Below are positions 1 to 64,000 of a stretch of 64,000 nucleotides of DNA, piece after piece. Positions within the stretch are counted from its first letter, which is position 1; each line of letters begins with the position of its first letter. The notes under the pieces are model-generated. The model was not told where the DNA came from, searched no databases, and saw only the letters and a list, made by a program, of their open reading frames with translations. Position numbers and translations under genes: made by a program. The DNA is taken from positions 293,161,647-293,225,646 of the forward strand of contig NC_134455.1 in NCBI RefSeq assembly GCF_047948215.1, in the 5' to 3' direction. The stretch comes from Lycorma delicatula (taxonomy: Eukaryota > Arthropoda > Insecta > Hemiptera > Fulgoridae).

Positions 1-2790
1 GCGACGAGTTTATGTTTCATTTCCGAAGTCAGAACAGACGATTGACAAGATCAAGAAAATTGCAATAGTAAGCAATGATGTACAGATTCTGGTGTAGCAT
101 ATCATGGGATTTGTCTCGCTTCATATAAAGTGAAAATAAAAAAACAAACGCAGAGCGATCTGAACCTGGGTCTTTGGCATGAAAACAGAGTGTTGCATAA
201 AAAAACGCTCCACTCTTTTTCTGCTTTAATTACTGAAGAAATAATTGAAAAAAGAAAAGTTGTTTCTTGCAGATCTTTTTTTCAAATATAAAGCTCTTTT
301 ATTGGAGTTTATAACAAGAAAAGTGTCTGTTCAGAAGAAGATAAATAAAAAAAATAATTTAGATTTATTAAAGTTACATTAACAAAATTTTTTTAAGCAA
401 ATAAAAAACAATTACTGTAATCGTATTGATTTTTTAATGTCATTATTATGAAATACATGTTTCACTGCCCTGATTGACTAATATTTACAAATTTCACTAG
501 TTTTTAAAATAATATTACAAAAAAACATTACTACCCATTGGCATTTAAAAAACAGACAAAAGGACTTCGATGCTCTGTGCACAAAATCAATAGTCGATTT
601 TTTCAACAAAACACGATTCCTTATTTATACAGGAAATGTATCCTTTATACTTAAAAATAATCGCTTAAGTTAAAAATTAAAGACATTATTACTTTAACTA
701 TACCACGTTGTGCCCTGGTTTACAACATGAAGTAGTGCACGCATTCCTTCTCTCTTGTTCACTCATCCAGACTGAAAGTAATTAGTTCAAATAATAGGAA
801 CCACTACTTGTGGCCATTATTTTACAGGCAACCATGTGTTATCGTGTTGCAATTTAGTATATAATTTTTTTGAAAAACACAATGAACGTAAATAATTAAC
901 AATAACATACCTGTTTACACCTGGCAACTTGGAGGTTGCGCCTGACAGAGCTGGCAACCACTTATTTTACATTCTTCACATCGTTCTCTTTCAAATGACA
1001 TTTAATTTGCTTAAAAAAATATATTTGCAATTCATTAAAATAAATAATTACAATATATTTAATTAAAGGTAATTACGGCTAATTTTTGTTAGGCAACCCG
1101 GCAACAACGTATTAAATTATCACTAATCATTCTTTATAAATAGAGTTCTATTAAAAAAACAGATACCTGCAGAAATCAGCTGCCAGATTTTAGACTATAG
1201 ATAATCAATTTTTTCTAAACCATGTATTAATTCGAGTAGGTAAAGGGAGATGTGCAATGTGCTACAAAAAATACAGTTCTGCAATGGAAAGAAAATATGT
1301 ACATCAATGTAAAAAAAAAAACATTAAATATTCTGTGTCAAGTATTTTACTTCAAAAACTTTTTTTTAAGTAAAAAGTAACAATTTTAGTAGGTAATGCT
1401 ATTGTCTTTAATAACTGATGAAAAAATAATATACAGTAATATTTGGCAATAATGTGCTGGAATGTTAGTAAATTATTTTATTGTATTTTTATAGTACGTA
1501 ACAATTTCCATAAAATTAACATACTTTCCATTTCCGATATCTTATTAAAGTGCTACTGGTTCTGTATACTTTAAAGAAAGTAGTTAAGTAAATATTTTCT
1601 ATATACGCCCTTAAACTTTAGAATTATTTCAACAGAGACTCACTTGCTCTCATCCGGAGAAAAATAGATGCATTTCAAAGTTTGCTTACCTTAACCATGA
1701 GATTCCATGGATTCCAAACAGTCTCATATCTCACAAATTTTTACTTTTACTACATCAGAAATATGTTTATATGCTGCATGGAATTGCCTCAGTGAATTTA
1801 TAAGTTAATTTTAATTTTAGTATGAGTGACCTGATAACAGTACTCGTGTATAAGATGCGGTCTGTTGTGTGATCACAATGAGACTCCATTTGGGAACTCA
1901 TGACAGTCAAGTTGTTAATATATTATATTGATTTTAGGAAATAATAGCAAGAAATAAATAAATAAATACATTTTTCTTAATGTTTATAGAAACTGAGATG
2001 ATCAGAAGTCATAAAATATAAACTTTATAAAAAATTCCTTTTATTACAATGATTTTTCAACTTCATAAGTGAACCATTTATCTTTAAAACATAAAACACC
2101 AAACTAATATTTATGTGGTGCTATTAAGCCCCAAATAAATATCTAAAAATAAAAAGTCACTCATGGAGGTTTTCCCAATATATTTTTGTACTTTATTATA
2201 AATATTTTGTAAATTTAAATATCTCCTTCTATAAATAAGTACAATTAAAGATAAATGCTGCTGTTTAAAATTAATCATATCATAAAGAAACTAGTGTATA
2301 CACCTGAATTCACATATAAAGTGAAAAGCTTCCTTTTTATTTACATAAAAATAAAAAAAAACTCATATTAGTAAATACAACTACACTGAAAATCTATTAA
2401 TTTATTAAACAATAAAGTTTACCCAACAGTACTCATAAATGTAAAGTACATTCTGTATCTACAAATATCAGTACACCTTTTCTACATTCGTAATAGTTAA
2501 TTTGTAAAAGATCTATTCCATAATTTTCAGCTTATTATGGATGAAGAATTATTTGAATGTACACTACAAACTAACACTAACATATCTTTCATACATTACA
2601 AACCACTTATTCCACAACCTTCTTTTCAATACACTGTGAAGTAAACACAACAATACGCAAAACATTCTTTCAAGAGAAACTTCCTTTGTGAACCAGTGTT
2701 CAAGATTTAAAAAAGTTACAAATACCTTAATGTATTACATATCTGAATAAAAGACTCAAATTAATATATATTCTTCTATGTAAACATATA
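1..2790. other. AT-rich stretch without a recognised gene
   Basis: I see no coding exon, RNA gene or recognisable transposon in this stretch. It is AT-rich with short homopolymer runs. The 3' untranslated region of the minus-strand gene that starts at 11049 probably extends into its right-hand part, since the stop codon lies at 2801-2803. Confidence 0.5.
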
Positions 2791-2791
2791 A

Positions 2792-2797
2792 TTTATT
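2792..2797 (-). promoter_or_regulatory. Candidate poly(A) signal AATAAA of the 217-residue gene
   Basis: On the minus strand AATAAA lies four bases after the stop codon. This is unusually close, so a signal further left may be the one used. Confidence 0.3.
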
Positions 2798-2800
2798 TCT

Positions 2801-5800
2801 TTATCCATGATCAGTGTTGAAAGCATTAAGGCCTTTCTTTTGTATCGCAACAGCAACAGCTTGCGCAAGAAAATCGTGTTCAAAATGTGGTTGCTGAGTT
2901 GTTTCTACATTACCATCGACATTATTAGAACTAGTAGCCTCCTGCTGTATAGAACTATAAGGTGGACGATGGTGGAACGGTGTACGTTGTATAACAGCAT
3001 TTGACTCAGATGGTAAATTCTGACATGAACATTTTTTCTGTTGTAACCCATGACTTTGTATTGCCATCATTACCTAGAATATAAATAAAAAGTAATAATA
3101 CATCTTATTCAAGCAAAACTCAATTTCCAGATATATGGTAATCATAACTAGAAAAATGTATATTAAAATTTACACAAATCTAAGATAATAAAACATATTT
3201 TCTGCTATTTTTTTTCATTTTGTTCTAGATGTACCTCTTATAACTTGTAGGTTGTAACTAATTGGATAAAATATTACATAATTACATGTCAAAACACTCA
3301 GAATTAATATAGCTAACTCGATTTGAATCAACTTTTTTTTTGTCCGATTTACATTAAAAACTCTTTTTAATGTAGAATTTGACAGTTTTGTTTTAAATGT
3401 TCTGGAGGTTGGAAAACTGAGAAAGTTTGGTGTAGGAATGATTTAAATTCAATAAACTGTGCTACAGAATTTAGTACAATCTTATATTTACCAAAACCAG
3501 TTTATTAATAAAATAATTTAAATTTTACTAACCGTTTAAAAACAATTATAAAGTTTAAAAACTAATATAATTCCAGTTAAGAATATTATTTTTAATAATA
3601 AAATCTACTTTTTTATAAAAGAAAAACATATCAAATGTTTACTTCCACAGTTAATTTTAGACATACAAATGTCTAGAAAATATAAGAATTCTACAAAATA
3701 CAAATAATAAAAATGATGAATTGTATTTTTTTTCATGAAAGAAATTTACAGCTTCAAATGCTCTAAATAATAAAAATAGAAAATTATTATTTTTATAAAA
3801 AAAATAAAAAAAACAATGGTAAGGAACTATAAGGGCAAAGGTTTAAAAAAAAATTTGCTTATTGGACACCATGAAGAAACATGATAATAATGAGCCATTA
3901 TTCCAAAGAGCTTTTGGTGCTAATTATCAACACTGAAATTATCACTCAAGTTTCTAGTAACATTCCATAAAGCATTATTATTTAGATCACAATCAATGAT
4001 GAGGTATTTTAAAAGTAGAGTTTTTGTACAGATAACATAAAATACTGTTTCTTGTCGGAAGGGGTACATTAATTTATTATTTGCTGCTTTACATTATTCA
4101 TTCCACTCTTTCTTTCTCCAAGAGAAATGATGTTCATTACGTTGCGGTCAGTCCTTGTGGTGAAAACTGGTTAAAAGGTATCATTTGCAGAGCTGAACTC
4201 CTGCATTTGATCTTGGTTCACTGAAGAAAGCAGCACACAAAGTCATTTGGTTTGCTGGCTTATACAATAAGCGTAAAGTGACATTTCCACAAGTTCCATC
4301 AATTGCCAGAAAAATACAATAGAATCTGAATACAATAAAATACAATCTGATATGTTGAGACTAGTGATGGGCAAATTCCTGAGAAAGTTTCTTAGAGGAA
4401 TATTTCTGGGAATTACTGTTTTTAGTGGAAATTTATATTTCACATTCTTTCGTCCTTTCATCTTGAAATACCTACTGATAAGATATGGATACAAATGCAC
4501 ATTTTTAATTTTTACCACTATAAGTCCCTGCTGTTGAATCCAAAAGGAATCAGTACTAGCCTAAATATAATGAAACCAGGTTTTTTACTCTAATCCTCAT
4601 GTAATAAATTTAATTACAATATTTAACCTGAATTACAAAATTCATTGTTCACTATCACTACTTTCTATGTTTTCTTGTTCATTATCATTCTCTTCTCCAA
4701 TTCCTTCCTCTTTTGAGGTGGTTCTCTCCTGAGAAACAATCAGGATCTTTCTGAAGATGATTTCTGTAGCCTATAGATGTTATCTTCCTAGCCCTTTCTG
4801 TTGTTATAGTTTCTTTTTTTATTGTGAATAAAATGACTGATGCTCTTCTCAGCTGCCGCTGATGTTGCTACAACTGATAAAATTTGACTAGCTACTTTAC
4901 TTAAGTCACTATTACACACTAGTCCTGTCCACCATTCTATGGGAGCACACTTACAACTGACTTCCACAGGAGATCATTAGCCCAGCTATCTCATTTATGG
5001 AAATTCCATCGAATAACTCCTTGGCGGTGCAGTTTGACCCCTGGGAGGCTGAATTTAATAAATCTGCTGCAAAATGAATTGGGTGCACAGATGTCTTTAT
5101 TCTTTCATGAAAATCTTTCTGTAAATTGTTTTGTTCTATACTTGAGTTAGCTGTCTGGTAAAAAAAAACAAAATCTTTTTCTAAATTTTTTAAAATACAC
5201 TGACTTTGTGAATTAAGTAATTGTCATCTTCCAGAACAAGAACTGAATTGCTTTATGGTTTTAAGAAGGAAATAATTTTTTCTGTGAAAATCCAAAACCA
5301 GTCACCATGTAAAACATTAGTTTTTACCCCTTAAAGGTGTTTGAATATGTCCTCGATGTGCAACAAAATGCTATGCATTGTTCTCTAGAACAATTCCAAA
5401 AGCTTTCTGTAAATTTCTAGCCTTATTTCCAATTGTTATCAAAACTTTATGGGCTCCATACTCCTCTAGAATGTCTTGAATTTGAGAAGTAAGGTAATTA
5501 TTGGAGTCATGCCCGTTTTCTTCTGTATTCACAAACTTAACAGACAGGCTTCAGACATACTGATGTGGAGATCATGAAAAATTGAAAATATCTTAATTAC
5601 AAATGTTGCTCTAGCCATCGTACTGAAAATGAAAATTATCAGATGTGTCAATGATGTTCCAGACATAAATTTTCATATGACTGTACTCTGTATCTAAGAG
5701 GGTAGGAGACAGATACTTTCTTGGTATGAATGAAGGCCTCAAATATTAAAAAAAAACTCCTTTCATAGCTTGTGCTCAAAAATCCCTAATGGTGTTTTGG

Positions 5801-8800
5801 TAATGTATATGGCTCATACCATCATGTTTGCTTTCATCTGAAATATAAATTTATATTAGTAAACTGACTACCTTAGAACACAGTGCATTCACAACAAATG
5901 ATATTAATTCAGGGCCCCAAAATCCTCACACTTTGGCAAAAATATTAGCTTCTCTATTTGTTATACGGATTTGCAAGAGGGTAAGAATAATTATGTATTT
6001 AGCAATAATCTGCTGACTTTCTCTCACCGAGTCAAAATAACTAGCAATGGATGTAGTGGACCCGGCAAAATAGAAATGGGTTAAAAAATATATTTTAATA
6101 AAAATTTTATTTAACCAATTTATAAACAATGTTCAGACTCTAGCAGTTATTCTCAATTCTTATATTAAGCTGAAGGACAACCAAAAACCAACAACTAATT
6201 TGTGTAATATTATAATGTGATTAATTTTGGAATTACAGTAAGTTATTGGCTTTTTAATCAGTAAATTTTTTACATTACAATTGTCATCATAATATTTTAT
6301 AATGATTTTTTTCTTACTATTATTATTATTTCACTGACAAATTAATTTTATTGACATCAAATGAATTAAGATTTATGAAATGATTTATAGCATATGTTTG
6401 ATTTGTGTATATTTTCTTAATGATTCTTAGAAATAAAAAAACAAATAATCATGAATTAATGTCGCCATCCACGATCATATAGCTAAATATAGAACTAAAA
6501 CTATGCATAGTTAAGACAAGCTTTCTTTTACTGAAATATATCTATGATTAGCTAACGAGAGTAATATATGTGTAACATATTAGGAACAAAAAGTACTTTG
6601 GCAAGGTGGAAATTATGGAGCTGAAGTACGATTGTAGATGAAGGTTTACTTTCCGTACTCCTCACTGCAAACCAAAGAAACTTTCTTCTGTTACTGGATC
6701 AAGACAACTAAGAATACAGCTCATACACCACCACTTGCCAAACAAACATTTTTTAAAAATATACAGGATATAAGTTTTTTCACTTCACACAATTTCTGAA
6801 TTTTTATTTATTTTTTAAAAACAACACACTCGGGGAGAGCCCTGAGATAATCCACCTTCCCTCCACAATCACAAAAAAAGTTATTTTACAATGTAATATC
6901 AAATGGAAAGCTTTTTTACCAAGCAATAATAGGAGTTTATCTTATGATCTGAGAACCTTTTCATACTGCCTCTCAAACTTAATACAAAATGAACAAAAAT
7001 TTAAAAATCTAATAGTAGCAGCAAAAAATAAACTATAACTTTTAAAAGAAAAAAAAATTTAATTACAACTGAATAATTTTATTTTAAATCGCTGTATGTT
7101 TTTTCAACTATAATAATATAATTTAATGATATTATTTTTCTTTTCTACATAATCATCAAAATTAGATAAACATTTTCATAATGATGAATAAATAACTTTA
7201 TCAAATGCTTCAAAAATTTCTATCAGATTTTATCAGTGAAAGAGTGTATTCTTCTTACAGTTTCCTTCAACTTCCTGGATAATTAGTCACAAGGAGTGAG
7301 GTCAGCCTGTTCAGTAAATGAATTGTGATTTTCCATGGATGTGTCTTCAAAGGAGGGACTGTGTCGGTTTTTGTATCATGCAAGAACCCATATGTTAGCA
7401 AACAGTTCTGCGTGAATCATTCAAACTTTTATCCTGTTACTTGTTTAAATGCCTAATAAAAGATTTCTAAGAGTTTCCTTACAATGATAGTTGTAAAATT
7501 AATAAAATTAAGAAATTAATAAGCAAATAAAATAACCTGATATTATGCTGATTACAGAAAGGGTATGATCAAGCAAAGCACCCAAAATACTTTAACAGCA
7601 GATTTCCTGTAATAAGGTTAACCTGGATGCTCTCCAGTACATGTGAATCACACCTGTGCTACTGATGAGAGTCAGACTTCCATCACATACAGATAATCAG
7701 TCATTACTGGACATTTCACATTCCTTCTGTCTATGACATCTTGACCTACATGCACTAATGATTCATGAAGTTTTATTTTTTTTGACCCATAAAAATTGTA
7801 AAACACATACACCTTGGACATAAACTAATAAGGTTGTAATTGATTTAAATTGCGACTCATAGCTTGTAATCTTACAGAGACTGTCATGGTATTATTTGAT
7901 GCAGGAGAAATATTTTCCATGAGCATTTGATTGAAAGGTTAGATGCATTAACTGAGCCAGTAGTTTTGAAACAGATATTATTTTTTTAACATCTCTCACA
8001 GAACTGATGTTATTTTTTTAACATCTCTCACAGAACTATCAACTAAATATTAGAATTTGGATTAACAAATTAAATTAAAACTTTATATATCTTATAACCA
8101 AGAAAGTAAATATTTTCTCAACATCCCAATTTTCCTTGAAATCTCATGAATTAACTTATTTCAAGTAATCAGAATCAAATTTAACTTCCAGAACATGAAC
8201 ATTAAAATAGAAATGTTTAAAGAGTTTCACTATTAACATTACAAAAATAATACATTATACACATATTATAACAAAAAGAATAAATGCTAAACATAAAAAA
8301 CAAAACAAATTACAGCAGCATCCTCTAAGTTAGCAGGATTTCTAGGTGACTGGAACGTTTCATATGCCTCATCAAGAAATCCATCAGTGTCATGATCAAG
8401 GGGAACAATACCCATATCCTCAATAACTTTATTAATTGTATTATCCACAACTGCTTTTGCCATCTGCCTTGTCTGCCATCTGTGTACGGGCCAGTCAGGT
8501 CTCATTACTACTAAAGATGAACTTCCACCACTGTTGCTACAATTACAATCTTCTGAACACGTACGATCTGAAAACAAAAAATAGATCTTTAACTAAATTT
8601 CTTATGCTGAATTGTTAGGCTCTGCGCAAGCATTTATTTACATAAAGTGCTATTTAATCATAACAATTTCTACACAAGCAAATAAAATAACCTGATATTA
8701 TGCTGATTACAGAAAGGGTATGATCAAGCAAAGCACCCAAAATACTTTAACAGCAGATTTCCTGTGATAAGGTTAACCACATGCTCTCCAGTAGATGTGA

Positions 8801-11049
8801 ATCACATGCTATAAAGAAAATTTTAACTTGTAGATTAACCCATGTACATATTTATATTTATAAATGTAAATATTAGTAATTTATTTGTACAAAAAAAACG
8901 TAATATTCACCACTGTTAAACCAAACAGAACTGTTTTTATGTATCTCATTTTACAATATCTCAGCAAACAAGAGAGCGCCTTAATATACTTCTATTATCA
9001 TTATTAATAAATTCCTGACATCTATGTTCAGGTCTTCCTAATAAGTTAAAAATTAGGGAAAATAGCCTTTAAGTTTCATCTTTGTTTAATATATTTTAAA
9101 ATATGAACTCGAATATTTTCTTTTATGCCTGAAATATTATTTATTTACTATCTTCACATATTTAATTTACAATTACTAGTAAATTATATAAAGTAATACT
9201 GATTAATTCATACTTACTTCAATCAGTTATTAAATTCTTTTATAATTGTATACTTTGTGATTAAAAATTTTACCATGGTTTCCCTTAATCCAACCAGGCA
9301 AAAGCTTGGAACCCACCAGGTTGGTCTAGTGGTGAACAAGTCTTCCCAAATCAGCTGATTTGGAAGTTGAGAGTTCCAGTGTTTAAGTCCTAGTAAAGGC
9401 AGTTACTTTTATATTGATTTAAATACTAGATTGTGGATGCCGGTGTTCTTTGGTGGTTGGATTTCAATTAACCACACACCTCAGGAATGGTCAAACTGAG
9501 ACTGTACAAGACTACACTTCATTTACACTCATACATATTATCCTCATTCATCGTTTTAAGTAATACCTGAACGGTAATTCCCGGAGGCTAAACAAAAAAA
9601 GAAAGAAAGGCAATAGTTTGGGAAATTTCTTCTTCTTTTTTATTCATTGAGTAGCATACTGAGCTGCTCATTTTATGGTCTACCTAGTGTATTATTATGT
9701 ACCAATCAGAAAACAGTATACTGTTTACTTCATACATGTGGTGTATCTATTAAATAACAACTGTTTTTACCTCTCAATAAAGTTATCAATGAGATCTGAT
9801 AATGAGCTCTTTGGCAGAGCTCAAACCTTCATGACAAACATCAACTCTCAGCAGTTAAGTTGATGCGAGTCATCGTTTAAAGTACTAAATTAAAAAGTTG
9901 AGCAGAGCAGTGTGACAATTTGAATTTGTTAGTATAACTGAACAAAAATACCAACAGAATATTTTCAAATTCATACTGAAAGAGGATCTTAACATGAAAA
10001 AGTTTGTACCAAAATGATCTTCAAACACCAGAACAAAAGAATGCTGCAAAGAAATTTGCACTAACATGCTGCAACAATTTAATAGGTTATGATGCTAAGA
10101 TAAAAAATAAAATAAAATGATAGTAAATGCCTTGAAAACGGTCATCACATTCATCAAAGCAAAATTAAATTTAAAGTAATGCTCATAGAGTTTTTTGATG
10201 TAAAGGATGTAATTTTGGAAGCACAGATTTCAGAAAGCATAGCAGTAAACCAGGATTTTTATAACGAAGTTTTGATAAATCAAAATAGTCACAAAAAATG
10301 ACCAGAAATGAAAAAAAAAAAATGGTTTCATTCTTTAATAGGGTTACATGCATGCTCACGTAGCACTTTCTGTACAGCAGTTTTTGTTGGATAATATATT
10401 AATACACTAAACATTATACACTTATAGCATTGTCAATACACTAATTAAAAAAAAAAAATTAAACAAAATTCATTAACAATTCACAAAAACTGTGATCACT
10501 TTCTAAAGGCTACCTATTTCTAGTGTCCTACGCAAAATCAAAATTTAACACTACGAAATACTTATTAAACATAAATTTATATAGCATTTACTCCTAGCAC
10601 AAATAATAACAATGATTTAACACATGTTCATCTACAGCCAAATTTATGACATCATCATAAACAGGTGGGCAATAAGTTTCCATTTTCAAATATTTTCACA
10701 AATTACATAGGGGTTCTGATTATGAGTGGACAACCCTTTTTGTATCTTAGAAACTGTTCCAACATTTTCAATGTTTCAAACCAGATATATAATTTTAAAC
10801 ATATTTTTTTATAAACAAAATACACATTGAAAAAAAATTTCCTAATAAGTCTGCAGTTCAATTATGTAACAGGTAACAACTATCAAAAACAAAAAAAAAA
10901 CTTAAAAAGGTATACTACTTACGTCTTCCTTGTCTGAAACGGTATCGCCCTTTAATCTGCCAAATATAACGAGCTTTCTTCATAGGCCGTTCTTCTTGAT
11001 CTGATACACTCTGACTAGTTGAAGAAGATTCATCTTGATCTGAAGACAT
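2801..11049 (-). CDS. Three-exon gene for an unrecognised 217-residue protein
   Basis: Coding exons are 11049-10923, 8567-8314 and 3073-2801, read leftward. Exon 1 starts with ATG and ends in phase 1 at a GTAAGT donor. Exon 2 begins after a TTTTCAG acceptor and ends in phase 0 at a GTAATT donor. Exon 3 begins after a TTCTAG acceptor and ends in TAA. The phases join exactly (127, 254 and 273 nt) into 217 codons plus stop. The N-terminus is Ser/Asp/Glu-rich and followed by a basic stretch (KKARYIWQIKGRYRFRQGRR). The middle has a Cys-rich patch (TCSEDCNC), then the segment RPDWPVHRWQTRQMAKAVV with a predicted helix and an acidic loop. The C-terminus is polar and ends in a short helix (FLAQAVAVAIQKKGL). 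No signal peptide or membrane segment is visible. I do not recognise the family. A TTTTTGTAG just upstream of the ATG could be the acceptor of an upstream non-coding exon. Intron 2 (5.2 kb) holds a hAT relic. Confidence 0.78.
4361..5790 (-). mobile_element. Decayed hAT-superfamily DNA transposon
   Basis: Read on the minus strand, broken frames give hAT transposase pieces in the expected order. A DGWSN-like region with remnants of the central catalytic part lies around 5640-5450. The stretch VHPIHFAADLLNSA is near 5090. The C-terminal dimerisation block (ATSAAAEKSISHFIHNKKRN) lies near 4880-4810. Several stops and frameshifts interrupt it. At 4362-4375 the plus strand reads tagtgatgggcaaa, which matches typical hAT terminal repeats and probably marks the 3' end; I could not find the other end. 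It lies in intron 2 of the gene that starts at 11049. Family assignment is established knowledge of hAT signatures; the limits are inferred. Confidence 0.7.
7521..7653. repeat. Direct repeat, left copy (flanks exon 2)
   Basis: About 130 bases nearly identical to 8676-8808 in the same orientation, with a few substitutions. The two copies lie on either side of exon 2 (8314-8567) of the 217-residue gene. Confidence 0.85.
7978..8037. repeat. Two-unit 32-bp tandem duplication
   Basis: A unit containing aacatctctcacagaact is repeated twice with a period of 32 bases. It lies in intron 2 of the 217-residue gene. Confidence 0.85.
8676..8808. repeat. Direct repeat, right copy (flanks exon 2)
   Basis: Partner of 7521-7653, offset by 1155 bases and nearly identical. 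It lies in intron 1 of the 217-residue gene. Confidence 0.85.
9312..9607 (+). mobile_element. tRNA-derived SINE, family 1
   Basis: The head resembles a tRNA gene, with an A-box-like ttggtctagtggt and a B-box-like region ending in aagtcc. The body is shared with the copies at 24481 and 31029 and includes the phrase ggtgttctttggtggttgg. The tail is ggaggctaaac followed by an A-rich end. Imperfect target duplications flank it: aggcaaaagcttgg at 9296-9310 and aggcaatagtttgg at 9608-9621. It lies in intron 1 of the 217-residue gene. Confidence 0.82.
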
Positions 11050-14000
11050 TTCTTTCTAGCCTACAAAAATAGTTACAATTTTAGCAAACACTATATTAGA
11101 CTAAAATGATGACTAAAATTAATTCATTATGATCAAAAATAAAAATTATTATACCGAAACTGCATTGGTCTGTTTGTTTCATCTGTACATCAGTTCATAA
11201 ACATCCTGACTATAAGATTCTAAAAATTAACATCACTCAAGCATGATTATTTTACTTTCTTCTCAAAATGACACACTAAATGATCCTACAAGGATTATAT
11301 ATTTAAAATAAAAAAAAAACAATTTATGGCAATTAGTGAAAATCGTCAACTTATGGTAATAAATTGCTCTTTAACTGAATAACAGTACATAAACCTAACC
11401 TTAATTTGCAAATACCAAAGAATAATTAAAGTAGTGAAACAATAATAAAACTAACACACTCTAAACAAGGTAGATATGCTGAAAAACAAAACTGGCTAGA
11501 ATAAAACTAGACTAAAGTGTATGAAATTTAGTACTGATATTGCTGTAACTTCCAAACAAAAATTGTGGCAATACATTTTTTAATAACAAATTTCACCGTA
11601 TAACTAGTAACCAGCTTGCCCAGTATTAATCAAATTTTTGATTTTATTATCTTAATATCAACTATTAAAACAAATTTAAATTGTTAACTATACATTCATT
11701 TAGTTCCTCATTATTACAAAATTATTTTTTAATTGCATTTCAGAATGACAAACGATTATTTGCTAAACCTTACACAAACAATTACTATTAACTGCTAAAA
11801 TCACACTTCGGAATCTTATCATAATAGAAAGAATGCGCAAACTTTTTTATGTAAGTTAAAATTACAATTACAATTGTATTTTAATTACAAAACTATCCGG
11901 AAAGAAAGCTTCGTTATCTATAAATAACAGTGAGCTTCAATACAGTAGTCTAACATCCATAATTTCAAAACAACAGTCGAAATGATTTACATTCTTACAA
12001 TAACATATATTATCACCAAATATATAAAATTAAAACAGATTCACTATAGCATTAGGGAAATTATGTTGCAGTAAGTAAATATTCATAAATACAATAATTT
12101 CAAGAAAGAAAAACAACCGAATTGTCAGGTAGGCAAAGAACGCAGACACTGTATGACAACTACGCCCACTATGGAGAACTATGCTGAAACCAAAATAACA
12201 ATTATTACCAGCGTTCCTGAATTTCACAAGTTTCAAATCAATCCATTCTTAACAAATTCCAGTACTAACGCAAATTAGACTTCAAAATCCAGAAACATTA
12301 ATAACTCCCTAAACCCACAAAAACTGTGTTGACTTCCTAATCAGTGATGACAACTTTACAAATGCAGAATATAAACATTAATTCAACCTTTCAAAGTTTA
12401 AAAAATTTATTTCTAGAAAAAACAAACAAAATCTTCATTGCTAATTGATTACTGCAATAACAAAATATAAAATAGCAGAAAAAAAATATGTGTATATATA
12501 TATATATATATACTTTAACGTCTGCAGGACATTTAATATAAATAATATAAATTAATCATATTTTTACATAACACTACTGACAAAAGAGCACTGTGATTTG
12601 AACACTAAAGGCACAACTGTATGCGCGATTTGGAGTAATAGTTAAATGTGTTTCAGTTATTTGTTTGTATGCTTTTAGATTAATAACTTTAAAGCAATAT
12701 AACCATTGGGTTTAACTTCAGTTTTAGCTGAACTCCCTTGAAGTATGCTACAAAAATTTGATTTTAAAACTTGCGCTATTTGGTGGATTATAATCTCGCA
12801 GAATAAAATTGTTTTATTCGTGGGTTGTTTTACTTGATTTTTCATTTATTTTTAAATTTTGATTAATTATTTTTCTAAGATATTTAATTCTTCTGTTTTG
12901 TGATATTGAAAATTTTGTTTTGTTTATACCTATTTAAAATCTGTCATATTTTGATGTGGTTTATTTTAAATAAACTTCAAAATTCATGTATCTGTATTTA
13001 GGTTCTGTGAACTTTATTCAGAATCAAATTCTCTACCAGTTTTGTTTAAAATTGTTATGAGATTACTACATTTAACAAAGTTATTTTACGCCAAACATAA
13101 AATAGTGTTTTCGACTCAAATATTTGGTCTTTTACTCTAGATTTTTCGAAAAGTAAGATATAGTTCTGGGAACTGTTTTTTTTTTTTTCAGTTTTACAGG
13201 CCAGTTCATATAAAACCACTAAATTTACCGCTTATTTTTAGTTTCAAGGATTATAATCTGGCTTAATTTTATCGAAGGCGCAGAAATCAGTATAACATAA
13301 CAGTATAACGGTATAACATTATATATTATAGTTATAACAGTAAATTTAAGTTTTTCTGTTTTTTCTTTGGTTTAGTTTCTCCTTGATGAATTTTAAGTAT
13401 ACTTGTCTTGTTTCTGCCGGATTTTATTCAAGAACTTATCTTGTGTATTTTCTTTAATTGGATTTTTGCTGTGACATTTACAACCTTCTGCTTTTTGTTT
13501 TGTAGTTGTTAACAGCTTTTTATAATTTTTTACTTATTTTTCGATATATTAAAGGGTTTTTCGATAGTGCAGTTGGGCGGTATTGTGTACTTTTGTCGAG
13601 TATGATTATTACTGCTAAAAAGGCATTACCGGAGTCATCGCTATCGATTTCGATTCCAGCCAGAAATGACAACTAATTCAAATAGCAATGATTAATTCTA
13701 AAACAATTACAAAACCTTATTACGAAAATTTTCAGTTGATGTGTTATTACGAACAACTTCTAGAATACAATAGTGGAGTCTTTTAGTGGAAAAAATTACT
13801 ACGTTTAAAACAGAAATAAAAGCCCTTTAAAATACTTTTCAACTTATTTTACTTTAAAAAATTCATTGCACATTTGTACTGATGTCCTTGAAATTTAGCA
13901 TATTCCTGAAGAATATGTTAAATTGTCTTTTTATTGTATCTTCAAATGTTACCGTGAAACCAGTTTTATTGCATAATTTTAACAGTCATTCATTCCATTA

Positions 14001-14100
14001 GCTCATGGAGTCAACTTGAAAGAAACGTATGAAACTATGGCATCGATATTAAAAACAATAAAATACAGAGCATAGGTGGCAAGTTTGCAATGATGGGTGT
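11050..14100. other. Non-coding AT-rich stretch with a (TA)n tract
   Basis: I see no supported coding exon. It should hold the promoter and any 5' untranslated exon of the 217-residue gene, but I cannot place them. There is a (TA)n tract at about 12493-12513 and a transposon-end relic at 12990-13310, listed separately. Confidence 0.4.
12990..13310. mobile_element. Terminal-repeat relic of a long-TIR DNA transposon
   Basis: The sequence resembles 40340-40640, the right end of the transposon at 39345-40670. Shared phrases in the same order include caaattctctacca-like, aaaaccactaaattta and ttataatctggcttaattttat. No coding part is recognisable here, so this is a solo end or a heavily deleted copy. 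Confidence 0.5.
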
Positions 14101-14102
14101 AT

Positions 14103-14103
<1 letters not shown>

Positions 14104-14142
<39 letters not shown>
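14104..14142. repeat. (TA)n microsatellite
   Basis: About 39 bases of uninterrupted TA dinucleotides. Confidence 0.9.
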
Positions 14143-14146
<4 letters not shown>

Positions 14147-14181
14147 AAAACAAAAAAACCAAAAAAAAACAAAAAACTACA

Positions 14182-14417
14182 ACTTAACTACCAAACACAG
14201 TAACAAAAAAACCTAAAAAAAGTAATATCAATGAGGTGTTGTTACAAATGTTTTTGTTAGAGTGTTTATATATTCTAAATTTTTAAGTTTTTTTTAAATT
14301 TATTTTTCGTTATTTTTTTATGTAATTACAGAGATGTGTATCCACTGATCTAGGATCCCGCGAAAGTCGATACACAACGTTCTTACGTTTTTCTGTTACT
14401 GTGTTTGGCGGTTAAGT
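14182..14417. mobile_element. MITE-like inverted-repeat element
   Basis: A 31-bp inverted repeat (14182-14212 against 14387-14417, about four mismatches) encloses about 175 bases of non-coding sequence. The core ccaaacacagtaaca is shared by both arms. It is bordered by (TA)n. Its size and structure fit a miniature inverted-repeat element; the family is unknown. Confidence 0.5.
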
Positions 14418-14871
14418 TATTGTTTGTTGAATTTAATTAGCTCAGTGGTCAATATATTGATGTATTATTTGAATTTTCAAAAGGTTATATGTATATATAT
14501 ATATATACAGTGTTTCTTTATATACAGTGAGTGATATTAAAGTATGAAATTAGAATATGAAAACGATAGATTCATATTTCAAGACTGAGGGATACTAGAA
14601 GGTAGAAACAGTTGCGGATCTACATGGTTACAAAATTATTACTTTATGGTGTGTTTGAAACTTCTTTCCGCCATCTTGGATCCACCTCATTGGATCAATA
14701 TCTTTTTTAATTGGTTAACAGCCTCATCACAATAATAAATACAGTAATAATAATATACCATCACCGTACCCGTATATCATCAACAGAGTTATTTTTTCAG
14801 TTTCACTTAAAGGATGAATTATTTGATATAACTAAATGAATATACAAAGCTAATATTAATAATAATATTTT

Positions 14872-17540
14872 TTTTTGTGGAGGGAGGTGGAAATGCATTT
14901 ACGCACGAGTGTCGGGCTTCTGCTGATGGTATTATCCAATCACTATCAGCAGACTACCGACTAAAACCACCCCCCCCCCCCCTTTCTACTAGGACTCGAC
15001 CCGGAACCGTTTAACACATTACTTCCGGTCGAGTCCTCCTATACTAGCCTGATTAGGTGATACCTAATTTGCAGGACTATCCAGGTTAACCTTTTTGGCC
15101 CTGAGAATGTTTCCGACGAATCGGGCTACACTTTCCCAGCTGCTCAGGTCACGGAGCATCATCGCAACCACGTTGTGGGGAATCAGTGCTCTGAGATCCG
15201 CCTCTAGTGTCCCTCGATCTGCCGCCCACCGAGCACATTTGAAAAAGGTGTGCTCAGCGTCGTCCCGTACAACGGGGCAATACAAGCAGTCGGGGGACGG
15301 CGCTTTCCCTATGACATGGAGGTAAGTGCAGAAGTACCCGTGACCCGTTAAAAATTGGGTCATGTAGTACTCCACCTATCCGTGCCGTCACTCCGTCCAC
15401 GGTCTGACCAGAGGGATAAGCCTTGCGGTCCATCGTCCTCTGGTCACGTGGTCCCAGGTCTCTTGCCATGCGAGGAACGTGCGAGTGTGTTCCTCGTTGG
15501 CAATGGTCAACCGGTCTTCGCCTGCCCGTCGCTTCCTGTAGATCACCTGGCGCTCACATGATAAAGTAACAATGGGTATGACGCCCGCGACCACAAGTAC
15601 TGCAGGCTTAGAAACCGTCCGATACGCGGAAGCGACTCGCAAGGCTGCGGTGCGTTGTACCTCCGCGAGCCGCTTCCAGTTTCTCGCAACTATTAATGCC
15701 CGGGCCCACACTTCCGACCCGTATAACAGGATGGAATGCACCGTGGACATCAGCAATCGCCGTCTGCTGTCTTCGGTCCGCCGACATTCGCCATAAGCCG
15801 GATGAGAGCAGTTACGGCTCTCGCAGCTTTGTCGGCGGCTCTACGAAGCTGCTCAGCAAAGCTGAGTTTCCGGTTAATCATCATACCGAGGTACTTTGCG
15901 TCCGGCTTGGTCTCGATAACCTCTACCCCGACCCGCCGGGAGAGAAGGGTGTCAATACGCTTCTTCGTGAGAACTACAATCTCCGTTTTGCTGAGGACTA
16001 GAGACAATCCATGGTCGTCCAGCCAGGCCACCGATTCTGTGCATGGCTCGACTGAGCCTCAATTGGACGCGCTCCACGTCGCGGTCTGCGACAAGTAGCG
16101 CAACGTCGTCAGCGTATCCAACCAAGGCAGATTCTTCAGGTATCTCCAGCCTCAGCAAGCCTCGTAGACGGCGTTCCAAAGGTCGGGGCGAGGATCGACC
16201 CCTGCGCCGCTCCTGACGTGATCGTAGTCCTACGCCAGCCTGCCGCGTTCTCGTAAATGAGACCGCGGTTCCTCAGGTCCACAATTCTGAGAAGGTATTG
16301 AGGCACATGGATATTGAGGCGAATGCTCCAGGACCCGAATCATATCGCTCCACCGTGCGGAGCTGAAAGCGTTTTTTACGTCCAACGTAACAAGAAGGAC
16401 TACACGTCGCGAAAAACGATTGTGGTCCTCTGCTCGCCGCACTGCTTCAATAACCTCCTGAATTGCGTCTAGGGTCGACCGACCCTGCCGGAAACCGTAC
16501 TGGTTAGGTGACAGGCCACCTGCCTGATTCATCGCTGCAACCAGTCTTTTCTTTAACAGCTTCTCCAATACCTTCCCAGCTGTGTCAAGCATACACAATG
16601 GGCGGTAGGAGGACGGCGACTCTGGGTTTTCTTTTCTCTTGGGAATTAGTACAAGACGCGCGGTCTTCCACCTGGGGCTAAAAGACCCAGCCTTCAGACA
16701 TGTCTATTAGAAGACGGGGCCTGCAGCGCTCCACTAGTTTGAGTACCTTGGCCGGTATACCATCGGGACCAGGGTTTTTTTGCCTTTCAGCGACTGTAGG
16801 ACTCCCTCCAGTTCCTCCATCGAGAAGAGCGGGAAGTCCCCCACGTCGCCGAAGTCCCGCTCGGCACCGATCGTGTGGGCCGGGAACAATATCTTAATGA
16901 CGTCCTCCGCATTAGCCTCGTCTAGTGGAGCTGGTGATGGCGAGACCCCCAATCGCCGAGTTACTATCTTGTAACCCAGCCCCCAAGGGTCTGCATCCAT
17001 GGTCTCCTTCAGTTCTCTCCAGTAGCGTGTCTTGCTCACGTTGATAGCTCGACGGAGCCGCTTCTTTGCCGTCTTATACTCGGCTGACCTGGCGTTCGCG
17101 TTTGTGCAATTCCTTGCACGTTGCACCACCCATCTTAGTCGAATACACTCTCGGCGCAACCCCGCAATCTACGGTGTCCACCAGTACATGGGTCGCTTCT
17201 GGTGCTTCGGTCCCCCGTGGGGCACGGAAGAGTCGCATGCAGAAGCGATCAGCCGCATGGTGGTAGCAACTACGGCTTCAGCGCCAGCGTCCCCCCCGTT
17301 GGTGAAGTTTTCAGGGGCTACCACCCCTGAGGAAATCTTTCTTTTGAATAATAATAATAATAATTCCCTTAGGTAGTTAATTCCCACGTCCGGAACACAA
17401 CATCTAAGTTCCACGTCCAGGGCGGCAACAGCTGTACTTACGTACAATACATATAGCTGGCTAACGGGGTTCCGAGTAAATTCCTCGGATATTCTTTTCT
17501 TTAGAGCTGTTTCCACCTTCAGGTCACCACATGGATTGGA
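14872..17540 (-). mobile_element. 5'-truncated R1-clade-like LINE (ORF2 relic)
   Basis: Minus-strand fragments of a non-LTR reverse transcriptase lie in consecutive but shifted frames. From 5' to 3' they are: the end of the endonuclease and linker (about 17516-16734), reverse transcriptase with NQYGFRQGRSTLDAIQ (16598-16230), the catalytic box YADD (16116-16105), the thumb region with KYLGMMINRKLSFAEQL (16031-15750), the YRTVS region (15756-15388), and a C-terminal GHGYF plus Cys-His block (LYCPVVRDDAEHTFFKC, 15375-15064). At least five frameshifts make it inactive. ORF1 and most of the endonuclease are missing, as expected from 5' truncation. The 3' region holds a C homopolymer (about 14971-14984) and ends near 14872 in an A-run on the minus strand. 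It is visibly more GC-rich than its surroundings. R1-like affinity is inferred from motif style; no 28S target is present. Confidence 0.85.
17346..17363. repeat. (AAT)n microsatellite inside the LINE relic
   Basis: Six AAT units interrupt the endonuclease-linker part of the LINE relic. Confidence 0.8.
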
Positions 17541-17649
17541 TTTTTCGGCCGCAGGATATGAACAGCTAAATGATTTGGAAATAAAATGATTTGGTAAAAA
17601 AATACGATTGATAATTTTGGTTATTGATTTTCATAAAAAAGAATTATTT

Positions 17650-20200
17650 CCTCAAGAAGATACCAGAATTTAAAATGATTGAATCAAGTTTTTTTCAAAA
17701 ATCAATTGCTTAACTCTTTTTATTTGACTAGAAATAAACGAGAGTTTTTAGACAAAATAAGAAAGTTGTGGAGATATTATTAAGTTATGGAGATACTTTT
17801 TCTTTGGAGATATACTCATAGAGTTTTCTTTTATTACATCCTCATTTCAAGAATCTGCATCAAAGGCAATAATCAGGATCCTTAAAGCCTGTGCCACATT
17901 TCTTCAGTAGGAAATATTTAGTCTTCCGTGTAAAATGTCAAAAAATATGTATTATGCACATAAAGTTAGGTTAAACAGTATTTAAATTTCTAAACATTTC
18001 GATAAATTTATTTTTGTCATTTTATTTTTAACAAAGATATTTATTATTTTTGTAAACATAATGACATAGAATTTCGTTGCGTCAGACAAATTCAGTGCAA
18101 TTATAACGGTTATAATTAATTAGTTTTTTACATTTTATCTTCTGATGACCGTAAAAAATTTTTCATTTGTATTCAATCAATGAAAAACATTATTATAAAA
18201 ATAATTAATTCTCTTTTTGCGAAGTCTAAAGCCTTCATGCTGAAATATAACAACTATATTTTACAGCATTATTAATTAAACCTGCAAATATTAAATATAA
18301 TTTATTTTCCCAGCTGTTAAAATATAAATAAATTTCCTATCGGTCAAAAAGTAACCATCCGATTTTTGTAATTACAAAATTTTAAGAACTCTTAGATCGC
18401 ATCACTAAAATGTAGAAATAATTATGAACGTTTATTTTGAATCTGAACGTGAATGTAACGTGTTAGCGGTTATTTTGTTCTGAATCTTGGAAATGATTTT
18501 ATCAGTAAATTGAAAAATTGTTTGTTAACTTTTGTATCACAGGAAAACTTTTAAATTGTTCATAAAAATTGGCTTTGGGGAAGGAGTAATAGAGGGATCC
18601 CATATTTCAGAAAGGAAATATTCAGTCTTTCCATATTTTAATTTGTGAAAATTTGGTTAACTTTTTTTAGCGCGTATAAAAAAAGCGAGCTGAATTACTG
18701 TTTGTCTCTCATATACTAATTAAATTTACCTTAGAAAACAGAAGCATTCATAAATGATTGGATAAATGTTTCGCATTATTGCAGTTTCTGTTTTATAAAA
18801 ACAAACACTTTTGTTTTAATAAAACTGATAACAATAGAAAGCTTTAAATTAAATAATAAAGCAGGTAAAATTTAAACTATTTCAAGTAAACCAAAAATTG
18901 AATCTAACTTGATCACTTAATACCCCTGAATTTGGCGAGATTTCATATTCAAAGTAGAAATAAAGAAAATTAAATGTATTTTTTAACTGTTTAGTATGTT
19001 TTTGTGAAATACCTGTATTGGAGTGATTAATTGATTTAAGCCTACTTTATTTCTTTTTTAGCTGATCCTTAATTGATTTTTGTAAGAATAATTATATTTA
19101 AAGTTGGAATTTGGGGTTGATTAATAATTGATTTATATATAATTATTTTACTTAAAATAGATTTTTTCAAGTTTAACATAATTTTTTTTGAGAATCGTCT
19201 GTTATTTCTTTAATTATAAAAATGAAATTTTGGTAATGTTCAATTTTCGTGTTTAAAAACTCTTCCAGTAATGTTTCTGTTAGAAACCTGCTCCAGAAAA
19301 CATATTGTCTAGATTGTAGTCATAGTGATGATTTCAGTTAGGATTAAGGAAAGTAGAAAACGTAAATTTTGTTAAAATTAAACATCTGTTATGCATTACT
19401 CTGATCTAAATACGTTTACACGGATACACATAGATATATAAGCATATTTACGTCAATATAATCAGTTAGATAGATATTTATATCATATGTATATAATCAG
19501 CAGATATATAATCAGTTTATTCGCTTTAGTTCTATTTAAAAAAAAAAAACGATGAAAAAATGAATAACTATTTACGTATAACGCATCAAACATTAGTGGT
19601 ACATAAATGTTGAAAACTACGGCAAATTTCATTCGTATACATAAAAAAAAAGTGACATATTAATATTTCTATCAAATCACTGATATCTTTGTAATATTAA
19701 CCCGGCTTTGAAAAATTAAGAAACATTACATAAAAATAAAACTTACTTCAAAAATTTCGATTACAGAAACCACATTGTTTCTTTAATTTAATCGTGATTA
19801 TATTAACAAAATAGTATATTTTTTTCACTTTAATACATAAATTTCAGCAAATAATGAATTTATTTATTTAATATTTCCTATAGAGAATTATGGAAATTGA
19901 AAAAATATAATAATGAAGAATCATTTAGGTTGGGCTAAAAATTTCTTAGATTTGAGTGAATGAATCTAAAAACAATTGTATAGATGGAAAATGTAGATAA
20001 TAATTCAAAAATAAAATCTTATCCGAAAATAATAGCTTTTCCGAGCTTATTAAATTAATAGAAAAAAATAGCTGCTATTCAATATAAAATTTAAAAAATG
20101 TAATATGAAAAGAGACCACAAATTTTTACGTATATGTTTTAGAAATTTTTCCAAATTTTTCTTTGAAAACTTGAAATAACTTTTTTATTTTCAGTAAGAT
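17650..20200. repeat. Inverted, decayed copy of the upstream flank of the N/Q gene
   Basis: Read in reverse complement, landmarks of the flank right of gene A occur in the matching order. The stretch at 19990-20040 matches 29336-29400 (ccgataagattttgtttttg), 20125-20165 matches 29245-29285, and 18060-18115 matches 30550-30610 (the ccgttataatta and tctgatgcaac phrases). No gene or exon is visible. I infer a rearranged fragment of the duplicated locus; a shared dispersed repeat is the alternative. Confidence 0.5.
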
Positions 20201-20277
20201 AATGTTTATCAGTGTAACCCATTTTAGATGTTATCAACAAAGTGGATTAAAATTTTAGTTTTAGAAAATATATACGC

Positions 20278-20307
20278 TTCAAGGGCGAGATTATTCTCGC
20301 CCTTGAA
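20278..20307. repeat. Perfect 13-bp hairpin at a rearrangement junction
   Basis: ttcaagggcgaga, a 4-base loop, then its exact complement. It lies between the inverted flank copy on the left and a forward flank fragment on the right. Confidence 0.85.
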
Positions 20308-20309
20308 TG

Positions 20310-20470
20310 ATGTTCGGCCAAGTGCGCGGCCTAAATCTGCTTACCATGATAGCGACATATTTTTGGATAACAATTACACCTTCACTCCCTTGATAAAGTT
20401 AAAAATTATTCTTTTTTTTAAACCCTAGTTTAATAACGATTTTTTTTACGTGCGGAAAAATTTATATTTG
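20310..20470. repeat. Forward fragment of the N/Q-gene upstream flank
   Basis: This matches 29040-29230 in the same orientation. Shared phrases include catgatagcgacatattt and ccttgataaa followed by aaaattatt, which the copy at 60225-60300 also has. Confidence 0.6.
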
Positions 20471-20479
20471 TGTTATATT

Positions 20480-21800
20480 GATTTTAAAAATAAATAAATA
20501 AATAAAACAGTTATTAATATTTGCAGACATTTAACCTTACAATAAATCTCTCTGATTTTAAGGTTCATGTTATCACAAACTACAGTTCAAATATTTATAT
20601 GCACATGAAAACAAAGTTCCTTTCGGTACGCCGGAAGGTGGAGGTAGATTTCACCGACGCTAAGTAAGGGATAAAAAAGATTTCCACCTTAAAGTTAAGA
20701 AAAACTTCAAATTTATTCAATACACTGTTTGCATGTGAAAAAAGTTTCACGTATTTAACATTCGACAAGCTCCATCTTCTTACAATTCCAGCAAAATTTT
20801 GGGCATCCCTTGCCATAATTGTTTGGTCATATCAAAAATTGTTTCAGACAAAAGTTTTAGGTAATTTTTATAGGACTAACTACAACTTTAAATTGATTAG
20901 AGTAATACTGTGCCTATTAAGGGAGGTATGATATTTTTGTCTTCGAAACCCAATTTTTCACCCTGGGCCAATGGTTGGTGATATAAAAAACCTTTACTTA
21001 GATATGTTTTAGGCCCTTATCCAAAGTATAGTAGGAACCTTAAACAACTTTGATATTTCACGTAAGAAAGTTATAGCAATATTTTGTTTTTACAAAAAAG
21101 CCTCCCCATTTCCGCCCCATGGTCCGATTTTGTGTGTGTATGTGTGTGTGTGTGTGTGTGATGGGGGAGTGTATGGGTGTTTACCTGGTGATTAAAGAAA
21201 TCACCCAATTTTATATAATGGAAACTAAATGATGAATTTTTTTAATTAACGTACTTGATATAAGTTAATTTACTATTATTTTTTTTTAATTCTGCTAATT
21301 GATGTTTCAAAAAATTTCATGAAGAAACTCTCACAGATCTTTAAATGCATTTCAAGCATCTTTTAGTGCAGACATATTTTTATAAACATTAATCAGGTTT
21401 ATATACAACAATTATAAAGATGTCATAAAGAATGAAAAAAAAGATATAAAAAAGTATATTAATGAACTATATTTTTTATATTTGTATTTGTTTATATATA
21501 TTGCTAAACTTTCACATAAAATTTATATTAATTTACCAAACTTTTTCCCATTACTTCGTATTAAAAAATAATTTACCTAATATTTCGGTAAATTAAAATT
21601 TCAGTAAACTAAAGAGGTGCAAAATCAAAATAATAAAAATGTATATTGCCTTAGTTGTATTTCTTTGTTAATTTTAGAAATTTTAATCTAGTTATTTGTC
21701 AGAAAATACCGTATTATTAAGTTGTTGGATAGTACAAAAAAAAAAAAATCATTAAATAACATTGTAAACTTATGATAGGAAAGTGCTTAATTTTAATCAT
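20480..21800. other. Non-coding stretch with a (GT)n tract
   Basis: I find no coding exon or named element. A GT-rich simple repeat lies at about 21133-21160. The part around 20590-21120 reads like old dispersed repeat but I cannot name it. Confidence 0.4.
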
Positions 21801-22012
21801 TAAAATATATCATTGTTTCTAACAAGGACTAGATTGTAATTTATATTAAAAAATAATTTTGCCTAAAGGAAACTAAACTGATAAAATTGTATATTTTATT
21901 TTCTCGGATAAAATATTACCAAATTAAGGATAGAATATTCCTAAGACTTAGTCGTGTGAAATTTATGTCGCCGAAGGACAATTTAAACAAATTAAAGAAG
22001 CAAATTAAACAA

Positions 22013-22096
22013 ATTATTTTGGTTGTTGTTATTTATATTCTGATTATTCTGGTTCTGGTTGTTGTTGTAGTTGTTTCCATTGTTGTAATTATTATT
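22013..22096. repeat. 84-bp perfect duplicate of part of gene A exon 2
   Basis: Identical base for base to 23407-23490 and in the same orientation, though located about 150 bases beyond the gene's stop codon. Copy B lacks it: the flanking phrases (attaaa-type on the left, ttctctacaagcgaatt on the right) are directly joined there around 53650. Confidence 0.9.
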
Positions 22097-22179
22097 ATTC
22101 TCTACAAGCGAATTGTAAAAGAAGGTGAATAATGAATTGAAAAAATCAATAAAAATAATAATTACATATATAAAAATAC

Positions 22180-22189
22180 TTTATTTATT
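22180..22189 (-). promoter_or_regulatory. Poly(A) signal of gene A
   Basis: Two overlapping AATAAA motifs on the minus strand, about 60 bases past the stop codon. The same arrangement occurs at the same distance from gene B's stop codon. Confidence 0.7.
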
Positions 22190-22245
22190 CAACGAAACAA
22201 AGTAAATAAATAATATTACATTTAATAAAGAAACTCAAGTTGCAT

Positions 22246-25200
22246 TTATAAGCCCCATTTCAGTGATTGAAACCAGCTACTACTAACTGGAATTTGGTTA
22301 TTATTTGGGTTGTTTGCATTCTGGTTATTATTGTTGTTGCTCTGGTTCTGATTATTCTTGTTGTTGTTGGCTTGATTCTGATTGTTTTGGTTGTTATTGT
22401 TGTTGTAGAGAGCGTTTTGGTTATTACTGTTCTGAATTTGATTGACCTGGTTGTTATTATTGTCCTGGTTCTGGTTATTGTAATTGTTGTTGTTCTGATT
22501 TTGGTTATTGTAATTGTTGCTGTTCTGGTTTTGGTTATTGAAGTTGTTATTATTTACATTGTGGCCATACTGGTTATGGTTATTGAAGTTATTATTTTGG
22601 TTGCTCTGATTTTGATTGTACTGATTATTATTCTGGTTGTTGTTATAGTGTGAGTTCTGATTGTTGTACGAGTTTTGGTTGTTGTAGTTATTCTTGTTTT
22701 GGTTATTATTGTTCTGGTTGTGATACTGGTTGTTGTTATTGTAGTTATTCTGATTTTGGTTATTATTGTTGTAGTTGTTGTTCTGGTTCTGGTATTGGTT
22801 GTTGTTATTGTAGTTATTCTGATTTTGGTTATTGTTGTTGTAATTGTTGTTCTGGTTCTGGTATTGGTTATTGTTGTTCTGGTTCTGGTATTGGTTGTTG
22901 TTATTGTAATTGTTTTGATTATTGTTGTTCACATTTTGTCCATACTGGTTTTGATTATTGTTTTGGTTGTTGTAGTTCTGATTGTTGTAGTTTTGGTTGT
23001 TGTTATTGTAGTTATTCTGGTTTTGGTTATTGTTGTTGTAATTGGTGTTCTGGTTTTGATTATTGTTTTGGTTGTTGTTATTGTAGGAGTTTTGATTGCT
23101 ATTGTAGTTATTATTCTGGTTGCTGTTAGCATTCTGGCCATATTGGTTCTGATTATTGTTGTTGTTGTTACCGTATTGATTGTTATTGTTGTAGTTATTC
23201 TGGTTTTGGTTGTTGAAGTTGTTGACATTCTGGCCATTTTGGTTCTGGTTATTATATTGATTGTTGTTGTTGTTGTTACCATACTGGTTATTTTGATTGT
23301 TGTTCTGGTTATTGTAAGAATTGTTATTGTTGTATTGGTTCTGATTGTTGTAGTCGTTCTGATTGTGGTTATTGTAGTTGTTATTATTGTTGTATTGGTT
23401 GTTTTGATTATTTTGGTTGTTGTTATTTATATTCTGATTATTCTGGTTCTGGTTGTTGTTGTAGTTGTTTCCATTGTTGTAATTATTATTGTATTGGCTT
23501 TGACTATAATTGTTGTTCTGGTTCTGTTGGCCGTTCTGGTTGTTGTTGTTGTTGTATTGATTGTTACCGTTATAGTTATTATTTTGGTTATTGTTGTTGT
23601 AATTGTTATTATTATTCTGGTTATTGAACTGGTTGTTGTTATAGTAATTCAAATGTTGGTTCTGGTTGTTATTATTATACTGGTCATTGTTCTGATTGTT
23701 ATTTTGGTTATTTCCAAACACGTTACCTGAAAACATAGAAACATTATTTTTCATCTGTATTTTAAAAACATTTTTGGCAGTAAATTCTGAACTGCAATAC
23801 CGCTATCCTTAATCTGTCTACGCTATACCGCAGTTTTGCAATACCTAAGTGTTTGTCTCTAACAATTAGAATTAACGAACACTATCAATACATTTAAATC
23901 ATTGAAACTATCTTCTTGCTTTTATTTTTCATGAAATAATCTGAAAAACCTGTGGTTATTCTACATATTCGATCGTTAGTAATCCTGCGCTATATTTCCG
24001 TACTTTTTTTAAATTAAATTGCTTTAGATCATCTTTTGTAATAACTACAGTATCACATTTATTAAAAATATATAGTTAATTAGATCTGTAAATGAAACTC
24101 TTACTAAAAATTCGATTTTTTCATGGGAAACAGGACTTGAAGTTTATAATTAAATGTTTTCCACTCACTCGCACCCTGTATTACAATTTTTTATGCTAGT
24201 ACATTAAAAATCGATAAAAATAATATTCCAACAATAAAAATAATGGTAGTCTGTACATTGTTTTAACATAAATCATTATTACTGTGTGCAAATATTCACT
24301 ATTCTGTTCATATATTAATATAAGTTTCGTAGAAAAATAAAAAAAATAATTTTTTTCTTTTAAATATTTTTAGAAAATAATTTCTTTTATGTTTTTAGAA
24401 AATAAACGTTTTTACGCATGAATACTGGTGCAGATATATTAGATAAAATACACAAATTTTTATATTTATTATTATTAGTCTTTCTTTTTTCTGTTTAGCC
24501 TCCGGGAATTACCGTTCAGGTATTACTTTAGAGAATGAATGAGGAGGGTATGTATGAGTGTAAATGAAGTGTACTCTCAGTTAGACCATTCCTAAGATGT
24601 GTGGTTAATTGAAAACCCAACCACCAAAGAACACTGATATCAACGATCTAGTATTCAAATCCGAATAAAAGTAACTGCCTTTACAAGAATTTGAACGCCG
24701 GAACTCTCGACTTCCAAATCAGCTGATTTGGGAAGACACGTTCACCACTAGACCAACCCGATGGGTATTATTATTATTATTATTACATATTATTAACATG
24801 TATATACGGATATTCAGAGTGATCGAAGAGGAAAAAGGTATAATTATTTGAGAACTGATTCTAGAGTTTGAAGTAAGGAAAAGAGTCTATACAAAGATAT
24901 GTCCGAAAACACTTTGTTGATGATTTGTAGCCAGCGAAAAATCACGCCCAGATTACAGTTCCCTCAGTGATATCAGGTCATAATGAAATTTTTAAGATGT
25001 TAGATCCATCGTAAAACAGAAAAATTGGGTGACGAAAAACACGTTTTTTTTAGTTTTGAATTACAATAATTCTGTTATCTCGAAAATTACTAATAAATGT
25101 GTAAAATTTTATTACAAAAACTTGTAGATAATTTAATTCTGAGAAATTTAATAAAGTCTATGAAAAAAAAAACAATTAACTTTTATTAAAAAGATAACAG

Positions 25201-27704
25201 ACAAATGTTATAAATTTGTAAAAATTAAAAACAGCTGCAATTATTTTAATAAATAAAGATTTTTGTAAAATTAAAATATATTTAATTTACTTTAAAACAA
25301 AATGTAGTAATACACATAATTTCGATTGTTTAATGCTTTTTGAGAATCAAGTTATGTTTTTGTATTTGTTGTACTCTAAAACTGTACCATATTTTTCCAA
25401 TTGAATCTGAAGCCAAAAAAGTGAAATTTTGTTTTGAATTATTTTTTATGAAAAATGCCGCGTTTCTTCACTCGTGAAGAATATGCTGATTTAATTTACA
25501 GTATGATTTTGCAATGAAAGCACATCATCTGCGGTGGAAGAATTCCACGTTGGTATCCTAGACGAGTAGTTCCAAACCATAAAGTACTTTGTCGAATTTT
25601 GAATAATCTTCCTAAGAATGGTAAACTTCCGAGTGCTCATTTTCATTTGAATGTGAACCGTTACATGGTGATGAAAGAGAAAACATCTTTCAGGTGTAGC
25701 AGCTTAGTCCTACTATGAGCACGGGAAGAATTTCTACATGATTCAACATTCCAGAAAGCACCGTTTGGTCTTTAACTTTGGTCTTCAAGGTCATAACTTC
25801 AAGTTTGATGATCTTGCTAGATGACTGCAGTTTTGTCAAGGGTTAACAATAATTATAACTTAGTCGTTAAGTTTTGTTCTGTTACGTTTCTAATAATAAA
25901 AGTTGATTTCTTTTTGTTTTTTTATAAAATTTATTTCATCAATTTTCTCAGAATTCAATTATCTATTAGTTTTAATAGTAATATTTAAGCATTTATTAGA
26001 CTTTTAACAAAACTATTTATTTCAAACCTAAAAAAACGTGTTTTTTCGACACCGAATTTTATGTTTTACGTTTGATATCTTAAAACCTTCGGAAAATACA
26101 ATTCTGAGATATGTTTTATTCAATTTTTTTTTCAAAAACATAAGACACCACCAAATTTATTCCTTACATAACACCTTAAAAATGTTAACATGACCTCATT
26201 TCACTGATGGAATTGAAGTCCGGACAAAATTTTTCGCTTGTTGTAACTCGATAGTAAAGCGTTTTCAGACAAATGATTATATGTACTTTTTTCCTTACCT
26301 CAAGTTCTAGAATCAGTTTCAAATTATTTCCCTTTCCTTCTTATATATGTATATATATTACACTCTGGATATTTACTACAGGAGTATTAGTTAAGGAATT
26401 ACAAATAACCACATTACATGTATACAGGTACATAGAATATTATTCTATTTTCAGTACATAAATAATTAAGGATTTTTATCTGTTTAAACGTTTTTACGTC
26501 TTCTAAGATTTCATCTATATTATAAATCTTGAACATTACCTTTTATAATGAGGAAAATACAAAATTATTATTTTTGAAATAAGCAATATCAATTACTATT
26601 GTAAATTTCATTATCTTATTAACTGCATAAGAATAAATAACTATTATTTATTGATCTTGTTATAACAATAATAATAAAAAAATATTATGCATGTTTCATT
26701 TTGCTCTACAAGAAATCATAAATATTTTAAAACTTGCAAAGCTATGCTTATTACACGTACAATCATTAAAATAATAAGATCTGATTTACCTGACCAAAAT
26801 TTATTAAAAAAAAAAAAAAAAAAACTTATATTTCTGTTATTGAAATCTAGGTATTTTAAAGTACCCTTTTTTTGTAAGAATAATTTTTTTCACGAATAAA
26901 GTTTTTCATGAAAGTTAAGCGTAATGAACATTGCGTGAAATTAAAACACTGGGAATGTTTTGATTCACATTCACAAAAAGATTGACAGAACTTCTGTAAT
27001 TTAATTAAAACTAGAAAAATCTTTTTTACAAACAAGAGCGTATTTTACCTTTCAAAACTACTAAAAAAAGTGTACATTACTTATAATAATTGAAAATTGT
27101 AAACAATCTTAATAATTATTATTAAATTATCTTCTGCCTTCGGATTTATTATTGTTGTTGCTGTTATTGTTATTATTATTATTATTTTTTTATTGTTATT
27201 TAATAATCATAAAATATATGAAAATAATTTTATATTTGATCATCAATCAATGACCAATATATTGGAACATACATTTTGATATTATTATTATTATTATTTT
27301 GTTATTAACGAGTAATCAAAATATTTTAGCATGATGTTACCTAAATATTTTCAATTTAATATTTAAATTTTTAAATGAGTGTATAAATTTAAAATACGAA
27401 AAATCATGTACCCACCATTTTGGTTGTGGTTGTTGTTTACATTCTGTCCATTCTGGTTGTTGTTTTGATTCTGAAACTGGTTGTTGTTATTCTGGTTATT
27501 TCCATTTTGATTATTGTTGTATTGGCTGTTGTTGTTGAAGTATTGGTTGTTGTTCTGGTTTTGTTGTTGTTCTTCACTTACTGGAGAAACTTCATTCTGG
27601 TTGTTGAAGAAACCGCTGAAGCACTGTCGTTTGGATTGTCCATAAGGATGGACGGCGGCAGCAGCGAAGCCAACGAGAACCAACAATACCAATGAGGACT
27701 TCAT
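22246..27704 (-). CDS. Gene A: secreted Asn/Gln-rich prion-like protein, 589 aa
   Basis: Coding exons are 27704-27416 and 23726-22246; the intron is 3689 bp. The donor is AATG^GTGGGT and the acceptor is TGTTTTCAG^GTAAC; phases (1 then 2 nt) rejoin a Gly codon, so the in-frame ATG just before exon 2 is intronic. Residues 1-17 are a signal peptide (MKSSLVLLVLVGFAAAA). VHPYGQSKR follows and ends in a dibasic site before QCFSGFF, which holds the only cysteine. From about residue 45 to 565 the chain is nearly all Asn and Gln with regular Tyr and almost no charge. Recurrent (Y/N)GQNV and QYQNQN units are visible. The C-terminus is PVSSSWFQSLKWGL. Asn/Gln codons are mixed AAC/AAT and CAA/CAG, so this is a maintained reading frame and not one pure triplet tract. 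No function is established. A secreted structural coat, glue, sheath or silk-like material is inference from composition. Confidence 0.87.
24481..24767 (-). mobile_element. SINE family 1 in the gene A intron
   Basis: Reverse-complement copy of the SINE at 9312, full length, with the tRNA-like head at the right end (ccactagaccaaccc) and the ggaggctaaac tail at the left. It is absent from the matching position in copy B (near 56010), so it inserted after the duplication. Confidence 0.85.
24825..26340 (+). mobile_element. Long-TIR DNA transposon relic with DUF4817-like transposase start
   Basis: The ends are imperfect inverted repeats of some 250-300 bases. For example, aactgattctagagtttga at 24852 mirrors the stretch at 26300-26320. 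Between them, from the ATG at 25455, a broken frame reads MPRFFTREEYADLIY, then PRRVVPNHKVLCRILNNL. This is the N-terminal helical domain seen in many insect transposase-like proteins of the mariner superfamily (DUF4817 style). Later frames are stopped and the catalytic half is missing. It lies in intron 1 of gene A and at the matching site in gene B. Domain naming is from memory of the family. Confidence 0.7.
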
Positions 27705-27710
27705 GTTGAA

Positions 27711-27744
27711 GGCGACGGTATAATAACCGTCGCCGTCTTATATA
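27711..27744 (-). promoter_or_regulatory. Gene A promoter: TATA box and GC-rich inverted repeat
   Basis: On the minus strand TATATAA occupies 27744-27738, 40 bases before the ATG. Between them ggcgacggt (27711-27719) and accgtcgcc (27726-27734) form a perfect 9-bp inverted repeat with a 6-base loop. With normal TATA spacing, transcription would start around 27713, inside this repeat, leaving a leader of only about 10 bases. Confidence 0.7.
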
Positions 27745-27759
27745 CTTTACTGTTATCAT

Positions 27760-30700
27760 CCCTACTCGATATCAATAACTAAGGTTGTAGGTCATCCGAT
27801 GTTGATAGTTAAACATAATTTTCAAAAATAAAATAGAATAAAAAAAAGTTTACGCATTTTTTTTAAATGATGTAATTTTTTTGTAAATTTATTTTTTACT
27901 ATCTATGGAATAATTTCCTTTACTAAAAAAAAAAAAATGTTAAAATACTCTGAGTAAACAATCTATAATAATCCTTAATCTTTGTTAAATAAAACTAAAA
28001 AAAAAAAAAAATAGTATTAAAACGCCTTTTTGTATCTATTTTTACTTATATATTTTTTTTAAATGCTCAAATTACAATTTTTTGTTCTTAACATTTATTA
28101 CTTTTTCAAAAAAACTTTAATAATGGTTTTCATCTAATTTATATATTTAAAAATTTTGTACAAATGGTACATTTAGTGAAAAAAATATTCACCTTTGTTT
28201 TAAAAAATAAACCTATTTATTACTTAAATATTTTCTTTTGCTAAAAAATTCAACTCATTTTGATAATTATTCCATCACTGTTAATTTATAAACTAGTCTT
28301 CTAGTTTAATATATTAGAATAATAGTCTCTTCAGTACAAGTTTGTTTTTTTTTTTTGCTCTTAATTGTTGTATTCTTAATTTTTGCATAATTATTGATTA
28401 GGCTTACAACCGTTTTTATTTTTAATCACTGTTATAACCGAATCTGTTTTTTGAAAATGTTGGCTTTTGGGCAAATTTGACCTTTAGGTGATATTCCGTG
28501 TATTTGTTTCTTGCAATTTGACTACAAAGTGGTATAGGTTTGGATTGTTTTTATTGACAAATATCACGGGAAATTTCCATGTAGTCTTTTGTACGTAATA
28601 TTCTACGATATTTACTGAAATTAAACTGATGTAAGCTCCTAAAGGGGGTCATTTAAATTCTATTTTTTATTTATTTTACTTTTGAGAGTATTGTAGTATT
28701 ATCGAATTATACTCTTACGCAACTTAATCAAATTTATAGAAAGAAAGGTGTGTTTTTTTTGAGAAAACAGAGTTTTGTTGTTTTATATTTTTTTTAGAAT
28801 TTATATAACATACTATATTTTGTATTTATTTTAGTCATGATTACTGACTTAAACATCTAGAAAATTATTCAAATAACTAATACTGCGCTATTCAAAATCT
28901 TCAGAATTTTTAACAATCTCTAATAATGCTGTAGCCGAAGATCCTACGCGATAAACGACCACTTACTCCCGTCAGTTATCGGTATTCGAGTTTCATATGA
29001 ACAAATACTCTCGAATTTGTTTGATACTTTATAGAAATATCCGGTTATCATGATTGCGACATATTTTCAAATATTTGTTACACCTTCATAAATGCTCCTT
29101 TCCTTGATAAAATTGAAAATTATTTTCAGTAAATGTTTGGGTTTTATTTTTAAATCCAAGTTTCATACTATTTTTCTTAAAATATTTGAACCTACGGTAA
29201 AATAGATAATATTTACAAAAACTTAATTTTATGATGGATTAGATAAACATAAAAAAATTGGAAAAATATTTAAAACATAAGTATTAAGATGAGTTGCTTT
29301 TACTAATACAAATACATATTTTTATCTTCATATCAAAAAGCTATATTTTCCGATAAGATTTTGTTTTTGAATTATTATCTAAATTTTCTGTTTTTACATT
29401 TATTTGCAGAGCCGATCACCTAAAACTAAGGAATCATGAATTCGATCTGAGTGATTCCTTATTATTAAGTTTGTAGAATTTGAGAAAATGTTTCTTAAAT
29501 ACATTGATTCTTCACAGAAATCTTATTTCACAGAAAATTTATCTTACTTTAAAAATAAATAAATAAAACCTATATATGAAAAATAAATGTTATATACAAT
29601 CTCCTTTTTTCTAATTAGAATTTGAAATCATCCATAGACGGTTAGATGATGTCAGTTACTTCCAGTTTGCGTTCTGTGAAATAGTCTAAATTAAAAAAAT
29701 AAATTTGAATGTCTTCATTGTTTACTTTTATATATTTCCTTGATAATATTTTTGTTACAAAATATAAGTGTTGTATGTTGATGGAACATTAACTTCGCTG
29801 AAAACTATTCAATGCTATTTCTGATTGATTATTTCCTGATTTTGAAAAAGAGGAGTTTCACGTTTCGGTCCTTACTTATGTTTATTTATGAATGTATTAG
29901 TCTTACCTTATTCCAAATCCCTAGTTGAACTATACAATTACGTTCACACAACTAATTAACTTTATTTCGGATCTGAAATCACCTCCAATTCAAACGTTAG
30001 TAAGCTACTGGTCCTTTTTTCGTTTACTTTGTCGTTGACATAAAGAGAAAATTTAAGTAAAAAGAAATTAAAGGATAACATAACTTGAATTTGGGCATTT
30101 CGTTAGTGTAAGGAATATTTCACATTATATATATTTACTCTTTGGATACAATGGACCAATTAAGAATACTTTCTGTTTTTGTGTATTTATATTCGGCGTT
30201 TTAAATTGTTAAAATAATGGATAAAACATCTATATCAACGTTGTAAAAGATATAAAAAAATATTTGGTAGAGAAGCAAAATAAAAATCCACAAAGTAAAT
30301 CTTTTTTGGTCAGAGGAGGATCATGTCGTAATTGTTTTTTTTTCATAATTAAAAAATAAATAAATAATATGTAATTATTAATGATATTTGAGAAAACGGT
30401 AAATTATCTTCTTCATCATCTAAAAGAAAAATATTAAATATTTAAGTGGAAGATTTATGCTAATTTATTTTTACAATAATATTACTCAAAGATAGAATAA
30501 AACTGAAAAACAAAATCTAATTATTATATTTATCATGAGATAACATATGAAAAACAAATTAATAATAACCGTTATAATTAAAGTGAATTAGTCTGATGCA
30601 ACAAAACCTATAATGCTTGTAAAACTAGTGCTTGTCTTTCTTTCTGAAAACTAGATAAAATAAATATTCAAAGATTTAAATACAGCTTAAATTTAAATTT

Positions 30701-31020
30701 TTTTTATTTAAATTAATTTTTCATGCCACTTTAAACGCCACAAATCTTTGATATTAGAATCTACTGTGGACGCCATATGGATTATGCTGGAAGGTCCTGC
30801 TTCACATCCTCGATGAAAATTCATGAAATCACATTAAAATACATTAAAACACATCACATTCAAAATCACATTTAAAACACATTAAAAGAAAGGTATCTAT
30901 CTAAAAAAATGCCATTCTTCAACGACTTACTGTATGCATTTTTAATGAAGTAGCTGATTAATTTGGTCTTGGCCTTAATAATTCAAATGAAACTCACCTA
31001 ATGGCATTTTTGTAGATGAC
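27760..31020. other. Upstream flank of gene A
   Basis: No exon is visible. The stretch is collinear with 58960-60490 and 61560-62610 in copy B. About 800 bases of it (about 29400-30190) have no counterpart in copy B, where a LINE fragment sits. Confidence 0.6.
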
Positions 31021-31028
31021 TTATTAAA

Positions 31029-31320
31029 CCCACCGGGATTGTTCAGTGGTGAACTCTTCATTGTAAATCAGCTTATTTTGAGTCCATAGTTCTAAGATTC
31101 AAATCCTAGTAATAAAGGCAGTTACTTTTATACGGATTTGAATACTAGATCGTGGTTACCGGTGTTCTTTGGTGGTTGCGTTTCAATTAACCACATATCT
31201 CAGGAATGGTCAACCTGAGTCTGTACAAGACTACACTTCATCTACATTCATGCATATCATCCTCATTAATCCTTTGAAGTAATACCGTACGGTGGTTCCA
31301 GAGGCTAAACAGGAAAGATA
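31029..31320 (+). mobile_element. SINE family 1, upstream flank of gene A
   Basis: Diverged copy of the 9312 family (cccaccgg head, ggtgttctttggtggttg body, gaggctaaac tail). Target duplications of cttattaaa flank it at 31020-31028 and 31324-31332. Copy B is empty at this site (near 62615). Confidence 0.8.
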
Positions 31321-32458
31321 TATCTTATTAAAACTGTTTTTAGAAATGAAATTTTATTTTCCAAACTTAAACATATCAGGTTTAGTTCATACAGTTTTGG
31401 AAGAGGACGTAAAAAACTAACCAACTCTGTCTCAAGTAAAAATTTAATGTTTGAATTTTTCCTTATGTGAAATATTCTTTCTTGTAACGAAACGCATAGA
31501 TAAATTTGTTGTTTAAGCAGTGTCTCTTATCAAGCCATTTTTTTAATAAATTGAATTTCTTATACTTAAATTTTCTGGGATGTTTATTGGACGAGGGGAA
31601 CTGAATTTTGTTTCATGATATAATTTTTAAAATCTTTTTATAGTAAATACGCATAAAAAAGAATCTTCAACAGTTGGAGGGAAAAGTAAGTCGTAAAGGG
31701 AATATTTTGTGAATGCTATTTGAGGTTGTATTTTATTTTTATTCGTTAAAGTGTTTCTACGTATTTCGACTTAAAAGTGTAAAATTGTTTCATGTTGATT
31801 CTTATGTCATTTGATTCTTACTTCTTAGTTCACTGCTCACCTTCTAGAAATAATTCAGTTAAATAAACAATTTTTTTGCGGTTTCAATATCCGAAGAAAA
31901 TCTTTTAGATATCTTCAGTATGGTTGAAGTTGCTGATTAATCTAGGAAAAGGAAATTAATTACAAAAAAGTGAAAAAAATAATGTCGTCAAGGAAAGAAA
32001 ATTACATTTTCTTAATTGCCAAGCTTCGTAATTAGAAACAATTTTTCAGTTAATTTCATCGATGTAATAGTGTTTGTAAAATGTATTCTTTTGTACTTAA
32101 TTTCTATATAGGATAATTGATGGTAAGTAAATATATATACATTTCTTTTGTTCAATTACTGTCCTATTCTCTCGCATAAAATGTTAATTCACGTTTTAAA
32201 TCCTAGGCAAAAACCATGATTCCCTATTGACGCCTTTCAAAGAAAGGTGTATAAACTATATATGCAATTTTTATTTTTAGGTTTTTTTTCAGCCTTAATC
32301 ATAACTGCGTAACACTTTTTTTATTGATATATTGATAAAGTTTCTGCGGTAGCCGTGAGATAAATCTTTTCTGAATAAACCTAATGGATTTTTTAAAAGA
32401 AAAATTATGTACGTGGTCGAATAAACGATTTCAGAAATCTTTTTCCTTTTTCTGTTCT

Positions 32459-32481
32459 ATATATATATATATATATATATA
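32459..32481. repeat. (TA)n microsatellite
   Basis: About 23 bases of alternating AT in a region without genes. Confidence 0.85.
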
Positions 32482-32789
32482 AATCTAGTGGTTTATGTGA
32501 TTCTACAAAAAACTACTTAACCGATTAAATTGTAATTTTACATGAAGATAGTTTTTATAACTGGAAAGAACATACGACTCTTACCATCACGAAATGTTTC
32601 ACCATTTCTAGTTGGTGGCCTTTTGAATAGCTTACAGTAACAACTAGATTATGTTATTTGACTACGTATAAGTTACTATGGTCAAACTGTAGGTCAAATC
32701 TAATAGAAACCACTGACAGTATTTAAAATTAGATTTTCTACAAGAACTTCTTTTTTCTTTTTCAGTATTCTTTCATTTATCAAGAAAAC

Positions 32790-33060
32790 TAGCTTTAAAG
32801 GTGCGACGGTGTATGCCATACTTTCTTTTAGACCTGTCCTTCATTTTCAAGCTTTTCCAGTTTCCACTTAAGTCTTTTTCGTTGGCAATAAATAAGTCGC
32901 AAGGGCAGACTCTTCTTGACTTTTTGGTTTGGTGTCCTCTTGAAAAGTCATTGCTTCTTGCATGGGCAACTGTATATGGCTCGCTCCAGACTCTTCTGTG
33001 GGAAGAATTTGTATATATATATATATATATATTCCAGAGAGAAAAGTTGTAAATATTGAA
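32790..33060 (+). mobile_element. Helitron helicase C-terminal relic
   Basis: The frame from 32801 reads FKLFQFPLKSFSLAINKSQ followed by GQTL, the conserved motif of Helitron (PIF1-like) helicases. After a one-base shift the continuation reads LLKSHCFLHGQLYMARSR, matching the family's HGQLYVALSR motif. A (TA)n tract (33009-33031) follows. The rest of the helicase and the Rep domain are absent. This is a short broken fragment. Confidence 0.72.
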
Positions 33061-33061
33061 T

Positions 33062-34960
33062 TCAAATCCAAAAAAAATTAAAACACAAAAAAATTAAAAC
33101 ACAAAAAAAATAAACAAGAAAAAGAGGAAAAAAGTCCGTCACTTTCTCGTAGTGTTTGTCGGGTAACACTAAGAAAATACAAACATTCAAAATACAAATT
33201 CGCTAAGCAAATATTTTTTTATCCGTACGAAGAGCAGGTTAAACTACTATCTTTAAGGTGGGAGGCGACTGTTCTGTTCTTCAGATTACTCGAAAAAGTT
33301 TCGAGTTCTATGCTGACCAAACTGTTCCTCTAAAAAAACACAATATCATGATAGTATTTACAAATTGGACAGGCTTTAATTGTTATTTATCGTTATTATT
33401 CTCATTGTCATATACATGATTATAATAGACATAATGTTAGTATAGTTCACATTCTGACTAGACTGCGATTTCTCCGAAAGCGTTTATTTAAAAAGTAAAA
33501 TGCTTTTGATTTAGTCGCATAATTAATTCTTGAGGTTTTTTTTTACTTTTAGCCGACCATTTATTGTAAGAAAATTACGTTTTAATTTTTAATACATTAA
33601 TATCACTGGTTATAATAAATTGTTTGGTAATCATCTCATAAGTACAGTAATGAGGTTTTGCTAAATGCAGTTTATTAAATACATGCAGATGTAAGTAAAA
33701 ACACAATGTAAATGTAAAAGCAATACGATATAATTGTTGTTTAGATATAGTTTATTAAAAACAATATAAAATCGTTCAAATAATTTTTACTCTAATAAAT
33801 AAACACATAATCGGCATTTAAAAATGTACATGTATTATCGGTACAGTAATAAAGTCAAGTACCGGATCAAAGCAGGCTTCGTTTTGTCCTTTTTTATATG
33901 AAAGAAAGAATATTTTCTAGAAATTCTAGGTTTTGGTAATCCTTATAAGGAATTTCTCTTAAACCTGTAGGCCGTGTTTCTATCCACAAATTGAGAAATA
34001 AAATAAAATTTATTGTTTAAATATTACTCGTAAATCTACTAATTAAACATTTTTATGATATAACAACTCATTCATTTATTGATAAAAAACTATTAAATAT
34101 CGTAAGAAAAAATTGTTTATATTATACCAGTAACCATATTAATTATTTATTTCAATAATGTTTTTCTTTTTTTTTATAAAAAAAAAAAAATAATAATAAA
34201 ATTGTTTGGAGTAGAAAAAAATTAGGATGTAAAATATTTATAACAAAATAAATAAAATGATTGGGGTTGTACTGAATTAGTCTGATGCAACGAAATATAG
34301 AATCTCGTGGATTTAATCAATAGTATACTTATTTAGTTACGTTTCTGTTTAAAAATCAAGACGTAAAAAAATAATAAATATTTTCAAATAAACAGAAATT
34401 CAAAAAGTGCTTAAACACATTTAATTACTTAACATGTAAGTAAATTTTGTTTTATTTTTTGAATGGTGGCATCATAATTTCCGGAAAAAGGCAAAAGATT
34501 CTTAAAAGTGATCCGTAAAAGATCCAAAAAATTAATATTTTTGAAACGAACCATGTCTATAAATTCACCATTCATCAACACTTTAAGTATTTTTATGAAA
34601 ATGGAAGGATATTTACTTTTAGCATTTATTCAAAATTAGCTGTCTAAATTAAAAAGTGTTCTGGAGGATGCCATATTCCTTTTGAATAACACTTTTTTCC
34701 ATTTTCTCAGTTTAATGGCATTTTAGTAAATCTTAGATTAAAATTCATAACAAAAGAAAAATTTGGTTGTTAGAGCATATTTCAAGACATGCAGATTTAG
34801 TTATATCGATTTTTTATTGTTTACTTATTGGAATTGTAAATTGTGTCGAATATTTTTAGGCTGCCACCTAAGTATAATAATTTTATAGCTAGATAATTTT
34901 ACAAAATAAAAAAGTAAAATGGGCTCCTAGGAAATTTTTAGGTCCGACTTCATGTAATGA
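33062..34960. other. AT-rich stretch with flank-like fragments
   Basis: No exon is recognised. Around 34275-34300 the phrase agtctgatgcaacgaaa matches the flank phrases at 30590 and 62170 and, inverted, 18085. This suggests another fragment of the duplicated flank or a dispersed repeat. Confidence 0.4.
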
Positions 34961-34967
34961 TTAATAA

Positions 34968-34970
<3 letters not shown>

Positions 34971-35007
<37 letters not shown>

Positions 35008-35143
35008 GGTAATGCTTCGCAGATCCGGCAATGCTTCGCTATTGCTATATATATGTATATATATATATATATATATATACAAACATATATGAAACAAACA
35101 AACAAAAACTACAAGAAAAAACATACAAACAGATTATTTTATT

Positions 35144-35184
<41 letters not shown>

Positions 35185-35960
35185 TATATAGAGAGAGAGA
35201 GTGGGAGTGAGAGAGTTTAAATGAACACAATTGAAAATTTGATAAAAAATTTAAAAAATGAACTTCACAAATTTTACTTTCACTTATTCTCCATCCCCTT
35301 TTCCCTTTCCAACTTCTCCCTTTCACCCTTCTCACTCGCCCCTCTCCCAGTTTCCTTTTTACCCTTTCCCGTTTTCCGCTTTTCTCTTTCCATCTTTTCC
35401 CCTTTTCCCCGTTTTCCATTTCCCCATTTTCCCTTTTGCCCACGCGTAAATCGGTCCATTAGTTTTTTGGTCTTTAGCGGACACACATACAAACATGCCT
35501 TTTATATATATATATATATATGGAATAAAATAATCTGTTTGTATGTTTTTTCTTGTAGTTTTTGTTTGTTTGTTTCGTAAATATCTCGCGACCGGCCCCA
35601 CCTAGAGGGTATAGTCTTTGCAAAAATATTTCATTTCACGTAACTAATATTCATATTCTGAATATGAACCAAATCGGTCCATAAATATAATTTTCCTAAA
35701 TATCTTAACCCCAGTGCCATCTACCGGGTTCATTTTTTGCATAGATAATTCTTTCCATGTAAGTAACATGTATTCTGAATATGAGGCAAATCGGACCATA
35801 AATACAATTTTTAAAAATATCTTGACGCCAGCGCCACCTAGCGGGTCCAAACTAATTCAGAAACCATCCCTGGCATGCGTCCAACCATTCCCGAAAGTTT
35901 CATCGCTATCGGATGAACGGTTTAGGAAGGCATAAGAGACATATAGACAGACAAACATTC

Positions 35961-35991
<31 letters not shown>

Positions 35992-36000
35992 CTAGCAGAC
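34971..36000. repeat. Compound repeat: (TA)n tracts, perfect 56-bp inverted repeat, pyrimidine tract
   Basis: Arms 35091-35146 and 35521-35576 are exact reverse complements over 56 bases and continue into (TA)n on the inner side. Between them 35288-35440 is almost purely C/T on the plus strand. Further (TA)n tracts lie at about 34971-35005, 35049-35080 and 35964-35990. Phrases such as aaatcggtccatta and acggtttaggaaggcat resemble the 3' tails of arthropod retroelements, but I cannot assign a family. Six-frame reading frames here are artefacts of simple sequence. Confidence 0.85.
35585..35860. repeat. 117-bp tandem repeat, about two and a half units
   Basis: The phrase gaatatgaaccaaatcgg at 35660 returns as gaatatgaggcaaatcgg at 35777, and gccacctagcgggtcc-type phrases return at the same spacing. 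The units are diverged. Confidence 0.8.
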
Positions 36001-36904
36001 TAGACAGACGTTGTCCTGACGCGGCATTATTCTGTAATAAATGCACACACATAAATATAAGTAACTTAATTAAGTTAAAATTAGCAGTAATGTGTTCTAA
36101 ATTTCATTAAAATGACTATTAGTATGATACTATCAGTTTGTGATTGTTGTGTTATTGTAATGGATTTATTGATTAATGTGAAGTATGGTTAATATTTATT
36201 ATCACTAAGTATTGAGATGTCCGATGAAAATTGAATTAAAAAATCGAAACGTAGTAAAATTACTAATTAGTGTAATTAATAAATTTTCATCCACATTACG
36301 ACTAATTTTCACTTAACATCATTGTAAAAAAGTACCTCCTACATATTTTTTATTTATTTAATAATTTTGATGTTTCATAACCATGTAACAGCTTAATTAA
36401 TCAATTAATAAAACAATTAAAGCACTGTAAAAAAGCAACGTAGTTAAAATTTTAGTAGAAATTTTTATCATTTTTCTCATTATTTATTTTAACATCTATT
36501 TTGCCAAATTTTAGATAATTGTAAATTAAAAATAATTTTAGAAAACTTTTTATAAAATTAATCAGCTAAAACATTATAAATTCAATTTTTTAAATATACT
36601 TTCAACTATATTTTAAGTAACTAATATTTTAATTTTATAAATATTATAATTTATTTTACAAACTTAAATTTTTATTTTCAAAGAGCCGTTCAATACTTCA
36701 TAAGTTGCATAGAATCAAATGAGAACTGACAATTTAAATTTGTAAGTTAAGTTGATTGTTATTGAATGCACTTGTATACATCATTAAAATTCATGAAAAA
36801 TCATGTAAAATACTCACTTCAATACTGCACCTTACAAATTTGCACAATGTACATTATTTAATTAAACTTTAAAACGTTATTTCAATAAATAATAATATAA
36901 TATT

Positions 36905-38290
36905 CCTAATAAGCGCGCAATTCTAGCAGACTCGGCAATGCTTCGCTATTGCTAGATCTGAGTATACATACAGATTAAATGACAACAATTGAAAGTTTCA
37001 TAAAACCTTAAAAAACTGAACATTAGCAATTTAACAAAATTTAACCTTTCACTTTATAAAAGAGAGAATGTAAATAAATCCAAATGGCAACAACAGGACT
37101 ACCTATCGGATTTAATTCACACCACTCTCTAATCACAGTATTCGGTGGAAAATAATTTTTTAACGGAAAGTTAAAAAATTATTAACTGAAAGTAATAATA
37201 ATTTTTTAACGGAAAGTGTTGTGGCTGCAAAATTATTACAATTAATACTGAACATTAAGAAACTTACAAAACATTACGGAATCTTATAAAATTTCACCTT
37301 TAACTTTATAAAATTCTGTATGTAAATAAATCCAATTATCAGAACAGCACTACCTATCGGATTTAATTCAAACTATTCTCTAAATACGAATTTTAATGTA
37401 AGAACAACACTAAGCTACGACGCAAGTAACTGATATGCGAAAAAGCAACAAAATAAAAAAAAATTCCTAGAATCCGATCGCAACACTAACTACCGGGTTT
37501 GACTGATAAACCAAATATTAAAAAAAAATTCTAAAACGCGATTGCAGCTCTGCCTACCGGACCCACACGCTGTCTACCGGACCCAATTGTGAACTTTAAC
37601 CATCCCAAGATCAACAACACATAAATAAATTTAAAAAACATTTTCACTTCAATACTGTACCTTACAAATTTATATTTTTTAATTACACTTTAAAACGTAA
37701 TTTCAATAAATAATAATATAATATTTCTCAATACGCGCACAATACTAAACGCGATCGCAGTGCTGCCTACTTGTTACTTCATCAGTTGTGATTTTCTTTA
37801 CATTGGCAGGCCGTACGGGCTCTTTGTGATTGGTCGTTGTGTTTGACAGCGACCATCTTGCATTGATCTGATTGGTTTTCCTTTGTTTACATTTCCATCT
37901 GATTTATTAGCCTCTTATTTATTAAAAAGACTGTTTTCTCGCGATTTTTTGTAACACAATAATAACACAAAATTATGAAATATTTTTCTCAATTTGATCG
38001 CAGCACCAACTGTCGGGACAAACTAAAATTAAAATAGAATATTATTGAATATTCGATACTGCGATGGTAGTGCAGTCTGCCGGATCCAATGTAAAACATT
38101 CCAAAATCAACAACTACTTATAAATAAAAAATTAATTAAAAAACATTTTCCAGTGGACCAAATTGTGAATCTAAATCATTCTCGAATCCCCTTGAACACA
38201 CACACAAAATTTCATCAAAATCAGTCCAGCCGTTTAGGAGGAGTTCACTTTCATACACACGCAAATACATATATATAATTTCATACACAC
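36905..38290. mobile_element. Unclassified interspersed repeat with internal diverged repeats
   Basis: It begins with agcagactcggcaatgcttc (shared in part with 35010-35045) and ends with the phrase cagccgtttaggaggagttc followed by a TA-rich tail. In between, short blocks of the type ctacctatcgg or ctaccggaccc recur every 100-250 bases. There is no open frame. It probably is a non-autonomous retroelement or LINE 3' region; the class is unknown. Confidence 0.45.
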
Positions 38291-38299
38291 AAGAAATAC

Positions 38300-39340
38300 A
38301 TATATAAAGATTATATTCTTATTTTCTATATAAAAACCTTAGTTACATTCATTTTGACTTAGAATCTAATTCTTCCCCAGTGATTAATTTTAAAGTGCAG
38401 ACGTTATGACTTTACTGATTGTTTTTGTTTTCTTATTAATAAAAACAAGCTTTAGCTCTAGTACGATTTTTTAATCAGTAAGTCACAGATTTACCAATGT
38501 TTATTATTGCTTTAAGATAGTTGCTTCTAAGTTAAATGGTTTAAAATTCTTAAGTTGCCATTTTTTTTGGCTATTTAAAAAAGTACTGTACGCTCTTCCT
38601 TAGTGATAAAGACAAAAAATACTGATAACAATATCTCTACACTTTTAACCCTTCAGTCAATGAAAAAATGAATATAATTAATATGTAATATAAATCATGA
38701 ATAAATAGATAACTGGTTAGTAATATAATAATTAAATAATAATTATACGAGTATAAATAATTTTGATAATTATAAAAAAATATGTTTTTCAAACCTCTTA
38801 TTTTCAAAGTTATTCAATGATATATTTTATTATGCAGAAAGTAGGCCTTATTTATCTTTTCTAGTACATTTTTATTAGCGGTATTTTAAACCTAAAATAT
38901 TCCAGCCTTTATCTTCATTTCATATTAATGCCAAAAATAAATGACCCTCCCAGTTTCATAAAAATATTAAATTGTTGATTATAAATATTGAAATTAAATA
39001 TTTAATTTACCTTCATTTCCCTAATCAGAGCTCAAGATGATGATATTGCCAATCAAAATTAATAAAAAAAACGCTAACGAAAAACTCAATTTCTCATTAT
39101 ATTGACTTCACCAACCCACAATAAATCTGGTACCAAAAGCGGTAAAGTCGATTATTTCTAAAAAGTATTTAATAATAAACATTGAATCAAACCCTTTACT
39201 ACATTTTTTGTTGATTAGTTGTCAAACTACAAAAAATAAATTCTGCAAAGACATATATAAAGAGATCAAGAAGAATGTAAGAGACTTTCAGGACATGTTC
39301 TATTGGTGAAAATAAAGAATAAAATTCTCATAAATTCAGG
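38300..39340. other. AT-rich stretch without a recognised gene
   Basis: I see no exon, RNA gene or named repeat here. Confidence 0.45.
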
Positions 39341-39344
39341 TTCA

Positions 39345-40670
39345 GAAAAATTTCGTTAGCGAGAGATTTTGCCCTGATCTCTGTGCCTTCCGTCAAATCA
39401 ACCCAGACTCTAATCCTTAGGACCAATATCAAACGGTAAATTTTACGATTCTATATGAAATCTGATTTAAAAAATTTTAAAAACAAGTTCCCAGCTGCAT
39501 TTTCAATAATTTTTGAGAAAACTGGAGTAAAAGTCATACGATTGGGATCGAAAAAATACTATTATACGTTTGATGTAAAATAAATTTGTTAAATAGGCAA
39601 AACAAATATAATTAAAATAAAAAATAAAAAAATTGTAGAGAATTTGATTCTTAGTGAAATTATATGAATAAAGTCCAAAGAATTTTAATCAAAACATAAG
39701 AATTTCGAAATTTATTAAAACAAATACATAAAAAATGAGGCAGATTTTAAATAAATAATAAACGAAACAAAATTTTTAATTTACCAATACAAAAGGAGAA
39801 AATATTTTATAATAATAATAAATACAAGCAAAAATAATAAAACCAATCTATAAGCAACTAAACTAACTACTGAAAATGTCCTCCGCCTCAGTAAATATAG
39901 GACTCTGCCCGACGAACAATATTTTTGGTGTCTTTCCGTATTTCAAAATTGTTGTTTTGTATTAGTTGTACCGGACTGAGAATTCTAATAACTCTTTTCC
40001 TCTACCACAAGTTTGTTCATACACTAACGATTTCAAGTGGTTCCACAGGCCAGACATGTTAAATCAGGCAACTTTGGAGGCCAGTTGATAAGTCTGCCAC
40101 GTTCAACCCACTTGTTTAAAAGTCAATTTATGAGAAGTCTAACTGCTAGAGAAAAGAGTGAAGTTACCCCATCAAGCTGCATAATAATCTACCTTCTTTT
40201 ATTAGACGAACATTTTCTATCAACTCGATAAAAAATATTGCCAAAGGTTTAAGTTTGAATCACCCGAAACATTGTCATTAAAAATAAATACAATATTTTG
40301 TATCAGTAAACTTCCAAATTCTTATTTTGTGTTTGTTTTCTCTGGACTTCATTTTACTCAAGATCAGATTCTCTACAATGTTTTTTAAAACCTCAATGTT
40401 TTATTGCCCATTTAACAATTTTTTTTTACGCAGAATATAAAAAAAAATTGTATTTTTCGGCCCCAGATTTCTGAAAATATACTTAAAATACAATTGTGGG
40501 ATTTATTTTATTTTTTTATTTTTCAAGTCAGATTTCAAATAAAACCACTAAATTTATTCCTTAATTTTACACCCAAGAATTATAATTTGGCATAATTTTA
40601 CGGGAGGCGGAGAAATCAAAGGTGAAATTTTTTGCCAGTCAATGCTCGCTAAAGAAGCGTTTCTTAACCT
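39345..40670 (-). mobile_element. Long-TIR DNA transposon relic, transposase C-terminal half
   Basis: The ends (about 39345-39660 and 40330-40670) are imperfect inverted repeats, recognisable by ttagcgag and cttccgtcaa against its complement. On the minus strand, 40105-40050 reads GRLINWPPKLPDLTCL. This is the PxSPDLTPLD-type segment just before the last catalytic acid in mariner-superfamily transposases; the final acid is not preserved. It appears to be the same broad family as the elements inside genes A and B. Confidence 0.65.
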
Positions 40671-41265
40671 GTATTTGTCATCTTTATTTTCACCGGTAGA
40701 ACATATCCTGAAAGTTTATGGATCACTCAACTAAACTAGTAGATAGTTTTTGGCATAAAATATGTCATTATGTACTTAGCTAACCTTTACGCTGAATTAG
40801 TAAATCGTAAATCGTATCAATATTTTTCAAACACAAGTTTTGTAGAATAACATATTTTATGTATTGCTTTTTCGTAATTTCAGGGATTTTTAAATAATAA
40901 CTAATGTAAGCCAAACAATATTTAAAATGATTTATAACAGAGTTTGGGGTACAAACTTAACATTACAAAGGCAACAGCTGTAAATGAGAATTATTCATTA
41001 ACCGATGTGTTGCGACATGTCGGCAGACATGTCTGATCACTTATACAGTGAATAAGTACTCCTGTGTAGCTCAAACATTAACTTTGTATACACATATTAT
41101 GATTTAATTCTGTAATTTCTGATAATTTACACCTACTGTGAGAAGTTTATTATGGTAAAGAGATAATAATTATGGTAAGGAAGTATGTTAATCATCGGAT
41201 AATTTCTGTTACGTGTCTGATGATTTGACGTTTTTTAGACTAACGACCAAGTTTGGTTCTACTAT

Positions 41266-41418
41266 TTAAAAAATCTGATGTGGACATCGCGTGACTTTCT
41301 TGTCTTCCTATTAAATTACATATACACATTTTTCACTGCACCTCATTTAAACATATTTCATTTGAAAGTGAGATACGATCCTCCAATTCTTTAATAAAGT
41401 GGACAGTTACACAATTGC
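41266..41418. repeat. Well-conserved dispersed repeat, copy 1
   Basis: About 150 bases from aaatctgatgtggacatc to ggacagttacacaatt. It is strongly similar to 63339-63488 and, for its first half, to 63768-63838. It is less decayed than most other repeats in the window. Family unknown. Confidence 0.75.
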
Positions 41419-41599
41419 TGAATATTTTTATTTTTTTATTTTTGATGTTGCGAAGAAATACCATTTACGTACCCCCCACAAGTGGGGGAGTGTTGGACTC
41501 GCACGGGTTCGGCTATATGTTATTAAGAGACTAAGTGTACCCGCACCCTACTGATTAAAACTCCTACTTTACCATTCCTCTCCACCCGGGGCCTGGTTT

Positions 41600-44500
41600 G
41601 CAATTAAGTATAGCACAAACCCGTGGGTGTCAAAGCAGGGAGGCCCAGGAGTTCCACAGCTTCAATACCACCACCCATCTGTGTAAATACAGACGAACGA
41701 CAGCTCCACGAAAGGCTTATTTCACCCCTTGCATCCTTCACCTTCCTATACAGCAAAGCTGTACAGCAAAGCTGTATAGGAAGGTGAAGGATACACAAAT
41801 CTGAACACCGCGGAGAATTTATCACTGTCTGTTAGCATTACAACAATGACATTGCCTACGTCTATCTGACCAGTAATCACCATACACATCTTCTTTCTCT
41901 TTCCCATCTAACGCATTGGAAAAATACATGTTCAGCTGTGTCTCTCTGACCAAAATATTGGCACTCCGGATTAACCTTGTGTCTTCTGAACAGGTAGGCT
42001 CGGAATGAGCCGTGGCCAGTCAGGAATTGGATGACCCAATAAATCAGCTCACCAAATCCCCTCCCAATCCATGGCCCGATCTCACCTATTAAACGCCGGC
42101 TCCATTCGCCTTTACGGGAGGTGGCCCCCCTTGTTCTGCCACTCTTCTCTTAACTCACGGTGTGCGTCTTCTTTATTCATCCCTTCATCAATTTTTACCC
42201 GATCTCGAGCCATCTGCTGTATTGGTAACACTCCAGTAATTACAAAAAATGCTTCAGTTGACACCGACGAATAGGCACATGCTATTCATAACGCTATTTT
42301 TCTTTGTGCTCCCTCTAAGTACCTCCTATTCCTGTCACTTCTCAGAGCCCTGTGCCACACTGTCACACCGTATAGCAATATAGAGTTCACCACATGTGAG
42401 TACAATTTCCTAATTGAGGCCCGCGGTCCAGTAGTTTTTCTTAATTGTTTATTTAGACTTTGTACCACTTGTTCACCTTTAGTACGAACCTTCTGTACAT
42501 GAAAAGTCTAGCCACATTCCCAAATATTTTGTATTTCTGACGTACTGGACCTGGCCTTCCTCAGTCACAATCGGAATATGCCTTATAATTCGTCTTCCCG
42601 TCATAGAGATCGCCACCGTTTTATCGTGCGAAAGCCGAAATCCTCTAGTTCTCATCCATCTATTCACCATATTTAGTGCCTCAATGCTACTCTCGCTACG
42701 TCTTCCTCCTTCTTTGCAGTGACCATTAGCGCAAGGTCATCAGCAAAAGCTATTTTTTGCACTCCTTCTGGGTATTCTAAGCGCAAAATCTCATCGAACG
42801 TAAAATTCCATGAATTGGGTCTCAAAACTGAGCCTTGAGGCACCCCACTTGACACTTTGAATTCAATCTCACTACTGCTTATTTGGTATACCAAAAATCT
42901 TTCTTGTAAGAATCACTGTATCATTCGTCTGAGATATAGCGGTATATTGACTTTCTTCATCACTTCAAATATTGCTTCCCACCTCAGGGAATTAAAAGCA
43001 TTGTATACAGCCACAAAGATGACTACAGAAATTCGGCGCGTGCGCCACGTGTTCTTTGCCGCGTTATCAACCAATTTCATCACCTCCTTCACAGCATTCG
43101 TCTGATTTCCCTGATCGAAATCCAAATTGCCACTAGCTAATACACCACTTTCTCCAATATAGGCCTACAACCTTGCCTCTAACATCCTTTCTAATAATTC
43201 AAAAAAATTATTTGTAACACAAATTGGTCTATATGAAATTGTAGCTCCCAATCTACCTGGTTTGTTTAAAACTAGTCTTGATCTTTTCCATGAAGTCGGT
43301 ATAAAATCGCCTTTTAGCATATTGTTCATTACTTCCAACATTGTAACTTCTTCCACCAGTATCTGGACGACTTCTACCGGAATGCCGTCCGGACCCTGAC
43401 TCTTATGCAGCTTCATTTTCTTCCCTGCAGTCTTTAATTCCTGCATAGTGAAAACCGGTATACATCGGCCGCTATTTACTCTCTACATTGATCTACTTGC
43501 TTCGGAAACAGTATATCTACATATTCACGTACCTTGTCTTCTGGTGTCACTGGCAATCGTCTACCTAGTCTTCCGGAAACCAACTGGTATCCTCTTCCCC
43601 AAGGGTCTCTATCGATATTTTTGCAAAGGTCGTTACAACACTTGCTTTTGGTTTTTTTTGATGGCTGCTCTATATTTGGATCTAGCCTCCACTTACTCTT
43701 GTTTGGCCTTATCCTTGCGAAGTTTACACCCACATCTATTAACTCTTTGTAGTTTCATTCTAACTGCCCAAGCTCTATTACGTAAGACCTCTAGCTCAGG
43801 TCCCCACCAATACTTATGTCTTTTTTCGGGCACTTGTACCAGGACTCCCACTTTGTCACATTCTATAGTAACAATTTCTGTCAGTTCTTCAGGGTCTGTT
43901 ACTTCAGCCACTTTTTCACTAATCACCTCTGAAAAACGAACACACCCGCTTCTCGAGGTGGTAGTTCTACCAGGCTTAACCATTCTTGGTGTCGTTGTTA
44001 CCTCATTCGCTATTATGTAATGGTCAGACAGATTCTGTTCATCCAATATTCTCCAATTAATTAGAGGAGTTACATGATCTTCAGAGATGAAAGTCAAGTC
44101 AATTGCCGAGCTGGCTTCTCCGCGACTAAAAGTAGGTTCATCATTGTTCATACAAATCAACCTTAGAGCATTGATTTTTTCCGCTAAATGTTGTCCCTTC
44201 AAGTTTCGCACAGTTACCGTAAACTCTTGGATACTTAGCGTTAAAGTTGCCAGCCAAAATTATCTTTCTGTCTCTGAACCTTACAATCGCATGCCCTAAT
44301 TCATCAAGGAGAGCCACAAAACTGACAACTCTCGCATTTGGGGAATGGTACACAGCGAAAATCACAGTATTCCCCGAGTCTGTTCAGACATAACCTTCTC
44401 CAGCTCCACATATTCCTACCGGAGTCCCTACTGTAGGAAAGCCAATTGCCACTGTCAAATTCTCGTTTCTTATCCATTTCGGCCTAAAAGTCACTGATGA

Positions 44501-44610
44501 TACGTTAGGCTCCGGAGCAATTATAATTTCACTCTATTTTGCATAGCCAACTCCCAGTAGTTATCATGTGCCCATCTGCTACGATTCATATTTAATTGTA
44601 GTATCTTCAT
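41600..44610 (-). pseudogene. LINE ORF2: endonuclease and reverse transcriptase, broken
   Basis: The start at 44610 reads MKILQLNMNRSRW, the usual opening of an APE-type endonuclease. The GDFNAK motif is changed to GNFNAK (near 44250), and LSDHYII lies near 44030. The reverse transcriptase region has GPDGIPVEVVQ and SYRPICVTNN (43446-43165), GVPQGSVL, and the catalytic box FADD (42747-42736). Then come KYLGMWLDF, NSILLYGVTVW (42468-42286) and a C-terminal block LTGHGSFRAYLFRRHK with a Cys-His motif around 42040-41900. The C-terminal block retains HxxFxxC. Several frameshifts and stops separate these pieces. In life it would nick target DNA and copy its RNA at the nick. Confidence 0.85.
41733..41792. 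repeat. Perfect 22-bp hairpin in the LINE 3' region
   Basis: Arms 41733-41754 and 41771-41792 are exact reverse complements around a 16-base loop. The loop itself holds the palindrome gctgtacagc. Confidence 0.9.
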
Positions 44611-44689
44611 TTCTGGGGCGTACACCTTCCGGTCCAGTGGCCCTCTGAACCATATTTCGCGCATGTCATCGGGCCTTTGCATTGAGCGC

Positions 44690-46020
44690 TCTTATGGTCC
44701 GGTTTCCCACAGTTGAAGCACAACTGACGTCTATCTACTCCTTTGCAATCCGCTGAGACATGGCCCGAAGCCCAACAACGATAGCATCTGCCTCAGGTAC
44801 TCGGATATAGGCACGACAATGTACCCAGCCTATCCGTATTCGAGCCTCTGTTAACTTCCTTGCTGCGCGATATATCGTGACCACTATTGCATTCTTGGTT
44901 TCACCAAAAGCAGATCTTATCGACGAAATCTTAAACTCATCTGCACCTCCGATTTCCTGAGCTATTGTGTCCTTAATTTCTTTTTCACTGGTTTCACTGT
45001 CAATATCTCGTAGATGTACAATTGTTGTACGTCCGCCTCTGGTCCTCATATCGGCCTGTAACTCTGCCGACTTAGCTCGTAATGCAATAGTAAGTGCGTC
45101 AGCCTTCTCTTTCCACTTAACTCGTATGCATAATTCTTCATTATCCCCTTTCCTAAGGGACAACACTTCTCCAACTTTTTCCCGAGTAACATTTTGTTTC
45201 ATAGTCCTTAAGAGATCTGCATAGGACCGCCCTCTGCTTTGATTATTATAGTTCAACTGTCTTGTACAGGTGGAGTAGCACGTTTGATCCACGGACTTTT
45301 GATTTCCTGATTTACAACTTTTGACTTTGGAATCAAAACTCTCACTTGGGTTTCTCTACTCTTTGTTAAATATATTAGTACTTTTTTAATGAGGTCGCCA
45401 AGTCTGCCTCCTGGTAGCATAAAAGTCGCTGCCTTAGTGGTTTCTAGTATTTTCTTCATGGCTTTTAATAATTTCAATACTACATTTTCCTCTCCTTTAA
45501 CTGTATCATAATAAACAGTATATCTACTGGCTGGATTTGTAGCTTGCTCATGTCCTGTGATAACTGTATCATTTTTGACAATGTCTCCAGAAACCACTCC
45601 CGTGACACCACGAACAGGGTGATCTCTTCGCCCGGATTGACCCGTTAGGTCATAAAAACTAATTATGTCTCAATCATCGGGTATTTCCTCGAATTGAGAA
45701 ACTCTTGAAACTATTTCCGCTGGCTATTTTCTAACGGATAACATAACAAGTCTTCATCAGATAAGTCTGCGTCCAACTGTTCCCTTATCCCAAGCTCGCG
45801 AGACCCCAGTTTGTTTCGCCACGTACTCGTTGTCCTTTAAACCCTTTGTATATTCTACAAAGCTGCTTTTCAGGTGTTATATATTTCCACAAACCTGTTC
45901 CTAAATTTTGTTTTAAATTAAACACTAGAAGTCCTAACTGAGTACTAAGTTCATCCATTGTCCCGACAACAGATTCCTCCTCTTCCGATAACATCTGTCT
46001 GCACCTCTTTTTGCCTTTAG
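44690..46020 (-). pseudogene. LINE ORF1 (gag-like) with two CCHC zinc knuckles, broken
   Basis: Minus-strand pieces at 46020-45785, 45597-45253 and 45292-44735 form a gag-like chain. It starts with an acidic coiled segment (SEEEESVVGTMDELSTQL). The middle contains SYADLLRTMKQ and a regular fold before the knuckles. After a frame shift near 44790 it reads CYRCWASGHVSADC and CFNCGKPDHKSAQC, both perfect CX2CX4HX4C motifs, with a third degenerate one. The role in such elements is RNA binding and particle formation. The frame breaks make it non-functional. Confidence 0.8.
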
Positions 46021-46885
46021 CATACTTAATAATAATAATAGCAACTAGAATGGTCAACATAACAAACAGAACCAGTTTAAGAATAATAATCAGAATCAGC
46101 ATCAAACTGAATATCAGAAACAACAACCAAACCAGAATGACAAAATGTGAACAACCTCTGCAATTACAACATGAACTACAACAACAATCAGAACAACAAA
46201 ATCCAACAGAAAAACCAGAAAAGTAAAAATAACCAGAACCGGAATTGACAGAATGTCAACAGCTCTTACAATAACCACAAACAGAACAAAAGAAATCTGA
46301 ACTGCAAATTAAAAATAGGAATAATGAAAATGGTTCGATATAAATAGCAACAACAACCACAATCAGTATGTAAATAACAACAACAATAATCAAAACATTC
46401 AATTCAATAATGGTAACCCAAATCAACAGCAGATTAAAACAGCAGACAATCAGAATCAGAGCCACAATAACATCAATAATAACAAGTACAATCAAAACCC
46501 AAATTAACAAAATGTGAACTTCTATTTGAACAACAATCAAAGCAACAGTAATCTAAATCAGAACAATAAAAACTTAAACAGAACAAAAAATCAGAACAAA
46601 AAAAATCACTTCAACAACCAAAATCACAACTTCAACAATAATAACCAAAATAACAATAACAACATCAGAAAGAACAAAATGTAAATTACAACAATCCAAA
46701 CCAATATAATAACAATAACAACCCAAAAAATCAATACAATAATCAGAACCAATTAGGCCAGAATATAAACAACAATCAAAATAACCAAAACAAGCAGTAC
46801 AATAACTACAGTAATCAGAACTTGAATAACAATAACAATCATAACAGTAATCAGTTGAATAATAACAATAACCACAATCAAAATC
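46020..46885 (+). pseudogene. Decayed N/Q-rich exon relic, plus strand
   Basis: Asn/Gln codons dominate in shifting frames on the plus strand. The best run (about 46680-46890) reads EQNVNYNN, then QYNNNNN, QLGQNINNN and NHNQNQ, resembling the GQNV units of genes A and B. Stops and indels break it, and lysine and threonine codons have crept in. It is opposite in orientation to the intact genes. The LINE at 41466-46020 abuts its left end, where the first exon would lie. No C-terminal cap motif is visible. Confidence 0.72.
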
Positions 46886-46889
46886 AGGT

Positions 46890-47840
46890 TAAAATTTTCA
46901 AGTTTTTAATCAAAAAATTTATGACTCGTGCTAAACGTAAGGTAAACCTCAAAATAAAACTTAAATATAACCGTAAATTACACTTTTAATTGGAAAAAGG
47001 AACGAATTCTTCAGATGAATAAAAAAATTTTCTATCAAATACTGCTTTATACTTTAAATTTATTTATTTAATTTTACAAGTGTAATTATCCCAGTTAAGA
47101 GAGAAGAATTGAAAAATATCTATGACATTTATCGTAGTGAATTTTCTTCAAACTTACGTTCTACTTAAGAAAAGTTTCATGTGTACGCAAACATTAAGAT
47201 TTTTTGTACTTTTGAAAAAATTAAAAGTGTAAAATTTTGAACTTTCTCGCACAAAAATAATATTACACAAATTTCCTCTCATCGTTTTTATTTTATTTTT
47301 AGGAGAAATGTATAACAACATTTTGTTTGTAGTTAAAATAGTTAGTTAATTTGTTTGTTTACCATAAATTAGTTTTATTTCTTCTTAAATTTTATTATAT
47401 AAACATAGAAAATTATTTTTGAATAATTTTCAGTATAAAATAATTTCTAATGAAAATACCTAACTTCTTTTATTAATATTTGCCTGTTATATTCACCTTA
47501 GAAAATCTTCATACGAATAAAAATTTTGAATCAAAATTTATTAATAAAATTAATAAATTCTTCACAAATTAGCTGTAACTGTCAACAAGGGTAATGATCT
47601 TTATTAAGTAGTTAGGCATAATTGCAATGTAGATTGTAAAAAATCTGGATAAAAAATGTATAAATAATGTTTGCTTAAAACGTTATATTATTAAGGAAAA
47701 GTTTATAAAAAACCATTTTAAATTTATTTTGTGTATTGTTTAAGAAAGATGTTAGACATCACAAAAAAAACTGAAATCTATTATTATAACTTCTTTGAAA
47801 GTTATTTCATACTAAAATGGAATACTATGTTTATATAGCC
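46890..47840. other. AT-rich spacer between two N/Q relics
   Basis: I see no gene or named element in these 950 bases. Confidence 0.45.
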
Positions 47841-47844
47841 CATT

Positions 47845-48376
47845 CTAATGACTAAATCCAGCTACTGCTTACGGAGTTTGGCAATTATTTTGGTTATTAA
47901 CATTCTGGTTGTTATTGTTATTGCTTTGGTTCTAATTGTTGTTTGCTTGATTCTGATTGTTTCGGTTGTTATTGATGTTCAATTTCGTTGTTGTTCTGAT
48001 TGGTTGACCTGATTATTGATATTGTTCTGGTTCTGGTACTGGTTGTTCTTCTGGTTTTGAATGTACCGATTATTGTTCTGGTTATTTTTATTGTATAAGT
48101 TTTGGTTATTGTTATTCTGGCTCTGATACTGGTTGTTGTTATTGTAGTTGTTCTGCTTGTGATTGTTGTTGTTTACGTTCTGGCCATACTGGTTTTGGTT
48201 GTTGTAATTGTTGTTCTGGTTCAGGTACTGGTTGTTTTTATTGTAGCTGTTTTGGTTATTATTCGGTTATTATTATTTGTTGTTCACGTTCTGGCTATTG
48301 TAGTTGTTATTGTTGTGCTGGCAACTTTGGCTATTCTGGTTGTTATTATTTACTTTTTGGTTGTTGATGTTGTTCT
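47845..48376 (-). pseudogene. Decayed N/Q-rich exon relic with C-terminal cap, minus strand
   Basis: On the minus strand this reads broken N/Q sequence including QNQYGQNVNNNN. Near 47870-47845 it ends in VSSSWI, a stop, then SLEWAI, a mutated form of the VSSSWFQSLKWGL tail of genes A and B. At least three in-frame stops and frameshifts are present. Exon 1 is missing; a microsatellite and a LINE fragment lie where the intron should be. The same-orientation upstream flank resumes at 50330. Confidence 0.85.
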
Positions 48377-48454
48377 AAAACCTAAAATATCATAAATATT
48401 ATATTATTTTATTAATTACAGATATATATATATATATATTTATAAAATAATTTT

Positions 48455-48457
<3 letters not shown>

Positions 48458-48516
<59 letters not shown>
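48458..48516. repeat. (CA)n-(TA)n microsatellite
   Basis: About 36 bases of CA followed by about 23 bases of TA. Confidence 0.95.
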
Positions 48517-48639
48517 AGGGGTGTGTGAGAAAAGTAATGAGATTGGTAACACTTTGAGCGATCTGGCAACGCTGTTTGATTTGGGTGATCAGGAAAAGGT
48601 GTCTGCGAGGCCATAATGTTGTATGCTGCGCCCGTCTAG

Positions 48640-50205
48640 GCTCATCGTTTACAATTCCAATGCTATAGGGACATTTTATTGCAAGCCCAGCGTCTTCTAT
48701 TGTTAGCAATTGTCGGAGGCTACAGAACTGTCTCGATATCAGTCTTGAGGCAGTCTCTGTGATCGCCAGCATAAAACCCATGGACAATCTTGCTACGGAA
48801 CGTAGTAGGTGGTATATTTCTAAGAAGGAAGGCCTTCTTACTTTTGAGCGTATGCAAGAGATTGAAGACCAAGGTTTAGACGCTTGGCAAGTTAGGTGGC
48901 AAGTTAGATTCTTCCACTGGTCGATACAAGCATGGTATATTTCCAAAGCTGCGAGTTCTTAGGAGTTGCGAGCAATTAGGTGCCCCCAATCGGTACAAAA
49001 TTTAATTCCTTCCGGGACATGGTGCATTTAGGTATAGTTTGGCTAGGCTTGGTTTGACTGATTTGGGCTTGTGCCCGGACTGTTGAGTCGATTACACTGC
49101 GGACCATGTCCTTTATGTTTGTCCCCGGTACGAGGCTAAACATACCAGAGTCAACTAGTACGTTTAGAACTCGCACAGAATGGACTATAGTGGCTGGCTT
49201 CCTTCGATTCCTCGCACTGAGCTGAACGACTGAGGGGTATAAGTAGAGTAGCGCCCCGGGTGTCTAGAGACCGCCTGGACAGTTGATTGGCCGGAGGTAA
49301 GCGTGTTGGTATCGAGCCACGGTTAGTCAGAATAAGTAAGGTGATCATTATTATAATGTCTTCTGTCGGCGGGACAACGAATGCACTGCCGAGGGTATGG
49401 GTAACCATGCAGCCGTGAGGTGTAGCGTTGTTTTGACGAGATCAATTAATTTGATTGAGGAAGCATCGCTGTCAGCGGGATGGTGAGTGCACTGCCGAGG
49501 GCAAGGATTTCATGCAGCCGTGAGGTGTAGCACCATCTCGACGATGGAAGTTTAAGTGAAAGTAAATGTCACGTGGGACTTTGTCATGGAGCTGAGTGGG
49601 AATAGAACATCTGTTCGCCTCCCCTGGTAGACTACACCGGAGTCCATAATTGAAACCAATTCAGGGGTATGAACTATAAGTTGCGTTCACTAAGGGAACT
49701 ATTTATAAATTTAGTTGTTGCGAACAAAGTTTCTGGTGGTACGTTATTTATTAAACTGCCTCGAATTAATGAGACATTTACACACAAATTGACTCTTTAA
49801 AGTTTAGAACTAGGCAAGGGGTTTATGCTTTCGTGAGCTCGGTTAGTTAGTTCAGTGGGCAACGAAGTAGGACAGTCAGGATTGTCCGAAAGAAACCTAC
49901 AGCGAAGGCGAAGGCTGAGTCATTATCTCACTGATGCAAATGTTTACCTAGGCATTTACATCGGTGGCATCCCAATGAGGGCTGGCTTATTACTGTGAGA
50001 TGTAAAAAGTTAGAGGGCAAAAGACGACTCCCGTTAAAGTCCATCAGGGCTAGGATCAGGGGGGTGGTGGTGTGGCGACCGGAATCGTCACACGGCGGGG
50101 TCTTCCTCTACGGGGGTTGGGATGTTTATTGGTCTCCAGAAAGATCATTCTTTTACGACGAAGGTAGTTTTGATAACAATTTTCTGGTCATTTGGTGATC
50201 TGGGC
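48640..50205 (+). mobile_element. 5'-truncated LINE 3' end (third R1-like relic)
   Basis: Plus-strand broken frames match the ORF2 C-terminus of the other LINEs: AQRLLLLAIVGGYRTVS near 48695-48745, then a segment ending FERMQEIEDQGLDAWQ (48759-48962). GLCPDC, a stop, then VDYTADHVLYVCPRY follows near 49065-49135. The last is the Cys-His block (CPxC, H, C). A long 3' untranslated region follows. It holds a two-unit, 106-base tandem repeat around gcactgccgaggg (49383 and 49489). The end near 50205 is approximate. Confidence 0.7.
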
Positions 50206-50329
50206 CTTTGTTGATATTTACCTCTTTAGTAATTCAAAAAAAGGTTTAACATCGTAACACCGTCTCAGTCAAGAATACTTTTTTCAAAAACTTTCTCGTC
50301 TAATTGCATTTCTTTAAAAGTGTTTGGTT

Positions 50330-50960
50330 TAAATCCTTTTTGAAAAGAAATTTTGATTTTTGGAGCACACTATAAGACATAGAAATGATATATTTCTACT
50401 TAGAGAGGGGTCGCAGAAACCTCACCAACACGTGTCTCAGAAAAAAATCAAATTTTTTAATATTCCGTGTATAATCAAATTTTTTATCTTGAAATCAAAC
50501 CAGTGAATAAATGTCTCTGTTTAAGTAATGTCTTTTATACAGAAACATTTATTCTGTTAAAAGATTAGAATTTTTAAATTTCGTAGGGTATTACTTAGAC
50601 GTGAAGAACCGAATTTTATTCCACTATGTCATTTTGTATTCGAGTAATTACGCATAAAGGAGGATCAACAGTTTGAAGGAAAAATACTTTTTTGAATGGA
50701 ATATACTGTGACTGGATTTTGAGGTTGATTTTTTTTTTTTTAAAGTCTGTCTTTGTATATTTATACTTTAAAGCCTAAAGTGAATAAAGTTTCTTGCTGA
50801 TTACTTCAATGAAATAATTAAATATTCATATATATATATATATATGTATATATTCTTTTCTAGCTTCAATATCCGAAAAAAGTGATTCAGAATTATTTAA
50901 TGTAACTGAAGTTGTTGATTAACGTAGGAAAAATCTCTCCGGAAAAAAGAAAAAAAGTTT
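50330..50960. repeat. Third copy of the N/Q-gene upstream flank
   Basis: Collinear with 31440-31960. Shared phrases include taagtaatgtctttta (gcagtgtctcttatc in A), attacgcataaa with tcaacagttt, and the pair ttcaatatccgaa and aagttgttgattaa. It lies on the promoter side of the minus-strand relic at 47845-48376, as expected if that relic was once a full gene. Confidence 0.65.
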
Positions 50961-50969
50961 TAATTAGTT

Positions 50970-52329
50970 AAGCAAACGAGCAGGTTTCCTTAAAATATTA
51001 AAGGAAAAAGGTTGTAAAATTTCTTGTACAAAGCAAAGTACTTCCAGCTTTTATAAGATTGGTCAGGTTCCTGAAACCTACCAATTTTCAGAGTTTCCAT
51101 GACACATTTTGAATTCTGTTATACGTAATTCAAGATGCATATTTTTTTAAAAGAAATTGAGTTGTAAAATATGTTTTTTATAGAAATAAATTTAGAAAAA
51201 ATAAAATATGAGAAACAGAAATTAGTCAGTAGGGCCGACAATAAAAATGAAATTACTAAAAAAATGACTAAAATACTAAATTTATCTTAGAATTTATTTG
51301 GTGAATGAAAAGTCTGCACCACATCAACTGACCATGGTCCTATAACAATATTTAAGAGAAAAGTTGTTACCATTTTTAGTTCAGGAAGAGATAAAGTTGA
51401 AAATACATATCTTTATCAACAAATTAACCTGGATAAAGAAATTAATTAAAGTAAAGGAGAAGTGAAAATCAGTGACAAAAAATTATAAAGCAGAAAATAA
51501 TTTTTCATAAAAAAAAATGTTAATATAAAGAAAACATTTTGAACAAATTATAATCTTGGTCATTTAACACTGGATTTGTCATTTATCTGTAAAAAATATG
51601 TGGAAATTATTTTGCATAATTCTTAAGGATACACTTTAATACAGAATAATAAAATGTTACGGCAAAATTCAACTTAGACTGTGGTGTCATGATAAAAGAT
51701 AAATTTGGGAGTGTAGGAATGCATAATCTCTTAAAAGCAACTAGTGATGATGAAGAAAGTCAACAAATCTTTATTGATTATACGCTGCTTAAGAGTCAAT
51801 GTGAATCAGTTTGTTTTTATCTTAAATTGAGGACAGTTGGCAGTTAATGCGCGTTGATCTAATGCAAGATCAGTCCCATTCTATGAGCGAAATTGGACAA
51901 GCATTTTAAGCTAGATAAATTATGATATTACACCATTACTATTGATGTAGTCTCTCATTTGGGTCTGTTAATACTGCAGCATTACATTTTTATTGGTGTA
52001 CTGAAGATAAATTCTGACGTGGCTCCAAATAAATAATACTTTGAATCACCCATTTTTAAAAGGTTCATTAAATTTCATTTTCAAAAGTTTGAAAATACTT
52101 GATTTCTACCCAAACAACATGAAGAGGTTACAATGTATTCATTCAGTGTCAAGAACATTGATGTAAAACATTCTTTTACGGCTCTGAAGTTACTCGGCAA
52201 GAATCTAATTTTTGTAAAGAATGTTTGTCAGATAAGAAATAAAAAATGTCCGAGAATAAAATCATAACATAGAAATAATATTATTACAATAAATGAAGAT
52301 TCTTTAAAAAAAGGAATATATTAATATAA

Positions 52330-52384
<55 letters not shown>

Positions 52385-52421
52385 TTATATATAATAATTT
52401 TTTAATAATTTAATAATTTTT

Positions 52422-52453
<32 letters not shown>

Positions 52454-52745
52454 AATTGTTAATTTTAATCTTTTTTTTTAAAATTAAAATACAATTTATT
52501 ACAAAGTTATCTCGCTTTTTTATTTCATTAATACATTGTCTTCTTCATTTTACGGTAAATATTGTTTCACAAACATTGAATATATCTTACAATTATATTC
52601 ATAACCTTTTATTTCATAACCTACTTTGCATATTGAGGAAGCAATTATTTTTATGTAATTAGGAGATTTTAAATCATAAATTCTATTAAACAATCATAAA
52701 TATTTTAAGATATTAAAATATCATTTAAAAATAAATCAGTTTACT

Positions 52746-52787
<42 letters not shown>

Positions 52788-53400
52788 GTATACAGTAAAC
52801 TGATGATACACTAAATTTGTTTTTTTTTTAATAATTTTTCTGGAGTTACTCGACAATTTCTGAATTTTTTTAATTTAATTAAATATTTGTTATCATATTT
52901 GCGAAGACTAAATATTGAAAGAATTGAAAGCAATGAAGTAATCCAACTCGGTTGAATAATGGATGAAATAATGACAGTTTTCGAATAAAATGTTTTAAAT
53001 ATTTATCTAGAACTATCAAATACTAAAATCAAATTAGGAAAAATAATCATAGTTTCCTAATTGTTTTGAAGTTGTCATACATGGCATCTTTTAGTTGTGA
53101 GAAGCATGTTAAATGATTCAGTTACTGTATAATTAAGCTCTAGCTCAGGAAGGGATAATAAGGGATGTAGTTATATCATAACAAGGGATATATTACATTT
53201 TCTTATGATCGTTGAATAGTAATAATTCACAAATTAATATTAAAAATTTTAAATAATTTATTTATAATCCATTTTTTTCTTAATTCTTAAATCCTGAAAA
53301 AAATACTTTTCTGCATGTACCAAAGTATAAAAATGTTACATTATGCAAACTATAGGTATCGAAAGAAAAATCTCTTTTCCTAACTACTACGTAAATATAA
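50970..53400. other. AT-rich stretch with long (TA)n tracts
   Basis: I find no supported exon. (TA)n tracts lie at about 50828-50848 just before this stretch, and at 52339-52378, 52424-52453 and 52746-52786 within it. Confidence 0.5.
52735..52804. repeat. 70-bp (TA)n hairpin with unique 11-bp arms
   Basis: atcagtttact (52735-52745) is exactly complementary to agtaaactgat (52794-52804), with a self-complementary (TA)n core between them. Confidence 0.85.
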
Positions 53401-53735
53401 CTTAATTATAAACATTAATTACATCAATGTTTCTAACAAGGTCTGGATTGTAATTTATATACAAAAAATAATTTTACATAAAAGAAACTAAACTGATAAA
53501 AAAGCATATTTTGTTTTCTTGGATAAAATATTGATTAATTAAGAATACATTAATGCTTAATGGTTTGGCTTAATGCTTAATGGTAAGGCTTAATGGTGTG
53601 AAATTTATGTTATTGAAAGAAAATTTTAATAAATTAAAAAAGCTTAAATTAAGTTCTCTATAAGTGAATTATTAATGAAGGTGAATAAGGAATTCGAAAA
53701 ATCAATACAAATAAAAATTATATATATTAAAATAC

Positions 53736-53745
53736 TTTATTTATT
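53736..53745 (-). promoter_or_regulatory. Poly(A) signal of gene B
   Basis: Overlapping AATAAA motifs on the minus strand about 60 bases past the stop codon, the same layout as at gene A. Confidence 0.7.
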
Positions 53746-53801
53746 CAACTAAACAAAGTAAATAAATCATGTTACATTTAATAAATAAAAACAAATTGCA
53801 T

Positions 53802-56800
53802 TTATAAGACCCATTTCAATGATTGAAACCAGCTACTGCTAACTGGATTTTGGTTATTATTTGGGTTGTTTGCATTCTGGTTGTTATAGTTGTTGCTCTG
53901 GTTCTGATTACTTTGGTTGTTGTTGGCTTGATTCTGATTGTCTTGGTTGTCATTGTTGTTGTAGTTCTGAATTTGGTTGTTCTGGTAATTGTTATTATTC
54001 TGGTTCTGGTTGTAATTGTTATTGTTCTGGTTTTGGTTATCGTAATTGTTATTGTTCTGGTTTTGGTTATTGTAATTGTTGTTGTTCTGGTTTTGGTTAT
54101 TGTAATTGTTGTTGTTCTGGTTTTGGTTATTGTAATTGTTGTTCTGGTTATTATTTACATTTTGGCTGTACTGATTATTGTTGTTGAAGGTGTTTTGGTT
54201 GTTTTGATTTTGATTGTACTGATTATTATTCTGGTTGTTGTTATTGTATGAGTTTTGATTATTATTGTTGTTCTGGTTCTGGTACTGGTTGTTGTTATTG
54301 TAGTTGTTTTGATTATTCTGGTCATACTGGTTTTGGTTGTTGTAGTTCTGATTGTTGTAGTTTTGGTTGTTGTTGTTCTGGTTGTTGTAGTTTTGGTTGT
54401 TGTAGTTTTGGTTGTTATTATAGGAGTTTTGGTTGTAGTTATTTTGGTTTTGGTTATTATTGTTGTTCTGGTTCTGGTACTGGTTGTTGTTTTGATTATT
54501 GTTGTTATTGTTTACATTCTGGTCATACTGGTTTTGATTATTGTTTTGGTTGTTGTAGTTCTGATTGTTGTAGTTTTGGTTGTTGTTGTTCTGGTTGTTG
54601 TAGTTTTGGTGGTTATTATAGGAGTTTTGGTTGTAGTTATTCTGGTTCTGGTACTGGTTGTTGTTATTGTAGTTGTTTTGATTATTGTTGTTATTGTTTA
54701 CATTCTGGTCATATTGGTTTTGGTTGTTGTAGTTCTGATTGTTGTAGTTTTGGTTGTTGTTGTTCTGGTTGTTGTGGTTTTGGTAGTTGTTATTATTGTA
54801 TTTATTATTCTGGTTGTTGTTATTGTAGTTGTTGTTCGCATTCTGGCCATATTGGTTCTGATTATTGTTGTTGTTACTGTATTGATTGTTATTGTTGTAG
54901 TTATTCTGATTTTGGTTGTTGTTGTTTACATTCTGGCCGTTTTGGTTCTGGTGATTGTATTGATTGTTGTTGTTGTTGTAGTTGTTACTGTACTGGTTAT
55001 TTTGGTTGTTGTTCTGGTTATTGTAAGCATTATTATTGTTGTACTGGTTCTGGTTATTGTAGTTGTTGTTATTGTTATACTGGTTTTGACTATGATTGTT
55101 ATTCTGGTTCTGTTGTCCATTCTGGTTATTGTTGTTGTTGTACTGATTGTTTTGGTTGTGACCATTATAGTTGTTGTTATTTTGGTTATTGTTGTTCTGG
55201 TAGTTGTTATAGTAACTCACATTTTCGTTCTGGTTGTTATTGTTCTGATTATTATTTTGGTTATTTCCGAACACATTACCTGAAAACAAAGATATATTAT
55301 TTTTCATCTGTATTTAAAAAAAACATTTGGCAGCAAATTCTGAATTGCATACCGCTATCCTTAATCTGCCTAAGCTATACCGTAGTTTTGCAATACCTGT
55401 GTTTGTCACTAAAAATTAAGATTACTGAATCTTATCAAAACCCTTAAGTCATTAAAACTATCTTCCTGTTTTTATGTTTCATGAAATAGTCTGAGAAACC
55501 TGTAATTAGTCTAAATGTTTGATCGTTAGTGATCCTGCATTATATTTTCGTACATATTTATGTAGATTTCTTTAGATCATATTTCTTTAAGTACAGTATC
55601 ACGTTATTTATTTAAAATATATAGTTAATTAAATCTGTAAAATAAACTCTCACTAAAAATATTTTTTCATGGAAAATAGTACTTGATCTTTATAATTACA
55701 TGTTTTCCACTCACTCGCAGCCAGTATTACGATTTTTTCTGCTAAGAAATTAAAACGATAAAAATAATATTTCAGCCATAAAAATAATGCTAGTCTGTAT
55801 ATTACGTTAACATAAATGCGTATAGTGTTTGTAAATAATAGTCATTGTTCTGTTCATATATCAATAAATTCTTTAATTTTTTTTACATGAAGATAAGTTT
55901 CTTAGAAGAAATAGAAAATAATTTTCTTTTTTAAATACTTTTTTGTATTTCTTTTAGAAACACCTTTACGCATGAATCTACAGCAGATATGTTAGATCAA
56001 ATGTAAAAATAATAATAATAATAAAGGGAAATAATTTCAGAACTGATTCTAGAGCTTGAAATAAGGAATAACGTCCACACAAAACATTGTCCGAAAACGC
56101 TTTTGTATCGAGATGTAGCCGAAAATCTCGCCCGGATTTTAGTGCTCCCGGTGACATCGTACTGAAATTTTTAAGCCGTTAAGGACTTAAGGAGTTTCGT
56201 ATATTTTTTACCATAAAAATCGATTAATACAAGTCCCAGAACTGTATCTTCCATAATTTTTATGATATTCAACGTAAAAACAGAAACATTCGGTGACGAA
56301 AAGTACGTTTTTTAGGTTCCAATTCAATAACTTTGTTAAATTACTAATAAATGAGCAATATTTTATTATCAAAAGTTGTAGATAATCTAATTCTGAGAAG
56401 TGTAATAAAGTCTATGAAAAACAAAAAAATAATTAACTTTTATTATTAAAAAGTAAACTTTTATGAAAAAAATTTTAATGAATTTATAAAAATTAAAAAC
56501 AGCTGCAATTATTTTAATAAATTTAGATTTTTGAAAAATTAAAATATTTTTAATTGATTTTAAAAAAAATTGATATTGACATAATTTGGATTGTTTAATT
56601 ATTTTTAAGGATCAAGTTATATTTTTCTATTTGTTGTACTCTAAAACTGTACTACAATTTTCCAATTGAATTTGAATTTAAATTAAATCTGAATTGTTTG
56701 ATATAAAAAATTCCGCGTCTCTTCAATCATGCAGAATATGCTATTAGGATTTCTATGTACAATTGACCGTTAAATTGGCCACCTAGATCACCGAACCATA

Positions 56801-58887
56801 CTCCTTTATATTACCGTTTATGAGGATAGATGAAATGCAAGGTATACAAGTGAAAGTAGAAACACCTAATTAACTGAACGCTCACTTTCTCAATGCTGCG
56901 CTGTCCTTATCAAGGGACGCGAAAATATCGTTAGGCCGGTGACAAAAAATTTAAGAAAAAGAGTTGAAAAGGGCATCGATGTCAATAGTAGAATTTTCGA
57001 ACATTTTTTTGTAAATTAGTACAATACAAACCACTGTATCTTTTTTAATGAAAGTTAAAGATAATTTTAATTTTTAAAAGGTCTAAGTTATTATATTAAA
57101 AACAGTTGTGTTTTATTTTTGGAAATTTATAACATTTTTCTGTTTTGTTTTATTGTTAACGGCAGAAGTTGATTTCTTTCCGTTTCTTTATTTCACCAAT
57201 TTTCTCAGAATTGAATTATGTATTAGTTTTGATAGTAAAGTTTACGCATTTAACAGTTCTTTAGCAAATTTACTGTACTTCAAACCTAAAAAATAACGTG
57301 TTTTTCGTCACCGAATTTTTCTGTTTTACTTTGGATATCATAAAAACTACAGTACTCGTGCATAATTTATTTGATTTTTAGGTCAGCAAATACAAGAAAC
57401 CATCAAATTTATTACTTACGTAACGCCTTTAAAATTTCAACATGACTTCTTGTCAGCACTGGAACTGAAGTCCATGCGAAACTTTTCGCTAGCCGTAACT
57501 CGATATTAAAGCGTTTTTAGACATATTTTAGAAATTAATGTCTTATTTCAAATTATTGATGAGATAAATGATTTGTAGCGTGTGTGAAAATGCCATGGCT
57601 AACCGGGATTCGAATTCGGGATCTCCGGATGAAAGGCCGAGACTCTGCCGCTCGCGCCACGGAGGCCGGATTTCCTTCTCTATTACACTGCATAAATATT
57701 ACAGGAATATTTTTTAACGTATTATTACAAATAACCACATTACATATATACAGGAACGTGGAATATAATTTTATTTGTAACACAAATAATTAAATATTTC
57801 TATCGTAAACACCTTTTAAAATTTTCTAAAATTTCATTTATATAATAAATCTTCAACATTTCTTTATAAAGAAAATTTAAAAAAATATTATTTGTGAAAT
57901 ATTCAATAATCAATTATTATTGCAAATTTCATTATCTTATTAACCGCATAAGGTTGAATAAGTTATCTTATTTATTTATTTATTAAGCTTTTATAACAAT
58001 AATAATCATAAGTAAATCTTGCGCGTGAAATTAATCCATGAATAATATTTTATTTTGCATTACAAGAAATCAGAAATATTTAAAACATGCGAGCTATGCT
58101 TATTACTATCACTAAAATAATAAGACCTGATGTACCTGACCAAAATTTGTTAAAATAATATATACATTTCAGTATTTTAATCGAAACATTTTAAAGTATC
58201 TTCTTTTTTTGTTTTGTAAGAATAATTTTTTCCATGAAAGACCATTTTTAACTGTATAAGTTTAAGTGAGGGATGAAATTAACAAACTGGGTATTTTTTT
58301 ATTCGCATTTGGCAAAAGATTTACAAAACTTTTTGTAATTTAATTAAAACTAGAAAAATCATTTTACAAAAACAAGAACGCGTTTTACTTTTTAAAACAT
58401 AAAAAAAGTAGATTATATAGTAATTGAAAATTGTAAATAATAATAATAATAATAACTATTACTAATTAAAAATAATTTTATTTTTGGTATTGTATTTTGT
58501 TATTAATGGGTAATCAAAATATATTAACATAATATAACCTGCTTTAAATATTTTAAATTTATAATTTAATTTTAAGTCACGGTACGAATTCAAAATATAT
58601 GTAATTATGCACTCACCATTTTGGTCCTGGTTGTTGTTTTGATTCTGGAATTGGTTGTTGTTTTGGTTATTTTCATTTTGATTATTGTTGTATTGGTTGT
58701 TGTTGTTGTTATTATTGTTGTAGTATTGGTTGTTGTTCTGGTTTTGTTGTTGTTCTTCACTTATTGGAGAAACTTCATTCTGGTTGTTGAAAAAACCGCT
58801 GAAGCACTGTCGTTTGGATTGTCCATAAGGATGGACGGCGGCAGCAGCAAAGCCAACGAGAACCAACAATACCAATGAGGACTTCAT
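53802..58887 (-). CDS. Gene B: secreted Asn/Gln-rich prion-like protein, 582 aa
   Basis: Coding exons are 58887-58617 and 55279-53802; the intron is 3337 bp. The donor is AATG^GTGAGT and the acceptor TGTTTTCAG^GTAAT; lengths of 271 and 1478 nt rejoin in frame into 582 codons plus stop. The first 52 residues match gene A except Ile for Val at position 42: signal peptide, VHPYGQSKR, then QCFSGFF with the single cysteine. The large exon is Asn/Gln with spaced Tyr. It has three QYDQNV units and an internal near-duplicate block (QNYNNQ and QYQNQN runs) that gene A lacks or has fewer of. The C-terminus is PVSSSWFQSLKWVL, one residue different from gene A. Repeat number and order differ between A and B while both ends are preserved, which suggests selection on signal, cysteine and tail. 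Function is unknown; an extracellular structural or adhesive role is inference. Confidence 0.87.
56022..57555 (+). mobile_element. Long-TIR DNA transposon in gene B intron, internally deleted
   Basis: Same element and same intron position as 24825-26340. The transposase relic reads PRLFNHAEYA (near 56715) and within about 20 codons jumps to PLNWPPRSPNHTPLYYRL (near 56770-56825), a C-terminal catalytic-region motif. The middle of the gene is therefore deleted. Copy A instead keeps more of the N-terminus. The right end runs into a SINE at 57560. Confidence 0.7.
57560..57672 (-). mobile_element. tRNA-derived SINE, family 2 (short copy)
   Basis: On the minus strand it reads ccgtggcgcgagcggcagag, then a B-box-like attcgaatccc, then gccatggcattttcacac. 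It shares this head with the copy at 61600. It is absent from copy A at the equivalent site (about 26340). Confidence 0.75.
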
Positions 58888-58893
58888 GTTGAA

Positions 58894-58927
58894 GGTGACG
58901 GTATCATAACCGTCGCCGTCTTATATA
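58894..58927 (-). promoter_or_regulatory. Gene B promoter: TATA box and GC-rich inverted repeat
   Basis: TATATAA on the minus strand at 58927-58921 is 40 bases before the ATG, exactly as at gene A. The inverted repeat ggtgacggt (58894-58902) and accgtcgcc (58909-58917) is kept with one mismatch and the same 6-base loop length. Confidence 0.7.
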
Positions 58928-58959
58928 CTATACGGTTATCATCCTTACTCGATGTCAAC

Positions 58960-59172
58960 AGTTAAGGTGACAGGTCAACTGACGTTGATAATTAAACATA
59001 ATTTTCAAAAATAAAATAGAATAAAAAAGTTAACGCATTTTTTTTAAATGATGTAATTTTTGGTAAAAATATTTCTTACTATCTATGGAATAATTTCCTT
59101 TACTAAAAAAAAAATTCTTAAAATACACTGACAAAACAATCTATAGTAATTCTTAATCTTTGTTAAATAAAA

Positions 59173-59206
<34 letters not shown>

Positions 59207-60500
59207 AAAACGCCTTTTTGTATCTATTTTTACCTATTATTTATATTATATTTTTTTAAATGTTAAAATTACACTGTTTTGTTCTTATTTCATAATATTT
59301 ATTACTTTTCAAAAAAACTTTAATAATGGTTTTCATCTAATTTAAATATTTAAAAATTTTGTATAAATTGTACATTTCGTGAAAAAAATGTTCACCTTTG
59401 TTTTAAAAAATAAGCCTATTTATTACTTAAATATTTTCGCTTTTGCTAAAAAATTCAACCCATTTTGATAATTATTCCATCAATGTTAATTTGTAAACTA
59501 GTCTTCTAGTTTAATGTATTAGAATAATAGTCTCTTTACAGTACAAATTTGTTTCTTAATTGTTATATAATTATTGGTAACAGATTAGGCTTATAACCGT
59601 TTTTATTTTTAATTACTGTTACAACCGAATCTGTTTCTTGAAAATGTTGGTTTTTTGTGAAAATTTAACTCTTAGGTGGAGCATTCCGTGTATTTGTTTC
59701 TTGCAATTTGACTGCAAACAATCCAGCAAAATGGTATAGATTTTTTATTGACAAATATTACAAGAAATTTCCCTGTAGTATTTTGTACAAACTAATGTAC
59801 GCTCCTAAATGGGAAAGCATTAATTTAAATTCTTTATTTTTGGGTTTACTTTACTTTTTAGAGTATTATTAAATTATACGCTCACGCAGTTTAATCAAAC
59901 TCATAGAAAGAAAGGTGTGTTTTTTGAGAAAATAGATGTTTGTTGTTTTATTATTTTTTTCTAGAATTTATATAACATACTATGTTTTGTATTTATTTTA
60001 GCAATGATTATTTTAGCATAATGATAAAACCTAGAAAATTATTCAAATAAGTATTTCAGCGCTATTTAAAATTTCAGAATTTTTAATAATCTCAGTGATG
60101 TAGCTGAAGATCCTCCGCGACAAAGGCACCACTTACTCCCGTCAGTTATCGGAACTCGAGTTTCATACGAACAAATACTCTCGAATTTGTTGAAAAACAT
60201 GATACTTTATGAAAATATCCGATTACCGTGATAGCGTCATATTTTGAAATATCTGTTATAGCTTCATAAATGCTTCTTCCCTTGATAAAATTGAAAATTA
60301 TTTTCAATAAATTTTAGGATTTTATTTATAACCCCAAGTTTCATACTATTTTTCTCTTCGGAAAAATAAATAATAATTGCAGAAACTTAATCTTATGATA
60401 AATTAGAAAAACATAAAAAAATTGGATATATATTAAGATGAGTAGTTGCTTTTGCAGATTAAAACACCTTTTATTTTTAACCTCATTTCAAAAAGCTATT
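58960..60500. other. Upstream flank of gene B with an A homopolymer
   Basis: No exon is visible. It is collinear with 27760-29400. The A-run at about 59175-59204 is some 30 bases long against about 13 at the matching place in copy A (about 27999-28011). Confidence 0.6.
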
Positions 60501-60529
60501 ATTTTCTTTTGCTATTTAGCTATTTATAC

Positions 60530-61500
60530 AACTCAGCAAAGATATTGATTGCGGAGAAGGTCGAGGCTACCACTGCGGCATTAACACTGGGAAGGGTGAC
60601 AGGAGGACTCATTTTGTCGTCAAAGACTTAGACGTACTGACAACGAGGGATGAATTCATGAAGGAACTTCGTAAGGTCATTGGAGAGTCAGTGTTCTTGG
60701 AAATTCTGTCTATGTGGCCGGCCCACGGATCAACACAGGTGGTCACTTTGGCTTTGTCACCTCTTCTTGCGGAAAACCTACTATCCATCGGGTGCATCTG
60801 CATTGGCTGGCTGGCCTGCCGGGAGACTCGACGTGCCTCAGATGACCTTTGCTTTCGGTGTTGGGGGGCAGCGCATAGGGCCAAGTTTTGTCTTGGTCCA
60901 GTCCGAGGTGGTCATTGTTTTGCCTGCGGTATGGTCGACCACGTCAGGAGGGTCTGCACACGGGAAACTCGCTGTCTGTCATGTAGATCACACGGACATG
61001 CACCCGGAGGTCGAGGATGTAAAGTGGCTCAACCTGCGCCAGCGCCATGAATATGTATACAGCCGTGCTGTGGTGTCTGCATGGGACAGCCTCATCTGGG
61101 AGGGGTGGGAGGCTCCGGCGTCTCGTCTTCGATGATCGGGTGGGGAATCTCACCCATTTTTTTTTTACCCCAACGGCAGTGCTGTTGGGGTAAAATAAGA
61201 CCATAGTCTCGGCGGGGATTCCTTTGAGGTTCCTCGTTAGAGGCGAGGCGAGGCGTTATGATCGGAGTCCTGGTGAGGGGAACCCTTTGGGATCCCTCAC
61301 CTCGGGATCTCCTCACTTTAGGCATGGAAAGCAAGTAAGATCGTGTCCCGGCTGCCTGGGCGGGACCTTGTGCCCTTCTGAGGTAGTGCGAGGTGATGGC
61401 ACCTGTGGGAGCTGAGCTTTTGCTTAGTCGGGAATCCGGCTCTAGGGAGCGGGGAAATCGACGGAGAAAAAAAAAATAATGAGAAGAAAAAACCCGGTTG
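60530..61500 (+). mobile_element. LINE gag fragment with CCHC knuckles and 3' region but no ORF2
   Basis: A plus-strand frame entering around 60590 reads HFVVKDLDVLTTRDEF, then from 60658 continues to 61050. Three zinc knuckles follow: CFRCWGAAHRAKFC (from 60850), CFACGMVDHVRRVC, and a longer-spaced CLSCRSHGHAPGGRGC. The frame ends PAPAP and stop. Non-coding sequence follows directly, with a hairpin of accccaac and gttggggt near 61174-61199, and no endonuclease or reverse transcriptase. It is GC-rich against its surroundings. It may be an ORF1-only derivative or an internally deleted LINE. In copy B it replaces about 800 bases present in copy A. Confidence 0.7.
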
Positions 61501-61599
61501 AAAAATACTTGAAGAAGACATTGGTGAAAAATAGGATGTTACTAGAACAAAAGTGGAAATAATAAAAAAATTGTTTAAAATTTCTAGTGTAATGGATCA

Positions 61600-61769
61600 G
61601 GGCCGACATTCGTGGCGCGAGTGGTAGCGTCTCGGGTTTTCATCCGGAGATCCAGGGTTCAAATACCGATCAGGCATGGCATTTTAACACGCTACAAAAA
61701 TTGCCTATTCATCTCATTCTCTGAAGTAATACCTAACGGTGGTCCCGGAGGTTAAAAAGAAGAGAAAAT
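61600..61769 (+). mobile_element. tRNA-derived SINE, family 2, with perfect 13-bp target duplication
   Basis: The head gtggcgcgagtggtagcgtc and the B-box-like gggttcaaata are followed by a short body ending in ggtcccggaggttaaaa. It is flanked by gtgtaatggatca at 61587-61599 and 61770-61782. Copy A has the empty site near 30217. Confidence 0.9.
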
Positions 61770-63059
61770 GTGTAATGGATCAACGTCATCATTAACATCA
61801 ACGTCTTGAAGATATAAAAAATATTCGATAAAGAAAAGAAATAAGGTAGAGAATCATGTTGTAATTGTTTTTTCTTAATTAACAAATAAATCAATTATTT
61901 TGATTATTAAAGACATTTAGGAAAATGGTAATTTATGTTGTTCATCATGTAAAAGAAAAAATATTAAATACTGAAGGAAAATTATTTATCACGTTCCAAA
62001 GATTGAAGATTTATGTTAATTTATTTTTACAACAATATTATTCAACTATAGAATAGACGGTGAAAAAAAAACTAATTATTACATTTATCATGAGATAAAG
62101 TACAAAAAAACAAATTGATAATAACCGTTATAATTAAACTGAATAACTGTTATTTATAATTAAACTGATTAATAACTTCTGATGCAATGAAAACTCATAA
62201 TGTTTGTAAAACTAGTGCTTATATTTCTTTCTAAAAACCAGATAAAATAAATGGTCAAAAATTTAAATACATTTTAACACCGCTTAAATTTGTGTACCAA
62301 ATACGTAAATAAAGCTTCTTTTGCCAGATTACACGCCACAAATCTTTGAGATAAGAATCTATTCGTTCGCCATGTGGATCGTGCTGGTTCTCAACCTTGA
62401 TGAAAATTCAAGAATTGAACACATGTTAAAAGAAAAGTCTATGTGTCTATCTAAAAAAATGTCATTTTTCCACATTCTGCCTTTCTTCTAGCTTAAGTAG
62501 CTGGTTAATTTGGTGTTAGCTGTAATAATTCAAATGAAAGCCGGAGGACGCAATACCATCTTAATTATCATTACCTTTTACCACTATCTCACCAAATGGC
62601 ATTTTTATTAATGTCTTTAATAAAATTGTTTGCAGAAATAAAATTTGATTGTTTGGACTTAAGAAAACATTTAAGGTTTAGTTCATATAATTTTGGAAGG
62701 GGACGTAAAAAGTTAACCAAACTTTGGTAAAAATTTAACGTTAAATTCTTCCTTAATAACTGAAATATTCTTTCTTGTAATGGAACCCATATATAATATT
62801 TTCGTTAAGTTAATCTATTATCCAGGAACTAATATACGATTAGTACATTAAAATTTTTAGATTATTAGGTTTCGTGGGGTATTTCTTGGACATGGAAAGC
62901 CAAATTTTATTTCATGATATTGTTTTGGTTTGTATTTTAATAGAGAATCTTTAACAATTGGAGAGAAAAAAAACTTTTTAAAGTGAATATTCTGTGAATC
63001 CTATTTGAATTTATATTTTTTCATTTTCACCGGAAATAAGTAATTATATTTTTTACCAA

Positions 63060-63338
63060 TTAAATTCCTTTATTATATTGTTAAAAATTACTTACAAGCA
63101 ACAGTTAATGTATATTAATTGAAATAAAAATGTCTTATTTACTAAATCTAAATATCTTTAGTTGGAGTTCTCAGTATTTACTAAAGGTGGTTTCTTTAAT
63201 CCATTTTCTAATTTTTATCAACGTGGATTTTCTCTTTTAAAAAGGAAAAAAGAAGAGTTTATGGTAAATCGTTTTTATCTTATTATTTGTGTTATGTATT
63301 AGTCACTCGGTATCTTAAATTAAAATATTTCTTAGAAT
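63060..63338. other. AT-rich spacer
   Basis: Past the end of the recognisable duplication; I see no gene. Confidence 0.4.
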
Positions 63339-63488
63339 AAAAAAATCTGATGCTGACACCACGTGACTTCCTTGAACTCTTATTAAGTTACATATACACA
63401 TTATTGCTGCACTTTATTTAAACTTATTTCATTTGAAAGTGAGATACGACCCACCAGTTCTTTAATAAAATTGGACAGTTACACAATT
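63339..63488. repeat. Well-conserved dispersed repeat, copy 2
   Basis: Strongly similar to 41266-41418 over its whole length, in the same orientation, including gaaagtgagatacga and ggacagttacacaatt. Confidence 0.75.
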
Positions 63489-63767
63489 ATTAAAATATTA
63501 GTTTTTGTTATCAAATATTAATACAATTATTAATTCAATAAACCTACCTGAAATATTAAGTTAGAGTAAAAGTCCCTTTATTATTCTTTAAATAAATGAA
63601 AGTCTTATATGTATCTAATACTATGTTTTTTAAAAATTATTATGATGTAACCATCAATAAAATAAAAACAAAAATGAAACAGGAGAAGATTACTAAATTT
63701 TATAGCGATATTTATTATCAATTAGACCGAAACAAATGCATAAATAAAATAATCAAATGTTTCACCA

Positions 63768-63838
63768 AATCTGATGTGGACATCACAGGACTTCCTTGTA
63801 CGCTTATTAAATTACATATTCGCATTTTTAAAATTATA
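63768..63838. repeat. Well-conserved dispersed repeat, partial copy 3
   Basis: Matches the first half of the repeat (aaatctgatgtggacatca to aaattacatattcgca). A reading frame of 81 codons ends in it but looks fortuitous. Confidence 0.65.
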
Positions 63839-64000
63839 TAAAATTTCGTTTCATTTCTGATTAATAACTTCTGAAATTTTTTCATTTTTTTTTTTATTGT
63901 TATTATTGCATTATTACATGTTGTAAAACTTTTTTACAATCAAAGGTTAATAATTACTAATAAATCGAAACACTTAAATTAAAAAAAAGAGATAAATTCG

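Follow-up and report, generated by a model that had tools for sequence, protein, structure and literature searches.

Two neighbouring Asn/Gln-rich genes of Lycorma delicatula with secreted-looking predicted products and separated tyrosines

Two neighbouring genes, A and B, in a 64 000-nucleotide stretch of Lycorma delicatula DNA (the window) appear, as judged from their sequences, to be intact duplicates with secreted-looking products. Their parts and the candidate signals flanking them are as follows.

27416..27704, minus strand: gene A exon 1, with a signal-peptide-like start, VHPYGQSKR, the single Cys28 and the onset of the Asn/Gln chain
23727..27415, minus strand: gene A intron, 3689 nt, GTGGGT...TTTTCAG
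22246..23726, minus strand: gene A exon 2, with the Asn/Gln/Tyr chain, the tail SSSWFQSLKWGL and the stop
58617..58887, minus strand: gene B exon 1, from translation and the in-frame join
55280..58616, minus strand: gene B intron, 3337 nt, GTGAGT...TTTTCAG
53802..55279, minus strand: gene B exon 2, with the Asn/Gln/Tyr chain, the tail SSSWFQSLKWVL and the stop
27711..27744, minus strand: candidate core promoter of gene A, TATATAAG (27744..27737) and then an inverted repeat; the promoter role is putative
27734..27711, minus strand: perfect 9-bp inverted repeat of gene A, GGCGACGGT-6-ACCGTCGCC
58894..58927, minus strand: candidate core promoter of gene B, the same element as in gene A with one arm position changed
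22184..22189, minus strand: candidate poly(A) signal of gene A, AATAAA, 56 nt past the stop
53740..53745, minus strand: candidate poly(A) signal of gene B, AATAAA, 56 nt past the stop

Both TATATAAG and AATAAA are conserved between the two genes. Spliced in silico through phase 1 GT...AG introns, gene A reads as 589 codons and gene B as 582, neither with an internal stop, and translation thus bears out the in-frame joins at 27416 to 23726 and 58617 to 55279 that a preliminary description had put forward. The N-terminus, MKSSLVLLVLVGFAAAA, is signal-peptide-like by eye and by hydropathy, with 13-residue Kyte–Doolittle means of 2.0–2.9 in the first seven windows, and alanines precede what we judge by eye to be the presumed cleavage point; the sequence supports the earlier reading to the extent that the products look secreted. 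The single cysteine described previously is Cys28, the sole Cys of each protein. The tail had been called conserved and hydrophobic. SSSWFQSLKW[G/V]L is indeed common to A and B, but it is short and mixed and not plainly hydrophobic. The computed mass of each protein is about 68 kDa.

Comparison of the two sequences indicates that the pair is coding on the minus strand and under purifying selection. None of the 19 alignment gaps in the exons shifts the reading, whereas in the intron 51 of 67 have lengths that are not multiples of three. The exon 2 differences fall 95/38/164 at codon positions 1/2/3. These two tests rule out a non-coding relic. For the sense frame the dN/dS ratio is approximately 0.10, and for the codon-matched antisense frame it is 0.94; these values are rough, because synonymous changes approach saturation (pS 0.66), with a raw-proportion ratio of 0.23 in the sense frame and uncertain gap placement within repeats. 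Exon 1 is 96% identical at the nucleotide level (249/259), and the 89–96% identity of the 5' block and exon 1 could reflect recent gene conversion instead of constraint. Exon 2 identity is 78.8% and does not exceed that of the better intron windows, the intron identity figure itself being too low because two stretches align badly. Of the Asn–Asn pairs, 93 of 171 in A use one and the same codon (54%, where 53% was expected), as do 103 of 170 in B (61%, where 56% was expected). Adjacent Asn codons are therefore mixed and the chain is no recent product of trinucleotide slippage, which rules out a young microsatellite.

Asparagine and glutamine make up 429 of 589 residues in A (72.8%) and 430 of 582 in B (73.9%), with Asn alone exceeding half of each protein. 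They constitute 79–80% of the core, and together with Tyr 88% (A) and 90% (B) of it, so that the earlier wording of an 'almost pure' Asn/Gln chain fits better if Tyr is included; 'more than 500 residues' of Asn/Gln holds as the length of the region but not as a count of those residues. Gly is present 17 times in A and nine times in B, Ser 23 and 20 times, Pro four times and Thr once per protein. Past residue 26 there are three Lys in A and two in B, with no Arg in either. Glutamines are isolated: beyond the first linker there is one QQ pair in each protein (shuffle means 19.6 and 22.0), and no Q run is longer than three.

Tyrosines are kept apart. Pairs three residues or fewer apart number one in A (random mean 10.8) and three in B (14.4), and for A and B alike none of 10 000 random placements gave as few. 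With identical segments counted once, which itself trims short segments, inter-Tyr segments of at most two residues account for 1/39 in A and 2/40 in B, where 24% and 28% were expected. These spacing tests count related units repeatedly, because A and B share internal repeats. The spacing is irregular, its spread being modestly narrower than in shuffles (1.9% of 2000 were equally narrow for A and 3.0% for B), and the longest stretch free of Tyr runs to 51 residues in A and 47 in B, a little more than the averages of 48 and 42 in shuffles. Composition is prion-like: of the 41-residue windows, 92% in A and 94% in B score above 0.05 on a prion-propensity scale. AlphaFold2, given an input alignment of two sequences only, found no fold for the gene A protein (mean pLDDT 37.4, with 565 of 589 residues below 50). 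Disorder is supported by the sequence, as is the propensity for self-association that the preliminary description proposed for the Asn/Gln chain.

The preliminary description had missed two decayed paralogues, C and D, between A and B, and a piece of exon 2 beside gene A.

47833..48382, minus strand: decayed paralogue C, an Asn/Gln chain with stops and frame changes and the tail relic VSSSWI*SLEWAI; no exon 1 was found within the window
46030..46890, plus strand, opposite to A and B: decayed paralogue D, an Asn/Gln mosaic with shifting frames and stops; its tail was not found
22013..22096, minus strand: 84-bp copy of gene A exon 2 in the gene A 3' flank, identical to 23407..23490

Read in this way, the decay of C and D shows the fate of such sequence without selection, while A and B in the same window stay intact.

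We consider it probable that A and B encode a secreted, disordered structural protein of the sticker-and-spacer kind, which condenses and then sets. The chain would enter the secretory pathway, might be cut back at the dibasic KR26, and would be kept as a concentrated condensate. The stickers of that condensate would be the separated tyrosines, some 50 in number, and its spacers the Asn/Gln runs, which carry almost no charge. After release from the cell the chain would set into a gel, film or fibre through hydrogen bonds between Asn/Gln side chains, amyloid-like or not. Tyrosine cross-linking might fix the set material, and Cys28 and the Trp/Phe tail could give end-to-end or surface contacts. 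The likely use would be as a glue or sheath, a layer of the eggshell, a silk or a coating of the cuticle. Two live genes and two relics, with a TATA-box design, would fit strong expression in one gland. A more tentative proposal is that A and B belong to a family of natural extracellular polymers that is lineage-restricted and has gone unreported, with a code of separated Tyr and single Gln in an Asn matrix kept up by selection; with the same reserve it may be restated as a secreted, Cys-poor prion-like domain serving as bulk material.

Other roles for the chain deserve consideration. It might be a secreted store of nitrogen (an egg, seminal or nuptial-gift protein) meant for digestion and not for building a material, with selection acting on its composition and its patterning a by-product of repeats. 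The amide nitrogen held by so much Asn and Gln and the lack of a Pfam domain or predicted fold would suit such a role, but a reserve has no need of separated Tyr or isolated Gln, and both genes retain the tail and Cys28, with a tail relic even in paralogue C; we regard this explanation as unlikely. Equally unlikely, in our estimate, is repeat-driven expansion, in which the ends are functional and the Asn/Gln chain is tolerated filler that changes length by unequal exchange. In its favour, the aligned proteins differ in length at 24 places, and an identical 84-bp copy adjoins gene A. Against it stand the exon 2 sense dN/dS of about 0.1, the retention of Asn at 261 of 295 and Tyr at 32 of 42 aligned positions, and the Tyr-separation tests.

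Slightly less credible still is a gut, salivary or surface secretion that acts as a mucus-like lubricant or barrier, always hydrated and never setting. The chain is very hydrophilic, nearly uncharged and without predicted fold, which speaks for this role, but glycosylation sites are few (five N-x-S/T sequons in A, four in B and one Thr each) and the separated aromatics should favour association. Mucins are Ser/Thr/Pro-rich O-glycosylated repeats; the Thr, Pro and Ser counts given above rule out membership.

We give little credence to exon 2 being an independent single-exon gene for a non-secreted prion-like protein, starting at an ATG in the intron end (ORFs 23754..22246 and 55307..53802). An ATG and open frame exist in both A and B, but the same Asn/Gln chain runs in phase through both exons 1 up to the GT donors, and exon 1 read without splicing would run on into tails that are unlike in the two genes (total lengths 113 and 141 residues). 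The antisense Val/Leu/Ile ORFs, although long (351 and 342 residues), are the mechanical reverse of Asn/Gln codons and are ruled out as the true product by the antisense dN/dS, leaving them a negligible chance.

A search of a large protein collection with residues 1–52 of A gave 16 candidates, none at E ≤ 1; the search requires shared five-residue words and a length ratio of 0.55 to 1.75, so that short or mis-predicted gene models would escape it. A control with a cuticle-protein-like query recovered 2567 proteins out of 2570 candidates, and the matches listed included many insects, among them the leafhoppers Homalodisca vitripennis and Macrosteles quadrilineatus. The collection is thus rich in insect proteins, the empty N-terminus search is therefore informative, and the family consequently looks lineage-restricted. 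In the same collection a 141-residue ORF beside a LINE relic had 21 candidates and no match, but with no clear domain it is unsuitable as a control. No relative was found among 44 pattern matches to gene B exon 1 in a viral contig collection or 591 to gene A exon 1 in a genome contig collection, where few were expected because the collections are viral or prokaryotic. Solved structures and Rfam gave no match, no tRNA was found, and Pfam returned no family for gene A exon 1 or full-length A or B; Connexin and Presenilin matches to the unspliced reading of gene B exon 1 were below the cut-off and are noise. In literature searches the A/B family appears in none of the matches listed. The opinion that no described family has this combination is thus upheld by the Pfam, N-terminus and literature results. 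In databases, Asn-rich proteins of insects go under the name 'GATA zinc finger domain-containing protein 14-like'. One psyllid paper includes that name, with no further link.

The kind of protein, secreted, structural and Asn/Gln-rich, is already known from the Caenorhabditis elegans pharyngeal cuticle (PMC4232772). The C. elegans APPG (ABU/PQN) proteins are Q/N-rich, low-complexity, prion-like paralogues, most with signal sequences, and have been proposed as amyloid in the extracellular pharyngeal cuticle; they contain at least 9% Cys and CxxxCxxxC (C_tripleX, PF02363) repeats (PMC4232772; PMC9629831). A and B share the low complexity and Q/N richness (73–74%) but have one Cys each, no Pfam family, more than half Asn and separated Tyr; the single Cys and lack of a PF02363 match rule out membership. 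The louse nit sheath proteins LNSP1 and LNSP2 are likewise a repeat-built insect paralogue pair with predicted signal sequences, Gln-rich and described as unlike known proteins, with Gln-Ala, Gly-Ala and polyQ domains and sequenced genes that are intronless (PMC6328571). A and B resemble them in being a repeat-built, Gln-rich pair and differ in being Asn-led, with almost no QQ and a large intron; composition and run lengths, without QA, GA or polyQ domains, rule out membership.

A tick cement glycine-rich protein, disordered and secreted, condenses and sets under the action of Arg and of aromatics spaced along its chain (PMC11794139). A and B share the disordered, secreted-looking chain with interspersed aromatics, but the tick protein is Gly-rich and Arg-driven, and they have few Gly and, past residue 26, no Arg. 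The silkworm egg glue protein is described as a repetitive, hydrophilic secreted adhesive with G-G-N/K/D-Q/E/K-Q/P pentapeptides (PMC10143709); A and B are also repetitive, hydrophilic and secreted-looking, but with merely 17 and 9 Gly. Leafhopper brochosomins and other brochosome proteins are lineage-restricted secreted structural proteins, brochosomes being described as rich in Gly, Tyr and Pro and brochosomins as measuring 21–40 kDa (PMC10607721). A and B look secreted and apparently lineage-restricted too; their Asn/Gln-rich composition and larger mass rule out brochosomin membership.

An in silico trypsin digest yields only one peptide of 7–30 residues per protein, because past residue 26 there are two or three Lys and no Arg, and the A/B family may have escaped proteomics for this reason. 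For chymotrypsin, about 35 peptides in this size range are predicted per protein. Materials of this type would be a blind spot, easily missed by routine proteomics and, because of their low complexity, in masked sequence searches. The question of what separates a liquid store from a solid fibre has been studied mostly in intracellular prion-like domains. If our reading is correct, A and B would let that boundary be probed in a natural, secreted and nearly uncharged Asn/Gln/Tyr polymer, with which the roles of aromatic spacing and amide side chains could be tested.

Genes A and B, two-exon minus-strand paralogues predicted to encode secreted Asn/Gln/Tyr-rich proteins, are, as far as sequence can tell, a real gene pair under selection with an unusual protein, whose function we infer.

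27704..27416 and 23726..22246, minus strand, gene A exons 1 and 2 (intron of 3689 nt, phase 1, donor GTGGGT, acceptor TTTTCAG)
58887..58617 and 55279..53802, minus strand, gene B exons 1 and 2 (intron of 3337 nt, phase 1, donor GTGAGT, acceptor TTTTCAG)

In both genes the exons would join at exactly the junctions proposed in the preliminary description, giving predicted products of 589 (A) and 582 (B) residues. Asn and Gln account for 429/589 and 430/582 residues, respectively, and together with Tyr for 88% (A) and 90% (B) of the core, which runs from residue 42 to the 17th from the end. Cys28 is the only Cys of each protein, and the shared C-terminal tail SSSWFQSLKW(G/V)L contains two Trp. 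Past residue 27 the charged residues are three Lys, three Asp and three Glu in A and two Lys, seven Asp and five Glu in B, with no Arg in either. In both genes TATATAAG begins 40 nt upstream of the ATG and AATAAA lies 56 nt downstream of the stop. A G+C-rich inverted repeat with 9-bp arms is placed between the putative TATA box and the start codon (27711..27734 in A, 58894..58917 in B), perfect in A and altered at one arm position in B. One comparable repeat occurs elsewhere in the window (64,000 bases, 30.3% G+C), near 20279, and none in 20 first-order Markov windows. The upstream repeat may serve as a site for a regulator or form a hairpin in the 5′ UTR.

The gap and substitution tests rest on a DNA alignment of the two genes made without regard to codons. 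Gaps are multiples of three in 16/16 cases in exon 2 and 3/3 in exon 1; in the intron 51/67 are not. At the intron's rate 19/19 in-frame exon gaps would have P of about 1.5e-12, a value that exaggerates the surprise since repeat tracts favour in-frame slips, although the decayed copies of the locus do have frame changes. Exon 2 substitutions fall 95/38/164 on codon positions 1/2/3 of the sense frame, and those of the intron are evenly distributed (292, 287, 273). The Nei–Gojobori dN/dS is 0.10 for the whole protein alignment as well as for exon 2 aligned codon-unaware, where the raw pN/pS is 0.23 because synonymous sites are near saturation. A simple repeat artefact as the source of the Asn/Gln chain is countered by mixed Asn codons (AAT 122 and AAC 197 in A; 104 and 211 in B) and by identical-codon runs of at most five; neighbouring Asn codons are identical at or slightly above chance (93/171 in A, 54% with 53% expected; 103/170 in B, 61% with 56% expected). 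The antisense Val/Leu/Ile frame has a dN/dS of 0.94, and its open reading frames are thus best read as mechanical.

The locus is a small array shaped by duplication, inversion and loss. Two decayed paralogues, C and D, are situated between A and B; the preliminary description overlooked both.

48382..47833, minus strand, decayed copy C, with stops, frame changes and a tail relic
47872..47834, minus strand, tail relic of C, VSSSWI*SLEWAI
about 46030..46890, plus strand, decayed copy D, a mosaic across frames with stops

No recognisable tail was found in D, and no exon 1 relative of C or D among the best 30 tblastn rows. Directly upstream of C, a stretch of 46.8% G+C (48560..50160), flanked by A+T-rich sequence (21–27% G+C) with TA/TG microsatellites, may be an element that displaced the 5′ part of C. 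Adjoining gene A, about 150 bp past its stop, 84 bases of its exon 2 recur without mismatch (22096..22013); the A and B flanks align on both sides of this copy, which B therefore lacks.

Similarity between A and B is uneven along the locus. Identity is 413/446 (92.6%) from −696 to −200, 176/197 from −200 to −1, 249/259 (96.1%) in exon 1, 2294/3146 (72.9%) in the intron, a figure depressed by two poorly aligned stretches, 1106/1403 (78.8%) in exon 2 and 89 of the first 100 bases past the stop. Recent gene conversion or strong constraint would each fit the high promoter and exon 1 identity.

Both introns carry a stretch of about 1.5 kb with long imperfect inverted arms (24842..26329 in A, where the arms measure 161 nt and are 73% complementary; 56088..57523 in B). 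In form it resembles an old terminal-inverted-repeat transposon; being common to both introns, it is older than the A/B duplication. A dispersed repeat of about 290 bp looks like a SINE, with three window copies of 78–85% identity (24479..24766, 9311..9606 and 31028..31316) and none matched in the gene B intron. By eye, a second short repeat (57572..57714 and 61564..61698, 76% identity) shows a box resembling that of a tRNA; no tRNA was called by ARAGORN. LINE relics with reverse transcriptase and endonuclease domains, which fit an animal and presumably resemble arthropod elements, are also present.

16230..16598, reverse transcriptase (RVT_1)
43693..44211, endonuclease (PF14529)
15388..15756, 16734..17159, 44735..45292 and 60658..61050, perhaps further broken LINE pieces, the last with zinc-knuckle-like cysteines by eye

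The other open reading frames beside these relics had no Pfam match over the cut-off, and a LINE-side query had none in the large protein collection.

Pfam returned no family for exon 1 of A or for full-length A or B, and no relative was found among solved structures or in viral_contigs and genome_contigs, collections of viruses and prokaryotes. Residues 1–52 gave 16 candidates in the large protein collection, none at E ≤ 1, in a search of predicted proteins by shared five-residue words at 0.55 to 1.75 times the query length. A cuticle-protein-like control matched 2567 proteins there, the named ones among 120 listed coming from many insects, leafhoppers included. Within the limits of the tool, the empty search therefore points to a family that is narrow, lineage-restricted or unannotated. 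No such family appeared among the literature matches listed (open-licence papers, in part the best-ranked). Tested against the brochosome proteins, the nit sheath proteins of lice and the C. elegans ABU/PQN paralogue group (APPG), A and B lacked features that define each.

The residues are patterned. Beyond the first linker there is one QQ pair in each protein (means of 19.6 in A and 22.0 in B in 2000 shuffles, minima 8 and 11). A has 46 Tyr and B has 53; neighbouring Tyr no more than three residues apart number one and three (random means 10.8 and 14.4), and 0/10,000 random placements were as low for either, internal repeats making the Tyr and QQ tests less independent than these figures imply. 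With identical inter-Tyr segments counted once, which itself removes short ones, 1/39 (A) and 2/40 (B) are of two residues or fewer (24% and 28% expected). Spacing is irregular, with a spread only modestly tighter than in shuffles (1.9% and 3.0% of these equally tight) and longest Tyr-free gaps of 51 and 47 residues. The AlphaFold2 model from a two-sequence input is unstructured (mean pLDDT 37.4, below 50 at 565/589 residues and above 50 only at the chain ends). On a prion-propensity scale, 92% (A) and 94% (B) of windows exceed the threshold.

The chains look secreted, are selected, lack a predicted fold and have separated aromatics. They may be cleaved at KR26, ahead of a Gln. For a tick cement protein, arginine and spaced aromatic residues are reported to drive both condensation and ageing into a gel (PMC11794139); in C. 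elegans, two Q/N-rich APPG proteins that were tested appear to localise to the pharyngeal cuticle, a structure stained by an amyloid dye (PMC4232772). By kind, A and B are secreted low-complexity structural proteins. We suggest that the protein would be stored in a condensate, Tyr acting as stickers and Asn/Gln as spacers, and that it would set once outside the cell, be it through amyloid, looser hydrogen bonding or tyrosine cross-links.
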